64,000 bases of DNA from Thiohalophilus sp. (GTDB taxonomy: Bacteria; Pseudomonadota; Gammaproteobacteria; UBA6429; Thiohalophilaceae), in contig NZ_JAXHLN010000002.1 of assembly GCF_034522235.1 (NCBI RefSeq), positions 98,896 through 162,895 of the forward strand. Direction: 5' to 3'. A program made the translations under genes and the position numbers. How positions within the stretch are numbered: position 1 is the stretch's first letter; the number at the start of each line of letters is the position of its first letter. This document shows positions 1 to 64,000 of the stretch, one piece after another. The notes under the pieces are model-generated. The model saw nothing but the letters and a program-made list of their open reading frames with translations, had not been told where the DNA came from and ran no database searches.

Positions 1-1175
1 CGGTTTTCGAAGCCGACCCGCTCAACCTCTTCATTGTGGTGGAACTCGGGGATCATCATGCCACCGTGCTGGATGGTGACAGGTTTGAACCCATTCATCG
101 TTTCGAGACCCATTTCGCCCTGCATGGTGGGCCCAAGTATTCGCCGGGCGGGCGTTATGTATATTTTGCCTCGCGCGATGGCTGGATCAGCAAGTTCGAT
201 ATGTACAACCTCAAGACCGTGGCCGAGGTACGCGCCGGGATCAATACCCGCAATCTGGCCGTCTCCGCCGACGGGCGTTATGTCATGGTTGGCAACTACC
301 TGCCACACACCCTGGTGCTGTTCGATGCCCGTGATCTTTCATTGATCAAAATCTTCGATGTCAAAGATAAGTCTGGCCGTTCTTCCCGGGTCAGTGCCGT
401 GTATACGGCGCCGCCACGGGGCAGCTTTGTCGCCGCGCTGAAAGACGTCAAGGAAGTCTGGGAGATCAGCTATCTGGATGAGCCGGAGCCGGTGGCCACC
501 GGCTATATGCATGATTATCGCTATGAAGAGGGCTATATGGATCGTGGTCCTTTTCCCTTGCGACGGATCGTGCTGGACGACTATCTGGATGACTTCTTTT
601 TCGATCAGGATTACAAACATTTGATCGGTGCGGCACGCAATGCCAACAACGGTCAGGTGGTGAATCTGATCGTGGGACGCAAGATTGCCGAGATCGACCT
701 GCAGGGACTGCCGCATCTGGGATCGGGGATCAGCTGGGAGTACCAGGGTCGTCGAGTGCTGGCGACACCGAACCTGAAAAAGGGTGAAGTCAGCATCATC
801 GACATGCAGAACTGGAAGACCATCAAACGGATAAAAACCGGTGGCCCCGGGTTTTTCATGCGCAGTCACAAAAACAGCCCCTACGCCTGGGTCGATGTCT
901 TCTTCGGCCCGAATCATGACCAGGTGCACATCATCGACAAAGCCACGCTGGAGATCGTCAAGACCCTGAAGCCGGCCCCGGGCAAAACCGCCGCCCATGT
1001 CGAATTCGACCGCGACGGCCAACACGCCCTGCTGAGCATCTGGGACGAGGAAGGTTATGTGATCGTCTACGATGCAAAGACCCTCGAAGAGGTCAAGCGC
1101 CTGCCCATGAACAAGCCATCGGGCAAATACAACGTCTACAACAAGACCCGCTACACGGAAGGCACTAGTCACTAG
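1..1175 (+). CDS. nirF: Haem d1 biosynthesis protein NirF (5' end outside window)
   Basis: The frame is open from base 3, so the start codon lies before the window; about 390 codons are visible. The product is a cytochrome-d1-type beta-propeller: NLFIVVELGDHH, FALHGGPKYSPGGRYV and FASRDGWISKFD are typical of NirF, the propeller protein without the c-haem domain of NirS and NirN (no CxxCH is visible here). NirF takes part in a late step of haem d1 assembly in the periplasm; the exact reaction in the family is not settled. It implies that the organism makes cd1 nitrite reductase, although nirS and the other nir genes would have to lie upstream. The stop at 1173-1175 is followed by a repeat-rich gap. 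Identity is fairly sure; NirN is the main alternative but is longer and carries a c-type haem motif. Confidence 0.85.
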   Translation, partial: VFEADPLNLFIVVELGDHHATVLDGDRFEPIHRFETHFALHGGPKYSPGGRYVYFASRDGWISKFDMYNLKTVAEVRAGINTRNLAVSADGRYVMVGNYLPHTLVLFDARDLSLIKIFDVKDKSGRSSRVSAVYTAPPRGSFVAALKDVKEVWEISYLDEPEPVATGYMHDYRYEEGYMDRGPFPLRRIVLDDYLDDFFFDQDYKHLIGAARNANNGQVVNLIVGRKIAEIDLQGLPHLGSGISWEYQGRRVLATPNLKKGEVSIIDMQNWKTIKRIKTGGPGFFMRSHKNSPYAWVDVFFGPNHDQVHIIDKATLEIVKTLKPAPGKTAAHVEFDRDGQHALLSIWDEEGYVIVYDAKTLEEVKRLPMNKPSGKYNVYNKTRYTEGTSH

Positions 1176-1200
1176 TCTCTAGATGCTAGAAAGATATTTC

Positions 1201-1265
1201 ACCACCAAGACACCAAGACACTAAGTGTTAATAAAATAATTTCGTGTTTTTGAGACTTCGTGGTT
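1201..1265. repeat. 8-bp-period inverted repeat element
   Basis: The left arm reads ACCACCAA GACACCAA GACACTAA (8-bp units). The right arm ends in CTTCGTGGTT, and the two arms are roughly complementary. One of several short-period repeats in the core intergenic gaps; no coding capacity. Confidence 0.6.
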
Positions 1266-1300
1266 CAATAATTTACCTGGTACCTGTGGCGTCAGCCACC

Positions 1301-1367
1301 AGTGGGAGGCGATTCCATCGGCGACTTGCCGGGATGCGAGAGGTCGCGGCTGAAAGCCCCTCCCACT
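1301..1367. repeat. Palindromic REP-like element
   Basis: AGTGGGAGG at 1301-1309 is the exact complement of CCTCCCACT at 1359-1367. The arms enclose a GC-rich core containing GGCGACTTGCC and GTCGCGGCTGAAAG, an arrangement typical of dispersed REP-type hairpins in gammaproteobacteria. Confidence 0.55.
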
Positions 1368-1380
1368 AGAAATAGTCGCT

Positions 1381-1408
1381 AGGTCCTAGGTCCTGGGTAC
1401 CAGGCCCT
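1381..1408. repeat. Degenerate heptanucleotide tandem repeat
   Basis: Four 7-bp units in phase: AGGTCCT, AGGTCCT, GGGTACC, AGGCCCT. Confidence 0.6.
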
Positions 1409-1460
1409 GGCAGGGTGTGTTCAATACGCCCTATGCGTTGACGTCATCCGGTACATTTTA

Positions 1461-1546
1461 ACCACGAAGACTCGAAGCCACGAAGATCGTTGTTGTTATC
1501 CAGGTTTACCTTCGTGACCACTTCGTGTCTTGGTGTCTTCGTGGTT
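1461..1546. repeat. 8-bp-period inverted repeat element
   Basis: The left arm is ACCACGAA GACTCGAA GCCACGAA. The right arm (1511-1546) contains CTTCGTG, TCTTGGTG and TCTTCGTGGTT and is its approximate complement. This is a second copy of the type seen at 1201-1265. Confidence 0.6.
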
Positions 1547-1568
1547 AGATTTTAGTACCTGGTATCTA

Positions 1569-1603
1569 CTAGCCCCTGGCCCCTAGCCCCTGGCCCCTAG
1601 AGA
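1569..1603. repeat. Degenerate heptanucleotide tandem repeat
   Basis: Units CTAGCCC and CTGGCCC alternate twice and are followed by CTAGAGA, five units in perfect 7-bp phase. They end 8 bases before the moaA stop codon. Confidence 0.65.
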
Positions 1604-1611
1604 CTGCGGCG

Positions 1612-2592
1612 TCAGCCGCCGGTCATGGACATGAAGCGCAACACCTGTTCCGGTTTTTCGTTGAACTCGTGGCGCTCGGGTTTGAGGGCGATGGCCCTGA
1701 CGATGTGCTGTTCCAGTTCGGCATCGCTGATCCCGGCGCGCAGCAGTTCGCGCAGCGGGTAGCGCTCTTCCTGGCCCAGGCACATGTACAGCGTACCGTC
1801 GACCGACAGGCGCACCCGGTTGCAGGTCTCGCAGAAGTGCTGGGAGATGGGGGTGATAAAGCCGATGCGCAGCTCGGTGCCGGCGACTTGCACATAGCGG
1901 GCCGGGCCGCCGCCGGGCATCATGCCGGGTATCAGCTCGTAATGTTCGGCGAGACGCGCTTTGACATCCTGCAGGTTGATGTACTGATCGGTGGCGGCGC
2001 GGCCGGTTTCGCCCATCGGCATGGTTTCAATAAAGCGCAGGGTGAAGTCGTGCTCGATGCAGAACTCGACCATCTCCTCGACCTCGTCGTCATTGACGCC
2101 CTTCATGACTACCATATTGATCTTGATGGGATGAAACCCGGCCTGTTTGGCGGCCATCAGGCCGTTGAGCACCTTCTCCAGCTTGCCCTGGGTGATTTCC
2201 TTGAAGCGCTCGGGTTTGAGGGTATCCAGACTGACATTGATACGGCTGATCCCGGCCTCGAACAGCGCCTGGCCGTGGTTGTCGAGGCGGGTGGCATTGG
2301 TGCTCAGCGACAGATCCTCGATACCGGGCAGGGCGGCCAGACGGGCAGCCAGTTCGGGCAGGTTCTTGCGCACCAGGGGCTCACCGCCGGTGATCCGAAC
2401 CCGGCGGGTGCCGAGCCGGCCGAAGGCGGCGATGACCCGCTCGATCTCCTCAGGCGTCAGCCAGTGCGCGGGCTCCTCAAAGTCTTTGAATCCTTCGGGC
2501 ATGCAGTACTTGCAACGCAGATCACAGCGGTCCGTGACCGAGAGCCGGACATAGTCGATGCGCCTGCCGAAGGGGTCGATGAGATCTGTCAT
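1612..2592 (-). CDS. moaA: GTP 3',8-cyclase MoaA (molybdenum cofactor biosynthesis)
   Basis: Radical-SAM enzyme for the first step of molybdopterin synthesis, converting GTP to 3',8-cyclo-7,8-dihydro-GTP in the cytoplasm. The N-terminal cluster motif CDLRCKYC (CxxxCxxC, residues 23-30) binds the SAM [4Fe-4S] cluster. The C-terminal CETCNR followed 14 residues later by a cysteine binds the second cluster. The protein ends in Gly-Gly, the conserved MoaA tail inserted into the active site. At 326 aa it has normal length. The ATG at 2592 has AGG upstream (TCAGGTATTT). Mo cofactor is needed by the soeA product encoded 5 kb downstream. The gene is transcribed towards nirF and is monocistronic here. 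Confidence 0.95.
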   Translation of the reverse strand: MTDLIDPFGRRIDYVRLSVTDRCDLRCKYCMPEGFKDFEEPAHWLTPEEIERVIAAFGRLGTRRVRITGGEPLVRKNLPELAARLAALPGIEDLSLSTNATRLDNHGQALFEAGISRINVSLDTLKPERFKEITQGKLEKVLNGLMAAKQAGFHPIKINMVVMKGVNDDEVEEMVEFCIEHDFTLRFIETMPMGETGRAATDQYINLQDVKARLAEHYELIPGMMPGGGPARYVQVAGTELRIGFITPISQHFCETCNRVRLSVDGTLYMCLGQEERYPLRELLRAGISDAELEQHIVRAIALKPERHEFNEKPEQVLRFMSMTGG

Positions 2593-2761
2593 AAATACCT
2601 GAGCGTGTTGCGATGGATAGACGAAATTATAGGCGAAAATTAGTAGCTTGTAATGTACTGAAAAATCTTCAAAAAATCCGGTTAATTGGCGCTATTGTGG
2701 GCCGATCTGACAGAGCCAGTATAGCCGCCGGATGACGGAGTGCAATCCGGCACCGGAGAGT

Positions 2762-2777
2762 AAGTGAGCGCTCACTT
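2762..2777. promoter_or_regulatory. 16-bp perfect palindrome, TetR-type operator candidate
   Basis: AAGTGAGCGCTCACTT is a perfect palindrome with the GTGAGCGCTCAC core often bound by TetR-family repressors. It lies between divergent moaA and the diguanylate cyclase gene, about 120 bp before the latter. No TetR gene is in the window. Confidence 0.4.
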
Positions 2778-2873
2778 GGAACTAATTCAAATATTCTAAA
2801 GTAGTGATATCCTGTGCCGATACCCTTATTACCTATTTAACTTGGGGTAAACCCTGAATTCGACAAGACTGTT

Positions 2874-2887
2874 CCCCCCGCGGGGGG
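2874..2887 (+). promoter_or_regulatory. C6G/CG6 palindrome overlapping the ribosome binding site
   Basis: CCCCCCGCGGGGGG is a perfect 14-bp palindrome. Its G-run is the only plausible Shine-Dalgarno sequence and ends 8 nt before the ATG at 2896. Pairing of the two runs in mRNA would hide it. Confidence 0.4.
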
Positions 2888-2895
2888 CGATTCAA

Positions 2896-4158
2896 ATGCG
2901 ATACTCCTTACGAAAGCGAATGCTGTTCGGTACCGGCCTGATGCTGGTGCCCTTGCTGTTACTGGGCATTATCGGCTATCTATTTTATCTGCAAACCATT
3001 GATTCGTTTGAGGCGGTGATTCAGGAAAGCCTGCCGGTGGGCCTGCCGGTCAGCGAGCTCCATCGTGACATCCTGCAGCTTGATATGCCGCTGGACAGAT
3101 ACCTGCTCAGCGGCAGCCAGCGCGAGCGTCAGCGGTTCAGCAAACAGACCCGGGATATCGATCGCCAATTCACCGCCTTGCTGAACAATTCAGGCTTGCA
3201 GCGGGAATATCGCAGGGACATCAGCCGCGCGGCGGCAAGCTGGCGCGAACTGGTCATGCTGGGCGAGGCGATTATCGAGCGGGACCGCACCGGTCACACC
3301 GTTCCGTTGGCGAATATTACCCACTTCGAAAAGCAGCAGCAGAAAACCAGCCGGATGCTGGATGAGGTCTATATCACCCTGCAGTCCGAGATCCGCAGCA
3401 ATTATCAAGATGCCCTGCATAACCAGCAACAGATCCAGGTATTGCTGCTGGTGGTATTCATCGCGGGGGTACTGGTGGCAGTCAGTATCGGCAACCGGCT
3501 GGCTCGCCAGGTGCTCAGGCCGCTCGCCGTGTTAAGCGAGGGCACCGAGCGTTTCGGTAATGGCGATTTGAGCCACCGGATTCAACTGGGGGACCGAGAC
3601 GAATTTGGCCGGCTGGCAAAGACCTTCAATGAAATGGCCGATCAGCTCGAATTTCTGGCCGCCTATGACAGCCTGACCGGCCTGCTGAACAAACGCGAGT
3701 TCGAGATACGCCTTAACGATGAGGTGCGCCGCGCCCGGCGGGCCCGGCATCCCTTCGTGCTGTTGCTGCTGGACCTGGATGATTTCAAACTGGTCAACGA
3801 TACTCACGGGCATCAGGCGGGCGATCAGGTTCTGCAAAAGCTGGCCGCCCTGTTGAAAACGCAGGTCAGGGACGCCGATTATATCGGTCGGTACGGCGGC
3901 GAGGAATTCGGCATCATCCTCACCGATAGCTCCGAACAGGATGGCAGTGAAACCGCGGAGCGGATTCGCCAGGTAGTGGAAGCGGAACAATTCGTTGTTA
4001 ACGAGGACATTGATATCCGTATCACCATGAGCATCGGGCTCGCCTGCTATCCCGATGATGCCGCCAACGCCGACATGTTAATTGGCTGTGCCGACGAGGC
4101 GCTTTACAAAGCCAAGGACACCGGCCGCAATCGCGTGATCGCCTTCAGCGGCAGCTGA
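2896..4158 (+). CDS. Membrane diguanylate cyclase (HAMP-GGDEF)
   Basis: Likely inner-membrane sensor making cyclic di-GMP from two GTP. A transmembrane helix at about residues 9-31 is followed by a helical periplasmic region (32-178) resembling four-helix-bundle sensor domains, then a second helix (about 181-198), a HAMP linker (about 199-253) and a GGDEF domain (about 260-417). The signature is GGEEF at 334-338, compatible with activity. The product-inhibition I-site RDAD (RxxD) sits at 325-328, exactly five residues upstream, so feedback control should be intact. No EAL domain is present. The gene appears monocistronic. The signal sensed is unknown. Confidence 0.9.
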   Translation: MRYSLRKRMLFGTGLMLVPLLLLGIIGYLFYLQTIDSFEAVIQESLPVGLPVSELHRDILQLDMPLDRYLLSGSQRERQRFSKQTRDIDRQFTALLNNSGLQREYRRDISRAAASWRELVMLGEAIIERDRTGHTVPLANITHFEKQQQKTSRMLDEVYITLQSEIRSNYQDALHNQQQIQVLLLVVFIAGVLVAVSIGNRLARQVLRPLAVLSEGTERFGNGDLSHRIQLGDRDEFGRLAKTFNEMADQLEFLAAYDSLTGLLNKREFEIRLNDEVRRARRARHPFVLLLLDLDDFKLVNDTHGHQAGDQVLQKLAALLKTQVRDADYIGRYGGEEFGIILTDSSEQDGSETAERIRQVVEAEQFVVNEDIDIRITMSIGLACYPDDAANADMLIGCADEALYKAKDTGRNRVIAFSGS

Positions 4159-4174
4159 ATAGAGAAAAGAGAAT

Positions 4175-4303
4175 AACGCAGAGGCGCAGAGATATAATTT
4201 TGGATGTTGAATTTTAAATTTTAAATTTTGAATTTCGGTTGTGCACCCAATTCAAAATTCAACATTAAGAATTCAAAATTGCATTACTCTGCGTCTCTGC
4301 GGT
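4175..4303. repeat. Nested inverted repeat: 8-bp arms outside, 7-bp arms inside
   Basis: The outer arms are AACGCAGA GGCGCAGA (4175-4190) and CTCTGCGTCTCTGCGGT (4287-4303). Inside, GAATTTT AAATTTT AAATTTT GAATTTC (4209-4236) faces AATTCAA AATTCAA CATTAAG AATTCAA (4249-4276). The element lies between converging genes. Confidence 0.7.
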
Positions 4304-4312
4304 GAAAAATAT

Positions 4313-4942
4313 TTATCGGCTGGTTTTGCCGTTGCCGGCTTCGCGCATCATCATGGCCATTTTGACCAGGTCGGCGATGGAGCGGGCCCGCATTTTTTCC
4401 ATGACCTTGGCGCGGTGCACTTCCACGGTCTTGACGCTGATGCCCAGTTCCTCACCCACATCCCGGTTGGGCTTGCCGGTGACCACCCGGTCCATGACTT
4501 CCTGTTCGCGGGTGGTGAGGTTGTCATAGCGGGCCTGCAAATTCTCCAGTTCGGCGCGTTGTTTGAGTCGGTTGCGATGCTTCTGCACGGCGGCCTGGAT
4601 CGTATCCAGCAAGACCTGGTCGTTGAACGGCTTTTCGATGAAATCGATCGCACCGTTTTTCAGCGCGCGTACCGCCATCGGTACATCGCCGTGGCCGGTG
4701 ACGAAGACGATAGGCAGGTCAATGCCCCGCTCGGTGAGAATGTGTTGTAAATCCAGACCGCTGATGCCGGGCATGCGCACATCCAGAATCAGACAACCGA
4801 GGGAATCCTCGGTGTAGTTATCCAGAAATTCGTTGGCCGAACCGTAGGTCCGGATGTTCAGACCGACCGACTCGATTAACCATTCAATGGACTCGCGTAC
4901 GGCCTGATCGTCATCGACTACGTGGATGGTCGCTTTTTTCAT
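4313..4942 (-). CDS. FixJ/NarL-class response regulator
   Basis: Two-component transcription regulator with an N-terminal receiver domain (residues 1-120) and a C-terminal LuxR-type helix-turn-helix. The acidic pocket VVDDD, phosphoacceptor Asp54 (LILDVRMPG), the TGHGD loop and the conserved Lys in IEKPF are present. The HTH begins LTTREQEVMDRV and includes GISVKTVEVHRAKVMEKM, the FixJ/TtrR subgroup signature. I start at the ATG at 4942 (MKKATIHVVDDD), the usual family N-terminus; a GTG at 4969 would add nine residues. No partner kinase is adjacent, so it is an orphan in this window. Target genes cannot be inferred. Confidence 0.88.
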   Translation of the reverse strand: MKKATIHVVDDDQAVRESIEWLIESVGLNIRTYGSANEFLDNYTEDSLGCLILDVRMPGISGLDLQHILTERGIDLPIVFVTGHGDVPMAVRALKNGAIDFIEKPFNDQVLLDTIQAAVQKHRNRLKQRAELENLQARYDNLTTREQEVMDRVVTGKPNRDVGEELGISVKTVEVHRAKVMEKMRARSIADLVKMAMMMREAGNGKTSR

Positions 4943-5281
4943 TATTGTACTAACTGTCTGGTCCTCCACCGGTGTCGTTGCCCCTGAAACCGGTTGGCGG
5001 GTTTACCCTTGAATAGTCCATTTGCCGGGCGCTGTGATGCGGGTTCGAAACAGCCCCGTCGGACGCTTTGCTGCGGCCAGCCCGGGCACTTCCGGAAACC
5101 TCGCATTTTCCACGTGGTTATCGGCAATGTGATGCAGTTCTCAAATTTTTTCTTAGTGTAAGAGGTGATTTCATCACGGGCTAAATATCCCTTTTTAGAT
5201 AATGCTCTTTTCGTCATCCAGCATATAGGAGGCGGTCAGGGGAACGTTATTGGGGATTACCCTAATTTTGCCCGGAAGGCG
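4943..5281. other. Intergenic region without recognised gene
   Basis: About 340 bases between the response regulator start and the soeC terminator. Reading frames here are short and lack family resemblance. It presumably holds the promoter of the regulator gene; no clear motif was recognised. Confidence 0.5.
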
Positions 5282-5310
5282 AAAAAAAGCGCATCGGAGG
5301 ATGCGCTTTT
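5282..5310 (-). terminator. Rho-independent terminator of soeABC
   Basis: On the minus strand a GCGCATC/GATGCGC stem (5289-5295 with 5300-5306, 4-nt loop) is followed by seven U. It lies 24 bp past the soeC stop. Confidence 0.8.
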
Positions 5311-5333
5311 GGCAGTGCGTTGCCGGTTGGCAA

Positions 5334-6302
5334 TCAGATGGTCTGATAGTAGAGGTTCTGCGGATGATTGGCCTGGGCGAAGAAAAACCAGCGCTCGAAC
5401 AGCAGGCCGATGTACTGCACCACGAACGCGACGGCCAGAACCTGGACACTGGCGGCGCTGAGGCCGGCCCACAGCAGGATCAGCGGCACGGGGAACACCA
5501 GGACCAGGAAAATGTACTTGATCGACCGGAACCAGGCCGCGCTGGCGCCGTGGAAATATTCCCGGGTGTTATAGGAGCCGCCCATCATGCCCATGGCTTT
5601 TTGTACCACGGTGCTGTGGCGCATGCCGATGGCGGTCTGGACGGTTGACTTGTACTTGATCCGGGCGTTGCGATACAGCGAGGCAGCGCGGGTGATCAGG
5701 CTGACCAGCGTCAGGATCACCGCCCAGCTACCGTAGAAGCCGGTCAGGCCGGCGCCCTGCCAGGCCGCCAGCGCGGTGGCCAGGGTGAACCCGGAGGCGG
5801 CGCCCAGCAAGGTGTAGTTAATCACGGTCAGGACACTGGCCCATTCCTGCAGGAACTTGATGCTGGCGTAGATCATGGCGGTGGCGATATACAACACGAA
5901 CACGGCCAGGGTCGTGATCGCCCCGACGATCAGTGCCGGCTGATTGGGCATGCCGTTACCGAACCAGTCGGGTTGCCAGCCGCTGAAGTGCAGCACGCCG
6001 TAGACGAACACCAGGCCCATGACCGCCGGCAGGATGATGACTTCCCGCGACAGCCAGGAGGTGCGCCACTGGCTCGCGGCACGCCAGGCCCGCTCCGGCC
6101 GCCCCAGATGAAGGAAGGACGCAGCCAGGCCACCGACCATCAACACCAGGGCGATGATACTGCCGGTGATATAGAAACCGCTGCTCTGTGCCGGCAGCAG
6201 GTTGACGGCGGAATACAACTGGCCACTGAACAGCGCCAGAAACAGCCCCTGACCGGCACCGATCAGCGTAGTGAGAAAAATAACCGAAAATGCAGGATGC
6301 AT
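5334..6302 (-). CDS. soeC: Sulfite dehydrogenase membrane anchor SoeC
   Basis: DmsC/NrfD-like integral membrane subunit that anchors the SoeAB module to the inner membrane and passes electrons from sulfite oxidation to the quinone pool. The 322-aa protein has about eight hydrophobic helices. The start MHPAFSVIFLTTLIGAGQGLFL and the LHLGRPERAWRA motif after helix 2 are typical of DmsC-like anchors. It is the last gene of the soeABC operon, 113 bp after soeB, and that gap contains an inverted heptamer repeat rather than a promoter I can recognise. A terminator follows. Other DmsC-type complexes (DMSO or polysulfide reductase) are the alternatives; a 967-aa SoeA without signal peptide and the sulfur context favour Soe. 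Confidence 0.8.
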   Translation of the reverse strand: MHPAFSVIFLTTLIGAGQGLFLALFSGQLYSAVNLLPAQSSGFYITGSIIALVLMVGGLAASFLHLGRPERAWRAASQWRTSWLSREVIILPAVMGLVFVYGVLHFSGWQPDWFGNGMPNQPALIVGAITTLAVFVLYIATAMIYASIKFLQEWASVLTVINYTLLGAASGFTLATALAAWQGAGLTGFYGSWAVILTLVSLITRAASLYRNARIKYKSTVQTAIGMRHSTVVQKAMGMMGGSYNTREYFHGASAAWFRSIKYIFLVLVFPVPLILLWAGLSAASVQVLAVAFVVQYIGLLFERWFFFAQANHPQNLYYQTI

Positions 6303-6320
6303 AGCAAATTCTCCGAATTT

Positions 6321-6408
6321 GAGTTACGAGGGACGAGGGCCGAGTTACGAGGAACAGCGAATCGAGGTATATCTTTTTTCCTCGTCACTCGTAACTCGGC
6401 CCTCGTCA
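6321..6408. repeat. Inverted heptamer arrays between soeB and soeC
   Basis: The left arm is GAGTTAC GAGGGAC GAGGGCC GAGTTAC GAGGAAC (6321-6355). The right arm is CTCGTCA CTCGTAA CTCGGCC CTCGTCA (6381-6408). Both keep exact 7-bp phase and are mutually complementary, so a long hairpin could form in the soe mRNA. Confidence 0.7.
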
Positions 6409-6415
6409 CTTTGTT

Positions 6416-7141
6416 TTAGAGTAGCCAGTCGTCCAGGGTGACATCCTTGGTGGTCTTGTGCCGGATATCCTCTTTCTTGAGCGGATTGTCCACGCGCACC
6501 AGCTCGTCTTCATGGATGTGCATCTTGGTCTTGCGCCGCGGCAGGTAATGGTTGGCCGGCTTGGTGCCCCATTCGGGCATCAGCTGGTAACCGCCCTGTT
6601 CGCGAATCGCGACCGACACTTCCGAGTCAGGATCGTGGACGTCACCGAACAGCCGGGCGTTGGTCGGGCAGGCCATGACGCAGGCCGGTTTGCGCTCGGC
6701 TTCGGGCAGGGATTCGTCGTAGATACGATCCACGCACAGGGTGCACTTGGTCATCACCTGTTCTTTCTCGTCCAGCTCGCGCGCGCCATAGGGGCAGGCC
6801 CAGGAGCAGTATTTGCAGCCGATGCATTTGTCATAGTCTACCAGCACAATGCCGTCGTTCTCGCGCTTGTAGCTGGCGCCGGTCGGGCAGACCGGCACGC
6901 AGGGCGCGTCCTCGCAATGCAGGCAGCTCTTCGGGAAGTGGATGGTTTCCGTGTTCGGGAAATTGCCCACCTCATAGGTCTGCACCCGGTTGAAGAAGGT
7001 CCCGGTGGGGTCCTTGCCATACGGATTCTCGTCGAACAGCGGGCCGGCGGCACCGGAAGTATTCCACTGCTTGCAGCTGGTGACGCAGGCGTGGCAACCC
7101 ACGCAAACATTCAGATCGATAACGAGGGCTAACTGGGACAT
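6416..7141 (-). CDS. soeB: Sulfite dehydrogenase iron-sulfur subunit SoeB
   Basis: Ferredoxin-like subunit carrying four [4Fe-4S] clusters between the molybdenum subunit and the membrane anchor. The cysteine groups are CVGCHACVTSC near residue 12, CLHCEDAPCVPVCP near 64, CIGCKYCSWACP near 97, and CTLCVDRI plus CVMACP further on, the full DmsB/PsrB set. No export signal is seen, matching the cytoplasmic Soe enzyme. Its ATG overlaps the soeA stop by one base (TAATG), so the two are translationally coupled. Length 241 aa is normal. Confidence 0.88.
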   Translation of the reverse strand: MSQLALVIDLNVCVGCHACVTSCKQWNTSGAAGPLFDENPYGKDPTGTFFNRVQTYEVGNFPNTETIHFPKSCLHCEDAPCVPVCPTGASYKRENDGIVLVDYDKCIGCKYCSWACPYGARELDEKEQVMTKCTLCVDRIYDESLPEAERKPACVMACPTNARLFGDVHDPDSEVSVAIREQGGYQLMPEWGTKPANHYLPRRKTKMHIHEDELVRVDNPLKKEDIRHKTTKDVTLDDWLL

Positions 7142-10044
7142 TATTTAGCTCCTTTGCTGAACTTGCCAGCGAAGTACTGCAGCCATTTGCGGCGCGGTGT
7201 CGTTCCCGGCACAGCATGCATCTCTTTGTATTGCGGGGAGGTGACCGGTTCATCGTCTTCGCTCGCCGGATAGATCCGAACCCGCACGTCATACCAGCCG
7301 GCCTGGCCGGTGACCGGATCCGAGTTGGAAATATGCTCGCCGGCAGGGTTGGACGGCAACTCCTCGCTGATTACGTGGTTCAACAGGAAGCCCTGCTGGG
7401 ATTCGTTGGCGTTCTTGTCCAGGTTCCAGGCGCCGCTGGCCTTGCCGATGGCGTTCCAGGTCCAGATGGTGCCCGGCTCGACCGCCTCACTGTAACGACT
7501 CAGGCAGCGCACCTTGCCGTGCATGGACTCGATCCACATCCAGGATTCGTCCTCGATACCGGCCGCTTTCGCGGTCTGCGGATGCAGGTGCAGGTAGTTG
7601 TAGGCATGGATCTGGCGCAGCCAGGCGTTCTGCGAGTCCCAGCTGTGGTACATGGCCATCGGCCGCTGGGTGATCGCGTTGAGCGGGTACTTGTGTTTGT
7701 CGGTCAGCTGCGACTCCAGCGGCTCGTAGTAGAACGGCAGTGGATCGAAGAAAGTCTCGATGCGCTTGCGCAGATGCCTGGGCGGCACCCGACCGCCGGG
7801 GTTCTTGTCCTGCGCGGCCAGGCGGAACTTCTGCAGCACTTCGGAGTAGATGTGGCAGTTGATTGGCTCGGCATAGCGGGTCAGGGCGTTGCCCTGGGCC
7901 CACTGCAGGTAACCCTGGTTCCAGTTACGCATGTACTGGTAGGACTTGGGCAGCTCGTAATGGAACACGCAGTTGTTCTTCTCGTACATCTTCCACTGAT
8001 CCGGGTTGGGCTCGCCACGCATGGACTTCTCGCCGCCCTTGCCGCGCCAGCCGGCCAGAAAGCCGATGCCGGAGCCCGGGGCGGTCTCGAAGTTGGTGAC
8101 AAAGTCCGGATAGTCGCGGAACTTGCGGTTGCCGTCTTCATCCACGAAGGCCGGCAGCTTCAGCCGCGAGCCCAGTTCAATGAGCACTTCCTGGAACGGC
8201 TTGCACTCGCCAGTCGGCGGCACCACGGGGATACGCACCGAGTCGACCGGACCGTCGTACTCGGAGATCGGCCGATCCAGCATGGACATCACGTCATGGC
8301 GTTCCAGATAGGTGGTATCCGGCAGCACCAGATCGGCGTAGGCGACGGTTTCCGACTGGAAGGCGTCGGCCACGACCAGAAACGGGATCTTGTACTCACC
8401 GTTGTCGTCCTTGTCGTTGAGCATCTTGCGCACTTCATCGGTGTTCATGGTGGAGTTCCACGCCATATTGGCCATGAACAGGAGCAGGGTGTCGATGTTG
8501 TAGGGATCGCCGCGGTGGGCGTTGGTGATCACATTGTGCATCAGACCGTGCACCGACAGCGGATGCTCCCAGGAGAAGGCCTTGTCGATCCGCACCGGCT
8601 CGCCCTGGTCGTCGACGAACAGATCGTCGGGGTCCGCCGGCCAGCCCAGCGGCATGCCGTTGAGCGGGGTATTCGGCTGTACGTCGTCCGGCGAGGTCGG
8701 GTTCTTCGGGCAGGGCGGAATCGGGCGCGGGAAGGGCGCCTTGTGGCGGAAGCCGCCGGGCCGGTCGATGGTGCCCAGAATCGACATCAGGATGCTCATG
8801 GCGCGGATGGTCTGGAAGCCGTTGGAATGGGCGGCCAGACCGCGCATGGCATGGAAGGCCACCGGGTTGCCGGTGACCGACTCGTGTTCGTTGTCCCACA
8901 CGTCGGTCCAGGCGATCGGCAGCTCGATCTTCTCGTCGCGGGCGGTGATACCCATTTCATAGGCCAGGCGACGGATGGTCTCGGCCGGAATGCCGGTGAT
9001 GTTCTCGGCCCATTCGGGGGTGTACTGCTGCACCCGTTCGGTCAGCATCTGGAAGGCCGGTTTGACCGGGGTGCCGTCGGGCAAGGTGAAATTACCCAGC
9101 AGATACGGATCGGCACCCGGGGTATGGGTGGAAATCGGTTTGTTCAGATCCCGATCCCACCACAGCTTGTTCTGGGGATCGAAGCAGCCTTCCTCTTCGG
9201 GGACTTCGAAACGCACGAACATGCCGTATTCGGTGCTCTCTTCGTCCAGGTTCACCAGCTCGGCGGAGTTGGTGTAGTTGACCAGAAAATCCCGGTCGAA
9301 CAGCCCCTGCTTGATAATCTCATGGGTCAGGGCCAGCAGCAGCGCGCCGTCGGTGCCGGGTTTGATCGGCACCCATTCGTCGGCAATGGCGGAGTAGCCG
9401 GTGCGCACCGGGTTGATGGAGATAAAGCGGCCGCCGTTGCGCTTGAACCTGGACAGTTCCATCTTCAGCGGGTTGGAGTGATGGTCCTCGGCGGTGCCGA
9501 TCATCACGAACAGTTTGGCGCGTTCCAGATCCGGGCCCCCGAATTCCCAGAACGAGCCGCCGATGGTGTAGATCATGCCCGCAGCCATGTTGACCGAGCA
9601 GAAGCCGCCATGGGCCGCGTAGTTGGGCGTGCCGTACTGTTTGGCGAACAACCCGGTCAGCGCCTGCATCTGATCGCGGCCGGTGAACAGCGCGAATTTC
9701 TTCGGATCGGTGGCGCGGATGTTGCCCAGGCGCTCCTCGAGCAGGTCGAAAACCTGATCCCAGCTGATCTCCTCGAACTGCGCATCACCGCGGTCGGCGC
9801 CGGGCTTGCGCATCAGCGGCCTGGTCAGCCGCGCCGGGGAGTACTGTTTCATAATCCCCGAGGAACCCTTGGCACAGATGATGCCCTTGTTCAGCGGATG
9901 ATCGGGATTGCCCTGGATATAGCGCACCTCCCCGTCACGCACGGTCACGCGGATGCCGCAGCGGCAGGCACACATGTAACAGGTGGTGTTCTTGGTTTCA
10001 GTGCGCCCCGCGGGCTTCTGAATCGGGTCGTGTATTACTGCCAT
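7141..10044 (-). CDS. soeA: Sulfite dehydrogenase molybdopterin subunit SoeA
   Basis: Large catalytic subunit of a DMSO-reductase-family enzyme that in sulfur oxidisers converts sulfite to sulfate in the cytoplasm. The N-terminal cluster ligands are Cys22, Cys25, Cys29 and Cys57 (CYMCACRC and IICAKG). HGGFCSVNMAAG offers a candidate Mo-ligand cysteine. A C-terminal molydop-binding domain includes NQGYLQWAQGNA and the NLDKNANESQQGFLLNHV region. There is no twin-arginine signal, as in Allochromatium-type SoeA and unlike exported polysulfide or thiosulfate reductases. I use the ATG at 10044 (AGG six bases before) instead of the TTG two codons upstream; this gives 967 aa. Substrate is inferred from size, lack of signal and context with sat. 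Confidence 0.82.
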   Translation of the reverse strand: MAVIHDPIQKPAGRTETKNTTCYMCACRCGIRVTVRDGEVRYIQGNPDHPLNKGIICAKGSSGIMKQYSPARLTRPLMRKPGADRGDAQFEEISWDQVFDLLEERLGNIRATDPKKFALFTGRDQMQALTGLFAKQYGTPNYAAHGGFCSVNMAAGMIYTIGGSFWEFGGPDLERAKLFVMIGTAEDHHSNPLKMELSRFKRNGGRFISINPVRTGYSAIADEWVPIKPGTDGALLLALTHEIIKQGLFDRDFLVNYTNSAELVNLDEESTEYGMFVRFEVPEEEGCFDPQNKLWWDRDLNKPISTHTPGADPYLLGNFTLPDGTPVKPAFQMLTERVQQYTPEWAENITGIPAETIRRLAYEMGITARDEKIELPIAWTDVWDNEHESVTGNPVAFHAMRGLAAHSNGFQTIRAMSILMSILGTIDRPGGFRHKAPFPRPIPPCPKNPTSPDDVQPNTPLNGMPLGWPADPDDLFVDDQGEPVRIDKAFSWEHPLSVHGLMHNVITNAHRGDPYNIDTLLLFMANMAWNSTMNTDEVRKMLNDKDDNGEYKIPFLVVADAFQSETVAYADLVLPDTTYLERHDVMSMLDRPISEYDGPVDSVRIPVVPPTGECKPFQEVLIELGSRLKLPAFVDEDGNRKFRDYPDFVTNFETAPGSGIGFLAGWRGKGGEKSMRGEPNPDQWKMYEKNNCVFHYELPKSYQYMRNWNQGYLQWAQGNALTRYAEPINCHIYSEVLQKFRLAAQDKNPGGRVPPRHLRKRIETFFDPLPFYYEPLESQLTDKHKYPLNAITQRPMAMYHSWDSQNAWLRQIHAYNYLHLHPQTAKAAGIEDESWMWIESMHGKVRCLSRYSEAVEPGTIWTWNAIGKASGAWNLDKNANESQQGFLLNHVISEELPSNPAGEHISNSDPVTGQAGWYDVRVRIYPASEDDEPVTSPQYKEMHAVPGTTPRRKWLQYFAGKFSKGAK

Positions 10045-10050
10045 CGTCAA

Positions 10051-10819
10051 CCTGGCCTTTTTAATGGGGTGCGCGATTATAGGTAGCTCGTCGCACAGTG
10101 ACTAATCAGCGTTATTAAAAGGTTATAGAATCATTATATACTAAAATGATTATATGATAACCGTATCCAGACGGAGATAGTGACCGGGCCCGCTCCCTAT
10201 CCGAAGAGAGATAGCCATAGCCCGACTAAACATCTGTTTTTACGGGAGTTTTGAGCTTGCAGGTGAGGTCGGCCAAACTATAGCCGATCACGAGCAAATT
10301 TAAACCCCGTGCACCTCGAAGGACAGAAATAAAATTCACTTATATTTAGATCAGGTATAAGTCCCGCCGAAACGGTCCCGTTTCGGCGCCATTTTCATTC
10401 CGCCCAATCGGATACAACAAATCCAGTTTAAGCCGTCCCGGCGGGACAGGATCGTCATCACCCGGCCAAGCGCCCGTCACATACCATTAATATAAGGAGT
10501 GCCCGGGGCGAATCTGTCGCGACTTCCCGCAACGGTGCGGTCAGAATCCTCTCAAGCCGGGATCGTGCTGAAGAGAGGCCGGCTTTGCTGAGGGGACAGC
10601 ACAAGTCCATGGTGTGACTGAGTCATCGAGGTTGTGTGGTCCGGGACGGGTTGCCCTGGCTGGTAATAAGTGACTCTTTTAACTAGACTTTTGGGGCAAT
10701 GTGAATTTTATTGCCACTCATGGCAAAATAGATAACAAATTTCGTTGCACATTCAAGGCAGCTGTCATTGTCCGGACATCCCCAGGGCCATGTTGCAATG
10801 AAGATAATGGACTAATTCA
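10051..10819. other. 769-bp gap with several hairpins; possible structured RNA
   Basis: No gene was recognised. Three adjacent hairpins can be drawn at 10554-10625: AAGCCGG with CCGGCTT (10554-10560/10579-10585), GCTG with CAGC (10587-10590/10597-10600), and TGACT with AGTCA (10615-10619/10621-10625). They could belong to a leader or small RNA. No known riboswitch signature was found. AT-rich DNA at 10110-10160 probably contains the soe promoter. Confidence 0.3.
10366..10387. terminator. Terminator-like hairpin
   Basis: GCCGAAACG (10366-10374) and CGTTTCGGC (10379-10387) form a perfect 9-bp stem with loop GTCC. On the plus strand it is followed by a T-rich but interrupted stretch (GCCATTTTCATT). 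No gene upstream on this strand explains it. Confidence 0.4.
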
Positions 10820-11347
10820 TTGAATTCTTCTGAGTCAACAAGCCGTACAGCCCGTCGGGCCAGGCTTCTATCATCGTCTGATGGTGGTTCCGTTCGCAAG
10901 TCCCTGCGCGAACGGTTGACTGTTCTCATTTTTATTCCGTTGTTTTTCGCCACCTCGATCTGCAGCGCCGTGGAGCTGGAGTCGGATACCGACGTGGCGA
11001 CGGCCGGCTATTACCAGCTGAAGTGGCAGAATGCCGATAAAAATGTCCGCTTTGAGATCGAAGAAGCCGATAACCTTGCGTTTGACGATGCCCGCCGGCT
11101 TTATCAGGGCCGGGATCGTGCGACGGTTATCACCGGCCGCCCGGACGGGATTTATTATTACCGGGCCAGAATCGCCGCTGTGGACGGGCCAACGGGCAGC
11201 TGGTCTGATACCGTGAAGGTAGAGGTCGATCATCATCCCCTGTCACGCGCCCTGGGGTTTTTCAGCATCGGCGCGATTGTGTTCATTGCGATTCTGGTGG
11301 CCATTCTGATCGGCAACCGCCGCTATCATATCAAGGAGTCTGTGTGA
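10820..11347 (+). CDS. Secreted/anchored fibronectin type III-like protein
   Basis: Small envelope protein of unknown role. A hydrophobic signal-like stretch (LTVLIFIPLFFATSICSA, ending near residue 50) is followed by a single FN3-like beta domain (about 52-137, including YYQLKW and DGIYYYRARI). A C-terminal transmembrane helix (about 145-165) comes next, with a short basic tail. The start is uncertain: the frame opens with TTG at 10820 and no good ribosome site is visible, so the true start may be closer to the signal sequence. The stop overlaps the GTG start of the next gene (GTGA), so it is the first gene of the five-gene overlapping operon that follows. An anchor or partner for the transporter is possible but speculative. 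Confidence 0.65.
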   Translation: MNSSESTSRTARRARLLSSSDGGSVRKSLRERLTVLIFIPLFFATSICSAVELESDTDVATAGYYQLKWQNADKNVRFEIEEADNLAFDDARRLYQGRDRATVITGRPDGIYYYRARIAAVDGPTGSWSDTVKVEVDHHPLSRALGFFSIGAIVFIAILVAILIGNRRYHIKESV

Positions 11348-12588
11348 CCTTATCGATTAATACCGCCCGCCTGCAGCAGGATATTGAAACGCTCTCGGCC
11401 ATCGGTCGTCGGGAGGATCATGGCCTGTACCGTATGGCCTTTACCGAAGGCGATATGGAAGGCCGTGCCTGGTTCAAGGAGCAGCTTGAGGCGGCGGGAC
11501 TGGCGGTCTATGAGGATGGTGCGGCCAACATTCATGGCCGGCTGAACTGGGATGATGAGACCCCGGCTGTGGTGACCGGCTCGCACCTGGATACCGTTCC
11601 CAGCGCCGGGCATCTGGATGGCGCGCTCGGCGTGCTGGTGGGACTGGAGTGCCTGCGCTGTATCAAGGAGCAGAATCTGCCGCTGCGCTACCCGCTGGAA
11701 GTGATCTCCTTTACGGATGAAGAGGGCCGCTTCGGCGGCATGGTCGGTTCCCAGGCGATCGCCGGTCGGTTGACCCCCGAATCGATCCATCAGGCCGTCG
11801 ATCTCGATGGCGTGACATTGGCCGAGGCGATGCAACAAAACGGCTATGATGCCATGCATGCATTACACGCCCGTTATCGGCCGGAAGCGATTCATGCCTT
11901 TCTGGAACTGCATATCGAACAGGGACCGATTCTGGATCAAATGGGCCTGAGCGTCGGTGTCGTCGATGCCATCGCGGGCCTGTTCAAGTGGGAAGTGAGT
12001 CTGATCGGTACGGCCAACCATGCCGGCACCACGCCCATGCACATGCGTAACGATGCGTTTCAGGGGCTGGCGGAATTTTCCAACGAGATTCAGCGCATCC
12101 TGGAAGAGAACGGCTCGGCACGCAGTGTCGCCACCATCGGCCGGGTGGATACCAGGCCGGGTGCTCCCAACGTGGTGCCGGGACGGGTAGATTTTTCATT
12201 GGAGGCGCGTGATACCGACGAGCATACGTTGGAGGATCTGCAACACGCGTTTCGCAAAGCCTTGTCCGCCATCGCCCGGCGCCGCAATCTGATGTTCGAG
12301 TTCAAGATTCTGAGCGAACTCGCGCCGGTCAAATGCGATCTGGGTCTGGTCAATGATCTGGAAGAGGTGGCCAAACAGTTGAAACAGGAACCATTGGTGA
12401 TGGCCAGTGGTGCCGCTCATGATACCCAGATGATGGCCCGCATCGCCCGTGCCGCGATGGTGTTTGTGCCGAGCAAGGGCGGACGCAGTCACTCGTCGGC
12501 CGAATGGACCGAGCTGGTGGATATCGAGCGCGGTGCCAATGTGATGCTCAATGCCCTGTATAAATTAGCCGGAGAACAGCAGGTATGA
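11344..12588 (+). CDS. M20 amidohydrolase: N-carbamoyl-L-amino-acid hydrolase / allantoate amidohydrolase family
   Basis: Binuclear-metal hydrolase that removes carbamoyl from N-carbamoyl amino acids or ureides, releasing ammonia and CO2. Metal ligands of the family are visible: His81 in GSHLDTVPSAG, Asp92 in HLDGALGV, Glu126-127 in FTDEEGRFGG, the His of LELHIEQGP, and the His in ASGAAHDTQMMA. The dimerisation lid contains GTANHAGTTPM. At 414 aa the length is typical. The GTG start overlaps the previous stop by four bases, and the stop overlaps the next ATG (ATGA). Which ureide is used cannot be told from sequence. Next to it are an isochorismatase-fold amidase, a solute symporter and a carbamoyltransferase, which points to uptake and breakdown of a carbamoylated compound. 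Confidence 0.85.
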   Translation: MTLSINTARLQQDIETLSAIGRREDHGLYRMAFTEGDMEGRAWFKEQLEAAGLAVYEDGAANIHGRLNWDDETPAVVTGSHLDTVPSAGHLDGALGVLVGLECLRCIKEQNLPLRYPLEVISFTDEEGRFGGMVGSQAIAGRLTPESIHQAVDLDGVTLAEAMQQNGYDAMHALHARYRPEAIHAFLELHIEQGPILDQMGLSVGVVDAIAGLFKWEVSLIGTANHAGTTPMHMRNDAFQGLAEFSNEIQRILEENGSARSVATIGRVDTRPGAPNVVPGRVDFSLEARDTDEHTLEDLQHAFRKALSAIARRRNLMFEFKILSELAPVKCDLGLVNDLEEVAKQLKQEPLVMASGAAHDTQMMARIARAAMVFVPSKGGRSHSSAEWTELVDIERGANVMLNALYKLAGEQQV

Positions 12589-13337
12589 CCGACGAGACAT
12601 ATGATCTCAGTGAAGATCTGGATCTGAATCCGGAGTTTCTGGAGGTCGACCCGCTTGAGGAAAAATACCGCAAATCGATCACCCCGGTACAGGCGATCCA
12701 GCAGTCGCTGGAGGAGCACCATACCGCCCTGCTGGTGATCGATCTGCAATATCTGGATGCCGCACGGGGTTACGGCGTATTCGCCAACGTGGATCGGGAA
12801 CAGATGCCGCACGAGGCCGAAGAGTTTTATTTCGATTCGCTGGAAAACACGGTGCTGCCCAATGTGCGGCGTCTGCAGGACAGCTTTCGAGCCAACAAAC
12901 TGGAAGTGATCCATATTCGTATCCAGTCCCTGACCCGGGATGGCCGCGATCGTAGTCCCGGCCACAAGCGTCTCGGTCTGCATGCGGCTCCCGACTCAAA
13001 GGAAGCGGAGTTCCTGCCCGAAGTGGCGCCGGTTGGCGACGAGATCGTGATTAACAAGAGCGCCAGCGGTGTATTCAATGTCACCAATCTGGAATATGTA
13101 CTGCGCAACATGGGCGTCACCGGCCTGTTTGTCTGCGGTGTCTATACCAACGAGTGTGTTTCCACCACCATCCGCGATGCCAGTGATCTCGGGTTCTATA
13201 CCACATTGATCGCGGATGGCTGCACCACGGTGACCCCCGAGTTGCATACGGCGACGATTCGTACGGTCAAGGATCGCTACTCACGGGTCATGACCACCGA
13301 TGAAGCCATCAAGGAGATCAACAAGGTCGTGGCATGA
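12585..13337 (+). CDS. Isochorismatase-fold cysteine amidohydrolase
   Basis: Cysteine hydrolase of the N-carbamoylsarcosine amidase / biuret hydrolase / nicotinamidase group. The catalytic triad can be placed: Asp53 in LLVIDLQYLD, Lys158 in VINKSASGVF and nucleophile Cys191 in YTNECVSTT. The cis-peptide-like GVYTN precedes the cysteine. An acidic N-terminal extension of about 40 residues precedes the domain. It is joined to the neighbours by ATGA overlaps on both sides. Together with the M20 hydrolase it likely hydrolyses an amide or carbamoyl group of an imported ureide; the substrate is unknown. Confidence 0.82.
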   Translation: MTDETYDLSEDLDLNPEFLEVDPLEEKYRKSITPVQAIQQSLEEHHTALLVIDLQYLDAARGYGVFANVDREQMPHEAEEFYFDSLENTVLPNVRRLQDSFRANKLEVIHIRIQSLTRDGRDRSPGHKRLGLHAAPDSKEAEFLPEVAPVGDEIVINKSASGVFNVTNLEYVLRNMGVTGLFVCGVYTNECVSTTIRDASDLGFYTTLIADGCTTVTPELHTATIRTVKDRYSRVMTTDEAIKEINKVVA

Positions 13338-14776
13338 ATAGCGTCAACTCCGCGATACTCGACCCCAATGTCGGCTGGCTGATCCTCGCGATCTTCAGCG
13401 TCATCTGGGTCTGGCTGGGCTGGTTCTGGGGCCGCAAGGCCAAGGCGCTGGACGACTACATGCTGGCCGGCCGTCGGGTGGGGATCGCGCTGGGTACCGC
13501 CACGGCCATGGCCACCTGGGTCACCAGCAACACCACCATGGTGGCGCCGCAACTGGCTTTCCAACTGGGCATTTGGGGCATGCTCGGTTATTCGCTGGGT
13601 TCGGTGGGACTGATGCTGTTCGCTCCGCTGGCCCGGCGTATTCGCCAGCTGCTGCCTTTCGGTTATACCAGCGGTGACTTTATTCGCCTGCGCTACGGGA
13701 TCTGGACCTGGCGGGTCTTTCTGGTGATCTCGCTTTGCTACGCCATCGGCTGGCTGATCAGCCTGGGCATGGCCGGCGGGGTGCTAATCCATGCCCTGAC
13801 CGGGATCGATTACCAGCTCGGGATGACGGTCATCCTGACTATTTGCGTGTTGTACACCCTGCTGGGCGGCTTGCGCGCGGTCATCGGTACCGACTTTATC
13901 CAGACCCTGTTAATCATCGGCGGCGTGGTGGCGCTGGCCATCCTGACCATTAACAAGATCGGCTTTGATGCCATGCATGAAAGCCTGCTGGCCGAGCGAC
14001 CGGAACTGCTCAATCTGCTGATGCCGGCCGCGGTCATGTTTTTGTTCAACAATCTTTTATTCGGCGTCGGCGAGATATTCCATTCCAATGTCTGGTGGTC
14101 TCGCGCCTTCGCCTTTCGCAAGGACGTCGGCTTTCGCGCCTACCTGCTGGCGGGAATCATCTGGGTGCCGATCCCGATCGTCGCCGGGTTTGTGGCTCTG
14201 GCCGCGCCGGCGTTGGGTCTAAATGTGCCCGCTGCGGACATGGTGGGGCCGATGGTTGCCGCGGAGCTGCTTGGCTTTGGCGGCGCGGTGCTGGTGTTTA
14301 TTATTGTTTTCTCGGCACTGGCTTCCAGCCTCGATTCCCTGTTGGCGGCGACCGGCGATCTGGTTTTGCAGGATATCTATCGGGGGCATCTCAACCCACA
14401 GGCCAGTGATGAAAAACTGCGAATCATGGCCAAGCGTATCGTGATCATGCTGGGTATTATTACCTGGTTGATCTGTCTGCCGCGTATCACCACCCTGGCC
14501 AGTCTGTTGCATTATCTGGGGGCATTTGTGGCCAGCACCATCTGGCCGGTCGTGGCTGGACTATACTGGAGACGGACCACCGCCAGTGGTGCCCTGCTGG
14601 CGATGGTACTGGGGATTACCACCGGCCTGCTGGCCTATCACTTCATTGGCTTTTATGTGGCGGCGCTGGTGTCCGCCGTGGTTTCCATGTCGGTGGTATT
14701 GATCAACACCGCCCTGTCGCAAAGCCGGTTCGACTGGGAACAGTTGCGCCAGAGTGAGGAGGGCAGCCCGTCATGA
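13334..14776 (+). CDS. Sodium:solute symporter (SSS family)
   Basis: Inner-membrane sodium-coupled transporter of 480 aa with about 13 hydrophobic helices. The N-terminus has a first helix followed by GRKAKALDDYMLAGRRVG, and the YTLLGGLRAVIGTDFIQT segment is typical of the SSS family, including urea-type members. FSALASSLDSLLAATGDLV carries the Ser-Ser/Thr sodium-site region. By context it should import the ureide or carbamoyl substrate of the operon. It overlaps the previous gene by ATGA, and its stop overlaps the start of a 40-aa membrane peptide. Confidence 0.85.
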   Translation: MNSVNSAILDPNVGWLILAIFSVIWVWLGWFWGRKAKALDDYMLAGRRVGIALGTATAMATWVTSNTTMVAPQLAFQLGIWGMLGYSLGSVGLMLFAPLARRIRQLLPFGYTSGDFIRLRYGIWTWRVFLVISLCYAIGWLISLGMAGGVLIHALTGIDYQLGMTVILTICVLYTLLGGLRAVIGTDFIQTLLIIGGVVALAILTINKIGFDAMHESLLAERPELLNLLMPAAVMFLFNNLLFGVGEIFHSNVWWSRAFAFRKDVGFRAYLLAGIIWVPIPIVAGFVALAAPALGLNVPAADMVGPMVAAELLGFGGAVLVFIIVFSALASSLDSLLAATGDLVLQDIYRGHLNPQASDEKLRIMAKRIVIMLGIITWLICLPRITTLASLLHYLGAFVASTIWPVVAGLYWRRTTASGALLAMVLGITTGLLAYHFIGFYVAALVSAVVSMSVVLINTALSQSRFDWEQLRQSEEGSPS

Positions 14777-14895
14777 CAGCAAGTGTGACGTTTCTCGCAG
14801 TGGTGGTGACCGCCGCCGTGGCCATGTCCGCGGTGACACCGCTGATACTGATTTATTTATGGATAAGAGACTGGATAAAAGAGCAGTTATGGTAG
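14773..14895 (+). CDS. 40-aa membrane peptide, probable symporter accessory subunit
   Basis: Short frame starting at the ATG of an ATGA overlap with the symporter stop and ending at TAG 14893-14895. The peptide begins MTASVTFLAVVVTAAVAMSA and continues with a hydrophobic stretch up to LIYLWIRDWIKEQLW: one or two membrane-spanning segments with a charged amphipathic tail. Small partners of similar size are known for several SSS symporters. Its end overlaps the ATG of the carbamoyltransferase at 14889 in another frame, so translation may be coupled. Overlap architecture and composition support a real gene; homology is not established. Confidence 0.6.
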   Translation: MTASVTFLAVVVTAAVAMSAVTPLILIYLWIRDWIKEQLW

Positions 14896-15938
14896 ATAAA
14901 ACACATCCCAAACTTGATGAACGTATCGAGCCTGCCAACTGGACGGACGGGCTGGATATGCCGATGTCGCTGATGGATCAGATCCCGGAGGACCCGGCCG
15001 CCCTGGCCGATCTGGCCAATCGCTCGGTGGTCTCCGGCAAACAGTTCACCCGCGGGCAGGCGATCCAGCTGTGTCGGCTGGCGGCCAAGTTCGAGACCAC
15101 CCAGACCATGGGCCAGTTTCCGCTCACGGGCAAAATCCTGATCAGTGCGTTTTATGAGCCGAGTACCCGGACCCGGCTCTCCTTCGAAAGCGTCTGGCAT
15201 CGCCTCGGCGGCGACGTGATCTCCATCACCGATCCGTCGACCACCGGCGTGGCCAAGGGCGAGTCATTGCACGATGTGGCCGAGATGATGAGCCATTACG
15301 GCGATGTGGTGGTCCTGCGTGATTCCAACGAGGAAGCCATCTACGAGATGCTGGACGTATTGCGCATCCCGATCATCAATGCCGGTAACGGCACCGATGA
15401 GCATCCGACCCAGGCGCTGGCGGATATCTACGCGATTGCCAAGTGGCGGCCGGAATTCCTGATGGATAATCCGCCGGCGGACAAGAAGATTCGCGTCTGT
15501 GTAATCGGCGTACCGGGTCGCATGCGCACCGTGCGCAGTCTGTTGTCTTTTCTGGCGCTGTTCAGCCCGGCGATCAAGGAAGTGGTTATCATCTGCAATG
15601 CCGATCAGCCCTTCTCCAGCGGGCAGAAGGAGGAACTGGAGGAAGCCGGGCTCAAGTTGCGCGTGACCGCCGATCTTGACGCCCAGCTACCGGATACGGA
15701 TGTGGTGTATATCAATGCTATCGCCTGGGTCGGTGACAGCTATGAAGAGCTGGGTACCGAATACCGGCTGGACAGTCACTCACCGTTAAAAGAAGGATCG
15801 ATCATCCTGCACCCGCTGGCGCGCGGCGAAGAGCTGGCAACCGATCTGGATAACACAGAACACAACTGGTACTTCGCCCAGGCACGTGGCGCCGTCTATG
15901 TGCGTATGGCCATTATGAACAGCCTGGTGAGATTCTAG
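14889..15938 (+). CDS. Aspartate/ornithine carbamoyltransferase-family protein
   Basis: Carbamoyltransferase of 349 aa. Carbamoyl-phosphate site motifs are present: STRTR (residues 92-96, in FYEPSTRTRLSFE), DEHPTQALADIY, and HPLAR where most aspartate carbamoyltransferases have HPLPR. An N-terminal extension of about 45 residues is unusual. The start at 14889 is inside the end of the preceding 40-aa gene. Because it sits in a carbamoyl-compound operon rather than with pyr genes, it may run in the catabolic direction (carbamoyl to phosphate), as oxamate or putrescine carbamoyltransferases do. It could still be the housekeeping PyrB; sequence alone does not decide. Confidence 0.72.
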   Translation: MVDKTHPKLDERIEPANWTDGLDMPMSLMDQIPEDPAALADLANRSVVSGKQFTRGQAIQLCRLAAKFETTQTMGQFPLTGKILISAFYEPSTRTRLSFESVWHRLGGDVISITDPSTTGVAKGESLHDVAEMMSHYGDVVVLRDSNEEAIYEMLDVLRIPIINAGNGTDEHPTQALADIYAIAKWRPEFLMDNPPADKKIRVCVIGVPGRMRTVRSLLSFLALFSPAIKEVVIICNADQPFSSGQKEELEEAGLKLRVTADLDAQLPDTDVVYINAIAWVGDSYEELGTEYRLDSHSPLKEGSIILHPLARGEELATDLDNTEHNWYFAQARGAVYVRMAIMNSLVRF

Positions 15939-16020
15939 GTGCCAGGTGCCAGGTGCCAGGTGCCAGGTGCCAGGTGCCAGGTGCCAGGTGCCAGGTGCCA
16001 GGTGCCAGGTGCCAGGTGCC
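15937..16020. repeat. Twelve perfect tandem copies of AGGTGCC
   Basis: 84 bp of uninterrupted 7-bp units, beginning inside the TAG stop codon (15936-15938) of the carbamoyltransferase. No spacers, so not CRISPR. Confidence 0.95.
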
Positions 16021-16030
16021 AGAGGCGTAG

Positions 16031-16057
16031 GTCAGGTTCCGCGCAGCGCTACCTGAC
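16031..16057. repeat. REP-like hairpin, copy 1
   Basis: GTCAGGT and ACCTGAC arms enclose a GC-rich loop. Its reverse complement matches 26 of 27 bases at 29944-29970. Confidence 0.75.
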
Positions 16058-16210
16058 GTTTTCCGTATCGGCGGGGTTGTCACGCAGGCTAACGCCAGCG
16101 TGACCTACATGACTAGTAAGGTTCTAGATTCTAGGTGCGAGGGTGTAAGGCAGCGAGTGCGAGAAATTGTAAGAGTGAGAGGTTGTGAGGAGTAAGATCA
16201 CAAGCACACT

Positions 16211-16245
16211 CTGACGACTGACGATTCAGGACTTAAGACTCACGA
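16211..16245. repeat. Degenerate heptanucleotide tandem repeat
   Basis: CTGACGA CTGACGA TTCAGGA CTTAAGA CTCACGA in 7-bp phase, 27 bp before the asnB start. Confidence 0.6.
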
Positions 16246-16271
16246 TTTAACAGAGGTTAACTAAATAGATT

Positions 16272-18290
16272 ATGTGTGGCATAGCCGGAATATTTCACGC
16301 CAATCCCGAACAGAAAATCGATCCGCAGTTGCTGGTCAATATGGCGGCAATTCAGCACCATCGCGGCCCGGACGGATTCGGTTACAAGACACTGGACACG
16401 CAGGGGGTGGGATTCTCCCATGCGCGCCTGTCAATTATCGACCTCAACGAAGAGCGTGCCCGCCAGCCTTTTTTGTCACAGGACAATAACCTGTTGCTGG
16501 CGCATAACGGCGAGTTTTACGACTACAAACGGATTCGCGCCGAACTGACCCTCAAAGGTGCGCGCTTCAAGGCCAAGAGCGACTCGGAGATGGTGTTGCA
16601 TCTCTATCCGCGTCTGGGGCTGGAAGACATGCTGCCGCACCTGCGCGGCGAGTTTGCCTTTGCCCTGTATGACAAACAGCACGATCGGCTGATGCTGGTA
16701 CGCGATCGTTTCGGGGTCAAGCCGCTCTACTGGAGCGATACCGGTGACAAGATCGTGTTTGGCTCCGAGCTCAAGGTGCTGTTTGCCCATCCCGATGTCC
16801 CGCGCCGTTTCAATGCCAAGGGGGTATTTCATCAGTTGATGCAGACCACCGTGCCGGGGCATACCGCGTTCGATAATATCAACCAGGTCAAACCCGGCCA
16901 TGTGGTCATCATCGAACGCAAGCACGGCAAGTTCCAGGTGACCGACCAGAAATACTGGGACATGGATTTTCCGTTGCAGAGCGAACGCGAGAAAAACGAT
17001 CGCGATGATGAAGAGTATTACATCGAAGGCGTGCGCAAGCATCTGTTGCATGCACTTCAACTGCGCCTGGAAGCCGACGTGCCGGTCGCCTGCTACCTGT
17101 CGGGCGGGATCGACTCCTGTTCCACACTGGGGATGGCGGCGGCCAGTCAGCAATCACCGGTCAAGGCCTTCACCATCGGTTTTGATGATGCCGATTATGA
17201 CGAAACCCCGATTGCCACCGAGATGGCCGAGTCGGTCGGGGCCGATCAGGATGTGATGCTGCTTAACGCCGGTCATCTGTACGAGAACTTCGAGGAAACG
17301 CTCTGGCATACCGAGCGCACGATTTATAACACCCTGGGCGTGGCCAAGCTGCTGATGAGCCGACACGTCAACAAAGCCGGTTATAAAGTGGTCGTCACCG
17401 GCGAAGGTTCCGACGAACTGTTCGGCGGTTATCCGGCCTTTCGCCGCGACATGTTCCTGCACGGCATGGATACCCTGTCGCCGGCGGAGCGGGCCGAATG
17501 GGAGAGCATCCTGGCCGAGGCCAACAAGCTGTTCAAAGGCGCGATGCTGGCCGAGGATGAGGTCAGCGACCCGGCACTGAATGATCTGGTCGGCTTTACG
17601 CCCAGCTGCCTGCAACCCTGGCTGGCCTCGGCGGTGCATGTGCCCGGCTTGCTGTCTTCAGAGCTGCGCGAGGAGGTCGAAGGTTATGCGCCCGGTCAGG
17701 CCATCGCCGAGGCGCTGGACGGTGACATGCTGGAAGGACGCCACCCGCTCGACAAGGCCCAGTACGTCTGGATCAAGACCATGCTGGAAGGCCAGATCCT
17801 CACCTGGGGCGGCGACCGGGTCGACATGGCCAACTCTATGGAGTCCCGGCCGCCGTTTCTGGATCATCACCTGGCCGAGTATTGCGCCCAGTTGCCGCCC
17901 TCCATGCGCATCAAGGGGCGCACCGAGAAATACGTGTTGCGTGAGGCGATGAAGGGCATTTTGCCCACGACGTTGTACGAACGGGAGAAGTTCGCCTTCA
18001 TGGCGCCCCCCGCGCATACCGATCCGGAAAAATGGGCCGCTCTCAAGGTCCTCTCCGACAACTACCTTTCCGATGAGGCGATCGAGCAGGCCGGGATTCT
18101 GGATAAAGCCGGGGTCAAGGCGTTGTTCGATCTGCACGAGTCCGAGGACACTACCGCCTCGACGCAGGTGAAGCTCGATGCGGTGATCAACCATATGGTC
18201 GGCGTACAGATCCTGCACAAGCATTTCGTTGCCACAGACGTGCCCGCGCTGGCCCGGCAAAAGGCGGACGAGTACGGCTGGCATATGTGA
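16272..18290 (+). CDS. asnB: Glutamine-hydrolysing asparagine synthase
   Basis: Two-domain amidotransferase. The N-terminal glutaminase domain starts with MCGIAGIF; Cys2 is the nucleophile after removal of Met1. It contains HHRGPDG and HNGEFYDY. The C-terminal synthetase domain has the PP-loop SGGIDSCS that binds ATP, and VVTGEGSDELFGGYP. At 672 aa it is longer than E. coli AsnB and fits the AsnB/AsnO subgroup, some members of which amidate other substrates. The start is fixed by the Met-Cys requirement. It stands alone between repeat-rich DNA and a strong terminator. Confidence 0.93.
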   Translation: MCGIAGIFHANPEQKIDPQLLVNMAAIQHHRGPDGFGYKTLDTQGVGFSHARLSIIDLNEERARQPFLSQDNNLLLAHNGEFYDYKRIRAELTLKGARFKAKSDSEMVLHLYPRLGLEDMLPHLRGEFAFALYDKQHDRLMLVRDRFGVKPLYWSDTGDKIVFGSELKVLFAHPDVPRRFNAKGVFHQLMQTTVPGHTAFDNINQVKPGHVVIIERKHGKFQVTDQKYWDMDFPLQSEREKNDRDDEEYYIEGVRKHLLHALQLRLEADVPVACYLSGGIDSCSTLGMAAASQQSPVKAFTIGFDDADYDETPIATEMAESVGADQDVMLLNAGHLYENFEETLWHTERTIYNTLGVAKLLMSRHVNKAGYKVVVTGEGSDELFGGYPAFRRDMFLHGMDTLSPAERAEWESILAEANKLFKGAMLAEDEVSDPALNDLVGFTPSCLQPWLASAVHVPGLLSSELREEVEGYAPGQAIAEALDGDMLEGRHPLDKAQYVWIKTMLEGQILTWGGDRVDMANSMESRPPFLDHHLAEYCAQLPPSMRIKGRTEKYVLREAMKGILPTTLYEREKFAFMAPPAHTDPEKWAALKVLSDNYLSDEAIEQAGILDKAGVKALFDLHESEDTTASTQVKLDAVINHMVGVQILHKHFVATDVPALARQKADEYGWHM

Positions 18291-18320
18291 GCGGGAGTCC
18301 CGAAGGACAACCATCCAGGA

Positions 18321-18342
18321 AAGGGGCTGCGGCCCCTTTTTT
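18321..18342 (+). terminator. Rho-independent terminator of asnB
   Basis: AAGGGGC (18321-18327) pairs with GCCCCTT (18332-18338) over a 4-nt loop, followed by a T run to 18342. Confidence 0.85.
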
Positions 18343-18531
18343 GATCGGGATTGCTACGTTGTCGGAGAACTGTGTAAGTAAGCAGGAATATTTAAATATA
18401 GTAAAAAAACAACTGTCTGGAATAAAATGATTTTTGTGACGTCCTACACACTATCAATCACGGAACCTGGGGTTAACCCGTAAAGTTGCCGATGATGGAA
18501 TAAGACAAATATCCAGGCGGGAGCTGTCGCA

Positions 18532-19443
18532 ATGAAACATTTTCAATTTTTATGTGTGCTGACCGTATTATTCGGTTTATCAGCTGTAGCCGGTGCCAGT
18601 GAGCCGCAAAACACGGACATAAACTGGGCCGGTTGCGGGATCACCAAAAAAGCCTTCATGGCCGAGCTGGCCAAATCCTATGAAGCCAAGACCGGGATTC
18701 ATATCAGTCTCAGCGGTGGCGGGGCGACCAAGGGGATTCGGAACGCGGCCGCGGGGAATATCGATATCGGCGGTGCCTGTCGGACCTCCCTCGACAGTCT
18801 CGATATAGAGCGCAATGCGCACCAGATTCCGGTCGCCTGGGATGCGCTGGTGGTGGTTACCAACAAAAACAACCTGGTGGACAACATCACCTTCGACCAA
18901 CTGAAGCAGGTTTATCTGGGTAATATAACGAACTGGAAGGAACTGGGCGGCAACGATGCGCCGATCGAGCTGTATGTTCGCCGTGGCAAGATGTCCGGTG
19001 TCGGTCGTACCCTGCGTGAACTGGTATTCAACAATTTCGATCAGGAGTTCAAGGCCACCTATGTGGTTAAATCCTCCGGCCCTGTGGAAAAAGGGGTCAT
19101 GGGAAACATTAATGGCCTGGGGGTTACCGGCATCAGCAGCGCCAAGAAACGTGATATCAAGATCCTCAAGCTCAACGACCATGAACCCAGTTACGAGAAG
19201 ATCCGAAACGGGGATTATGTGCTGTATCGTCCGTTATACCTGGTGACCAAACGCGGTTCTACCGATCAAAAGATCCGCGACTTCATTCGTTACGCGGTCA
19301 GCCAGGAAGGTCAGGAGATCATTCGCCAACAGGGTACCGTGCCCTATACCGAGGCCATGGCCCTGGTCATGAAACAACTCGACCAGTACGAACGGGCCAG
19401 TCGTTCCGGTGCCTACCGCACCAGCGCGGACAGCCAGATATAA
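18532..19443 (+). CDS. PstS-like periplasmic substrate-binding protein
   Basis: Exported binding protein of the phosphate ABC-transporter type. A signal peptide (MKHFQFLCVLTVLFGLSAVA, cleavage after about residue 23) precedes a bilobed domain. It contains HISLSGGGATKGIRNAAAG, matching the PstS anion-binding loop, and NITNWKELGG, typical of PstS-like proteins. GGGAG lies 8-12 bases before the ATG. No pstC, pstA, pstB or phoU is adjacent, so it may be a solitary scavenging or sensing protein, or may serve a transporter encoded elsewhere. The ligand (phosphate versus another oxyanion) is inferred only from family. Confidence 0.8.
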   Translation: MKHFQFLCVLTVLFGLSAVAGASEPQNTDINWAGCGITKKAFMAELAKSYEAKTGIHISLSGGGATKGIRNAAAGNIDIGGACRTSLDSLDIERNAHQIPVAWDALVVVTNKNNLVDNITFDQLKQVYLGNITNWKELGGNDAPIELYVRRGKMSGVGRTLRELVFNNFDQEFKATYVVKSSGPVEKGVMGNINGLGVTGISSAKKRDIKILKLNDHEPSYEKIRNGDYVLYRPLYLVTKRGSTDQKIRDFIRYAVSQEGQEIIRQQGTVPYTEAMALVMKQLDQYERASRSGAYRTSADSQI

Positions 19444-19467
19444 CTCCCTGTCCTTACCGGAAATGAA

Positions 19468-19501
19468 AAGAGGCACACCCTTGTGGTGTGCCTCTTTTTT
19501 T
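19468..19501 (+). terminator. Rho-independent terminator of the pstS-like gene
   Basis: AAGAGGCACACC (19468-19479) pairs perfectly with GGTGTGCCTCTT (19485-19496), followed by a T run. Confidence 0.9.
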
Positions 19502-19514
19502 GTGCTCTGGAAAG

Positions 19515-19770
19515 TTAACGCGGAGGTCGCGGAGGCGCAAAGACGCAGAGGAAATAATTTATTTGGCAGATCACTTTCCTCTTACCTGTATTCCTGACCA
19601 AACCACCGAAGCACCGAATACACCGGAATCACTGAAAGCGAACCCATTATGTTCAGAGTAACGGTGCGTAGAACGCACCCTACGGCTGATAACACCGAGC
19701 TGGTGCCTTCGGTATTTTTTATTAGATTATGTTTCTCCGCGCCTCTGCGCCTCCGCGTCCTCCGCGTTTA
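19515..19770. repeat. Large nested inverted repeat (8-bp-period arms)
   Basis: The outer arms contain CGCGGAGGTCGCGGAGGCGC (from 19519) and CTCCGCG-type units (19731-19767). The middle arms are ACCACCGA AGCACCGA ATACACCG (19602-19625) and GGTGCCTTCGGT (19702-19713). At the centre GGTGCGT and ACGCACC form a hairpin (about 19663-19679). Three nested shells lie between converging genes. Confidence 0.65.
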
Positions 19771-19831
19771 TTCTCAGTAACCGTGAATAGTCAATGGATC
19801 CTGATATCCCGCCGACGCGCTTGCGAGAGAC

Positions 19832-19861
19832 AAAAAAAGAGGCGCCGGAGCGCCTCTTTTT
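19832..19861 (-). terminator. Terminator of sat
   Basis: GAGGCGC (19839-19845) pairs with GCGCCTC (19850-19856). A-run on the left gives U-run on the minus strand; T-run on the right makes it potentially bidirectional. Confidence 0.8.
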
Positions 19862-19882
19862 GCTTAAGGTGGCAGGGCCTGA

Positions 19883-21073
19883 TCAGCCGTCTTTACTGGT
19901 GTAGTAGTCGATCAGGATCTTGGCCACTTCCGGGCGTGAGAATTCTGCCGGCGGGGCTTCGCCGTTGCTCAGCATTTCGCGGACCTTGGTGCCGGAGAGC
20001 AGCACGAAGTCTTCCTTGGTGTGATCCGGGGCTTCGCACATCATCACGACCTTGTTCAGTTTCTTCGACCAGGCGGTGTGATCGGCCTCGAAGATCTCGA
20101 TATCCATCGCGCCCCTGGGCACTTCGTCATGGAAGATCTTCTGCGCATCGAACGGGCCGTAGTAATCGCCCACGCCGGCATGGTCGCGGCCGATGATAAA
20201 GTGGGTGGCGCCCATGTTCTGGCGGAAATAGGCGTGCAACACGGCCTCGCGCGGGCCGGCATACAGCATGTCGAAGCCGTAGCCGGTGACCATCACGCTG
20301 TTGGGCGGAAAGTAGAGTTCCACCATCTTGCGGATCGCGGCATCGCGCACCGGGGCGGGGATATCCCCGGGCTTGAGCTTGCCCAGCAGCATGTGAATCA
20401 CCAGGCCGTCGGCGCCCAGGCGATCCATGGCCATGTGGCACAGCTCTTCATGGGCGAGGTGCATCGGGTTGCGGGTCTGGAAGGCGACGACCTTGTTCCA
20501 GCCGTGTTCCTGGATCTCGTTGCGGATTTCCACGGCGGTGCGGAAGGTATCCGGGAAGTCGGTCAGAAAATAGCTGAAGTTCAGCACCTCGATGGGGCCG
20601 GAGACGGCGAAACGACCCTGGCTGTTAAAGGCGGCCACACCGGGGTGTTCGGTATCGGTTGTGCCGTAGACCTTCTGGGTCATGGTGGTCATCTGGTCGT
20701 CGGAGATTTCCTCGATCGCTTCGACATCCATGACTGCCAGTACCGGATTCCCCTCGACATTGGGATCGCGCAGGGCGATGCGCTTGGCGTCTTTGATCTC
20801 GTCCACGTTCTCCAGCAGGCAGAGAATCGGCACCGGGAAAAAGCTGCCGTCGGTCAGGGTCATTTTCTCGGCGGCGCCCATGGCGTCGGCCACGTTCATG
20901 AAGCCTTTGAGCGGGTTGAAGTAGCCGCCGCCCATCATCACGGCGTTACCGGCGGCCTGGGAACTGATGACCACTGAAGGCAGGGATTGCGCCTCTTTGC
21001 TCAATGCATCGTGTTTGGTTGAATCGTAGACAAAGCGCGGTTGCAGCTCGTCGCTACCGATAGGTTTAATCAT
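19883..21073 (-). CDS. sat: ATP sulfurylase (sulfate adenylyltransferase), dissimilatory type
   Basis: Homomeric ATP sulfurylase of 396 aa. In sulfur oxidisers it works in reverse, making ATP and sulfate from adenosine phosphosulfate and pyrophosphate. The nucleotide-binding motif QTRNPMHLAHEEL and the GRDHAGVGDYYGPFDA motif are present. I take the ATG at 21073 (MIKPIGSDELQPRF), with GAGGAAGG upstream; a longer frame to 21259 has no family resemblance in its first 62 codons. The APS reductase genes usually partnered with it are not nearby. With soeABC it gives both routes from sulfite to sulfate. A terminator follows. Confidence 0.95.
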   Translation of the reverse strand: MIKPIGSDELQPRFVYDSTKHDALSKEAQSLPSVVISSQAAGNAVMMGGGYFNPLKGFMNVADAMGAAEKMTLTDGSFFPVPILCLLENVDEIKDAKRIALRDPNVEGNPVLAVMDVEAIEEISDDQMTTMTQKVYGTTDTEHPGVAAFNSQGRFAVSGPIEVLNFSYFLTDFPDTFRTAVEIRNEIQEHGWNKVVAFQTRNPMHLAHEELCHMAMDRLGADGLVIHMLLGKLKPGDIPAPVRDAAIRKMVELYFPPNSVMVTGYGFDMLYAGPREAVLHAYFRQNMGATHFIIGRDHAGVGDYYGPFDAQKIFHDEVPRGAMDIEIFEADHTAWSKKLNKVVMMCEAPDHTKEDFVLLSGTKVREMLSNGEAPPAEFSRPEVAKILIDYYTSKDG

Positions 21074-21261
21074 CCGTCCTTCCTCAAGGTTGGGCCGCGT
21101 GGGCATTTTTGGTTCGGGCTGCCGTCGTCGGGGAGGGCCCGCAGAGCGGGAATCCGGCTGCGTGCAGCCCGGCGAAATTATTAGACGCCCGACTATACAC
21201 CACTGCCTTCGGGGCAGAACAACAGGGATATTTATGAGGGCATTAGAATACAGGGTCAAGT

Positions 21262-21289
21262 GCCGAGGGACGAGGGACGAGTGACGAGG
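21262..21289. repeat. Degenerate heptanucleotide tandem repeat
   Basis: GCCGAGG GACGAGG GACGAGT GACGAGG in 7-bp phase. Confidence 0.65.
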
Positions 21290-21360
21290 TCCAGCGGGCC
21301 GTCAAATTCTGGACTTAGTATAAAAAAGAGAGTGTCGGGCTGCGCCACCGTTAATAACGG

Positions 21361-21440
21361 GCAATAAAAAAGCGCCCAAAAGGCGCTTTAATATAAACGA
21401 CTCGTCCCTGACAAAAGGTGTCCCGCAGGGCGCCGGTTGT
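21361..21440 (-). terminator. Terminator module after the TPR gene (short version of 23373-23475)
   Basis: On the minus strand a degenerate GC hairpin (around 21413-21440) comes first, then two heptamers (GACTCGT CCCTGAC on the plus strand, 21400-21413), then a clean terminator: AAAGCGCC (21369-21376) with GGCGCTTT (21382-21389) and a U run. The same order recurs at 23373-23475. Confidence 0.7.
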
Positions 21441-21513
21441 AATCCGGGCTGGCCCGGCAGCACTAATCACATATTTATTATATGTGTTTAGTGCGTAACC
21501 AGGTACGGTTCGA

Positions 21514-23082
21514 TCAGTCCGCCAGGTGTTTGAAACGGTCGTAGGCTTGTTGCCCCCGGGGATTGCCCATGTCAGCGGCGGTTTTTGCATCGGCAACTGC
21601 CGAATGCATATCGCCCTTGTGATAGTAGGCGCCGCCACGCTCGACATAGGCAGCATCATCGTCAGGCCGCAGGGCTATATATCTGTCCCAGTATGAGATG
21701 ATCTGATCCCAGTCTTTGCGTTGGGCCAGTATCCAGTCCAGCAACTGGTAATAGCCGAAGCTGTGGGGATCGTATTCTATGGCTAATTTGACATTATCAA
21801 GTGCCGGTTCCAGTTTGTTCAGTTTTATATGGGCTTTTGCCTTACGGTAATAGGCATCAGCCCTGTTCGGATCGAGACTCAATGCCGCAGTGAATTTTTC
21901 GATAGCTGCCCGCTGTTCTCCGGACCTGTTCAATTCATAGCCAAGACGTATCATTTTGTCTGCCAACCAGTCTCTTTCGGAGAGGATATTTTTGTCCCAT
22001 GGTGCCAGTAATTTGGCCAGGGCAATATCGGAAACTGCCGAATCGTAATCTTCCAGTTTTGAATGAATCTGAGAGCGCCAATAATAGTATTCAGCATTAT
22101 CCGTATTCAGGCTAATAGCCTTATTCAGATCTTCCAGTGCAGCACGATAATTTTCGCGCTTGTAGCGAGTCTTACCTCGATCCAAGTAGGTTTCGGCTCT
22201 GTGACCATAACTGAGAGCCTTATTATAGAGTTCCTCGGCCGCACTGTATTTTCTGTCAAGATAGTTCGTATATGCGGCTTCGGTGTAAATACGAGCTTCC
22301 AGCAAATTCAGTTTTGAATTTTGGTTGACATGTTTCAGTGACTCATTGACGAAGGATTCCATCTGTTCAAAGGACCCACCCCAACGCGGTGTAATAAAGT
22401 GGAGATATTTGAGCCGTACCCTGTAAGTGGCAGGCTGAATTTCCACAGCTGCTCTGAGTACTTCTCTCATTAGTTGGTTTGGACCGCTTTGGCTCCCGAG
22501 GATACCAATGAGTATTTCATGCGCAATATATGCCTGGCTGTTGCTCTCCAGCGCTGTTTTGATATCAGTCGCGGCCTTCTCGAAAAAGGCTCTCATACGG
22601 TCGAACTGTTGCTGTTCAGTTTCGCTTGCAAATTTTCCGCCACGGGCTTGCCAGGCCATTGTGTAAAAATAATTAGCTCTGGCCAGATAAGGCTGATATT
22701 GGTTGCTGTGTTTTTCGACCCACGTGTTAAACAGTGGTTCATAATCAGCGCTTTCTATGTCAAAGGCGCTGTATGCTTTGAACATTTCATCTTCATAAGA
22801 AACATCTTTTAGGCTGGCTGTCAGGAGCTCGTCCAGCTTTTTATTCAGCTTTGAATATTCCTGATTTTGCAGATAGTTACGCAATTCAAGGTTTAAACTC
22901 TCTAAATCCGGTTCTTCTGCCTGTGACAGGACAGGCGAGGGCGTCGGCAATGTTTCGTGGGTGGGGGTTTGACTGACCAGCGAGGACTTAGATGCAGGCT
23001 GAATTAAATTTTCATAGGGAATAAAAAGGACTGTAATAATAAGCAGGGCCAGGCCGGTGAATATAAAAAAAATCCTTTTCAT
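21514..23082 (-). CDS. Membrane-anchored tetratricopeptide-repeat protein
   Basis: 522-aa scaffold protein of unknown role. An N-terminal signal anchor (IFFIFTGLALLIITVLFIPY) is followed by a Pro/Thr/Ser-rich linker. A DUF4034-like helical region (about 70-240) comes next, then TPR-type repeats to the C-terminus, for example AETYLDRGKTRYKRENYRAA, AEYYYWRSQIHSKLEDYDSA, ADAYYRKAKAHIKLNKLEPA and AAYVERGGAYYHKGDMHSAV. It likely faces the periplasm and binds partner proteins. The ATG at 23082 has GGAGATAACT upstream. Base composition is more AT-rich than its neighbours, which may mean it was acquired. No functional partner is adjacent. Confidence 0.8.
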   Translation of the reverse strand: MKRIFFIFTGLALLIITVLFIPYENLIQPASKSSLVSQTPTHETLPTPSPVLSQAEEPDLESLNLELRNYLQNQEYSKLNKKLDELLTASLKDVSYEDEMFKAYSAFDIESADYEPLFNTWVEKHSNQYQPYLARANYFYTMAWQARGGKFASETEQQQFDRMRAFFEKAATDIKTALESNSQAYIAHEILIGILGSQSGPNQLMREVLRAAVEIQPATYRVRLKYLHFITPRWGGSFEQMESFVNESLKHVNQNSKLNLLEARIYTEAAYTNYLDRKYSAAEELYNKALSYGHRAETYLDRGKTRYKRENYRAALEDLNKAISLNTDNAEYYYWRSQIHSKLEDYDSAVSDIALAKLLAPWDKNILSERDWLADKMIRLGYELNRSGEQRAAIEKFTAALSLDPNRADAYYRKAKAHIKLNKLEPALDNVKLAIEYDPHSFGYYQLLDWILAQRKDWDQIISYWDRYIALRPDDDAAYVERGGAYYHKGDMHSAVADAKTAADMGNPRGQQAYDRFKHLAD

Positions 23083-23372
23083 TAGTTATCTCCTTGTTAA
23101 TTTGATTGCCCTGACGCGGTGAGTTTTTTGAGCGAGTATAAAGTACAGGTGTCTGGTGCTGGAAATGTAGTCCGACAGGACAACTCTGACGGCTTACCTC
23201 ACTAATAAATATTTTCTCTGAAGGATAGTCGTTTCTGATAATCATGCAACAATTTTGTGGTTGTTATTTTGAGGGCTCGCGTCTGACTTTAGCAAACAGA
23301 GATGCAAGGAGTAATGTAGCATCACTGCGCGACAGCGGATCGCATATTCCCGTGCCCGTTGCTTTTCTGCCG
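23083..23372. other. Gap upstream of the TPR gene
   Basis: About 290 bases with no recognised gene. It should contain the TPR gene promoter. No motif was identified. Confidence 0.4.
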
Positions 23373-23475
23373 ACACAAAAAAAGCGCCCGAAGGGCGCTT
23401 TAATAATCAGGACTCGTCCCTCGTCACTCGGACCTCGTCCCTGACAAAAGGCGCCCCAAGGGCGCCTTTTGTTAT
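23373..23475 (-). terminator. Double terminator with five heptamers between
   Basis: Reading the minus strand: first stem AAAAGGCGCCC/GGGCGCCTTTT (23446-23456 with 23460-23470), then five 7-bp units (plus strand GACTCGT CCCTCGT CACTCGG ACCTCGT CCCTGAC, 23411-23445), then a second stem AAAGCGCCC/GGGCGCTTT (23381-23389 with 23393-23401) and a U run. Confidence 0.75.
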
Positions 23476-23921
23476 GCCGCGTCTTCCTTGGCCTTGCGGG
23501 CCGCTTTGGCTTCTTCCGGTGAATAGGCGGCACCGGACCAGAGCATTTCGTAGGCAATTTCCTCGTTGCCGTTTTCACACAGCTCCAGGACCTGCTGGAA
23601 CAGCGGCTGGAAGGTCTCGGATTTGTGCGAGTCCTCGTGTTCCTCGAAGGTGTTCCAGAAAGTAATAATCAGTGCTTCCTTGCCCTTCAGGGGATCTTCG
23701 ACCGCCTGGCCGATGGTGGAACCCTCGTTGGAGACCGCACCGCTGTTCAGGCAGACAAAGCCGCCGACAAAGCCGGTGTCGGAGTGATAGGTCTTGACGT
23801 TTTCGCACAGAAACGCGACGCGCTCCTGCAGATCGTCAATCGTGTATTCGGGTTTCAGAATGACGCGGTTGACAGTCACCACACCATCATGGGGGAAATT
23901 CTTGATCAGTTCGCCAGCCAT
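23472..23921 (-). CDS. Conserved hypothetical protein, ABM-like fold suspected
   Basis: 149-aa cytoplasmic protein. I do not recognise a named family. The pattern of a central ALIITFWNTFEEHEDSHKSETFQPLFQQV, where a strand is followed by a His/Asp-containing helix, resembles dimeric alpha-beta barrel (antibiotic biosynthesis monooxygenase-like) proteins. The C-terminus is a charged helix. The start ATG at 23921 has GGAGG eight bases upstream. It is a single gene ended by a double terminator. Confidence 0.6.
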   Translation of the reverse strand: MAGELIKNFPHDGVVTVNRVILKPEYTIDDLQERVAFLCENVKTYHSDTGFVGGFVCLNSGAVSNEGSTIGQAVEDPLKGKEALIITFWNTFEEHEDSHKSETFQPLFQQVLELCENGNEEIAYEMLWSGAAYSPEEAKAARKAKEDAA

Positions 23922-24104
23922 GTTGCTCACCTCCGTTACAGAGTTAGTTATTTAACACTTACTAATATAGTCGCTCCATAAAATATGTCAAGGTGAACCA
24001 ATAAATCTTTTATAGCCCTGGTAATTATCTCAGTTATTACCCACATAAGGGCCTGGCGCGGGATTTCAATCCCCGCCAGGCAATTGAAAAATAAGAAAAA
24101 AGTA

Positions 24105-24491
24105 TCAGATTTTGTGCCAGATATCGCGGACGGTCCCCGCCAGGGTCATGGGGTCAAAGGGCTTGGTAATGACCCCGACCACCCCCTGGGCGCGCAGCTG
24201 CTCCAGCTCCTGGGGCTGGACCTTGGCGGTCATGAACAGCGCCGGGGTGGTGGCCAGGGCCGGTTTTTTGCGCAGTTCGGCCAGGGTGGCGGGGCCGTCC
24301 ATACCGGGCAGCATCACATCCAGGATCAACAGATCCGGCCGATAATCGTCAGCCAGCGCCAGAGCCTCTGCGCCGTTGCTGCAGAGGCACAGATCAAAGC
24401 CACCCACCTCCTGCAGAGCAAGGCGGGCAATGGTCTGGATGTCCGGTTCGTCCTCCACGTAGAGGATCTTGTGCAGCGTTGGGGTGTTCAT
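24105..24491 (-). CDS. Single-domain CheY-like response regulator
   Basis: 128-aa receiver domain with no output domain. The acidic pair is in YVEDEPD, phosphoacceptor Asp58 is in LLILDVMLPGMDG, Thr is in FMTAK, and Lys is in ITKPFDP. The ATG overlaps the stop of the hybrid kinase gene (ATGA), so the two are co-translated. It is likely a phosphorelay partner or phosphate sink of that kinase. Confidence 0.9.
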   Translation of the reverse strand: MNTPTLHKILYVEDEPDIQTIARLALQEVGGFDLCLCSNGAEALALADDYRPDLLILDVMLPGMDGPATLAELRKKPALATTPALFMTAKVQPQELEQLRAQGVVGVITKPFDPMTLAGTVRDIWHKI

Positions 24492-27400
24492 CGGTCTTCC
24501 TGGTTATCGTCAGCCTGGGCGAAGTGGCGGGCGCGCTGTTGCAAACAGGTGGCCAGTGTTTCCAGCAGGGTCTGTTTCGAGGTGGTGCTTTTGCGCAGCG
24601 CTGCACTGACCTGGCGTATGATATCGGCGTCCGGTTCGTGGTTGGAGAAAATGACCGTCGCCGGCAGCGTCGGGTGTTCCTTGAGGGTCTCCAGCAGGGT
24701 CAGGCCCGAGCCGTCGGGCAGCGAGACATCCAGCAGGAGCAGATCGAAGCGCTGTTTGTCGAGCAATTGGCGGGCCTCCTGCAGGGTCCGGGCGCTGAAA
24801 AGCGCGACCTGATCCTGCAGCATCAGGGTGATCAGCTGTTGCAGATCCGTATCATCATCCACATAGAGCACCCGGGGTTTGTCCGGCAGATGCTGCAGGG
24901 CACAGCGCACCGATTGCAGCAGGCGCGCCTGATCCAGCGGTTTGTCCAGCCAGTCGACGATATCCGCTGCGCCCCCCTCAAGCTGATTGCAGGCGTCATT
25001 GGCAACAGCTGAGACGACGATAATCGGCAGTTGCCGGGTGGCGGTGGACTCGCGCAGTTGCCGAATCAGATCCAGGCCGTGCTGGTCGGGCAGCAGGATA
25101 TCCAGCAGCAGTGCATCATAATGGTGCTGGCCGAGGGCGGTGCGTGTCTGTTCGGCGTTATGGGTAATATCGCTTTGATAGCCGTGGCGGGCCAGCATCA
25201 GCTGCAACAGGCCGGCAATATCGGCATCGTCCTCGCAGATCAGCAGGCGGTGGGGCCGGGGCGGCGTCAGGCTGATGATCTGATCCTTGATACGGGTGAT
25301 CGACTGCTGCTGATAAATCGGCATATCGAAATAGAATGTGGTGCCGACCCCCGGCTGGCTGACGAAACTGATCTGGCCGCCATGTTGCTCGATGATGGCG
25401 CGGGCGATACTCAGGCCCAGCCCGGTGCCGCCGGTAATGCGGCTGTCCGAGGCGTCGGCCTGGCCGAAACGCTCGAAGACCTTCTGGTGAAACTCGTCGG
25501 CGATGCCTTTGCCGTGGTCGGTGACACTGATGCGCACAAAGTGTGGCTGAAGCCGTGCGTCGATCTCGACCCGGCTGTGTGCAGGGGAAAATTTTACCGC
25601 GTTGGAGAGCAGGTTGTTCATCACCTGCATCAGGCGGTGTTCATCGGCAAACAGTTCGACGTCGGGGAGTGCGTCGGCCAGCACCAGATCCACATCGAAC
25701 GGCCGGGCGTAGGCCAGGTTGTTTTCCGCCGCCTGATTCAGAAAATCGGGCAGCCGCAACGGCTGGTAGTCGAAGGTCATCTCGCCCGATTCGATCTTGT
25801 TAATATCGAGAATATCGTTGATCAGATGTAGCAGGCGTTCGGCATTGCGGGAGGCGATGTCGATCAACGACAGGGCCTGTTGCGGCAGTTGTTCGCCCAG
25901 ATTGCCACTCAACAGACCAAGCGAGCCGCGAATCGAGGTCAGCGGCGTGCGCAGTTCATGACTGACCGTGGAGACAAACTCGTCGCGTATGCGTTCGATG
26001 CGCTTGCGTTCGGTAATGTCGACGCCGATCCCCAGAAAACCGATGCAGTTGCCCGCCTCGTCCGTCATTTCGGTAATTGACAACAGCACCGGCACCCGGC
26101 TGCCATCACGACAGATATAGGTCCACTCCTGCTCATCCGGCGTGCCTCGTCTGGCCAGGGCGACAAAGGCTTCAAAGCCCGGCTCAATGGTGGTCTCCAG
26201 CTCTTCGCTCAACTCGTGGGCGCGGATTGCGATCTCCTGGGGATCATGGAACAGCATGGGGTTATGGCGGCCGATTACCTCCCTGGCAGCATAGCCCAGC
26301 GTCCGTTCGGCCGCATTGTTAAAGCTCATGATGGTGCCGGCGACATCGGTGGCGATAATAGTGAAGTTGGCGCTGTTGAGAATGGCGTTCTTGATGCCCA
26401 GGGTGTGCGAGAGCATCTCCGCGTTGGCTTTTGACTCGGTGATATCGCGCAGCGACAGCGAGGCCCCCTGCAGGGTCGGGTGGATAGCCACTTCGAGCCA
26501 TTTGCCGCTGGCCGGATAAAAACAGTCAAACTGGCAAGAGCGTTCATTGCGCAGAGTGTCGTTGAGGGCCTCGCCCAACAAGGCCAGCAATTCGGGCGCT
26601 ACCGTCTGCAGCGGATGGCCGACCAGTTGTTCCGCCTGCAGATTGAGCAGGCTGCGGGTCAGTGAGTTGGCATAAAGAATGGTTTGCTCGCGATCCACGG
26701 CCACAAAGGCTTCGGCAGTACTCTCCAGGATATGGCTGATGGTATTGCGCTGTTCCATCAACTGCTCTTCAAACTGGATATGCGCCAGCTCCATGCTCAG
26801 CCACTGGGCCATCAGTTGCACCAGCTCCTGTTCGGCCTGACTGAAAGGGGTGTCACGGGGCTCGGGATCGGAGAAGCTCAGGGTGCCGTACAGCCGGCCG
26901 CCGGTATAGATCGGTGTGCCGATATAGCACTCCAACGGGTGTTGCGCATAACAATGCAGATAGCGCCAGTCTGATTCCCCGGCATGGGTTACCGAAGTAA
27001 TGACCTGGTGCTTCAGGGTCTGGCTGCAGTAGCTCTCATTCAGCGGATAGGTCCGGCCTTCCTCCAGCTGGTTGGCCGGCGTGCTGGCATACAAAATGGT
27101 GATCTCTCCCTGGCTGACGCGCGACAGCACACCGATTTGCAGATCCAGCTGATCGCAGCCATAGGCGAGCAGCTTGCGGGTCTTGTCGGCAAAGTCGAGA
27201 TCCGAGGCGATGATGTCATACAGCCGGGCGAGCCGTTCTTCGCTCTTGCGCAGGGCCCGGGTATGTTCCTCAACCTGGCCCTCGGCATACTTGCGGCGGG
27301 TCAGGGTGCTGTTGATGACCCCGGCAATCAAAAATGAGATGGCCAGCGTGGCGAACAGGGCAAACCACGGCATCAGCGACGGTTGATCGGGAAAACGACC

Positions 27401-28198
27401 CGGCACCGGACGGATGAGCAGGGTCCAGTTCTGATCCAGAATGTGCAGGGAGCGCCGGTAATCGTCCTTTTTCGCCGTCAGCGTCGACAGTGAGACCTGG
27501 CGGGTCTGGCTGTCGGCGGAATGGTGAAAAAGCAGCTGATTGTTGTGATCCAGGATGATCAGATTCATGGCGCGCCTGGCCGTGGTGCGGTGGCTCAGGG
27601 CGGCGTCAATAAACTCGTTAAAGTCGAGTAACAGGGCGATCACGCCGCGCAAGCGGCGGTTGTCGGCGTGATACACCGGTAAAAACAGCCGGATCGATTG
27701 GAGTTGCTGTTCGGGCGCCTGGCGTTGATCGGGCAGTACCAGCAGTTGCCGCGCATCTCCGGCGGCCTGCAGCTGCCGGCGCAAGGCGGCATTGTCGGCC
27801 AGATTCAAGCCGCCCAGGGTCGAACGAAAACTCTCGGGTTCGGCGAACCTCACCGGATAGGCGGGCGGGTCGTCAGGCACCTGCGGCGCCCAGAACACGC
27901 CCTTGATGTAGTGATGGCGCAAGGCTACCTCGCGCACATAGGTGGCGAATTCGTGCCGTTCCACTTCGTCGGAGGCCGCGTAGAGGCCGCGCAGGCCCTG
28001 TAATATCTTGTCCAGCACATCACCTTCGGCGTGCAGCGCGTGGTAATGCTCATCAAAGGCCAGCTGCAGACTGTAATCGAGGCTCTTTTGCTGGTTATCC
28101 CGGATATAGAGGAACAGGGCGATCGCTACGGCGGTGCCCAGAATCATGATGCCCAGGCACAGACGGTTCAGATAGGCGCGAAGACCGGTTTTCTGCAA
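24488..28198 (-). CDS. Hybrid sensor histidine kinase (CHASE-GAF-PAS-PAS-HisKA-HATPase-REC-REC)
   Basis: 1236-aa inner-membrane sensor kinase. A first transmembrane helix (about 13-31) precedes a periplasmic CHASE domain (about 55-260, with IKGVFWAPQVP). A second helix (about 278-297), a coiled linker, a GAF domain (about 330-475) and two PAS domains (about 490-590 and 605-735) follow. The HisKA box is FVSTVSHELRTPL with phospho-His747. The ATPase has N, G1 and G2 boxes (NNLLSNAVKF, DHGKGI, GGTGLGLSI). Two receiver domains carry Asp1033 and Asp1157. The start is a TTG at 28198 with weak ribosome signal, so the first residues are uncertain. It is in an operon with the CheY-like gene; the signal is unknown. 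Confidence 0.92.
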   Translation of the reverse strand: MQKTGLRAYLNRLCLGIMILGTAVAIALFLYIRDNQQKSLDYSLQLAFDEHYHALHAEGDVLDKILQGLRGLYAASDEVERHEFATYVREVALRHHYIKGVFWAPQVPDDPPAYPVRFAEPESFRSTLGGLNLADNAALRRQLQAAGDARQLLVLPDQRQAPEQQLQSIRLFLPVYHADNRRLRGVIALLLDFNEFIDAALSHRTTARRAMNLIILDHNNQLLFHHSADSQTRQVSLSTLTAKKDDYRRSLHILDQNWTLLIRPVPGRFPDQPSLMPWFALFATLAISFLIAGVINSTLTRRKYAEGQVEEHTRALRKSEERLARLYDIIASDLDFADKTRKLLAYGCDQLDLQIGVLSRVSQGEITILYASTPANQLEEGRTYPLNESYCSQTLKHQVITSVTHAGESDWRYLHCYAQHPLECYIGTPIYTGGRLYGTLSFSDPEPRDTPFSQAEQELVQLMAQWLSMELAHIQFEEQLMEQRNTISHILESTAEAFVAVDREQTILYANSLTRSLLNLQAEQLVGHPLQTVAPELLALLGEALNDTLRNERSCQFDCFYPASGKWLEVAIHPTLQGASLSLRDITESKANAEMLSHTLGIKNAILNSANFTIIATDVAGTIMSFNNAAERTLGYAAREVIGRHNPMLFHDPQEIAIRAHELSEELETTIEPGFEAFVALARRGTPDEQEWTYICRDGSRVPVLLSITEMTDEAGNCIGFLGIGVDITERKRIERIRDEFVSTVSHELRTPLTSIRGSLGLLSGNLGEQLPQQALSLIDIASRNAERLLHLINDILDINKIESGEMTFDYQPLRLPDFLNQAAENNLAYARPFDVDLVLADALPDVELFADEHRLMQVMNNLLSNAVKFSPAHSRVEIDARLQPHFVRISVTDHGKGIADEFHQKVFERFGQADASDSRITGGTGLGLSIARAIIEQHGGQISFVSQPGVGTTFYFDMPIYQQQSITRIKDQIISLTPPRPHRLLICEDDADIAGLLQLMLARHGYQSDITHNAEQTRTALGQHHYDALLLDILLPDQHGLDLIRQLRESTATRQLPIIVVSAVANDACNQLEGGAADIVDWLDKPLDQARLLQSVRCALQHLPDKPRVLYVDDDTDLQQLITLMLQDQVALFSARTLQEARQLLDKQRFDLLLLDVSLPDGSGLTLLETLKEHPTLPATVIFSNHEPDADIIRQVSAALRKSTTSKQTLLETLATCLQQRARHFAQADDNQEDR

Positions 28199-28275
28199 GT
28201 TGTTGTCCCGTTAGCGGCTGCTGAGAGTCGTTGGCTCACTGGAACTAAGGTATCACTGTTCGAACCGACTGGCAT

Positions 28276-28338
28276 GTGGAAAGTGGGAAATGGGAAATGG
28301 GGAATGGGGAATGGGGAATGGGGAGTGGGGAGTGGGAG
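28276..28338. repeat. Heptanucleotide tandem repeat (GGGAATG-type)
   Basis: About nine 7-bp units of the kind GGGAAAT, GGGGAAT and GGGGAGT lie in one phase between the kinase start and the protease stop. Confidence 0.85.
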
Positions 28339-28393
28339 TAAACTGTAGCCTGATGAGGCCCCGCCGGCCGTCGAGCGGCCGACGGGAACAGGT

Positions 28394-29776
28394 TTAACGC
28401 AGATAGAGGAACAGGGCCCCGTTACCGCGACGAATATTGAGTAACAGTTGCTGACTGTTGCCGATCTGCTTGCGCATTTCGGCCAGGTTTTTGACCGGCT
28501 GGCGATTGACCGAGACGATCACATCATTGGGGCGCAGTCCGGCACTCCAGGCCGGGCTGCCCTGCTCGACCTCGCTGACCAGGACGCCTTCGATGCGCCC
28601 GTGCAGACGATGGCCTTCGGTAATGTCCGAGAAGCGGGCGCCGGTGAGATGGGCGTGCAGCTTTTCACCGCCCTGCTGCCGACTGACCGACTCTTCGACC
28701 GTGGCGGTCAGTGACAGGGTCTTGCCCTCGCGCAACACTTTCATGCGGACCTTGCTGCCGATGCGCAGCAGGCCGATGGCGTTGCGCAGGGTATTGGCGT
28801 CGCGCACCGGTTTGCCGTCGACCTCGATCACGATGTCACCGGCCTGCAGGCCCGACTTGTCGGCCGGTGAGCCGGGCGACACCTGGGTGATCACCGCGCC
28901 CCGGCCCTGTTCGAGATCGAAGGCCTGGGCCAGTTCCGGGGTCAGATCCTGGGCCTGGGCGCCGAGCTGCCCGCGGCGCACCTCGCCGTGTTCGACCAGC
29001 TGTCCCATGATTTCGCGTGCCATGTTGATCGGGATGGCGAAGCCGATACCGATATTGCCGCCGCTGCGTGAAAAGATGGCATTGTTGATCCCGACCAGTT
29101 CGCCGTTGAGATTGACCAGGGCGCCGCCGGAGTTGCCGGGATTGATCGAGGCGTCGGTCTGGATGAAATCCTCGTAGCCCTGAATCCCCAGGCCGCTGCG
29201 ATCCAGCGCACTGATAATGCCGGAGGTCACCGTCTGGCCGAGGCCGAAGGGATTGCCGATCGCGACCACGAAATCCCCGACCCGCAGACTGTCAGAATCG
29301 GCCAGCGGCACGGCGGTGAGGTTATCGGCCTCGATCCGGATCACCGCCACGTCGGAGTCGGGATCGGTGCCGATCAGCTCGGCGTCGTAACTGCTGCCGT
29401 TGCGCAGGGTGACCTTGATTTGATCCGCCTGCTCGATTACATGGTTGTTGGTCAGGATGTAGCCTTTGTCGGCATCGACGATGACCCCCGAGCCCAGGCT
29501 CTGGGTGCGCCGCTCACGTGGTTGTTCCGGCATATCGAAAAAGCGGCGGAAGAAAGGATCGTCCAGCAGCGGATTGCCGCGTACCCGTACCGTGCCGGTG
29601 GTGGCGATATTGACCACCGCCGGAGTGACTTTGTCCAGCATCGGCGCCAGGCTGGGCAGCGCCTGGCCCTGGCTGTCGTGGGTGGGCAGGGCGGCGGCGT
29701 TGCCGGCAACCAGCAGCAGGCCGAGTGCCAGCAGCAGAAAATGTCGAACGGGTTTGGCGGTAGTCAGACGTCTCAA
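28394..29776 (-). CDS. DegP/DegQ-family periplasmic serine protease
   Basis: 460-aa HtrA protease-chaperone for envelope protein quality control. A signal peptide (HFLLLALGLLLVAGNAAA) precedes the trypsin-like domain with triad His112 (TNNHVI), Asp142 (DSDVAVI) and Ser216 (GNSGGAL). Two PDZ domains follow (about 285-365 and 385-455). The short loop with PFFRRFFDMP before the catalytic histidine is typical of DegQ/MucD-like members. The single gene lies just downstream of two small heat-shock genes, which suits a stress role. Confidence 0.92.
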   Translation of the reverse strand: MRRLTTAKPVRHFLLLALGLLLVAGNAAALPTHDSQGQALPSLAPMLDKVTPAVVNIATTGTVRVRGNPLLDDPFFRRFFDMPEQPRERRTQSLGSGVIVDADKGYILTNNHVIEQADQIKVTLRNGSSYDAELIGTDPDSDVAVIRIEADNLTAVPLADSDSLRVGDFVVAIGNPFGLGQTVTSGIISALDRSGLGIQGYEDFIQTDASINPGNSGGALVNLNGELVGINNAIFSRSGGNIGIGFAIPINMAREIMGQLVEHGEVRRGQLGAQAQDLTPELAQAFDLEQGRGAVITQVSPGSPADKSGLQAGDIVIEVDGKPVRDANTLRNAIGLLRIGSKVRMKVLREGKTLSLTATVEESVSRQQGGEKLHAHLTGARFSDITEGHRLHGRIEGVLVSEVEQGSPAWSAGLRPNDVIVSVNRQPVKNLAEMRKQIGNSQQLLLNIRRGNGALFLYLR

Positions 29777-29904
29777 GATCGGCCTCCCTTTTACTACGGT
29801 ATCAATTTAAAGCCCGCCGTGGGCGGTGTTGGCATCGTTATAGTGCCTGACTGGCAGGTAAATGTTTCTCGAGTAAATGCAAGAATATGTAAAGAATAGA
29901 GATA

Positions 29905-30007
29905 AGTTGGCAGTTGGCAGTCATCAGTCGGCAGTCAGATGCTGTCAGGTAGCGCTGCGCGCAACCTGACCTGCAATTTCTGCCAACTGCATACTGCTAA
30001 CTGTTCA
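29905..30007. repeat. Heptamer arms flanking a REP hairpin (REP copy 2)
   Basis: AGTTGGC AGTTGGC AGTCATC AGTCGGC (29905-29932) faces CTGCCAA CTGCATA CTGCTAA CTGTTCA (29980-30007). Between them is the 27-nt hairpin 29944-29970, which matches 16031-16057 inverted. The right arm enters the 3' end of the hsp20 gene. Confidence 0.7.
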
Positions 30008-30497
30008 CTTCGATCTTGCGGCGCCGGGCGTGGCTGGCCTTGGGCAGGCTGATGCTCAGTATGCCGCGTTTATATCGGGCTTTGGCCTTGTCCTGGTCGA
30101 CCGCGATCGGCAGGGGGACGGCGCGCTGGAAGGCGCCGTAGGCGCATTCGCGGATATGGTAATCGCCCTCGGTCTGTTCCCGTTGCAGGCGTTTTTCCCC
30201 GCGCACCAGCAGGGTGTCGTCGACCACCGCGATATCGAAGTCATCGGATTCCATGCCCGGGACTTCCAGGCGCACAACCAGCTCCTCGCCCTTGTCCTGC
30301 ACATCCGCGGCCAGCACGCTCCAGCGGGCGCCGCGCAGCACGCCGACATCCTCGGCGGATTCCACCTCGCCCTCGCGGTTGACCGGATTGAAGCGGGTAA
30401 TGGCGTTGGCGGCCCGGTCCCGCAGCTGGGTCCAGCCCTCGCTGACGGTGTGCCAGGCACGGTTGAGTCCACGTTGCAGTTCAGCCATGGCGTTCAT
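29997..30497 (-). CDS. Hsp20/alpha-crystallin small heat-shock protein (1)
   Basis: 166-aa ATP-independent holdase. The alpha-crystallin domain spans about residues 55-160 and includes LVVRLEVPGMESDDFDI, a charged loop and the KARYKRGILSISLPK strand. The N-terminal arm is longer and more charged than in the second copy. The start is the ATG at 30497 with AAGGAG five bases upstream; a GTG two codons earlier overlaps that site. It is transcribed after the second hsp20 gene in the same direction with a REP hairpin between. Confidence 0.9.
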   Translation of the reverse strand: MNAMAELQRGLNRAWHTVSEGWTQLRDRAANAITRFNPVNREGEVESAEDVGVLRGARWSVLAADVQDKGEELVVRLEVPGMESDDFDIAVVDDTLLVRGEKRLQREQTEGDYHIRECAYGAFQRAVPLPIAVDQDKAKARYKRGILSISLPKASHARRRKIEVNS

Positions 30498-30533
30498 GGT
30501 CACTCCTTTAATATGAATGGTTACATGAAGTAG

Positions 30534-30561
30534 GCCGGATCAAGCCGCAGGCGGATCCGGC
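30534..30561. repeat. REP-like palindrome between the hsp20 genes
   Basis: GCCGGATC (30534-30541) and GATCCGGC (30554-30561) are exact complements around a GC-rich loop, similar to enterobacterial REP units; it may differentially stabilise the upstream mRNA. Confidence 0.65.
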
Positions 30562-30622
30562 ATCTCGAGCGTTAGCCGGTGGCTCCGCGTTGTCTGAGCC
30601 ACCCTGCGATTCAGCCAGTCGA

Positions 30623-31063
30623 TCAGCTTTCGACGCTGATCTTGCGCGGCTGCACGGCTTCCTTCTTGGGGATTGTGATCTCCACCACGCCGTTCATGCT
30701 CCTGGCCGAGATCTTCTCCGCATCGGCGGTATCCGGCAGGCTGAATCGGCGATAGAAGGCGCCGTACTGGCGTTCCACCCGCTTGTAGCCTTCGCGCTCG
30801 TCCTTCTTCTCGGACTCGCGTTCGCCCTTGATGGTCAAAATGCCGTTTTCCATGTGCACGTCCACATCCTTGGGATCCACGCCGGGGACATCGGCATGCA
30901 GGATGAAGGCGTCTTTGGTTTCCTTGATGTCCACTGCCGGAATCCAGTCGCTGGTGGCGATGGCGCTGCTTTCACCGCTTTCGCCGGTGCTTTCGAGCAT
31001 CTGATCCATTTCACGGCGGATCTGGGTCAGCATGCTCCAGGGTTCATAACGTACCAGGGTCAT
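30623..31063 (-). CDS. Hsp20/alpha-crystallin small heat-shock protein (2)
   Basis: 146-aa small heat-shock protein. It begins MTLVRYEPWSMLTQIRREMD, the typical start of bacterial class A Hsp20. Its alpha-crystallin domain covers about residues 40-138, with DWIPAVDIKE, ADVPGVDPKDVDVHMENGIL and MNGVVEITIPK. I use the ATG at 31063 with AAAGGAG upstream instead of a start ten codons earlier. A sigma-32-like promoter lies about 90-120 bp upstream. Probably co-expressed with the next hsp20 gene. Confidence 0.92.
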   Translation of the reverse strand: MTLVRYEPWSMLTQIRREMDQMLESTGESGESSAIATSDWIPAVDIKETKDAFILHADVPGVDPKDVDVHMENGILTIKGERESEKKDEREGYKRVERQYGAFYRRFSLPDTADAEKISARSMNGVVEITIPKKEAVQPRKISVES

Positions 31064-31151
31064 GATTCGTTCTCCTTTATTGCAAATAAACAACGTTGGT
31101 TGAATTTATTCGCAGGTGTTGCTGTGCGCACAGTGTCCATCTGCTTGAAGG

Positions 31152-31182
31152 GGATATGGGTGTGAGCCGGGTTTTTATCAAG
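31152..31182 (-). promoter_or_regulatory. Sigma-32-like heat-shock promoter
   Basis: On the minus strand CTTGATA (31182-31176) and CCCATATCC (31160-31152) are separated by 15 bp, close to the sigma-32 consensus CTTGAAA and CCCCATNT, and point at the hsp20 pair. Confidence 0.5.
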
Positions 31183-31309
31183 TGGGACCGGCAAATGCGT
31201 TGTCGATTCAGCCGGGTGGTGGTCGGTCGGTCTGGGGCGTTTTGGCCAAAACGGCCATAACGTGAGTAGCCCCTAACCCCCGGAGCAGCGTCCCGGGCCA
31301 ATATTAGAA

Positions 31310-31325
31310 GCACAATATATAGTTC
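31310..31325. promoter_or_regulatory. Weak NrdR-box-like site
   Basis: GCACAATATATAGTTC resembles the NrdR consensus core (ACACNATATATNGTGT type) with mismatches in the outer bases. It lies 166 bp from the stronger site, so it is not a classical tandem pair. Confidence 0.3.
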
Positions 31326-31475
31326 TGGCGGGGTAAAAAATCCGTTTCGCACCGCTTCGGCGCAGACGCCCTGATAATAGTGCAAGTTATTGTTTGTTAA
31401 GGGTAAACCCTAACTTGTAAAACAGGCGATAAAGCATTGACAGACCCCGCTGGTGGTCCTAAGCTCCTACATCAA

Positions 31476-31491
31476 ACACAATATCTAGTGT
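31476..31491 (+). promoter_or_regulatory. NrdR box upstream of nrdJa
   Basis: ACACAATATCTAGTGT fits the 16-bp NrdR palindrome and extends to CAAACAC/GTGTTTG arms. NrdR represses ribonucleotide reductase operons when ATP/dATP load is high. The site is 125 bp before the nrdJa start. Confidence 0.6.
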
Positions 31492-31615
31492 TTGCCGGAT
31501 TGAGCTGTAAACCAGTTGTACCCGCCGTACCCGAGAACGCCGCTTGCCGTAGATAACAAGGCGGTCCGGGTGATTGATTTTATTGATTTTTATCGCACCG
31601 GGAGGATCACCCTAC

Positions 31616-34600
31616 ATGAGCGCCCAGCTACACAAACTGCCCGCCGGCAGTGTCAAAGAAATCCCGTTCCAGGACGCATCCCTCGATATCTGGGACAAAA
31701 AATATCGCCTCAAGAGCAAGGACGGTCAGATCATCGACCAGAGTATGGACGACACCTACAAACGGGTGGCCCGGGCGCTGGCCGACGTGGAGGAAACCCC
31801 GGAGCAGCAGGAGTACTGGTACGAGCAGTTCCTCTGGGCCCTGCGCCAGGGCGCCATCCCCGCCGGGCGCATCACCTCCAACGCCGGCGCGCTGGCCCAC
31901 AAGCCGGCCACCTCCACCATCAACTGCACCGTCTCCGGCACCATCGAGGACTCGATGGACGACATATTAAACAAGGTGCATGAAGCAGGGCTTACTCTGA
32001 AGTCGGGTTCAGGTATAGGTTATGACTTCTCCACACTGCGTCCCAGGGGCGCCTATGTCTCCGGCGCCGGGGCCTATACCTCCGGGCCGCTGTCGTTCAT
32101 GGATATCTACGACAAGATGTGCTTCACCGTCTCCTCCGCCGGCGGGCGCCGCGGCGCGCAGATGGCCACCTTCGAGGTCGGCCACCCGGACGTGATGGAC
32201 TTCATTCGCGCCAAGCGCGAAAACGCCCGCCTGCGTCAGTTCAACCTCTCCTTGCTGATCACCGACGAGTTTATGCAGGCGGTGGAAAGCGACGGCTGGT
32301 GGCAACTGGCCTTCCCGCTGACCGAGAAGGAGATCACCGAAGACGGCATCGATCTCAAGGACAGCGAGCAGATCATCTGGCGTGACTGGCCGGTCAAGAA
32401 CAAGTACTTCACCAACAAGGAAGGGCTGGTGGCCTGCAAGGTGTACAAGACCCTCAAGGCCAAGCACCTGTGGAACATGATCATGAACTCCACCTACGAC
32501 TTCGCCGAGCCGGGGTTCATCCTGATCGATCGGGTCAACGAACAGAACAACAACTGGTACTGCGAGAACATCCGGGCGACCAATCCGTGTGTCACGGCCG
32601 ATACCCGTCTGCATACCCAGTACGGCATGGTCGAAATCGGTGAACTGTACAAATCCGGCGCCGAGCTGCAAACCACTGTGGATACCCGGGCGCTGGGTCA
32701 GGACGGCCGGGGCACCGATGTGCGTTCGGCGGTACCGGCCTTCATGACCGCCGGCGAGGCGGATGTCTATCGGGTTACCACCAAAGAAGGTTATGAAATC
32801 AAGGCCACCGAGTGGCATGACTTCTATACCGGTCGGGGCAAAATTCCGCTGAGTGAGCTCAAGGAAGGCGACAGTCTGCTGGTGCAATCCGGCAAGGGCC
32901 AGTTTGGCAATGAAGGTTCAAAAGAACTGGGCATGTTGCTGGGGCTGATTGCCGGCGACGGCCACTTCACCCATCGCGGTGGCGGCAAGGAGGCGGCGAT
33001 TGTCAATTTCTGGGGCGAGGATCGGGTGCTTGCCCCGGCCATTGTTAACTATGTCAACTCGCTGATCGGCGATGTGGCCATGACGCCGCGCGCTTACCAT
33101 GTTTCCCCGGTCGCCGTACCGGATCGCAATCACGTGTTCGTCCGCTCGGTGATTCTGGCGCGGGTGCTCGAACATTACGGTTTCACCAAACAGACCAAAC
33201 TGCAGGTGCCGGAAGTCGTCTGGCGCGGCTCGCAAGAGTGCATCAAGGGTTACCTGCGCGCCCTGTTCCAGGCCGACGGCACGGTGAATATCTCCGGCAA
33301 GAGCCAGAGCTGCTCCATTCGCCTCGCCTCCAGTCACAGGAAGCTGTTGCAGGAAGTGCAGATGCTGCTGTCCAACTTCGGCGTTCTGTGCCGCATCCAC
33401 AAACGCCGCGATGCCGGCGAGCGGATGTTGCCCGACGGTCATGGCGGCAGCAAGGCATACAACTGCCAGGCCGACTATGAACTGATTATCGACGGCGAGT
33501 CCCGCGAACAGTTCATGGACGAGATCGGATTCCTGCTCGATTACAAAAACGATCGTTATCGTGAATGGGCCGCCGAGCGTGCGCTGTACAAGACCCAGAA
33601 ATTCGCCGCCACCATCGAGTCGATTGAGTATGTGGGCCGGGAAGCCGTCTTCGATACCACCCAGCAGGATCACAACACCGTGATCTTCAACGGGCTGGTC
33701 ACAGGGCAATGCGGGGAGCAGCCATTACCGCCCTACGGCTCCTGCCTGCTGGGTTCCATCAACCTGACCAAGTTCGTGCGCAAGCCGTTCACCAGTGAGG
33801 CGAGCTTCGACTGGGAGGAATATCAAAAGGTGGTCAGCATCTTCACCCGCATGCTGGATAACGTGGTCGAGATCAACGGCCTGCCACTGGAAGGCCAGCG
33901 CAACGAGATCCTGAGCAAGCGTCGTCACGGCATGGGCTTCCTGGGCCTGGGTTCCACGCTGACCATGCTGCGCATGAAATACGGCAGCTGCGAGTCGGTC
34001 GAGTTCACCGAGAAAGTCAGCCGCGAGCTGGCGCTGGAAGGCTGGCGCACCGGCCTGGCCCTGGCCGAGGAAAAAGGCCCGGCGCCGATCATGGAGCAGG
34101 AGTTCAAGGTCACCGCCGACATGCTGCGCTGGCGCCCGGAGATGAAAAAGGACGGCATCAAGGTCGGCCAGAAACTCAAGGGCAAGGTGCTGCAGGCCCG
34201 GTACAGCCGCTATATGCAGAAGATGGCCGAGGTGGATCCGGAACTGGTCGAGCAGATCGCCGAGAAGGGCGTGCGCTTCACCCATCACAGCTCCATCGCC
34301 CCCACCGGCACCATCTCCCTGTCGCTGGCCAACAACGCCAGTAACGGCATCGAGCCCTCGTTCGCGCACCACTACGCGCGCAACGTGATCCGCGAAGGGC
34401 GCAAATCAAAAGAGAAGGTCGACGTCTTCTCCTTCGAGCTGCTGGCCTACCGCGAGCTGGTCAACCAGAAGGCGATGCCCTACAGCGAGGAAGAGGAAGC
34501 GAAACTGCCCGACTACTTCATCACCGCCGAGGACATCACGCCCAAGGAACACGTCGACATCCAGGCCGCCTCGCAGAAGTGGGTGGACTCGTCCATCTCC

Positions 34601-34891
34601 AAGACCGCCAACGTCCCGACCGACTACGCCTTCGAGGACTTCAAGGACATCTACACCTACGCCTATCACCAGGGGCTGAAGGGCTGCACCACCTTCCGCT
34701 TCAACCCCGAGGCGTTCCAGGGCGTACTGGTCAAGGAAAAGGACCTGGAGAATACAACGTATCGCTTCACCCTGGACGACGGCACCGTGATCGAAGCCAG
34801 GGGCAACGAAGAGATCGAATACGACGGGGAAACCCATAATGCGGCGAATTTATATGATGCCCTCAAAGAAGGGTACTATGGGAAATACTAG
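31616..34891 (+). CDS. nrdJa: Adenosylcobalamin-dependent ribonucleotide reductase, large part, with intein
   Basis: Class II ribonucleotide reductase subunit that makes deoxyribonucleotides using a B12-derived radical. The reading frame is 1091 codons. After removal of the 374-aa intein (residues 325-698) the mature product is 717 aa and reads ATNP-CGEQPLPPYGSC across the junction, the conserved class II active-site loop with the thiyl-radical Cys. Upstream exon motifs include GRITSNAGA, SGTIEDSMDDIL and GSGIGYDFS. Downstream motifs include HHSSIAPTGTISL and GCTTFRFNPEA. The ATG at 31616 has GGAGG ten bases upstream; a longer frame to 31574 is unlikely. The C-terminal thiol-carrying part is a separate gene (nrdJb), as in pseudomonads. 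Confidence 0.93.
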   Translation: MSAQLHKLPAGSVKEIPFQDASLDIWDKKYRLKSKDGQIIDQSMDDTYKRVARALADVEETPEQQEYWYEQFLWALRQGAIPAGRITSNAGALAHKPATSTINCTVSGTIEDSMDDILNKVHEAGLTLKSGSGIGYDFSTLRPRGAYVSGAGAYTSGPLSFMDIYDKMCFTVSSAGGRRGAQMATFEVGHPDVMDFIRAKRENARLRQFNLSLLITDEFMQAVESDGWWQLAFPLTEKEITEDGIDLKDSEQIIWRDWPVKNKYFTNKEGLVACKVYKTLKAKHLWNMIMNSTYDFAEPGFILIDRVNEQNNNWYCENIRATNPCVTADTRLHTQYGMVEIGELYKSGAELQTTVDTRALGQDGRGTDVRSAVPAFMTAGEADVYRVTTKEGYEIKATEWHDFYTGRGKIPLSELKEGDSLLVQSGKGQFGNEGSKELGMLLGLIAGDGHFTHRGGGKEAAIVNFWGEDRVLAPAIVNYVNSLIGDVAMTPRAYHVSPVAVPDRNHVFVRSVILARVLEHYGFTKQTKLQVPEVVWRGSQECIKGYLRALFQADGTVNISGKSQSCSIRLASSHRKLLQEVQMLLSNFGVLCRIHKRRDAGERMLPDGHGGSKAYNCQADYELIIDGESREQFMDEIGFLLDYKNDRYREWAAERALYKTQKFAATIESIEYVGREAVFDTTQQDHNTVIFNGLVTGQCGEQPLPPYGSCLLGSINLTKFVRKPFTSEASFDWEEYQKVVSIFTRMLDNVVEINGLPLEGQRNEILSKRRHGMGFLGLGSTLTMLRMKYGSCESVEFTEKVSRELALEGWRTGLALAEEKGPAPIMEQEFKVTADMLRWRPEMKKDGIKVGQKLKGKVLQARYSRYMQKMAEVDPELVEQIAEKGVRFTHHSSIAPTGTISLSLANNASNGIEPSFAHHYARNVIREGRKSKEKVDVFSFELLAYRELVNQKAMPYSEEEEAKLPDYFITAEDITPKEHVDIQAASQKWVDSSISKTANVPTDYAFEDFKDIYTYAYHQGLKGCTTFRFNPEAFQGVLVKEKDLENTTYRFTLDDGTVIEARGNEEIEYDGETHNAANLYDALKEGYYGKY
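32588..33709 (+). other. Intein with LAGLIDADG homing endonuclease inside nrdJa
   Basis: 374-residue in-frame insertion. It starts with Cys (CVTADTRLHTQYG, block A) and has a block-B-like ATEWHDF. Two LAGLIDADG helices, LGLIAGDGHF and YLRALFQADG, mark a DOD endonuclease. It ends NTVIFNGLVTGQ before extein Cys. The final residues are Gly-Gln, not the usual His-Asn; Gln-ending inteins are known but rare. The +1 residue is the catalytic cysteine of the reductase, so the enzyme is inactive until spliced. Confidence 0.93.
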
Positions 34892-34934
34892 TCTGAGCGA
34901 GGCGGATGACCTGATGCGGCGTTGCAGCACTTCC

Positions 34935-34974
34935 CGAAAATGCTCACGTATTGACTTATACGCTGCGCTTTTCG
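34935..34974. repeat. Imperfect hairpin between nrdJa and nrdJb
   Basis: CGAAAATGCTCACGTAT and ATACGCTGCGCTTTTCG are complementary at 13 of 17 positions. It may process or attenuate the nrdJ transcript. Confidence 0.45.
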
Positions 34975-35054
34975 ACAAGCACTGCGCCTTGCCTCAGGCT
35001 CATCAGGCCTCACTCAGGACACGAGTCAGTAGAGGCCGTAAAAATTAGATGTAG

Positions 35055-35091
35055 GCCGGACTATTCACCCTTACGGGTACAAAGGTCCGGC
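35055..35091. repeat. REP-like hairpin upstream of nrdJb
   Basis: GCCGGAC (35055-35061) and GTCCGGC (35085-35091) pair exactly; the inner ACCC and GGGT also pair. Confidence 0.5.
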
Positions 35092-35162
35092 AAACAAACA
35101 ACCAGATGTGAACAGGTCGGGCTGTCCCGACACACAAAAGAACAAGCGAGAGGAAAACAATC

Positions 35163-35876
35163 ATGGCCATCAGAATCGATAGCAAGATCGCCGCCTACGA
35201 GGTCGTCAAAGAAGACGACGCCGACGACCAGGCCGCCGAAGCGGCGCTGAAAGAGAAGGCGGAGGCGGAAGACAATGTCATCCACATGCACGAGAAGCTC
35301 GAGCGCCCCGAGATGCTGCTCGGGTCTACTTATAAAATAAAAACCCCGCTGACCGAACACGCGCTGTATATCACCATCAACGACCTGATCCTCAACCAGG
35401 GCACCGATCACGAACTGCGCCGTCCGTTCGAGATCTTCATCAACTCCAAGAACATGGACCACTTCCAGTGGATCGTCGCCCTGACCCGCATCGTCTCCGC
35501 CGTGTTCCGCAAGGGTGGCGACGTCACCTTCCTGGTCGAGGAACTGCGCTCGGTGTTCGATCCGCGCGGCGGCTACTTCAAGAAGGGTGGCAGATACATG
35601 CCCTCGCTGGTGGCCGAGATCGGCGACGCCATCGAATGCCACATGCGCATGATCGGCCTGTTAAAAGATGACGGCCTGGACGAACACCAGAAAAAACTCA
35701 TCGAGGAAAAGCGCGCCCAGTTCGAAGGCGCCAGGCAAATGGTCGAAGACTCCGAGGAAGCCAAGGGCGACTTCCCGGCCGGGGCGCAGTTGTGTGGCAA
35801 GTGCAGTACCAAGGCCGTGATCAAGATGGATGGGTGTTTGACGTGTTTGAACTGTGGCGATAGCAAATGCGGTTAA
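35163..35876 (+). CDS. nrdJb: Adenosylcobalamin-dependent ribonucleotide reductase, C-terminal part
   Basis: 237-aa companion of nrdJa. The C-terminus carries two cysteine pairs, LCGKC and GCLTCLNCGDSKCG. The latter is the mobile dithiol tail that re-reduces the active site of class II reductases. The middle region (RRPFEIFINSKNMDHFQW, VFRKGGDVTFLVEELRSVFDP) is the domain found fused to the C-terminus in single-chain NrdJ proteins. The ATG is preceded by GAGAGGAAAACAATC. It lies 271 bp after nrdJa with hairpins between, and a terminator follows at 35981. Confidence 0.9.
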   Translation: MAIRIDSKIAAYEVVKEDDADDQAAEAALKEKAEAEDNVIHMHEKLERPEMLLGSTYKIKTPLTEHALYITINDLILNQGTDHELRRPFEIFINSKNMDHFQWIVALTRIVSAVFRKGGDVTFLVEELRSVFDPRGGYFKKGGRYMPSLVAEIGDAIECHMRMIGLLKDDGLDEHQKKLIEEKRAQFEGARQMVEDSEEAKGDFPAGAQLCGKCSTKAVIKMDGCLTCLNCGDSKCG

Positions 35877-35980
35877 GAGCGGCGCGAGGAAGCCGTATGC
35901 GGCGTTGTGTCGGTTAAAGCATAAGCTGCAAATTGGACATCAAAAGTTGCAAATGCGGTGGCCATAAGATGCAAAAAAAC

Positions 35981-36018
35981 AACTAATGCCCAATGCGAAC
36001 ATAGGGCATTAGTTTTTT
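35981..36018 (+). terminator. Terminator about 105 bp after nrdJb
   Basis: AACTAATGCCC (35981-35991) and GGGCATTAGTT (36004-36014) pair perfectly, followed by T residues. It marks the end of the GC-rich core block. Confidence 0.85.
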
Positions 36019-36076
36019 AATATTGTAGATAGCTGCATCTACTCCAGTTATTACTTATAGAGGGAATTAAATTAGT

Positions 36077-36137
36077 TTATTCTGCTGTACGATATTTAGC
36101 TTATTATGTTGTACGATATTTAGCTTATTCTGCATAC
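36077..36137. repeat. 24-bp direct repeat at the island boundary
   Basis: Two full units (36077-36100, 36101-36124) share TGTACGATATTTAGCTTAT and differ at three positions; a partial third unit starts TTATTCTGCATAC. Confidence 0.75.
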
Positions 36138-36148
36138 CTGAATTATGA

Positions 36149-36164
36149 CTTTTGTCGACAAAAG
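36149..36164. promoter_or_regulatory. 16-bp perfect palindrome
   Basis: CTTTTGTCGACAAAAG lies about 105 bp before the DUF3800 gene and just after the 24-bp repeats; it could be a regulator site. Confidence 0.35.
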
Positions 36165-36270
36165 GCGGATATATGCTACGAAACCATTTGATAATATATA
36201 AGTGATTGCTGAAATAATATTTTACGGATCAAAGGGATCCAATCAACAACTATTAGATGCTTAATTTATT

Positions 36271-37101
36271 GTGGGAATATTTTTTTCATTCAGCGACGAA
36301 AATGGAGCATATGAATGGTGGCGGAGCAGTAAATTCCTTCGTGCACATCCATGGTATGTTCGTTCAACAGTGTTTTTTAAAGCACTTGAATGGAAACCTC
36401 TAGAAACAAGTTTCAATAATCTCAAAAGTCAATACGATTTGCCTGCCAATAATGAAATAAAATGGTCATTTGCGTGGTCATTAAAAAGCCATAGAAAGAC
36501 TGGCAAACCAATTACCGAAAAAGATAAATATTATTTTCTCAAAAATTACGATCCAGACAAATTAGAAAGATTTCTTGTAGAAGCAGTTGCATTATTAACG
36601 AATATTTCATATTGCAAAGTCATATTCACGGTAACAGATAACAAGATATGTCCAAGAATACAAGAGTCACGTCTTCTACGAATGCATCTTCAAGAGTCAA
36701 TGCAGCGTCTTGAGATGGATATGGAGCAAGATGAAGAGAATTTATGTGTTCCATTCATTGATCCTGTGTCGAGACAAAAGGATAAAACGCTACGTGAAGC
36801 TTATTCTGAACTATATCGTAACGGAGATCTATATAAGCGATATAGTCATATTAAAGATAGCTTAAATATAGAGTATTCACATCATAGTGTTGGTATTCAG
36901 GTAGCGGATTTCCTGGCGGGAGCGTTTGGCTCACTTTTGAATGAGCGCGATTTAGGTAGAGAGGTATACCGTCGGACAATACATGAAATTATACGAAAAA
37001 AAGCCGATGGACAAGTGAGTGGCTATGGTGTACGGGAAGTGCCAGGAAATAAACGAGTTAGAGCGGCTATTGTAGAGTTAATGCAGGGCGCGTACACATA
37101 G
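36271..37101 (+). CDS. DUF3800-family protein
   Basis: 276-aa protein of the DUF3800 family, suspected to adopt an RNase H-like nuclease fold and often found near defence genes. Recognisable parts are FSFSDENGAYEW at the N-terminus (family motif xDEsG) and HHSVGIQVADFLAGAFG near residue 210 (family motif QxADxLAGA). The function is not established. The GTG start at 36271 follows, by 17 bases, an ACTATTAGAT sequence resembling the right end of a cassette site; the same AACAACTATTAG string precedes the gene at 40905. The codon usage and AT-rich DNA differ sharply from nrdJ. The HEPN gene follows 118 bp later in the same direction. Confidence 0.7.
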   Translation: MGIFFSFSDENGAYEWWRSSKFLRAHPWYVRSTVFFKALEWKPLETSFNNLKSQYDLPANNEIKWSFAWSLKSHRKTGKPITEKDKYYFLKNYDPDKLERFLVEAVALLTNISYCKVIFTVTDNKICPRIQESRLLRMHLQESMQRLEMDMEQDEENLCVPFIDPVSRQKDKTLREAYSELYRNGDLYKRYSHIKDSLNIEYSHHSVGIQVADFLAGAFGSLLNERDLGREVYRRTIHEIIRKKADGQVSGYGVREVPGNKRVRAAIVELMQGAYT

Positions 37102-37219
37102 TGCACCTGTGCCCAGAATTCCCGCTCAATTAATATGGATGACGGCTAATAGTGATACGAAAAATTCGTGGTTATCACTAAAGAGATAAGTGTGACTGTG
37201 TTCAGGAGAACAAGAACGA

Positions 37220-38440
37220 ATGCGCTGGGAAGATAATTCAGATCCCTCATTGCCTGCAAGTAAGCTCGAGAACTTAAAAGTTATAAAAGATGGCAAGGTC
37301 TCGTTTGAGGCATTTTTGTCTCAAGAATATATGACAGTGCTAGGGGGAATGGTTGTACTATCTGATGGCATACCAACTGAACATAAGCCGGGTATAGTCA
37401 ATACGGCAATTTTCACTTCAGCTAGGAAAGGTGTGATTACACCTAAATCAATAGCCAAGGAAATTAAAAGGCAAGAGAATTCATATTTAAAAAAGCCATT
37501 AAATACATTTTCACTAGTATCTTCTTTGTCAATTTCACGTTTTGAAACGCTTCCCGCTATCCGGATTAATGGGTGCTCAATAACTTTCTTGCCTGCACTC
37601 CACAAAAAATATGTCATTGAAAGACAAGATATCGAGCGTCGTGCTTCTCAGTGGCTTTATAGGAAACCTCCGGTTAATTATATTAATGTGGTAGCAACAG
37701 TGAAATCTAGGTCAGTGGAAGAGGCGGCTAACCGAGCGTTGGATCAGATCGATCTAATCCGTGGAATATGGAATTTGCGTCATACTAGCTCTATGAGGAT
37801 GTCTTCCGGGAGGATTAAACCTGTAAACACAGTATTACTTGGGCCACTTCATACTATTCATCTTCCGTCTAAAAAGTTAGCTACTGAAACATATTGGTAC
37901 CAACAGAACTATCACGATGAAGTTTCTGCGCTTAGATTAGGAAATAAAAAAGAAAAAACGCTGTATTTCACTAAGAATGTAAGAAAGCGACTAAATGGTC
38001 ATCCTTATAGGTTGATCGTAGAAGAGTCGATCCGGAGATATGCAAGAGCATTGGATTATCCTGATTTGGATGCATCGTTTTTGAAGCTATGGTCTGTGCT
38101 AGAGCTTCTTACAAACACCTTAAAAAGTAGTTATAAAGTAACTATACAGAGAGCATCATTTACCTTTGGTGAAACTTACTTTCATCGGCAGGTGCTCAAT
38201 AACTTGCGTAGTTACAGAAATGCATCAGTTCATAGTGGTTCAGAGCCAACAGGGCAAACAGAGTCCTTTTTGTATCAGCTAAAAAGATACGTTGAGCAGC
38301 TCATTGTTTTTCATTTATTTAGTGGGATTCGCTTTTCTGATATTGCCAGCGCAGCATCATTTTTGGACATGGAGCCAGATGTTAGTATGCTAAGGGAACA
38401 GCGCAAGATGATAAGTGCGGCTATAAAATATAGGTCATAA
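37220..38440 (+). CDS. ApeA-like HEPN-domain protein
   Basis: 406-aa protein with an N-terminal beta-rich region of unknown role and a C-terminal helical domain. It carries FLKLWSVLELLTN and then RNASVH (residues 333-338), the Rx4-6H motif of HEPN RNases. ApeA-type HEPN proteins act in phage defence by cutting RNA; membership here rests on the motif order, not on a search. The ATG is preceded by AGGAG at a long spacing. With the DUF3800 gene it forms a possible two-gene unit. The DNA is AT-rich. Confidence 0.6.
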   Translation: MRWEDNSDPSLPASKLENLKVIKDGKVSFEAFLSQEYMTVLGGMVVLSDGIPTEHKPGIVNTAIFTSARKGVITPKSIAKEIKRQENSYLKKPLNTFSLVSSLSISRFETLPAIRINGCSITFLPALHKKYVIERQDIERRASQWLYRKPPVNYINVVATVKSRSVEEAANRALDQIDLIRGIWNLRHTSSMRMSSGRIKPVNTVLLGPLHTIHLPSKKLATETYWYQQNYHDEVSALRLGNKKEKTLYFTKNVRKRLNGHPYRLIVEESIRRYARALDYPDLDASFLKLWSVLELLTNTLKSSYKVTIQRASFTFGETYFHRQVLNNLRSYRNASVHSGSEPTGQTESFLYQLKRYVEQLIVFHLFSGIRFSDIASAASFLDMEPDVSMLREQRKMISAAIKYRS

Positions 38441-38590
38441 TGAAATAGCAAAACAGATGAACGATAAAAAATATGATGATGAGAAATAGATCGAAAACAT
38501 AGGGGCAGTACGCATATTTTATTATCTAACTCGCGGCAAATTGATAACTGGTTATGCTGTCCCGGATTTTCTCCCATCTTTAAATTATTA

Positions 38591-39890
38591 GGCTCTTCCC
38601 CAATTGTAGTGGGTTTGCTAGGTTAAATCGATGATGGACGAGACGACCTTATATGAAAAGATACTGGGCATCGGCTCACCGTGGTTTGTCAGCGGCATTC
38701 AATTCATCGCGTCGGACAAAACGGTTGAGGTTCACGTTGAGCTAGAAGACGGAGCATCGTTGTCTTGCCCCACCTGCGGTCAATCGGCACCGCGGTATGA
38801 CAAGCGCGCCCGTCGCTGGCGACATCTGGATACCTGCCAATTCAAGACCCAAGTGGTGGCCGACGTCCCCCGCATTCAATGCCCTGAACACGGCGTTCAG
38901 ACGATCGAGGTCCCTTGGGCACAAGATAATTCGCGTTACACGGTCTTGTTTGAGGCCATGGTGATCCGGTTGCTAAAAGAGAGCACCGCCTCATCAGTCA
39001 GCCGGATGATGGGGCTGAGCTGGAATGCTGTGGATGGCATCATGCAGCGAGCCGTGCAACGTGGCCTCTCGCGCCGGGGTAAGCCCGCGCTGGCGCAGCT
39101 GGGCGTGGACGAAGTGGCCTTTCAAAAGCGCCACGAGTACGTGACCGTCGTCCACGATGCCCGCGGGCATGTTCTGCACGTGGCCGAGGATCGCAGCGGC
39201 GCCAGTCTGGGCGGATTCTATGAGGGCTTGACCGCCGCGCAAAAGGCCCAAATACAGAGTATTTCGATGGATATGTGGCCGGCTTACATTCGTGCCACCT
39301 GCGAGCACATTCCCGAGGCCGAACACAAAATCGCCTTCGACAAATTCCACGTCAACCAGCATCTGAACCAGGCGGTCGATATGGTTCGCAAACAAGAGCA
39401 TCGCCAACTGATGAGGCAAGGCGATGAGACATTAAAGGGCACGAAGTATGGTTGGTTGCGTAACTATGACGATCTAAAACGCAACTTGCGCCGCGAGATA
39501 GAGCAACTGGCGCGTGCGGCGAACAAAACAGGGCGAGCGTGGGTCATTAAGGAACACGCCAAGGGCTTGTGGTGCTATATCAAACGCGGCTGGGCCGAGC
39601 GCGCCTGGCAGCAATGGTATCAGTGGGCCATCCGCAGCCGCCTTGAGCCTGTCAAAAAGGTCGCTCGGATGATTAAGCAACACCTGTGGGGCATCATCAA
39701 TGCCATAGTATTGGATGTCACCAATGCCCGGGCGGAGAGTATCAACAGTCAAATCAAGATGCTCAAAGATAAGGCGCGCGGCTTTCGAAATCGGGAGCGA
39801 TTCAAAACCGCCATATTGTTTTACTGCGGTGGGCTGTCGTTAATGCCAGAAAAATACGAAATGGCGACCCACTACAACGGGTGAAGACCC
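38591..39890 (+). mobile_element. ISL3-family insertion sequence, complete
   Basis: 1300-bp element. The inverted ends start GGCTCTTCCCCAATTG at 38591 and, reversed, GGGTCTTCACCCGTTG at 39890; the first 24 bases agree at 20 positions. Flanking 8-bp target duplications AATTATTA (38583-38590 and 39891-39898) are identical, so insertion is recent. Confidence 0.92.
38631..39884 (+). CDS. ISL3-family transposase
   Basis: 417-aa DDE transposase. An N-terminal zinc finger (SCPTCGQSAPRYD and later RIQCPEHG) and an HTH precede the catalytic domain. Acidic residues occur in LGVDEVAFQKRH, SMDMWPAY and the C-terminal NARAESINSQIK. The frame is complete and the GC-rich codon use contrasts with the AT-rich flanks. 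It starts 40 bp inside the left inverted repeat. Confidence 0.93.
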   Translation: MMDETTLYEKILGIGSPWFVSGIQFIASDKTVEVHVELEDGASLSCPTCGQSAPRYDKRARRWRHLDTCQFKTQVVADVPRIQCPEHGVQTIEVPWAQDNSRYTVLFEAMVIRLLKESTASSVSRMMGLSWNAVDGIMQRAVQRGLSRRGKPALAQLGVDEVAFQKRHEYVTVVHDARGHVLHVAEDRSGASLGGFYEGLTAAQKAQIQSISMDMWPAYIRATCEHIPEAEHKIAFDKFHVNQHLNQAVDMVRKQEHRQLMRQGDETLKGTKYGWLRNYDDLKRNLRREIEQLARAANKTGRAWVIKEHAKGLWCYIKRGWAERAWQQWYQWAIRSRLEPVKKVARMIKQHLWGIINAIVLDVTNARAESINSQIKMLKDKARGFRNRERFKTAILFYCGGLSLMPEKYEMATHYNG

Positions 39891-39922
39891 AATTATTATA
39901 ATTTCTTTCAAGGATTGATAAA

Positions 39923-40549
39923 ATGAATAATAGGGAAATAGAAGGCTCTCTTGTTGAAACGCTGAAGAATTCTGATCTGTCTGAAATTACAACGGATACT
40001 AGTGAGTTAGGGTTAGATGAAATCATTGAAGATGGGTTGCTTCAAGATATCCCTGTTGTTTCTACATTAGTAAAGCTAGTCAAGACTGGCGTAAATATTA
40101 GGGACTACTTCTTTGCTAAGAATTTGTTTAAGTTCCTCGCTTCTCTTTCTGAGTTGTCGAGTGAGCAACGCAAGGCAATGGTGGAGCGTTTAGAAGATGA
40201 TGAGGCATATAGGAATAAAGTAGGCGAAAGTCTAATGGTTTTACTAGACCGGATAGATGATATTGGAAAACCTGAGTTAGTCGCAAAGGCATTTAAAGCA
40301 TATTCTTCTGATGCTATTGACGCTGAGCAACTGCAAAGAATAAATTATGCAATTGAAAGGCTTTTGATGGTCGATATTGGAAAACTGGAAGATTTCTCAA
40401 AGATTTCTCGAGGTCATATTTATGATCTTGTTGTGGGACAGAATTTTCTTAATGCAGGATTGGCCTATGTAGGTACAGGGTATGGTGCTGGCGGTACTCA
40501 CCCAAATGATATTTGTAATTTATTTGTCCAGCACATACTAAAAGTATAA
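39923..40549 (+). CDS. Hypothetical cassette-type protein
   Basis: 208-aa protein I do not recognise. It is mostly helical and acidic, with a hydrophobic patch (IPVVSTLVKLVKTG). The C-terminal third ends in a Gly-rich segment (YVGTGYGAGGTHPND). AAGGA lies upstream of the ATG. An attC-like site begins 16 bp after the stop. The ISL3 copy sits in its upstream region, 33 bp before the start codon, and may have changed its expression. Confidence 0.6.
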   Translation: MNNREIEGSLVETLKNSDLSEITTDTSELGLDEIIEDGLLQDIPVVSTLVKLVKTGVNIRDYFFAKNLFKFLASLSELSSEQRKAMVERLEDDEAYRNKVGESLMVLLDRIDDIGKPELVAKAFKAYSSDAIDAEQLQRINYAIERLLMVDIGKLEDFSKISRGHIYDLVVGQNFLNAGLAYVGTGYGAGGTHPNDICNLFVQHILKV

Positions 40550-40564
40550 CAGTAATATTCGAAA

Positions 40565-40643
40565 ATCTAACAACACAATTAATCAGTACATCAAACATTA
40601 TGCGATGCTTCGCGTTTTATGCCTGTTATGCAAACCGTTAAAT
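40565..40643 (+). other. Candidate integron attC site
   Basis: Left core ATCTAAC fits RYYYAAC and right core GTTAAAT fits GTTRRRY, 79 nt apart, with a hairpin-rich centre. Inner-box complementarity is moderate. Confidence 0.45.
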
Positions 40644-40649
40644 GTCCGC

Positions 40650-40904
40650 TTTTGGTCTTTCACCGCAGATTGTAATGATATAGATGTAGGCTAGAATATG
40701 TGTATGGGCTGATATCGACCCAAAGCTGAGGCTTGAAAATAAATACATTTCGTTGAATAGATTTGAACTATAACATTAAGGGGCTAATATTTCTATTAAC
40801 GTAATTCGACATAAACTCTTGACTTCTAATTATTAAGGGGTCCTTATAAAAAATGCTGTTAATGTTATCCAGATCCGGTTAACAACTATTAGGCGAAAAA
40901 TAAT
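40650..40904. other. AT-rich gap with no recognised gene
   Basis: It contains a GTCCGCTTTTGGTC string and the related CGACCCAAAGC (about 40714), a motif also seen at 47134-47144. The AACAACTATTAGGC string just before 40905 matches that before the DUF3800 gene. Confidence 0.35.
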
Positions 40905-41447
40905 ATGGCACATCATCTAAACAAAGATTATCTCAGGCAGGAGGCAGAAAATACAGCCAAGGATATACGTTTTAAAATTGATGAGGTGCATGGCCCTTAC
41001 TGGAAGAGCCGAAATGAAATTTCAAAACTAATAATATCTCTGAGCTCAGCTATTTTGGTTGGAACAATAACATTTTCAGGTTCTTTGCTTACATCTTCAA
41101 CAGGGGCCACACAATGTCCCTCACTCATAATTATTAGTTGGGGTTTTTTATTACTTTCACTTCTTTTTGGGATCGCCTCTATTTGGTTTGATTCTGTTCT
41201 CTTAAGCTTTCACCCCAGGTTTGTTAATTTGGGCCCACAACTTGATCAAAAATTTGAGGAGTTAAACCCGGAGTCGGAAACTTTAGTTAACGACATCCTT
41301 GATGTAGTTGAAGATATATCTAATAAAGCACTTGAACCTGTTGGGGCTGCTGACCAACGTTCGCAATTTTTTACTGTTGCATCTTTAGTAACATTTGGCG
41401 TTGGCATATGTATATTTATCATATTTGGTTCTATACAACTAATTTAA
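40905..41447 (+). CDS. Small membrane protein of unknown function (cassette gene)
   Basis: 180-aa protein with three predicted membrane helices (about 41-62, 74-98, 158-178). A soluble acidic segment (EELNPESETLVNDILDVVED) lies between the second and third. No family is recognised; the layout resembles membrane effectors or sensors of two- and three-helix type. The stop is followed four bases later by the left core of a good attC candidate, and the start lies shortly after another cassette-end-like string. Confidence 0.6.
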   Translation: MAHHLNKDYLRQEAENTAKDIRFKIDEVHGPYWKSRNEISKLIISLSSAILVGTITFSGSLLTSSTGATQCPSLIIISWGFLLLSLLFGIASIWFDSVLLSFHPRFVNLGPQLDQKFEELNPESETLVNDILDVVEDISNKALEPVGAADQRSQFFTVASLVTFGVGICIFIIFGSIQLI

Positions 41448-41450
41448 TGT

Positions 41451-41520
41451 GTCTAACAAAGCGTTCGTGTAGGACGCTTCGCAGCGTTGCAGCTTTCTCT
41501 CTACTGCTTAAAAGTTAGCT
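41451..41520 (+). other. Integron attC-like site
   Basis: GTCTAAC left core, AAAGCGTTCGTGTAGGACGC inner left box, and a right half ending CTGCTTAAAAGTTAGCT. Total 70 nt with imperfect dyad symmetry, as in Vibrio/Shewanella-type attC. Confidence 0.68.
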
Positions 41521-41543
41521 GTTGAATAATTAGGGTTTTATCT

Positions 41544-42062
41544 ATGTACCGAGAAATATATGAGTATAAGGCTGATGGGTATATTGAAATAGAAAATACT
41601 TCATGTATTGGAGGAGTGGTTCTATATAACTCCAAAAAGAATAAAGTTGTGAAATCTGGTGAGGACGCAGCCTATGACAAGTTCGTAACATTCGTACAAA
41701 GCCAAGTAACTCAAGTTCCTGGATTTCCCTTAATATTTAACCATACGAAACCAGAAGGAGAATTCTCCTTTGATAATAACAAAGCATACACAATTACTGA
41801 GCTAGAATATTTAGAACCACTAAGCGATAAGGAGGGTGATGAGTTTGTTGTTTGGTTTAAAAGTGTAATTGACAAATTGAAGGAGGGTGGTGACTTTTCT
41901 GCAATCACTGATGATCCTTTTGGGTTGCTAAATGAGTTAAATCTTCTCCGTCAATATGCTGTGGGAAATAATATAGGGCTTGATTTAAACAAGAGTTCGA
42001 ATGTTATGGTAAGATCCTATAAAGGAATAAAACAGTATGTATTTACCGATCCATATGGGTGA
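41544..42062 (+). CDS. Hypothetical cassette protein
   Basis: 172-aa protein, not recognised. Probably cytoplasmic; alternating short strands (YIEIENTSCIGGVVLYN) and acidic helices. It starts 24 bp after the attC-like site at 41451-41520, the normal position for a cassette gene. A weak cassette-end candidate (CACCTAAG ... GTTAAAT, about 42066-42130) follows. Confidence 0.6.
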   Translation: MYREIYEYKADGYIEIENTSCIGGVVLYNSKKNKVVKSGEDAAYDKFVTFVQSQVTQVPGFPLIFNHTKPEGEFSFDNNKAYTITELEYLEPLSDKEGDEFVVWFKSVIDKLKEGGDFSAITDDPFGLLNELNLLRQYAVGNNIGLDLNKSSNVMVRSYKGIKQYVFTDPYG

Positions 42063-42291
42063 ATCACCTAAGTAGCATATTTTGTTCGTTTTCTATCGCT
42101 CGCTTATCCGTACGTGTTTAATGTTAAATTCCCGCTTCTGACCTAAATCTGTCCCTCACACATTCTCGCCACGATTTCTTTATGTACTCTTTCATGACAG
42201 TTTTCTAATTCTTACAGTCGTAATCGTCGCTCTACCTATTAGGTCTTCTGATGACTTAGGCGGAACTTTTAGTTTTGGTCAATTAAGAAGG

Positions 42292-45200
42292 TCAGGGTTC
42301 ATTGGGCGGCCAACATTGGCCAGATCCAAGATCGGGGTGACGTGGTTCGTCCGTCGGCCTGCCATGATCCAATCGCCATTCCTCGATTCGACCGAGAAGC
42401 ATGAAGGCTGACTTCCACCGTTTCTCGTCCTCCATCCCCATTCTGAACAACTTCACGCGTATTTCGTTCGATGCCCGTGCGTGTTGTGTGAAGGCGTTGG
42501 AGTTTTGTCCATAGGGTCGGTGCTCTATAAAAGTACTTTCGAGTTGGTCCCAGATGCCTTGGGGGACCGGCGAGGGCTTAGCATCATCGATAAGGTTCAG
42601 ATTTGCTGTGAGGGCTTCTGGCGTTCCGAGCCAGCCCAGTACTTTCGAGAGCACGTGCCGATTGAGTTCAGGCAAGTCGCGATCGCACAAATTCCGCAAC
42701 CGTTCGGACACTTCTGGCTTATGCAGGGCCAGTTCCCCGAGCCGCGCGACCAGCAGGTCTTCACGGTGAAGACGGTGCATCAGTGCGATGCCGCGGGTAT
42801 CCGGATCGACGAAACCTACGAGTAGCTCATGTGTGCCTGGGGTGTCGAGTGAAGCGAAAGCATTTATGAAATTATCCTCACATTGCTCGAACGTCGGTGC
42901 ATCAGACGCGAGCTTGTATAGGAGATCAATTGCGGCATCAGCACGGCTCTCACCAAGAGCGGTGACAAGCTCACGCAAATCATACCCCGGGAATTGGTAT
43001 CTGCCGAAAACATCGCGCATCTTATCGATCCCGGCCGCGGGATTGTCGACGTACGGGCAGAGCGTCAGAATCCGGCGCAGAAGGTGCCTATCTGAGCCGT
43101 GTATCCAATTCCCCGATTGCTCAATGATGGTATCGACGAGGGCGAATACAGTGGTCGAGGGCAAGACGACACCCGCCATTAACAGGCGCTCTAAGGCGTC
43201 GAGACAGGTGTATTGGTCCCATTGTCCGGGCATGGCAATCACGTCAAGCACCGTTGACGCGGAAGCGTGGCCGTCAATTGCGGCAAGTGCCTTTGCGAGC
43301 TCTTTTAGTCCGGCACCGGGTTTCCCGTCTTGATTCTGTTCTCGCAGGCGCTTGATCTCGGTATCAATTGCGGCGGCGAACCGTGTGCGACGCTGGTCAT
43401 CGCCGTGTGGTGGAGTGCTACCCTCGCGTGCGGCCCACATAAGGTCGTAACGGAACGTCCGGTCGAAGGAACGCTCCGATTTGGGCACGAAGTCGCGCGC
43501 CATTGCGGCGGCCACCTCGGAGCGGTATTCAGGTTCGGGAAGCAGGTCAATAAGCACCTTCTCGGCATCGGCCGCGTTAAGATGCATGACAGCGGTGATG
43601 TGCCAGTCGGCGTAGCTCATGGATCCACCATTGCCGAGAGGTCCATGGTCGCCGGCTGCACGCGCGGCCCTGCCGCGACGTACCCGCTCGATGTCGGCGT
43701 GGGTGAGCCTCACCAGATCCGCCATGTCTTCGGGTTTTCCGACTTGGGCGATCGACGAGGCCAGATTGGCTTTCTCCTCGCCGTTGAAGTCGTCCTGGCG
43801 CAGGACCACATCGACATTACTTATTAGGTAAGCACGAAGGCATTCCTTTAGGTCGTTGTCGGCGATGCGCAGCGGTTCAACGTCGGATCTCGCGACCCTA
43901 CTCAGAAGATCGGCCGCGACTTTGATGTCGAGCGGGTCACCGCTGGTGACGGACGAGAGAATGCCAGCTGCGGCGATATCGTCTGGAAAGTCGCGGAACA
44001 GGACTTCCAGTTGGCGCATTATCTGCCACTCGAGTTCTTGTCGCACGCCAGGCTCTGCATCCACCCTGCTCCTCAGCTCGCGCAGCTTCGCAAATACGTG
44101 TGCCGCAAGATTGGCGTCTGCGTGAGCGGCAATGACTGAAATCATGCCGCCGAAGCGGCCGCTCTTGAGGTCTTCCGTTTCGATACGGTGCAAGTATTTC
44201 TCGATCAGGACGTCTGGAATGGCGGCTGCAAACGACAACCAATACTCGTGCTCGTAGAGGATGCCTTCGGCAACCTGGGCAGCCACCCACTCGCTTGTCC
44301 AGGCAGAATCGATTCGGTGCAGATACTCGAGCGCCGGCTGAATATAGTGCGAACCGAGATTGTGCATGTCGCCGCCGGAAAGCGCCGCCATTGCATCCTT
44401 GACGACTCTGTCCAGACCTGTCTCACCGAGCTCGATCAGATTGAGCGCGGTTCGCAGGCGTGCGGTATGGTCGGTGGTGGTTTCGATGAAATTGTGCATC
44501 GCGGCGATTGCCTTAGGCCTGAGCACCGCTGGCAGTCGGTCGGAGTTCTTGCATGCGATCTCCTCAAATGTCTGTGCATCCATTGACTCGAGGACTCGGG
44601 TCAGCGCGTCGTCAGACCCGGTCCACATAAGGCCGGAGACCGCCGCCTTCTTCACCGCGATACTGTCGTCCTCCATTGCAAAGGCCGCGACCTCGTTATC
44701 AACACGATGATGAAGCAGTTCGGAGACGAAATCCGCTCGTGCCTCCTCGTTCCAGCCGCATACATGCTTACGCCAGCTAGGTCCAAACGATGAGAGCTGG
44801 ATATCCGGCCAGAGCCGGTAAGTGCTTAGTCGCGTTTGCTGGTTTTGTCCCGACAAAAGTGGAACGATGATGTCATTGAAATTCTCAGCGCCAGTCGCGA
44901 GCATAGCGGCGATGGCATACTGCCGAAAGCTACCGTCGTGGACTGCATGGACGGCACGGAAGCGCTCGTCGACGGTAGCTCGAACTTCATTCCATACTGC
45001 TGGGCCGCAAAGCCGCGCGAGCTCTCCGGCGAATACGAGGTCGACGGTGAGTGCCATCGTCACCAGCTTGTTGCCGGCGTTGGTATTTCGTTTGTCGGTT
45101 TCGCCGTCGCCGGTTTGCTCGGCAAACGTCTCGGCGATCATGCGTAGCGGTTCGGCCCATGCCGGATTATTCACGTATTCGGCTGTAAAGTGGCTGGTAG

Positions 45201-46800
45201 CGTCGTGGTAATCGCTCGGTAAATCAAGGAGCCGTGTACGGATGTCGAGTGCAGTGTAGTACTCCTGAAGCTGCTGATGCTCGAATTGAAACGCTGTTTG
45301 CGGATAGTCAATTCGCTCAAGAACGTGATGTGCTGTGAGCGTCGCAAGAACCGCCGGTGCTCCCACAGGCTCGATCTGGCCAAAATCCGAGAGCTCTCGT
45401 ATGATGGTAGCAACCACAGTGCGGGCATCAGCCTCGGGCAATTCCACCGTACCGCGGCGGGTCATCTCAGTTGCAAGGGCTGTCAAGTACTGACTTTGCT
45501 CGCCGAAGATCGGGGTTGTTTGCAGTGCATTTGTGTGTTCGTCTCGTTGTTCTTGCAGATGAAGAACTTGAGCTAGGATACTGATCTTCGTTGAGGGAAT
45601 TTCGGAACCACTTTCAAACAGCGATGCAACTTCCGAGAGGATGAATGGAGTACGGGTCAGCGCGTCGAGCGCTGGATCAGCATCGATGCGGGTGCAGAGT
45701 TCGGCAGATTGCGCACCAAGACGGGTCGTTAGATAGGCTGCCCGCTGCGTGCGCCGAAGGCGCAACAACCTAAGTCGCAATGCGCCTGGAAGAGGCGGCG
45801 TCAAGTGGTGCGTACGGGTTGCGACGATGATACCCGCGCTAGGAAAATCTCGTTCGAGGTCCCGGAGAGCATCATTCGCCTGAGCGGAGTTCGACTCAGC
45901 AATTTCATTCCAACCGTTTAACAAGAAGAGAAAAGGTTCAGTCTGCTGAACCCGCGCGAAATCGGCGGGCGTGAGATTTTCGGCTTGAAACGCAGGCATG
46001 TCCGCAATGAATTCGAGAATTCTTCGATGCGAGGATGTCCATGCTGGAAGCTCGACTATGAACGCTGTTCCGGCGTCGCGCGCGCGTTGTCCAAGCTGGA
46101 TCAGAGTCGTGGTTTTTCCACGACCGGCGGGCCCTTCAAGGACGATTCGGCGGCTCTGCGACAGTGCGTGATCGATCTGCTCTAGTGACAGTACGTCGGC
46201 AGATTCCGCGCCATCTGGGTCAAGTCGAACTGCTGTAAGCTCGATGAGTGGGTGTCCTTTTGTCTTGCCAGCCCAGGACCGCATGACAACGGCAGCAGCG
46301 CGCCTTGTTCTGTCAACGAGGTCTGTGATGTGCGGTTCGACTTCGAAATTAAGGCGAAGAAAGCTCGCATTGAGTGAGGCGTTCTCCGGCAACATCATCT
46401 GTGTGATGATCTCCTCGCGCTCGATGATGTGAAGTTCAAGGCCGTGGGATTTCTGTATTTCATCTTCCCACCGCTTTCGGTCGGCGTTGCCAACTTTGGC
46501 CGAGGTCACGAAGAGGAGAGCCTTCAGGTCAGGAAAGTTCTTCTTAGCGGTCTCTGCATCGTAAGAAATCTTATTCAGCGTTGGTGTGATCGAGGCTGCG
46601 AGTCCCTTGCCAATCCTTTCTGGAGTCAGGGTTGAGGGGGCGTAGGCATCGAGGCCAAGATCCTTCTTGCGCTGGCGAGCAATGAGCTCAGGCCAGCGCT
46701 TCTTGCCAAGGACAACCGCGAGCCCCTGAAAACGCATACCCTCCTCTTGGGAGGCGATTTCATCGAGTGCTTTTTCGATATCGGTTCTCAGAATGGCCAT
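42292..46800 (-). CDS. NACHT/STAND NTPase with nuclease-like N-terminus (Avs/bNACHT-like)
   Basis: 1502-aa protein. Residues 1-145 resemble a PD-(D/E)xK restriction-endonuclease-like domain (FQGLAVVLGKKRWPEL, KDLGLDAYAP, ALLFVTSAK), though a catalytic lysine is not obvious. The NTPase core has Walker A GPAGRGKTT (223-231) and a Walker B-like LFLLNGWNEI (291-300), where most NACHT proteins have hhhhDGhDE, so the first Asp is Asn. The rest (about 480-1480) is helical and repeat-like, suggesting HEAT-type target-sensing repeats. Large NTPases of this plan act in phage defence by recognising viral proteins. It is opposite in strand and far richer in GC than the cassettes on both sides, so it arrived separately. 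Confidence 0.72.
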   Translation of the reverse strand: MAILRTDIEKALDEIASQEEGMRFQGLAVVLGKKRWPELIARQRKKDLGLDAYAPSTLTPERIGKGLAASITPTLNKISYDAETAKKNFPDLKALLFVTSAKVGNADRKRWEDEIQKSHGLELHIIEREEIITQMMLPENASLNASFLRLNFEVEPHITDLVDRTRRAAAVVMRSWAGKTKGHPLIELTAVRLDPDGAESADVLSLEQIDHALSQSRRIVLEGPAGRGKTTTLIQLGQRARDAGTAFIVELPAWTSSHRRILEFIADMPAFQAENLTPADFARVQQTEPFLFLLNGWNEIAESNSAQANDALRDLERDFPSAGIIVATRTHHLTPPLPGALRLRLLRLRRTQRAAYLTTRLGAQSAELCTRIDADPALDALTRTPFILSEVASLFESGSEIPSTKISILAQVLHLQEQRDEHTNALQTTPIFGEQSQYLTALATEMTRRGTVELPEADARTVVATIIRELSDFGQIEPVGAPAVLATLTAHHVLERIDYPQTAFQFEHQQLQEYYTALDIRTRLLDLPSDYHDATSHFTAEYVNNPAWAEPLRMIAETFAEQTGDGETDKRNTNAGNKLVTMALTVDLVFAGELARLCGPAVWNEVRATVDERFRAVHAVHDGSFRQYAIAAMLATGAENFNDIIVPLLSGQNQQTRLSTYRLWPDIQLSSFGPSWRKHVCGWNEEARADFVSELLHHRVDNEVAAFAMEDDSIAVKKAAVSGLMWTGSDDALTRVLESMDAQTFEEIACKNSDRLPAVLRPKAIAAMHNFIETTTDHTARLRTALNLIELGETGLDRVVKDAMAALSGGDMHNLGSHYIQPALEYLHRIDSAWTSEWVAAQVAEGILYEHEYWLSFAAAIPDVLIEKYLHRIETEDLKSGRFGGMISVIAAHADANLAAHVFAKLRELRSRVDAEPGVRQELEWQIMRQLEVLFRDFPDDIAAAGILSSVTSGDPLDIKVAADLLSRVARSDVEPLRIADNDLKECLRAYLISNVDVVLRQDDFNGEEKANLASSIAQVGKPEDMADLVRLTHADIERVRRGRAARAAGDHGPLGNGGSMSYADWHITAVMHLNAADAEKVLIDLLPEPEYRSEVAAAMARDFVPKSERSFDRTFRYDLMWAAREGSTPPHGDDQRRTRFAAAIDTEIKRLREQNQDGKPGAGLKELAKALAAIDGHASASTVLDVIAMPGQWDQYTCLDALERLLMAGVVLPSTTVFALVDTIIEQSGNWIHGSDRHLLRRILTLCPYVDNPAAGIDKMRDVFGRYQFPGYDLRELVTALGESRADAAIDLLYKLASDAPTFEQCEDNFINAFASLDTPGTHELLVGFVDPDTRGIALMHRLHREDLLVARLGELALHKPEVSERLRNLCDRDLPELNRHVLSKVLGWLGTPEALTANLNLIDDAKPSPVPQGIWDQLESTFIEHRPYGQNSNAFTQHARASNEIRVKLFRMGMEDEKRWKSAFMLLGRIEEWRLDHGRPTDEPRHPDLGSGQCWPPNEP

Positions 46801-47338
46801 TTGTATCCAGTGCTGCGTGCCGGAAGAATCCTAGGGAATTCGCGGAATTCCATGGCTACACACAATTTGTAAGACATTGCAGTAGCTATCCTATTGATCT
46901 GCACGAACTTTGTCGACCATGAGGCTGAACAACCAGTGTCGCTCTGATTAACGAGTCAGAAATAGAGCTGAACTGCGTTTGGTGCTATGCAAGCTCGGAG
47001 AAATCGAATATAAGAATTTGGGTATTCACTGATAATTGAATCAATATTGGTATTATCTAGAATATATAAAGTAGACAGTTACTGATAAAGCAGAGTATGT
47101 ATTACTAGAAGAAAATAGGGCGGAAGGTATCGACCCAAAGCCGACATTCAGCAATACAGGATAATGAACGATCCGAGGAAGGATGCGTAACCTGAGATTT
47201 ACGGGTACATAGATCAGAGCGGAGAGAAAAGGCATTGGTGACAAATGGTAATGCAAATAATTCTCTTTTTTGCCGTCCTATTTACTATTCGTGATCCTCA
47301 ATTCATTCGTTATCTTCACAGTGAGAGAGTGATCAAAT
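46801..47338. other. AT-rich gap between the NACHT and OLD genes
   Basis: 538 bases without a recognised gene. It holds a palindrome at 46835-46851 and a CGACCCAAAGC string at 47134-47144 shared with the gap near 40714. Both divergent promoters must lie here. Confidence 0.4.
46835..46851. promoter_or_regulatory. Palindrome in front of the NACHT gene
   Basis: GGAATTC GCG GAATTCC, perfect 7-bp arms, 35 bp upstream of the start codon; operator candidate. Confidence 0.35.
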
Positions 47339-48784
47339 ATGAACAATCCAGAAATTCAGAGAATTAGAGATCAGTTTTCTGGAGGTCTATGGCCCCAGTT
47401 TTTAGAAAGTGTTGAAATCGGAGGGGTTCGTGGTTGGTCTGGTCAATCTATTAATTTCAGGTTCCCGGTTGTAGCAATAGTTGGTGAAAATGGGGCAGGT
47501 AAAAGTACTGTATTAAAGGTAGCAGCATCTGCTTATGATCCTAAGCAGGGTAAAGGGTATTATCCTTCAGATTTCTTTCCCAGCACCCATTGGGACGATG
47601 TAAGTGAGGTTGATCTTGGTTTTAGAATTCGGAGAGGGGATGACACGAAAACTTTTTCAATCCGAAAACCGAGTAAACGATGGAGTTTTCCTGAAAATCG
47701 TTATTCAAGAGATATTTTTTGGTTTGATGTTTCTAGAACCTTACCGCTTGATGCGGCAGCAGGTTACGCTAGAGTTGCAAAGTTAGCTGCGGGAGAAACA
47801 TCTACACAACCACTCTCAGATGAATTTTTAAGATACCTTTCGAATATACTTGGCCGGGACTATTTAAATGCCAGATTTGCTGCGCCTGACATAAATCAAG
47901 ATCGCCCAGTAGGTCTTGTTGAAAGGGAATTTGGTGAAATATCTCAGTTTCATCAAGGTGCTGGAGAAGATACGACTCTTGACTTGATTCATGCAATACA
48001 AAATGTACCTGATCATTCAATGATCATAGTCGATGAAGTAGAGGCATCGTTACATCCTAGAGCTCAAAGAAGACTCGTAAGAGTTTTGTTGCATATTGCG
48101 AGATTGAAAAGAATTCAAGTTATTCTATCAACGCATAGCCCTTTCGTTCTGGAAGAATTGCCACAAGAAGCGAGGGTGATGATAGTTCCTTCTGTCGATG
48201 GGCCAAATATTATTTACGGGGCCAGCGCAGAGTTTTCTCTTAGTAGAATAGATGATGCAATTCACCCAGAACTTTATATATATGTAGAGGACAAAACTGC
48301 TGAGGTTTTATTGAGAGAAATATTTGCGTCACATGAAGAAGGGTCAGATATTCTTCAAAGAATTCATATTAGCTCAGTTGGGCCTGCAAATGTTGTGAGG
48401 ATGATGGGGGAGCTATCCGCAGCTGATAAATTGGCACATCGTTCATTGAGTATTCTAGATGGTGATATGGAGGACGCTCAAGGGTGTATCAAATTGCCTG
48501 GTCAAGATGCTCCTGAGCGCGTTGTTTTTGGCGGCCTACGCGAAAATCAATGGCCAGATCTTGATGCAAGATTTGGAGTAGGGGCTGGTACTCTATTCGA
48601 GTACTTAGAAGACGCAATGCGCCATGAAAATCACCATGACTGGCCGTCTTTGGTAGGCGATAAAATAAGGAAAAGTGCGTCGAGCGTTTGGGAGATCATG
48701 GCAACTGAATGGGCGAAGCAATGTATTTCAGAGCAAGACAGAAATAATATAGTGGATGCTGTCTTGGCCAAATTGGCCCAGTGA
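47339..48784 (+). CDS. OLD-family ATPase with C-terminal Toprim nuclease domain
   Basis: 481-aa protein of the overcoming-lysogenization-defect type. The ABC-like ATPase has Walker A GENGAGKST (49-57), a signature-like GAGEDTTLDL (207-216), Walker B MIIVDEVEAS and the LSTHSPFVL switch. The Toprim domain has Glu317 in YVEDKTAEVLL and Asp374/Asp376 in SILDGDMED, the metal ligands. OLD nucleases act in phage defence and DNA cleavage. No helicase gene (GajB-like) follows; instead a strong attC-like site comes after the stop, so it behaves as a single-gene cassette. Confidence 0.82.
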   Translation: MNNPEIQRIRDQFSGGLWPQFLESVEIGGVRGWSGQSINFRFPVVAIVGENGAGKSTVLKVAASAYDPKQGKGYYPSDFFPSTHWDDVSEVDLGFRIRRGDDTKTFSIRKPSKRWSFPENRYSRDIFWFDVSRTLPLDAAAGYARVAKLAAGETSTQPLSDEFLRYLSNILGRDYLNARFAAPDINQDRPVGLVEREFGEISQFHQGAGEDTTLDLIHAIQNVPDHSMIIVDEVEASLHPRAQRRLVRVLLHIARLKRIQVILSTHSPFVLEELPQEARVMIVPSVDGPNIIYGASAEFSLSRIDDAIHPELYIYVEDKTAEVLLREIFASHEEGSDILQRIHISSVGPANVVRMMGELSAADKLAHRSLSILDGDMEDAQGCIKLPGQDAPERVVFGGLRENQWPDLDARFGVGAGTLFEYLEDAMRHENHHDWPSLVGDKIRKSASSVWEIMATEWAKQCISEQDRNNIVDAVLAKLAQ

Positions 48785-48912
48785 AAGCTATGGAAAATCC
48801 GTGTAGCGGGATCAGGTCTTGCGTTTTGCTTTTCTGACTAAGAAACAGTCACTTACCTGAATACGGAAGGGAAAAAGTTAAAACCTAACCCCGCGAGTCT
48901 GCTAAATAATGC

Positions 48913-48976
48913 GCCTAACAAGGCGCTCGTGTGGGACGCTTTCTTCGCTGCGCGCCCCACAGCTTAAACGTTATGT
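48913..48976 (+). other. Integron attC-like site (best example)
   Basis: GCCTAAC left core and GTTATGT right core. The inner arms TGTGGGACGC and GCGCCCCACA pair at 9 of 10 positions. 64 nt, a typical chromosomal-integron attC length. The next gene starts 18 bp later. Confidence 0.75.
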
Positions 48977-48993
48977 GTAATAAAGGATGAGAT

Positions 48994-49218
48994 ATGGATG
49001 ATAAGAAATATACCAATGAAGAATTAGATAAAATTCTCGAGGATATTGATAATAAGAAATACAAAGGAGACGTGATTCCAGAAAGGATTTTTATTGGGAA
49101 AGACAAGGATGCACTTTCAATTCCAATTGAGAGCGGCACTAAACGAAGAGTCTTTGAGCGTGACAGCGATGGAAACTGGCAAGAAGCTCCACATGCTGGA
49201 GAAAGGCCACCGGCTTAA
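48994..49218 (+). CDS. Small hypothetical cassette protein
   Basis: 74-aa acidic and basic soluble protein (MDDKKYTNEELDKILEDIDN at the start), not recognised. AAAGGATGAG precedes the ATG, and the start is 18 bp from an attC-like site, a normal cassette layout. Confidence 0.6.
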   Translation: MDDKKYTNEELDKILEDIDNKKYKGDVIPERIFIGKDKDALSIPIESGTKRRVFERDSDGNWQEAPHAGERPPA

Positions 49219-49284
49219 GCACATGAGAGATAAGGGGTCGGCAATATTACCTCCTTCCCTCAAGATTCATGAATTTAAAAAGTC

Positions 49285-49347
49285 AATTAACTTCGTTCCT
49301 ACGGAACCAGACGCAGCAAAGCTTCGCTGGTTATTGTTACGTTAAGT
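49285..49347 (+). other. Possible attC site
   Basis: AATTAAC and GTTAAGT cores 63 nt apart; inner complementarity is poor, but the next gene starts 27 bp later as expected. Confidence 0.4.
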
Positions 49348-49373
49348 GTTTTAGAGGTATCTGATGAGGTGAT

Positions 49374-50024
49374 ATGAGAGAAAAAGATGTTAAGCTATAC
49401 ATTAAAAAGTATGCATCCTACATGGAAGAGATCAAAAAGCGCAAAAATGTGGTATCTCGACTTCATAAATCTTATTTGTCCAATCAGTCAATGACTGGCT
49501 ACATTGAAACAGATATTGACACGGTTTACTTGCAACTTAGAAAAATTATCGAATTGGTTATGTTCGCGTGCGTTGTCGCAAATGATTCGGCAGGTTTGAC
49601 TCTAAACAAGACACTGAAAAAAGGGTATGAGATCAAAAAAATCAAAAATGAGCTAAAGCGTTTCAACTCGGATTTTTTTCCCTCACCGATGGCTGAGGGA
49701 GGAATAGATGAGAATGGAATTAGGAAGGTTGACGATCTAGACCCTAGTGATCAGGAGTTTTTGACTGAAGAAGAGCTCTTTAAAGTATACGGAAAGGCGG
49801 GGAAGTTTTTACACTCGCAAAGGGAATACCAGTATGGTAGCCCTGAGGAAAAAATTAAAATACTGAATGAGGGGATTGATTATATTAACAAGCTGGTTGT
49901 GCTTCTTAACCATCATTGGACAAAAATTACAAACGACACATTCTTTGCTGTAGTTATGCAAGACGAGAATGATGGAAAGGTGCATGTCGCTCGGATGGCT
50001 CGGTTTGACGGCGGACACACTTAA
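49374..50024 (+). CDS. Hypothetical cassette protein
   Basis: 216-aa mainly helical protein, not recognised. Features seen: a Lys-rich N-terminus, a central helical hydrophobic segment (LRKIIELVMFACVVAND), and a C-terminal strand-like part ending MARFDGGHT. GAGGTGAT lies directly before the ATG. The stop codon overlaps the left core of an attC candidate. Confidence 0.6.
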   Translation: MREKDVKLYIKKYASYMEEIKKRKNVVSRLHKSYLSNQSMTGYIETDIDTVYLQLRKIIELVMFACVVANDSAGLTLNKTLKKGYEIKKIKNELKRFNSDFFPSPMAEGGIDENGIRKVDDLDPSDQEFLTEEELFKVYGKAGKFLHSQREYQYGSPEEKIKILNEGIDYINKLVVLLNHHWTKITNDTFFAVVMQDENDGKVHVARMARFDGGHT

Positions 50025-50102
50025 CACTCACAGGCAAAGCGACTGCTTTTCCATTGCGGATCGGCCTTCATTCTAAAGCCGCGCGTGTTGTTGGCGTTAT
50101 GT
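50019..50102 (+). other. Possible attC site
   Basis: ACTTAAC and GTTATGT cores 84 nt apart, matching each other at 6 of 7 positions when inverted. The right half ends GGCGTTATGT as in the site at 48913. Confidence 0.45.
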
Positions 50103-50152
50103 AAAAATAAGGTGATTCTCATTAACCAGGAATAATTAGAAAGGTAAGCCGT

Positions 50153-51385
50153 GTGCTATTAAATAAAGAACTTTCCATATCTCTCCTTAAGGCTTGGACT
50201 GCTGACCAAAATCATCCATATAAAGGAAGAGACAAAAGAACCATTCCTTCGCAAGAAGAATTTGAAATCTATTTGGATACGATGTTTCAGGCAACTCTTT
50301 TGAGGGAGGAAGGTGATAGTGTTGCATCTAGTGTGGCTTGGATTTCAAAGGAAGAATTTATTCGTAACGAAATACCAAAGTATCGTCAATCTGAGCTGTG
50401 TTTGTATTTCGAAAATCCACTTCAGTTTACTGCAAAAAATATTGCAAAAATGAGTGGCATCTCAAACGGAAAAACCAGCGTAATATTGGCGCATGGTAAA
50501 AAACCGAATTCACAAATATGGGGTATTTGCTATTTCGAGAGCGGATTAGAAACAATGGGATCCATACCGGCAGGGATAGATTGTTCAAGACATTTTGCCC
50601 CAGATTGCCCAACAATCACGACGTTAGGTGTCGGTTCTCTTGAAGTGTCTAGAGGTAATGGTCGTATTGGAAGAGTGGAAAATGGCGAATTTTTGGAATC
50701 CCATCCTGATATTGTTGCATACGACATGGCGGGAAAGTATCTATTGAGGTTGATAGATATAGAGATAGAAGAAGGATCTAAGATTTATAAAAATTCTCAA
50801 GAAGCAGCAGTAGCATATACATACTTATCATGTATTAAATACCTGGTCGAGATTTTGTCTCAGAGAAAGCAAGGCGCAACAATAATAGTCGTTCCTGATT
50901 GTGAAAATATTAAAGATTTTTACGAAACCTCTTGGGGTGTGACGGGAACGCTTGAAATTGAGCTATTGCAGGAAAATAAGGCCAGGTTGATGAATGAAAA
51001 GGACTTATCTGGCGCTTTATTTAATTTGAAAGTATCTAAGTCTTTGACAAATAGGCTAAGAAACATCGCAGATTTAGCAAAAATGGACGGTGCTGTTTTG
51101 CTTTCATCTGACCTAAATGTTATTGCGTTTGGCTCAAAATTGAAGGCCAAAAAGTGGGAAGGCAAGATAGTAGAAGGGCCAAACGATTTCTCTAACTCCA
51201 GTAGGCCAGTTGATTTTGAGAGATTAGGCACAAGGCATAATTCAGCGCTTAATTTTGTTGGATCGGTTGAAGGGGCCATTGCGTTTGTATCTTCATCTGA
51301 CGGACCTATTAGAGTTATAAGCAAAGATATAGATAAACAAATGGTTTTGTACTGGCCTGACTGTAGAGAGTCTATGTTCAAGTAG
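50153..51385 (+). CDS. DAC-fold (DACNV-like) protein, putative nucleotide-signalling enzyme or sensor
   Basis: 410-aa protein. The C-terminal 100 residues match the diadenylate-cyclase fold: AKMDGAVLLSSDLNVIAFG with the DGA motif at 312-314, followed by RLGTRHNSALNFVGSVEGAI with RHNSA at 361-365 where DisA/CdaA have RHRxA. The missing second Arg could alter nucleotide handling. The region before it is unlike known c-di-AMP synthases and recalls the DACN-type putative sensor proteins proposed to belong to nucleotide-based immune systems. Starts with GTG at 50153 after GAAAGG, 51 bp beyond an attC candidate. Catalysis is unproven. Confidence 0.65.
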   Translation: MLLNKELSISLLKAWTADQNHPYKGRDKRTIPSQEEFEIYLDTMFQATLLREEGDSVASSVAWISKEEFIRNEIPKYRQSELCLYFENPLQFTAKNIAKMSGISNGKTSVILAHGKKPNSQIWGICYFESGLETMGSIPAGIDCSRHFAPDCPTITTLGVGSLEVSRGNGRIGRVENGEFLESHPDIVAYDMAGKYLLRLIDIEIEEGSKIYKNSQEAAVAYTYLSCIKYLVEILSQRKQGATIIVVPDCENIKDFYETSWGVTGTLEIELLQENKARLMNEKDLSGALFNLKVSKSLTNRLRNIADLAKMDGAVLLSSDLNVIAFGSKLKAKKWEGKIVEGPNDFSNSSRPVDFERLGTRHNSALNFVGSVEGAIAFVSSSDGPIRVISKDIDKQMVLYWPDCRESMFK

Positions 51386-51602
51386 GTAAATGGCTGTACA
51401 TGACAATACAATAACTACGCGCCTTCGGCGCTGGACACTCCCGCGTGACACCGATTATATCGACATTGAACGACCGTTTGTGGCCGACAGCTGTCACTAT
51501 TTTAATATATTCAAAATAGAAGCCCAGAAATTATGTAGCTTTCTATTCAATGTAACTAACACATTATCTTTCGTCTTTACTGAGTTTGTTTTTGCATTGA
51601 GA

Positions 51603-52900
51603 GGTAGTGTTCAGAATTCTGTGTCATTCCATTAAACTGTCTATAAAAGGTATGACACATGAAAAAACAAATCAACTTCGACATGGATGCGGCGCTCAAG
51701 GCGTTGCGTGAAGGCCAGGACCTCAGTGGCAAGGACGGGGTCCTCACCCCGCTGATCAAGCAGCTCACCGAAGCGGCCATGCAAGCCGAGCTGGAGACGC
51801 ATCTGGACGCCCAAGAGACGCCCAATCGCAAAAATGGCAGCACCTCAAAAACCATGAAAAGCGCCGCCGGGCCATTTGAGTTGGACACCCCTCGCGACCG
51901 GGCCGGGACCTTTGAGCCGCAGCTGGTCAAAAAGCACCAGACACATCTGACCGATGAGCTCGAACGCAAGGTCATTGCGTTGTTTGCTCTGGGTATGAGC
52001 TATCAGGACATCCGCGACCACATTGGTGACATGTACGGCATCGCGCTGTCCAATGGCACCCTCAATGCCGTCACCGACAAGCTCCTGCCCGAGCTGGCCG
52101 CCTGGCGGGAACGGGACCTGGAGGCCATCTATCCGATTGTCTGGCTCGACGCCATCCATTACAAAATCAAGGAGAACGGCCGGTATGTCAGCAAGGCTAT
52201 CTACACCATCCTGGGCCTGAACATCGACGGCAAAAAAGAGCTGCTGGGCCTGTATCTGTCGGACACCGAGGGCGCCCACCACTGGCTGAGCGTGCTCACC
52301 GATCTGCATAACCGGGGTGTCAAGGACATTCTGATCGCCTGCGTGGACGGCCTCAAGGGCTTTCCCGAGGCCATCGAAAGCCTCTACCCCGATACCGAGA
52401 TCCAGCACTGCATCATTCACCAGATCCGAAACTCGCTAAAGTACGTCGGCTCGAAAAATCACAAAGCCTTCATGGCCGATCTCAAAACCGTCTATAAAGC
52501 CGCCACCCTCAATGCCGCCGAGACAGCCCTGGATGAACTGGAAGCCAAATGGGGTGACAAGTACCCCATGGTGATCCAGTCCTGGCGCAGTAAATGGCCT
52601 ACGCTATCGGCCTATTTCAAATATCCGGACTACGTGCGCACCGCCATTTACACCACCAATGCCGTCGAAGCCGTGCATCGTCAGTTCCGCAAGCTGACCA
52701 AAACCAAGGGCGGGTTCGCCAATGAAAACAGCTTACTCAAACTGCTCTATGCCGGTATACTCAAAGCGTCCGAGCGCTGGACGCACCCGGTGCAAAACTG
52801 GAACCTGACCCTCTCGCAACTGGCGATCCATTTTGAGGGCAGGCTGGAAAAACATATTGAGCTATAAGTGCTTCGTTGACACAGAGTTTTGAACACCCTC
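51603..52900 (+). mobile_element. IS256-family insertion sequence, complete
   Basis: 1298 bp. The 24-bp terminal inverted repeats (left GGTAGTGTTCAGAATTCTGT..., right reversed GAGGGTGTTCAAAACTCTGT...) agree at 19 positions. The 8-bp target duplication CATTGAGA lies at 51595-51602 and 52901-52908. Confidence 0.95.
51659..52867 (+). CDS. IS256-family transposase
   Basis: 402-aa Mutator-like DDE transposase, complete. The motifs DISGKDGVLTPLIKQ-like N-terminus (LSGKDGVLTPLIKQLTEAAM), YQDIRDHIGDMYGI, first Asp in WLDAIHYKIK, second Asp in ACVDGLKGFPEAI and Glu in NAVEAVHRQFRK are those of IS256. The high GC differs from the host DNA. It starts 56 bp inside the left end. Confidence 0.95.
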   Translation: MKKQINFDMDAALKALREGQDLSGKDGVLTPLIKQLTEAAMQAELETHLDAQETPNRKNGSTSKTMKSAAGPFELDTPRDRAGTFEPQLVKKHQTHLTDELERKVIALFALGMSYQDIRDHIGDMYGIALSNGTLNAVTDKLLPELAAWRERDLEAIYPIVWLDAIHYKIKENGRYVSKAIYTILGLNIDGKKELLGLYLSDTEGAHHWLSVLTDLHNRGVKDILIACVDGLKGFPEAIESLYPDTEIQHCIIHQIRNSLKYVGSKNHKAFMADLKTVYKAATLNAAETALDELEAKWGDKYPMVIQSWRSKWPTLSAYFKYPDYVRTAIYTTNAVEAVHRQFRKLTKTKGGFANENSLLKLLYAGILKASERWTHPVQNWNLTLSQLAIHFEGRLEKHIEL

Positions 52901-53148
52901 CATTGAGAAGATTCCAATCAGACTCGCCCACAGGTTCTTTTGGTCTTTTGTATTTCTTAACAGAACCATGTAATTTACCCTGTTTATTATTGCTTCTCAA
53001 AAGTATTTCTCCTGATCGTTTATATTTCTCATTGATTAAAATAAAAACTCCTTTGATATATTAACGTAGCATACGCAATATATGGTTTGTAATTCTGAGC
53101 TCTTATCATGGATTGACTAGTAAAATATTTTGGTGATTCAAATAAATC

Positions 53149-54438
53149 TCATGGATTATTGAAGTTATAGGTGAGCCACTCTAACCACTTTGCCATTGTG
53201 TGTGCCCTTCTGTTGGCTGTTGTGTGGTTTATATCATGTCTATGATATTGTATTATATTCGAAATTCTGTCATAGCTAGGGGTTGTATGGTTTTTTATTG
53301 TTTCTTTTGCTAAATCATTAATTGTTGGTGAGTCCATCATTGCATTTATTATTATCATTTTTCGTTCTTCTTTTGACGAGTTGATATACCTATTTCCAGC
53401 GTCTGTCAAAGCGTACTCATTATGATCGAGGTCAAGCAAGCCAAGATATCTTGCTGCATTTCCGTAATAATATGATTGTCTTTCATCAAACTCATAATGA
53501 CTTGATATTTCAAAAGTTGTACTGAATCCAGATGCCACTGCGAAAATCGAGTCAATGACTTTTCTGAGGTCATCTGCTTGAGGGAACGGGACTTCTAGGT
53601 TTTCATTCCCTGGCTGATATTGCAGCAAATATTTGTTGTCGCTGAAATGGCACTGGATCTCTGGTTTGGCAGCCTTTTCACCTAAGATATAGGCGCCTGA
53701 TTTTACTAATTCAATCGAGTTATACTGGGTATGCTCGTTGAATCTATATTGGTATATGTAAAATGTTTTGTCAGAATAAGAAATGAAGACTGGGACAATT
53801 TCTTTGTTTGTATTTCTTATGTTCCACATTCTATATGGGTAGTATAACTGCCGGATTATGAAGTTATCTTTTGTCCCCATTTTCGCCTCAATGAGGTAGA
53901 TCTTTTTACCTTCATATCCTGCATCAACCTCAATCTGGACCCCATTGACCTGCACCTCGTGCTCATCAAACTGGAAATCAAATTCGCCTGACCGTAGACG
54001 GCCTCGAATGGTTAGTGCCAGGTCGTTATCTTCTAGAAAGTCAGAAAGAAGCCCGGAGGCGGCTGTCGAGTCAATGACCTGTGACTCTGATGTGCAAATA
54101 TCTGGAAGTGTTTCTAAATTGTGTAGCTTTTCGGAGTTATAATCTATCGTCTCGTGGATGTGTTCGGTGTCATGATATCCATCTCCGCGTAAAACAGAAT
54201 ACGTGCCATTGCTCGTGGCCAATATAGTGCAATTATGTTGCCTTAAAATGGCGGGGCGATGTTCTCTTGCGTCAAACTTTGTGATAATGCGCGGTTCCTG
54301 ATGGCCGAGGCCATCCTCTGCGCTTGTAATGTCCTTGATTTGTTGTGCAGTAACACTAGCCTGCCCTCGTTCATCAAGCTGTCCGGGTATGTCGAGGTGC
54401 GCAAATATCGCTTCCCAGGCCTTATTGGCATTACTCAT
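53149..54438 (-). CDS. Type II restriction endonuclease (PD-(D/E)xK type)
   Basis: 429-aa nuclease, third structural gene of a restriction-modification operon. The catalytic core is visible as QIEVDAGYEG followed by YLIEAKMG (Asp172, Glu184, Lys186). A long C-terminal winged-helix-like part (LLDLDHNEYALTDAGNRY) may bind DNA. It overlaps the upstream methyltransferase by four bases. The recognition site cannot be read from the protein; pairing with a D12-class and a beta-class methyltransferase recalls DpnII/MboI systems (GATC), but this nuclease is much longer than DpnII. Confidence 0.78.
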   Translation of the reverse strand: MSNANKAWEAIFAHLDIPGQLDERGQASVTAQQIKDITSAEDGLGHQEPRIITKFDAREHRPAILRQHNCTILATSNGTYSVLRGDGYHDTEHIHETIDYNSEKLHNLETLPDICTSESQVIDSTAASGLLSDFLEDNDLALTIRGRLRSGEFDFQFDEHEVQVNGVQIEVDAGYEGKKIYLIEAKMGTKDNFIIRQLYYPYRMWNIRNTNKEIVPVFISYSDKTFYIYQYRFNEHTQYNSIELVKSGAYILGEKAAKPEIQCHFSDNKYLLQYQPGNENLEVPFPQADDLRKVIDSIFAVASGFSTTFEISSHYEFDERQSYYYGNAARYLGLLDLDHNEYALTDAGNRYINSSKEERKMIIINAMMDSPTINDLAKETIKNHTTPSYDRISNIIQYHRHDINHTTANRRAHTMAKWLEWLTYNFNNP

Positions 54439-55268
54439 TGCTCACCCCTGAATATAGCAATAAGTTCGTTCGCATTGCGGCGGTTGGTCGAATTACAGCT
54501 GATATTTCTTCTGACATCCAGTTTTATTATTTTTGCGCCTTTATAGAGTTTTCTTGTTAACTTTGTATCATGGTTACTGATTACAACTGTAATCCCTTTT
54601 CCTGCGGTTTTGCGTGCGATATTGGCTAAACGCTCCTGATCGTCCAGATCAAAGCCGCCTGTGGCATAGTCGGAGAAATACGCGGTCTCTGAAGCGGGCG
54701 CATACGGCGGATCGCAGTAGATTACGTGTGATTTCCGGGCTCGGTTAAATGTCTTACCAAAGTCTTCACAGACAAATTTTGCTTTTTTCGAGTTTTCACT
54801 GAAAACAATTAATTGTTTTTCTGGGAACCCCGGGTTTTTATGACGGCCAAAGGGCACATTGAAGCCACCGGATTTGTTGTAGCGGCACAGGCCGTTATAC
54901 CCAAATTTATTGAGGTACAAGAATATGAGCGACCGTTGGTAGTGGTCATCTGTGTTGTTAAACTTGTCCCTTAGGCGGTAATACGCTGTCGCCGTATTGT
55001 TTTTCTCTGAGAATAATTTTCTGGCATCTTTGATGAAGGTGTCGCCATTTTCCTGGATGCTTTTGTAAAGATTAATGAGGTCCTGATTGACATCATTTAG
55101 GGTATATTTTGGATAGTCCGTATTAAGAAAGATGGCGCCTGCCCCAACAAAGGGCTCGATTAATGTTTTGCCTTCAGGCAGATATTTTCGTATTTTCTGG
55201 GCGATCTCATACTTACCCCCGGCCCACTTTAGAAATGGACGTACTTTGGGTGGTTCCTCCTCCCCCAT
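54435..55268 (-). CDS. D12-class (Dam/DpnM-like) adenine DNA methyltransferase
   Basis: 277-aa alpha-class N6-adenine methyltransferase. The order PFLKWAGGKY (residues 11-20), FVGAGAIFLN (motif I, SAM binding) and CDPPYAP (motif IV, 185-191) is that of the Dam/DpnM/EcoRV family. It protects host DNA against the nuclease encoded next, with which it overlaps by four bases. It starts 2 bp after the other methyltransferase stop. Confidence 0.9.
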   Translation of the reverse strand: MGEEEPPKVRPFLKWAGGKYEIAQKIRKYLPEGKTLIEPFVGAGAIFLNTDYPKYTLNDVNQDLINLYKSIQENGDTFIKDARKLFSEKNNTATAYYRLRDKFNNTDDHYQRSLIFLYLNKFGYNGLCRYNKSGGFNVPFGRHKNPGFPEKQLIVFSENSKKAKFVCEDFGKTFNRARKSHVIYCDPPYAPASETAYFSDYATGGFDLDDQERLANIARKTAGKGITVVISNHDTKLTRKLYKGAKIIKLDVRRNISCNSTNRRNANELIAIFRGEQ

Positions 55269-55270
55269 GA

Positions 55271-56035
55271 TTAAGCGAGTGATAGGCTAAGTTGTGGCGT
55301 CAACTCGGTTTCTTCATCTGTGTCCGCAGTTTCCTCTTCCTTAGAAGAAATCATATGTTCTTGTAGGCGGGTTCTGGCTAATTCTATCGCACTGTCATTG
55401 ATATCATTGCCGATGAAATACCGGCCGAGTTCGCAAGCGGCTACGCCGACGCTGCAAGATCCAAAAAACGGGTCAGCAACCATTTCCCCTTCTGAGGAAG
55501 ATTGCTCGATCAGTACTTTTGACACATCAACAGGTTTCTCGGTTGGATAGCCTTTGTACACTCTAGGGCATTCAATAATATCCGGAATAGACAGATTATT
55601 TAATTTGCGTTTTCCTTTTTCGAAAAAAAGGATGTTTTCATATCGCGCACGATAGTGGTATCCCATCCCAATCTTCACTTTGTCCCAAATGAGGGGTTTC
55701 CAGAATTTAAACCCTACTTGTTCTGCAATGGGTTTGGCATGAAACATTGTTTCAGGGTCACAAAACAAATAGAAATGGCTGTTTTTACTTAGAACGCGAT
55801 AGATTTCAGTAAATAGCTCCTCGAAACGGGCGTTGGGGAAAATCGGAAACCATTCATTGCTTGAGGCCTTGCTGACTTTAAGGCGAGTGGTAGTACCCAC
55901 TGCGCGGTGCTTCTCTAACGATTCATAGGGTGGATCTGTGATTAACAAGTCGACTGAGCCATCATCCAGACTCTTCAGCCAATCGACAGCATCAACTTGA
56001 GAAAGGGTTGGACTTTTCTTTGTGTGATTATTCAT
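55271..56035 (-). CDS. Beta-class DNA methyltransferase (N4/N6), DpnA-like position
   Basis: 254-aa methyltransferase with circularly permuted motif order: catalytic DPPYESL near residue 34 first, and the SAM-binding region DPFFGSCSVGVAACELGR near the C-terminus. Two different methyltransferases in one operon usually modify the two strands of an asymmetric site, or one protects single-stranded DNA (as DpnA does during uptake). First methyltransferase of the operon, 12 bp after the LexA-like gene. Confidence 0.88.
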   Translation of the reverse strand: MNNHTKKSPTLSQVDAVDWLKSLDDGSVDLLITDPPYESLEKHRAVGTTTRLKVSKASSNEWFPIFPNARFEELFTEIYRVLSKNSHFYLFCDPETMFHAKPIAEQVGFKFWKPLIWDKVKIGMGYHYRARYENILFFEKGKRKLNNLSIPDIIECPRVYKGYPTEKPVDVSKVLIEQSSSEGEMVADPFFGSCSVGVAACELGRYFIGNDINDSAIELARTRLQEHMISSKEEETADTDEETELTPQLSLSLA

Positions 56036-56047
56036 GAGCTGTCCTAA

Positions 56048-56641
56048 TTAATTATATGTTCTAAATTGGCCGACCAGTACACCCTGAATGGCCACCCTGG
56101 ACTGGTGATACGTCATAGGTTCCATTTCAATATTCTCGGGGCTCAGTTGAATATGCTCATTGTCGATACGCATGTAGCGTTTGAGCGTCGCCTCATTCTG
56201 ATCAATTAGTGCCACGACAATATCCCCATTTTGGGCATTTTGTTGGCTGCGGATAATGACAATATCGCCATCTAAAATACCCGCATCAATCATGGACTCA
56301 CCCTTCACCTTTAGTGCATAGCGGTTTTCGCCGGTGAGCTCTTGTGAGACATCGACTTGTTCTTTGTCCTCGATCGCTTCAATCGGTTGGCCAGCGGCTA
56401 TTTGACCAAGTAACGGGACGGAACTCTGGTCATGTTTGTTCTTGAGTTGAATATTCCGTTGCCGGCCAGGGACAAGCTCGATGAATCCTGCCTCAGCCAG
56501 AGCGTGGACGTTGCGGTGAACTACGCCGCGGGACTTCAGCCCCAGCCCTTTTGCGATATCAGAGAGGGACGGAGAGTACCCGTGGGCTCCCATATAATCC
56601 CTGATAAACGACAGGGTCTTGTGCTGGCTTCCGGTGAGCAT
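56048..56641 (-). CDS. LexA-like autocleaving repressor leading the R-M operon
   Basis: 197-aa protein with both LexA domains. The N-terminal winged HTH (MLTGSQHKTLSFIRDYMGAH, then SPSLSDIAKGLGLKSRG) is followed by a linker with the Ala83-Gly84 cleavage bond (QIAAGQP). The S24 protease domain has Ser116 (VKGESMID) and Lys154 (ATLKRY). It should be cleaved on RecA activation. Upstream there is no standard LexA box (CTGT-N8-ACAG) but a large palindrome (56651-56692), its likely own operator. Twelve bases separate it from the methyltransferase gene, so repressor and R-M genes are probably one transcript. It may be a second LexA beside the chromosomal one. Confidence 0.88.
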   Translation of the reverse strand: MLTGSQHKTLSFIRDYMGAHGYSPSLSDIAKGLGLKSRGVVHRNVHALAEAGFIELVPGRQRNIQLKNKHDQSSVPLLGQIAAGQPIEAIEDKEQVDVSQELTGENRYALKVKGESMIDAGILDGDIVIIRSQQNAQNGDIVVALIDQNEATLKRYMRIDNEHIQLSPENIEMEPMTYHQSRVAIQGVLVGQFRTYN

Positions 56642-56650
56642 TCAGCTGAT

Positions 56651-56692
56651 CTCAGTTTGATCTCATTCAGTAATGATAGAGATCAATTTGAG
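56651..56692 (-). promoter_or_regulatory. 42-bp palindromic operator before the LexA-like gene
   Basis: TTGATCTC (56657-56664) and GAGATCAA (56679-56686) are exact complements. The outer CTCA and TGAG extend the dyad to 56651-56692 with two mismatched pairs. It lies 10-51 bp before the start codon. Confidence 0.65.
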
Positions 56693-56776
56693 AGCATGCA
56701 ATCCGAGTTTAAACAGGCGGTGCTAGCCTAACTACCTGATAATATATGGTTAATCGTTCTATGAGCAGTGCGGCAT

Positions 56777-56878
56777 CTAATTCTGGCTGTTTTTCCTCTG
56801 CTTGGGTGGTGTATTCAGCATTTTTCGCACGATTGCCATGAAGTCTTCCTGGTGTTTGTTCTTTTTCTCTGATGCCAT
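56777..56878 (-). CDS. 33-aa basic peptide
   Basis: ATG at 56878 preceded by GAGGAGATAAACG, a strong ribosome site, ending at TAG. The sequence starts MASEKKNKHQEDFMAIVRKM and continues LNTPPKQRKNSQN. It begins 11 bp after the stop of the zinc-ribbon/HTH gene and is likely co-expressed with it. No family recognised. Confidence 0.5.
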   Translation of the reverse strand: MASEKKNKHQEDFMAIVRKMLNTPPKQRKNSQN

Positions 56879-56889
56879 CGTTTATCTCC

Positions 56890-57393
56890 TCATAATTCCC
56901 AGAAGGGTGTCTTCTTGATGAACAATTTTCCATCTCGCCAGACGACCCCTGGGTCGTCCCGAGAATCCGCCTCGGCCTCTGTCTCCTTGGATTTCACGAT
57001 ATGGTTGAACTGACCCTGGAAATCAAAGCTCCCCATGATCTCGTAGAGCCGGTCTGCCATATGCCAAGCTGATTTGTATGAAATGCCCAGCATGTCGGCC
57101 AGCTGCTGATTAGTGATGCCTTTGTGACAGCCGGAGAGCAGATAAATGGCCATTAGCCATTTATTTAATGGGACTTTTGTACCGTGAAATGCAGTTTCGA
57201 TGGTCACAGAAAATTGCTTATCGCACGCCCCACACTTGTACAGACCTGGCCTGACACTCCGCCCATTTAGCTCATAAACACTTTCCCTCCGATTACAACG
57301 AGGGCAGACAACGCCTACGGGCCAGCGCAGCCGCTCCATGAGTTCCCGTGCGGCTTCTTCGTCCTGCAATGGGGCTGAGAATAAGTCAAACAC
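56890..57393 (-). CDS. Stand-alone zinc-ribbon/HTH protein of IS1595-transposase type
   Basis: 167-aa protein matching only the N-terminal DNA-binding half of IS1595-family transposases. The zinc ribbon (VCPRCNRRESV and YKCGACDKQF) is followed by FHGTKVPLNKWLMAIYLLS and the HTH GITNQQLADMLGISYKSAWH. The catalytic DDE domain is absent; instead a 45-residue charged tail ends the protein. The GTG start at 57393 has GGGAG upstream. No inverted repeats were found, so this may be either a decayed IS or a domesticated regulator next to the Tn7-like module. Confidence 0.7.
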   Translation of the reverse strand: MFDLFSAPLQDEEAARELMERLRWPVGVVCPRCNRRESVYELNGRSVRPGLYKCGACDKQFSVTIETAFHGTKVPLNKWLMAIYLLSGCHKGITNQQLADMLGISYKSAWHMADRLYEIMGSFDFQGQFNHIVKSKETEAEADSRDDPGVVWRDGKLFIKKTPFWEL

Positions 57394-57641
57394 GGCGGTT
57401 CTCCCGTTTTTGTGCAAATTTCGAGAAATTTTTTTTCAGGTTTTTATTGTATACAGAGAGAGCCCGTTGATCGAGAGCGGATTACTGTAAGTCATTGATA
57501 GTTAGTTGATTGAGGATGTCAGACTCACGTTTCAGCAGTAGTTAGTATAGCAAGTGTATAGCTGTGGGCAATGTAAGTCTCTGTATTAACTCGTTATTTC
57601 CTAAAGGTGTCCCAAGGCTATCCGCTAACCCGCCTCGGAAT
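57394..57641. other. Gap upstream of tnsA; transposon end expected here
   Basis: In Tn7-like elements the tnsA-proximal end lies just upstream of tnsA. No clear TGT-type terminus or repeated TnsB sites could be identified by eye; GTAAGTC occurs twice (57487-57493, 57573-57579), which is weak evidence. Confidence 0.3.
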
Positions 57642-57729
57642 GCGCACCTCCCTTCCTAGTCCTGTGTAGCCCTTTCGGGAGCCCGACGTGCTCGAGAGCG
57701 ACTGAGTCGCTCAGCAGGAAGGGAGGCGC
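57642..57729 (+). promoter_or_regulatory. Structured leader upstream of tnsA
   Basis: CCTCCCTTCCT (57647-57657) pairs perfectly with AGGAAGGGAGG (57716-57726). Inside, GAGCGAC/GTCGCTC (57695-57701 with 57705-57711) and CCC/GGG around TTTC form two further hairpins. The stem ends 35 bp before the tnsA start. Confidence 0.5.
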
Positions 57730-57761
57730 CTTAATCAGACAAACACAGAAGGAGTCAAATT

Positions 57762-58475
57762 ATGACGAGAGTTAACGGTACCCCCAGAGTGATTGAAGGA
57801 GTAGTAGATATTCAGTGGGCGCCTGGTGGCAAACGAATTCGCAGGGTTGTGAAACGTTCGAACAAAAGAATTACGGGGAAACTCCCCTCCTGGAAGATGG
57901 GGCGGATGCTGCACTGGGAATCGAAGCTTGAGAGAGACGCGCTTTATCTCCATGAGGCCGATCCTGCCGTCACCTTTATACGTGAACAACCCGTTCGCCT
58001 GCGTTTCATGATGAATGGTGAATTACGTTCACATGTGCCGGATTTTTATGTTGAGACAAATGGGAAAAAGATATTCAGAGAAGTGAAGACGACAGAAGAT
58101 GCCGCATTGCAGGAAATCAGAGAGCGGACTGATGTATTAAAACAGCTACTCCCGATACATGGGTTCGAATATGACGTGATTACGGATGAAGAAATTAAAG
58201 CTGAACCCAGACTGGAAAATGCGAAATGGATAACACGTTTAGGCAAAGATACAGTCTCGTTAGTCGACGAAGAGTCGATACGGCGAAAAATCGCAGAAAA
58301 AGGACATGTGAAATGGAGTGAGGTAAAAAAAGACTGTTTTGGTGATTACAGCGTACCGAAAGCATGCAGACTGATACTCGAAGGTAATTTGAGAATTGAT
58401 ATAAATAAAAGCATTACAGGTGACGCCCGAGTTAGTTATGGAGAAAAAGGAAAGGGAGGTAACCATAATGGCTAA
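57762..58475 (+). CDS. tnsA: Tn7-like transposition endonuclease TnsA
   Basis: 237-aa endonuclease that cuts the 5' ends of the transposon so that cut-and-paste transposition can occur with TnsB. Catalytic residues can be placed as Glu53 (HWESKLERD), Asp94 (SHVPDFYVE) and Glu107-Val-Lys109 (FREVKT), the TnsA PD-(D/E)xK arrangement. The C-terminal part (residues 165-225) resembles the TnsA winged helix that contacts TnsC. The ATG has AAGGAG upstream, and the end overlaps tnsB by eight bases. It heads the tnsABC-tniQ operon. Confidence 0.9.
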   Translation: MTRVNGTPRVIEGVVDIQWAPGGKRIRRVVKRSNKRITGKLPSWKMGRMLHWESKLERDALYLHEADPAVTFIREQPVRLRFMMNGELRSHVPDFYVETNGKKIFREVKTTEDAALQEIRERTDVLKQLLPIHGFEYDVITDEEIKAEPRLENAKWITRLGKDTVSLVDEESIRRKIAEKGHVKWSEVKKDCFGDYSVPKACRLILEGNLRIDINKSITGDARVSYGEKGKGGNHNG

Positions 58476-60474
58476 GTTAAGTATAGGAAAAGGGCAAGAA
58501 TTAATTCTGGATCAGCGTTATTGCAAAGTGGTTCGGATGATAGAAGCCAATGTCTGGCAAGTAGAATTTCTCGAAACCGGTAAGTATGAAACCTTTGCGT
58601 ATGAAGAGCTGATGAGGATGTATATGGAAAGGAAATTAAAGCCGGCCAATGATGCGCTTATGGCTACGCATATGCCGAATAAGGAGTATAGACAGGCTCA
58701 GATTGCATGGATGGAAGCCTTGCCAGAGAAGCAGCGTGAAAGAGCCGTTGAGAAATATACGTATGTGATTGCTGTGCGTGAGGCCAAGTTGCGCTATTAC
58801 ACAGAGGAAACACTGAATCCTGTTATAGATGAAGTCTATGAGAAATATAAGAAATCAGGAGATGATGTTGAAAGGCCGAATTGGAGTTCAGTAAATCGGT
58901 GGCGCAAGAAGTTTATCAAATCAGGGCAAGATATAAGATCGCTGGTAAACCAGCACGACAAAAAAGGGAATCGTGAGCGACGATATCCTCAAGATTTAGA
59001 GGAAATTATTCATAGGGCGATCAATGAAACCTATTTAACTCGTGAGAGAGGCACCGTAAAAGACACCGTAGATTCGGCTATCGCGATGGTGGCTGACGAA
59101 AATAAATTCAGGACTGATCATACAAGGCTGCAAATGCCAACATGGTCCATTGTAAAAAGATTGATTCAAGCGATTGATAAATTCGATGTGGTTGTGGCTC
59201 GAGAAGGAGTAGAGGTAGCTGAGCAGAAGTTTCGTGCGGCAGCCGATAAAATAGTGGCGACGAACATACTGGAGTATGTGCAAATAGATCATACAACCAT
59301 GGACTCGATGTTGATTGATGATGTTTCACTGCTGCCTATCGGGCGCCCTACGCTTACTGTCTGTATTGATGTTAAAAGCCGATCGATTTTAGGTATTTAT
59401 ATCGGATTCGAGCCCGCGAGCTTCGTAAGCGTTGCGCAATGTCTCAGGCATGCATTTATGCCTAAAGTCGACTTGAATATGAGATACCCAAGTATTGAAG
59501 GGAAATGGATAGCGTTTGGTATTCCAGAGAACCTGATAGTGGATAACGGATTGGAGTTCCATTCAGATCACCTGGAAGATTTATGTTACAGCTTCGGGAT
59601 CAATATGGAGTATATGCCGCGCAAAACACCGTGGTTTAAACCACATGTAGAGCGGTTCATCGGTACGTTGAATCGTGATGTGTCTCATAAAACGCCAGGC
59701 ACAACATTTTCTAATATTTTTGAGAAAGGGGATTATGATCCGAACAAAAACGCTGTTATGACATTATCTAGTTTCAAGGAAGTTGTGCATAAGTGGGTAG
59801 TAGATGTCTATCACAAGAGTGGCCATAAAGGACTGGGCGGTAAATCGCCTAATGAGGTATGGGAGAGCATGATAAATGACGTGATCCCGCCAATACCCGC
59901 TGACCCGGACATCTTTGATGGCCTGATGGGTGGGACAGCTAAGAGAGTGGTCTCGCATCAGGGGGTCGAGTTTAGCAGGCTGCAATATAACTCAAAGGAA
60001 TTGCGAGAAATGCGACAGCGATACGGTGATCGGTTTGAGACAAAAATACGTTACAACCCGACAGATATATGCGAAGTCTATGTGGAAGACCCTGTCTCTA
60101 AAAGGTTGCTTAGAGTGCCAGTTGTCGGGGATGTCAATAAGAAATATGCCGAAGGATTATCGTTATGGCAGCACAAAGTTATTTGTCGACATGCCATGCA
60201 GTCCACATCCCGCCTCACGATCGAGGCATTAGCCAAGGCTAAACAAGATATTCGGAAGATCATTGAGGACGATATTTTCAACAAGAAGCTGAAGACTCGC
60301 AAGAAGCAGGCCCGTTTCAATGAATTCGATGATCCTAGAATGCGTAATAAAAGCTGCGAATCATCACCGGAAGGGAGGCAGATTGAAGGGATAGGCACCG
60401 ATGCTTCTTCGTCAGATGAAGATCTGTTGATTGGTGATTTTGACGATGTCGTACCGGATTTTCCTGTGTCGTAG
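58468..60474 (+). CDS. tnsB: Tn7-like DDE transposase TnsB
   Basis: 668-aa transposase (start ATG 58468 after GGGAGG). The DDE triad is Asp274 (VQIDHTTMDS), Asp359 (NLIVDNGLEFHS) and Glu395 (KPHVERFIGTLNRD), with a 35-residue gap between the last two, as in TnsB/TniA/MuA. N-terminal HTH regions (about 60-250) bind the ends. An acidic C-terminal tail (SSSDEDLLIGDFDDVVPDFP) fits the TnsC-interacting hook of TnsB proteins. Joins 3' ends to target DNA. Confidence 0.93.
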   Translation: MAKLSIGKGQELILDQRYCKVVRMIEANVWQVEFLETGKYETFAYEELMRMYMERKLKPANDALMATHMPNKEYRQAQIAWMEALPEKQRERAVEKYTYVIAVREAKLRYYTEETLNPVIDEVYEKYKKSGDDVERPNWSSVNRWRKKFIKSGQDIRSLVNQHDKKGNRERRYPQDLEEIIHRAINETYLTRERGTVKDTVDSAIAMVADENKFRTDHTRLQMPTWSIVKRLIQAIDKFDVVVAREGVEVAEQKFRAAADKIVATNILEYVQIDHTTMDSMLIDDVSLLPIGRPTLTVCIDVKSRSILGIYIGFEPASFVSVAQCLRHAFMPKVDLNMRYPSIEGKWIAFGIPENLIVDNGLEFHSDHLEDLCYSFGINMEYMPRKTPWFKPHVERFIGTLNRDVSHKTPGTTFSNIFEKGDYDPNKNAVMTLSSFKEVVHKWVVDVYHKSGHKGLGGKSPNEVWESMINDVIPPIPADPDIFDGLMGGTAKRVVSHQGVEFSRLQYNSKELREMRQRYGDRFETKIRYNPTDICEVYVEDPVSKRLLRVPVVGDVNKKYAEGLSLWQHKVICRHAMQSTSRLTIEALAKAKQDIRKIIEDDIFNKKLKTRKKQARFNEFDDPRMRNKSCESSPEGRQIEGIGTDASSSDEDLLIGDFDDVVPDFPVS

Positions 60475-60523
60475 TAATCGTCTTCAAATTGCTAAGTAAA
60501 GAATCAATATTAGGAGTATATCA

Positions 60524-61477
60524 ATGACTGTAAAAAGTGACAATTCAATAAAATCGATTCATGTTCATTATAACCAGTTTAATTATGCGTTGAATAAACT
60601 CGAGTCATGCTATGAAGGAATTGTGAATGGCGATGATTCACGTGGCGTTGCGATATTAGGTCGCTCGGGGACCGGAAAAACTCATTTGTTAAATTACTTC
60701 CACAGCAAGTATCCATCGAGTAGGGGTAATGACGGTACGAAAATGCCAATTGTTTATATAAAAACACCTTCGAGTCCCACAGTGAAAGGTTTGGTAGAGG
60801 CGCTATTGCATGCAATTGGCGATCCATTGTTCAATAAAGGTACGCTCACAGAAAAGTCGACAAGGTTGGTCAATTTGTTGAAGCGGGCTGACGCAAAAGT
60901 AGTGATATTGGATGAGTTTCAGCATTTTGTCGATAAAGGTGGCCGAAAAGTCCAGTATGCGGTTGCCGATGAGCTTAAGGTGATTGTTGAGAATTCTGGG
61001 GTCGGCCTGATTGTGTCAGGCCTGCCCTATTGTCAGTCGGTGATAATGTCGAATGAACAATTCACGCGACGGTTCTCCTCACCAGTAACGTTACCTCAGT
61101 TTGACTGGTCTGTCAGTGATGATAGAGCGAATTTCAAGGGTATATTGAAAGCCATGCAGTCATCCTTGGAATCAATTTCGATGCCGGATCTGACGTCAGA
61201 TGAGATGGCATTTAGATTCTATTGTGCTAGCGGTGGTTTGATTGGTCGCGTGGCAAATATATTCATCCAGCTTGTCAAAGATATGGCAAATAAGCATGGA
61301 ACGAAAGACGCTACGCTGGATGATCTCAATGCGGCGGCAAAAGAGGCGTGCTTTGACATGCCGTTAGGGATTGATAACCCATTTAGTCGGCAATTTGACG
61401 TTAAACCGACGAAAGAGGTTACCCACCGTGTGATGGAAATTGGTGATGAGCGCGGTGTTGTTGGGCTGGAAAGATAG
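60524..61477 (+). CDS. tnsC: Tn7-like AAA+ regulator TnsC (TniB-like)
   Basis: 317-aa ATPase that links target recognition to the transposase. Walker A GRSGTGKT (46-53), Walker B VVILDEFQHF with Asp130-Glu131, and a sensor-like LIVSGLPYC are present. Length is shorter than Tn7 TnsC and close to TniB-type proteins. GGAGTATATCA lies before the ATG. It begins 49 bp after tnsB. Confidence 0.92.
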   Translation: MTVKSDNSIKSIHVHYNQFNYALNKLESCYEGIVNGDDSRGVAILGRSGTGKTHLLNYFHSKYPSSRGNDGTKMPIVYIKTPSSPTVKGLVEALLHAIGDPLFNKGTLTEKSTRLVNLLKRADAKVVILDEFQHFVDKGGRKVQYAVADELKVIVENSGVGLIVSGLPYCQSVIMSNEQFTRRFSSPVTLPQFDWSVSDDRANFKGILKAMQSSLESISMPDLTSDEMAFRFYCASGGLIGRVANIFIQLVKDMANKHGTKDATLDDLNAAAKEACFDMPLGIDNPFSRQFDVKPTKEVTHRVMEIGDERGVVGLER

Positions 61478-61486
61478 GAGGTTAGT

Positions 61487-63436
61487 ATGCCAGTAATAAG
61501 TTCTCGTCAGACTATCAAGCCGCTCGTTGTCACACCGAGACCATATTATGCAGAAAGTTTTAATGGGTTCTTGTTACGAACGGCAGAATCAAATAGTTAT
61601 GGTTCCTACGGGCCGATATTAGAATATGCAGGAGTCACAGAGAAAGAATTACGTTCCGTACAGCCCCCTTTTCACAAGCTGGCGAAAGTTTATGCTTGTG
61701 AACCAGAGGCATTGCATAATTTATCGTATTTCAGGCCTGAGGAGTTCAGTGATAATAAGGGGATGGGGTTGCTTGGCCATGAGCTCCTCAAAAACCATTT
61801 TCAAATACGTAACCCGAAATTTTGTCCTGATTGTGTCAGTGAAACAGGGCGTGTCACGGTCTATTGGGATTTGGGATACACGGTAGCTTGTCCTGTCCAT
61901 GGCAGACACCCCGTAACGCGATGTGACAAATGCAAAAAACCTATATCCTGGCGCAGGCCAGGGTTATTGACCTGTCGCTGTGGGGCGGATTTATTAACAA
62001 ATCAGGTTATATCTGAGTCAAATCAGAGTCTGCTGGCTTTCATGCAAGTGATTCGTTCAAAACTGTTTAATCTGACCTTAAATACCGATCCTGTTCGGGC
62101 TGCAAATTTCCCGCTCGATGAATTCGAGAATATGTCACTCAGGACATTGCTGTGTTTGGTAGACAGGATCGGCAAACAGGGAGAAAAACTCGCTAGTAAT
62201 GATATGGCAGAGGATCAGAAGGAATATCGGCATGTAAAAATCACATCAGAAGTATTCTCTAACTGGCCACACAATTTTTATGATTTTTTAGAAAAAATAG
62301 GCAACTACCAGGATGCAAGTTCAAACAATGAGCATTATGGTTTTATAAAGCAATTCGAACATGTCCATAATGCGTTGTTCAAAACGAAATTGCCGGCTAA
62401 GGAAATCGAATTCATATATAGAGAATTCTTTATCTTTGGTGATAAGCGCTGGAAAAAAGCGACAATCGATAAGCGTTTGCGAGAGAAAAATCCGGGGTAC
62501 GAATCAACATTAGTTGGCATTGATAAAGCATCAGAAATAATGGGGGTACAGACGGCTACAGTCCGACGGCTGGTGGAATTAGGTGTGATAAAAGCAGTAG
62601 AGGTTAAAAAAGGTAACAGAAAAAGACTTTTATTTGACGTTGGCCAGGATCTCCCTAAAAGAATCGATAAAGGTGTCAGTTATTCTGCCAGGCAGGCCTC
62701 TAAAGTATTAAAGTTGCCAGTAAGCGTGTTGCAGGAACTGCGTAAAAGATCAGTGTTCAAGATGAGATATTTTGGCGATAAAATACAGTCTTTTCATGAA
62801 TATGATGTTATAGCTTTTAAGCGGCAATTAGAGGCCCTCTGTGATGCTGAGTATATATCTGATGAGGTGGTAGATACCATCACTTTAGATGATGCAATGA
62901 AGAGAAAGTACGGTTCTGAGAAATATAAAGCCGATATAGTAGAGTTATTCCTCAGCGGGAAAATTAGAACATTAGGATCAAAAGATAAAAATATAGAAAA
63001 TATAGAGATAGATACCCGTGAACTTAATGCTATTCTTAAAGACGTTAAAGAAAAGGGCACGGATAGTCTACTTGTCGTAGATGCTGCACGCAAAATAGGA
63101 TGTGATCCGACTGTCGTGCCCTGGTTAGTTAGGAATGATTATTTGAAGGCTAACCCAGCTTTCCAACACTTGAGAATTGAGAGCGATTCAATAGACCACT
63201 TTAAAAGCACGTATCTATTTTGTAATGAACTTGGCAAAGAAAAAAGAACCAGTAGCAAAAAAATAATTCAATTTTGTGAGAGGCATGGAATAGAGATGTT
63301 CAGGGCTATGCGCACTAGTTCTAGTTCGTCACAACCGTTCATCTCGCTATCTGATCTCAAATCAATCTTACCAGCACAAAATTATACAATCAGAGACAAA
63401 AATACTCAGGAAATAGTTCGGGAATTGTTAGGGTGA
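61487..63436 (+). CDS. tniQ: TniQ/TnsD target-selection protein with extra HTH region
   Basis: 649-aa target selector. The N-terminal TniQ domain starts PRPYYAESFNGFLLRTAE. Two zinc-binding groups follow: FCPDC (113-116) with CPVH (135-138), and CDKC (146-149) with CRC (163-165). Around residues 344-380 there is a MerR/excisionase-like HTH (GIDKASEIMGVQTATVRRLV), and further helical DNA-binding-like segments fill the C-terminus. Size matches TnsD, which binds a fixed chromosomal attachment site, better than short TniQ proteins. GGAGG sits before the ATG. The attachment site it recognises is unknown. Confidence 0.88.
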   Translation: MPVISSRQTIKPLVVTPRPYYAESFNGFLLRTAESNSYGSYGPILEYAGVTEKELRSVQPPFHKLAKVYACEPEALHNLSYFRPEEFSDNKGMGLLGHELLKNHFQIRNPKFCPDCVSETGRVTVYWDLGYTVACPVHGRHPVTRCDKCKKPISWRRPGLLTCRCGADLLTNQVISESNQSLLAFMQVIRSKLFNLTLNTDPVRAANFPLDEFENMSLRTLLCLVDRIGKQGEKLASNDMAEDQKEYRHVKITSEVFSNWPHNFYDFLEKIGNYQDASSNNEHYGFIKQFEHVHNALFKTKLPAKEIEFIYREFFIFGDKRWKKATIDKRLREKNPGYESTLVGIDKASEIMGVQTATVRRLVELGVIKAVEVKKGNRKRLLFDVGQDLPKRIDKGVSYSARQASKVLKLPVSVLQELRKRSVFKMRYFGDKIQSFHEYDVIAFKRQLEALCDAEYISDEVVDTITLDDAMKRKYGSEKYKADIVELFLSGKIRTLGSKDKNIENIEIDTRELNAILKDVKEKGTDSLLVVDAARKIGCDPTVVPWLVRNDYLKANPAFQHLRIESDSIDHFKSTYLFCNELGKEKRTSSKKIIQFCERHGIEMFRAMRTSSSSSQPFISLSDLKSILPAQNYTIRDKNTQEIVRELLG

Positions 63437-63513
63437 ACCCTAAAATACAGCTATGAGTTGAATGCTTTCTGAGAAAAAACACTTTTTTCAGGGTAATAAA
63501 GTCTATTGAGAAG

Positions 63514-63552
63514 TGGACCCCGATAAATTGGATTCCAATTTATCGGGGTCCA
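63514..63552. repeat. 39-nt perfect palindrome (abutted IS-end-like arms)
   Basis: 19-nt arms, each reading TGGACCCCGATAAATTGGA inwards, around a single central T. It may serve as a terminator for tniQ or be a remnant of two insertion-sequence ends joined head to head. Confidence 0.7.
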
Positions 63553-63641
63553 TCTCTTTCTGGTAATCCAGGGCTCAATTTCTTTCCGATAGTCGGATAG
63601 AACCGTGAACGAATATCATAAAATGAGTAGGAAACAATAGC

Positions 63642-63659
63642 CTGGCCGTTTTCGGCCAG
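63642..63659. repeat. Short perfect hairpin
   Basis: CTGGCCG, loop TTTT, CGGCCAG. It lies between tniQ and the last gene. Confidence 0.5.
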
Positions 63660-63717
63660 AAGCGGACGCTCATGTTTTTACTCTGACCCCAAATATCCTG
63701 GGCGCATTGTTATACGC

Positions 63718-63987
63718 TTAGTTTTCAAAATCTGCTTCCCATTCTTTAATAACTTTCTTAACTTCTTTTTTTGAAGCCCAGTGTGTTCTGCCAAATGAGT
63801 CCGCAAGCCCAATGTGGGTCGGCTTGCTGCTACACAAACACTCTTCATCCCATGGGAAAATCAAGTCAATTTTCTCACCGATTTCGAGAGAAGTTGGTAG
63901 CTGCCCTGACAATGGATTTCGATAGTCATGGATTAACACGCCATGTCTCCACTTTTTTAACAATTTACTAAATATAAACGAGTGCAT
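63718..63987 (-). CDS. Hypothetical cassette-type protein (may extend past the window)
   Basis: 89 codons from the ATG at 63987; the frame stays open to the window edge and no ribosome site is visible, so the N-terminus may lie outside. Soluble protein with a middle LIFPWDEECLCSS and a C-terminal basic/acidic helix (KKEVKKVIKEWEADFEN); not recognised. Just after its stop, on the minus strand, GTATAACAATGCGCCCAG resembles the left half of an attC site, so it looks like an integron cassette in reverse orientation. Confidence 0.5.
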   Translation of the reverse strand: MHSFIFSKLLKKWRHGVLIHDYRNPLSGQLPTSLEIGEKIDLIFPWDEECLCSSKPTHIGLADSFGRTHWASKKEVKKVIKEWEADFEN

Positions 63988-64000
63988 AAAGCGAATTATA

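Follow-up and report, generated by a model that had tools for sequence, protein, structure and literature searches.

Clusters of gene cassettes that lack an integrase raise the question of how they originate and whether they are dead. We addressed this question in a window (the whole stretch of 64,000 nucleotides analysed here, C2:98896-162895) from a Thiohalophilus genome, for which a sequence-only reading had proposed an integron-like cassette cluster at 36-51.6 kb with no integrase in view.

Cassettes and attC sites in the window

The cluster belongs to an island of ~47.7 kb, which holds the window array and a second array on the opposite strand outside the window. At this locus, the only one compared, the island is absent from the same-genus relative G038, and blastn homology to both G038 and G001 ends at 35875. 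The following features were recorded (window positions, strand):

35163..35876, +, TSCPD-domain gene, the last gene common to relatives and the left edge of the island
36271..37101, +, DUF3800 gene in the island (PF12686, 40.7 bits)
37220..38440, +, 406-aa protein, HEPN-like by motif only (RX4H-type motifs, RNASVH at residue 333)
38591..39890, +, ISL3-family insertion sequence (transposase PF01610, 229.9 bits)
39923..40549, +, cassette gene, 208 aa, no family above cut-off
40565..40643, +, attC site (R2 31.5 bits, E 5.2e-4; PSSM 22.5)
40905..41447, +, cassette gene, 180 aa, hydrophobic segments by reading, no family above cut-off
41451..41520, +, borderline attC site (R2 match 41451-41527, 20.6 bits, E 0.11; PSSM 23.2)
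41544..42062, +, cassette gene, 172 aa, no family above cut-off, without an attC match 3' of the gene
42292..46800, -, NACHT/NCAB2 protein, 1502 aa, reversed, between cassettes (PF22726, 85 bits)
47339..48784, +, AAA ATPase with OLD-like layout, 481 aa, relative of PADLOC HEC-04 (PF13304, 64.4 bits)
48913..48976, +, strong attC site (R2 39.9 bits, E 8.4e-6; PSSM 37.2)
48994..49218, +, cassette gene, 74 aa, no family
49285..49347, +, attC-like end proposed by the sequence-only reading, unsupported (PSSM 5.2; absent from R2 matches at E<=10)
49374..50024, +, gene, 216 aa, no family above cut-off
50019..50102, +, weak attC candidate (PSSM 24.2; absent from R2 matches at E<=10)
50153..51385, +, DACNV sensor plus DisA-type DAC protein, 410 aa (PF21751, 53.7 bits; PF02457, 36.4 bits)
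51659..52867, +, Mutator/IS256-type transposase directly right of the array (PF00872, 328.4 bits)
57762..63436, +, Tn7-like TnsA, TnsB-like, TniB/TnsC and TniQ genes, in that order, between the island's two cassette arrays

Two scorers were applied to the attC sites, both built without window sequence. A strict consensus scan (RYYYAAC...GTTRRRY) was dropped in favour of these trained models because it missed the two best of the sites that had been read from the sequence. The first scorer combines a PSSM with an arm-pairing score and was trained on 16 attC adjoining intI genes; its training sites range from 30.6 to 42.6, the best score reached by any of 100 dinucleotide-shuffled versions of 35877-53100 is 29.8, and 1.03 sites at >=22 are expected per shuffle on both strands. 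The second, covariance model R2, was built from alignment A4 with a hand-given structure (the MAFFT whole-attC alignment A1 misplaced the inner boxes), and its training took in three attC adjoining intI-less attI (L029, L111 and L116). Run on 162,895 contig bases, R2 gave 22 matches at E<=10, all of which fall inside three cassette arrays, on one strand per array, with zero matches outside the arrays in this 163 kb.

Only two of the five proposed sites, 48913-48976 and 40565-40643, pass R2 at E<0.01. The borderline site 41451-41520 is one of two exact genome matches to the left-half attC pattern. The five sites (beginning at 40565, 41451, 48913, 49285 and 50019) follow the preceding stop codons by 15, 3, 128, 66 and -6 nt and precede the next start codons by 261, 23, 17, 26 and 50 nt, respectively. 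The start spacing claimed earlier is therefore right at four of the five and wrong at 40565, and stops only a few bases before the site are not seen at 48913 or 49285. Moreover, R2 places no attC between the DUF3800 and HEPN-like genes at 36.3-38.4 kb or behind them, and these two are not counted as cassettes; the proposed cluster shrinks to about 39.9 to 50.1 kb.

The array is broken up by the ISL3 element, which is flanked by an 8-bp target duplication, AATTATTA (38583-38590 and 39891-39898), and by the reversed NACHT gene. The description of AT-rich plus-strand genes fits those at 36.5-40.6% GC but not this NACHT gene, which lies on the minus strand at 56.8% GC and also gave a PF05729 score of 24.4 bits (under the cut-off of 26.7). 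Most of the domains that had been named were recovered: besides DUF3800, the AAA/OLD-like protein matches the HEC-04 profile PDLC04149 with 209.6 bits over profile positions 9-407 of 494, most of its length, and the DACNV-DAC protein carries both domains, GTRHN being found in 73 of 84 proteins among those listed (itself counted). The ApeA-like HEPN assignment, however, comes down to the RX4H-type motifs; the 37220-38440 protein has 166 proteins at E<=0.001 (itself counted), with no family match above cut-off in Pfam and none in PADLOC or NCBIfam. Judging from their domains, the AAA/OLD-like, NACHT and DACNV-DAC products may act against phages, and the window cassettes could form the defence reservoir that had been suggested.

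The second array of the island lies directly right of the window. It is intI-less, contains 13 R2 matches and is headed by an attI at C2:175765-175822 (a match to the attI model, R1). A phage-integrase-family gene right of the window (C2:165937) was rejected as an IntI, as its TIGR02249 score is 19.8 bits against a cut-off of 265. Ends of a transposon were sought for the Tn7-like genes and none were identified.

One integrase and many attI copies

Of nine TIGR02249 matches in the genome, a single one exceeds the cut-off (456.4 versus 265 bits). This intI (C2:68980-69915), whose product has 468 aa, is situated ~70 kb from the window array, upstream on the same contig and outside the window, and is accompanied by its own 57-bp attI and six attC, all of which were reached by the flank search that had been advised. 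The absence of an integrase from view was correctly noted: the window contains no integron integrase over the TIGR02249 cut-off and, in addition, no R1 attI match at E<=0.001. With no adjoining intI and no attI at its head, the window array is not a complete integron. It fits the description of a CALIN in having no integron integrase nearby and at least two attC (40565-40643 and 48913-48976 at E<0.001, and 41451-41520 at E 0.11), and a distance rule could split the cluster because its two significant attC are 8.3 kb apart.

The family has 40 intI matches over cut-off. An attI adjoins 17 of them, in each case on the other strand and 540-596 nt from the intI profile start. All 17 cases are among the 27 long-frame IntI and none among the 13 short-frame IntI. 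When scanned alone, the N-terminal part of IntI matches PF13495 with 21.3 bits, under the cut-off of 27, and this sub-cut-off match rules out the idea that it matches no Pfam family. The consensus structure in the attI alignment is weak.

The R1 model, trained in part on intI-less copies, located the 57-bp attI without intI in at least eight other places of this genome (C3:1362866 and C2:175765 among them), several of them with attC downstream on the same strand. All such counts are lower bounds, since the searches scored 140 first-look candidates per genome, and most of the relatives compared are draft genomes. At E<=1e-4, at least 80 attI sites, one strand each, were found in at least 31 of 40 family genomes (reverse-strand duplicates were removed by hand; G035:C327 prints 1.0e-4 and is absent from the genus-level listing), and at least 65 of the 80, from 26 genomes, lack an adjoining intI match. 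The element is present in at least 17 of 18 family genera at the same threshold. Widening the search to the order added no genome to the 40 of the family search, and in a class sample searched with stricter filters at least 15 of 229 genomes match, G000 and G038 among them.

We tallied attI-attC pairs within 3 kb at 57 fetched loci with 59 attI sites (59 of 88 rows, leaving out 25 reverse-strand duplicates, three L027 rows and the partial match L111:12231). The attC is downstream on the same strand in 56 pairs, upstream on the same strand in two and on the opposite strand in none; counting the weak partial attI at L111:12231 would raise the upstream pairs by one. At loci that the model had found but that played no part in its training (L161-L200), the tally was 41 versus 2. 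Of the 53 attI whose locus gave no intI hit, 26 have attC downstream and 27 have no model attC within 3 kb.

Probable cassette exchange and alternative explanations

Orthologous intI-less attI sites were compared in two genera, and in both the sequence is common up to the G|TT crossover and different beyond it. In G000 and G038, two species of the same genus, one such attI is followed by different cassettes and homology returns at the attC crossover, so that both breaks lie at recombination points. In the second genus, G008 and G012 share 91% identity over 1484 nt upstream of the attI and nothing downstream. No trace of intI was seen at these swap loci. Two further loci are orthologous between the same-genus pair, with a right-hand boundary that is not clean at locus D (C3:1459612 and G038 C2:258611) and is cut by a contig end at locus H (C3:766155 and G038 C11:1944). 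As the breaks fall at G|TT and at the attC crossover, the intI-less attI probably still function as docking sites, served in trans, and are more than relics.

It is unlikely, in our judgement, that the cluster and the intI-less attI are inert relics of complete integrons whose integrase has been lost, which is how CALINs are viewed in PMC9024848. The weak attC and the IS and NACHT insertions of the window array would suit such decay, and so would intI in broken pieces adjoining the attI at L183. The intI fragments at L171 and L189 reach towards contig ends; together with L183, these possibly cut genes imply that some intI-less attI stem from decay or assembly breaks. In addition, G038 has five attI at E<=1e-4 and no intI over cut-off, and its attI are thus not now served from within the genome. 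Against this, of the eight intI-less attI loci that this genome has, six were searched by tblastn in their retrieved flanks (L029, L111 twice, L126, L188 and L027; C3:829635 was left out) and gave no intI relic, the sole match at L027 being a 58-aa stretch of a separate phage-integrase gene. Moreover, what most copies have in common upstream is a repeat instead of intI sequence, and the cassettes differ at orthologous sites.

We also doubt that each window cassette entered by itself at a non-classical genomic site (attG) and not via attI-headed arrays. The window does lack an attI, attG capture is described in PMC12901181 and PMC12444791, and off-target attI-like sites are reported to be frequent across genomes in PMC10127599; several attC in series and the attI-headed second array of the same island speak against single insertion.

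Rather less probable is that the 57-bp element is a mere part of a dispersed intergenic repeat and no recombination site away from intI. Most attI copies in G000 and G038 indeed lie directly beyond a structured repeat, of which G000 has 12 copies, eight with an R1 match downstream and a ninth with a partial match. However, at the loci fetched from other genera the repeat is matched over short lengths only (101 nt at 74% in L161 and 24 nt in L174), while the element occurs throughout nearly all family genera, its conservation ends at G|TT with different genes following, and in 56 of 58 pairs attC follows attI on the same strand. No Rfam family reached its gathering score in the window, and at a relaxed threshold none came near it in the repeat or the array.

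That an AT-rich defence island produced the proposed sites as palindromes by chance, with no integron involved, is hardly credible: three of the five fall within the shuffle range of the first scorer (50019-50102 at 24.2, 41451-41520 at 23.2 and 40565-40643 at 22.5) and 49285 fails both scorers, but 48913 and 40565 are significant in the independent R2 model, which finds nothing outside the arrays, and the idea is refuted for 48913-48976.

For the window, we prefer placement of cassettes in trans, and consider it probable that 39.9-50.1 kb is a cassette cluster without integrase or attI, whose cassettes were placed by the single distant IntI, which in this family likely acts on numerous scattered attI. 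Given the close similarity of the attI sequences and the lack of a second intI over the cut-off here, the same IntI would bind the copies. Its proposed reactions are attC x attI and attC x attC recombination, through which cassettes would be shuffled between the copies; the window cluster, itself without attI, may be a product of this shuffling or what is left of a longer island array that later broke up. We lean, by a narrow balance, towards a broader picture of a distributed integron, in which one IntI lineage with a second core-binding-like N-terminal domain serves an attI set copied across the chromosome, many loci that have no local integrase gain and swap cassettes, and in this genus the attI set lies within a structured intergenic repeat. 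The missing piece visible in this gammaproteobacterial family is that intI-less attI head many small arrays. Should IntI serve the copies in trans, integron capacity would be distributed along the chromosome: every array would begin with a first cassette next to an attI, with possible consequences for expression, and the defence-like clusters would draw on this one machinery as well.

Comparison with known systems

Integron cassettes are said to act as phage-defence libraries, as Darracq, Getz and Kieffer reportedly described in 2025. The arrays studied here are alike in carrying defence-type genes, those of the window being recognised by their domains. Our literature searches found no printed description of intI-less attI copies as docking sites served in trans.

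According to PMC9024848, the CALINs of IntegronFinder are likewise attC-separated genes without intI nearby, with intI elsewhere in the genome, whereas in Thiohalophilaceae many such loci have their own attI copy. IntegronFinder is stated to miss attI other than those of class 1 (PMC9024848), and an attI at the head of a locus therefore cannot be seen from its CALIN calls. The CALINs of Xanthomonas share with our case an intI at one place and clusters at several conserved chromosomal loci, and in-trans mobilisation is stated for them; attI copies, or cassette swaps at orthologous intI-less attI, are not mentioned in the sections of PMC12444791 used here. The SALINs of Shewanella are similar in that single cassettes are scattered away from intI, and the corresponding sections of PMC9229058 mention no attI copy at them. 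In the delta-attI gene cassettes of mobile integrons, attI pieces also occur in unusual places and are functional with IntI1 (PMC12901181); they lie inside cassettes, whereas here arrays at distinct places on the chromosome begin with a near-complete attI. Finally, off-target attI-like sites resemble our case in that an integrase acts away from its own attI. PMC10127599 presents them as degenerate secondary inversion sites on a plasmid, whereas here the whole 57-bp attI has been copied and heads cassettes.

The integron integrase and its attI

The window spans bases 98,896-162,895 of contig C2 (524,246 bases) in the source genome (G000; 3.06 Mb in three contigs, 100% complete). The sequence-only reading had no integrase in view and proposed that intI be sought in the flanks. 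The gene was indeed located there: the frame at C2:68518-69924, outside the window, encodes the sole integron integrase over cut-off (TIGR02249, 456.4 bits; cut-off 265), and all eight other TIGR02249 matches fall below it. This protein (locus L025:8518-9924) has ~150 extra N-terminal residues (PF13495, 21.3 bits, below cut-off), and, judging by sequence, this part resembles a second SAM-like core-binding domain. Six attC sites lie on the minus strand past the 5' end of the gene. The stretch between them and intI contains a 57-bp element that has two boxes of the CAGAnTCTG type and the end CACTG|TTAG; a sequence-only model (R1) was made from it. In the Thiohalophilaceae (40 genomes), where 40 intI matches exceed the cut-off, 17 of these have the element beside them; it is in every case on the other strand, at a distance of 540-596 nt from the start of the intI profile. 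All 17 encode long-frame IntI (n = 27, 382-509 aa), and none belongs to the 13 short IntI. The element is taken as the attI of the family. Alignment A5 shows its two palindromic boxes, whose letters vary in some genomes while the palindrome is kept, as in the G008 box, GGCGGCTAGCCGCC.

Copies of attI without an integrase gene

At E<=1e-4 as printed, and counting one strand per site, R1 detected 80 sites, spread over 31 of the 40 family genomes. Of these, 15 adjoin intI, and the remaining 65, from 26 genomes, have no intI adjoining. Five such copies occur in the same-genus relative G038, which has no intI over cut-off, and eight in G000:

Copies of attI without intI in G000 (R1, E<=1e-4)
C2:172551
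C2:175765
C3:525956
C3:527695
C3:766155
C3:829635
C3:1362866
C3:1459612

Pairs of attI and attC at most 3 kb apart were counted in 57 fetched loci (59 sites, three known beforehand beside intI) using an attC covariance model (R2, E<=1) built from 24 attC, none of them from the window. In 56 pairs attC lies downstream on the same strand, in two upstream on the same strand and in none on the opposite strand. Where the locus has no intI match, attC was present downstream of 26 of 53 attI and absent in 27. The model-found loci outside training (L161-L200), tallied apart, gave 41 pairs downstream vs two upstream, with attC downstream of 17 of 39 intI-less attI (15 of 35 where the upstream sequence available was 1.4 kb or longer). 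The attI copies compared are conserved as far as the G|TT crossover, beyond which the genes are unrelated.

Cassette differences were observed at orthologous copies. G000 C3:1362866 and G038 C2:158430 share flanking pieces of ~77-88% identity, with no trace of intI at either locus. Homology passes through attI, ends at CACTGTTA and restarts at GTTACGCAT, the attC crossover end, after which the same small gene follows; the species-specific sequence between them is 405 and 483 nt in the G000/G038 pair. In a second genus, G008 C152 and G012 C186 show 91% identity across 1484 nt, as far as ACTGTTA, and have nothing in common past it (local score 18 vs 18-23 in five shuffles).

Most intI-less attI of G000 and G038 lie ~0.1 kb past a structured, GC-rich repeat of ~330 nt, which matches no Rfam family at gathering score. 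By our own count G000 has 12 copies (one at L029:7444-7780): R1 matches downstream of eight (E<=0.01); for a ninth there is a partial attI together with attC, and for one more just attC. At C3:525-531 kb (L111:6512-12261) the repeat and attI form a unit repeated in tandem, whose third attI copy is partial; no attI match was obtained at the orthologous locus of G038. Loci fetched from other genera match the repeat over short stretches only, so attI itself does not depend on the repeat. Of nine stretches found with an attI pattern in named genomes, eight are titled as Gammaproteobacteria MAGs and one as a Thiotrichales MAG. Outside the family, G087 (same class) has six R1 rows, or four places after merging strand duplicates; scattered attI may therefore reach further.

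The window cluster and its island

Within the window is a cassette cluster that lacks an integrase; its supported cassettes span ~39.9-50.1 kb. Across 162,895 bases of C2, R2 matched 22 times at E<=10: the intI array accounts for six of the matches, the window for three and an array to its right for 13, and there were none away from these arrays. Nine were outside the training set (three window, one intI array, five right array). A first scorer, combining position weights and arm pairing, had been trained on 16 attC adjoining intI genes, six of G000's own integron and ten of relatives; the window contributed none to this set. Of five attC proposed from sequence, 48913-48976 is well supported (R2 E 8.4e-6; above all 100 shuffles by the first scorer). 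The one at 40565-40643 is significant by R2 (E 5.2e-4) and inside the shuffle range by the first scorer; 41451-41520 is borderline by R2 (41451-41527, E 0.11) and likewise inside that range. The sites at 49285 (first scorer 5.2) and 50019 (inside the shuffle range) have no R2 match at E<=10. The proposed array had also included the DUF3800 and RX4H-motif genes (36.3-38.4 kb), and no attC match adjoins either. AACAACTATTAG occurs at 36245 and 40881, 5' of the DUF3800 gene and of the 180-aa cassette gene; these copies are possibly worn attC ends.

Products of 208, 180, 172, 74 and 216 aa matched no family above cut-off in profile searches. The OLD and DAC-fold assignments made from sequence held: the 481-aa product is an OLD-like AAA ATPase by its layout (best PADLOC match HEC-04, 209.6 bits), and DACNV and DAC domains were recognised in the 410-aa protein. 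GTRHN is found in 73 of the 84 listed proteins of the latter's family (itself counted), at the place where DisA has RHR. An ISL3 element with an 8-bp target duplication precedes the first supported cassette, and a reversed gene for a 1502-aa NACHT/NCAB2 protein lies between cassettes (56.8% GC vs 36-41% in its surroundings).

In the 40 kb compared with G038, homology ends at window base 35,875 and restarts at C2:182,427, with ~100-nt matches already from C2:178,855. The locus is ~47.7 kb in G000 vs ~4.7 kb in G038, where it has no attC match. In G000 this island comprises the plus-strand window array, restriction-modification genes, Tn7-like genes and a second array.

Features of the island and its neighbourhood
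Window 31574-34891: LAGLIDADG intein inside ribonucleotide reductase
Window 53149-56641, minus strand: restriction-modification cluster
Within 53149-56641, minus strand: DUF6996/6997, type II REase-like
Within 53149-56641, minus strand: D12 and N6_N4 methylases
Within 53149-56641, minus strand: LexA-like peptidase-regulator
Window 57762-63436: Tn7-like genes
C2:163,113-175,489 (L027:218-12594), minus strand, right of window: second intI-less array, 13 R2 matches
C2:175765-175822: attI copy heading the second array
L027:2922-3548: phage-integrase-family gene (PF00589) inside the second array
L027 ~9957-10130: broken second copy of the start of the PF00589 gene, further along the second array

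Origin of the cassettes and comparison with known integrons

Integrons recombine attC with attI, or attC with attC, and this known reaction accounts for the boundaries found at attI copies. The natural agent would be the only IntI of G000, which we infer to act in trans on intI-less copies. The window cluster has no attI and may stem from attC x attC insertion or attG capture, or it may be a piece of a longer array, severed when rearrangements introduced the NACHT and Tn7-like genes.

We found no description of dispersed copies of whole attI in the open-licence PMC literature; because the search covered that literature only, they may already be published elsewhere. Related systems are familiar: CALINs, SALINs and the in-trans mobilisation of CALINs are described in passages of PMC9024848, PMC12444791, PMC9229058 and PMC9668308, integron cassettes are known to carry defence genes (reference entries in PMC12444791), and passages of PMC10127599 describe off-target sites that are degenerate versions resembling attI.
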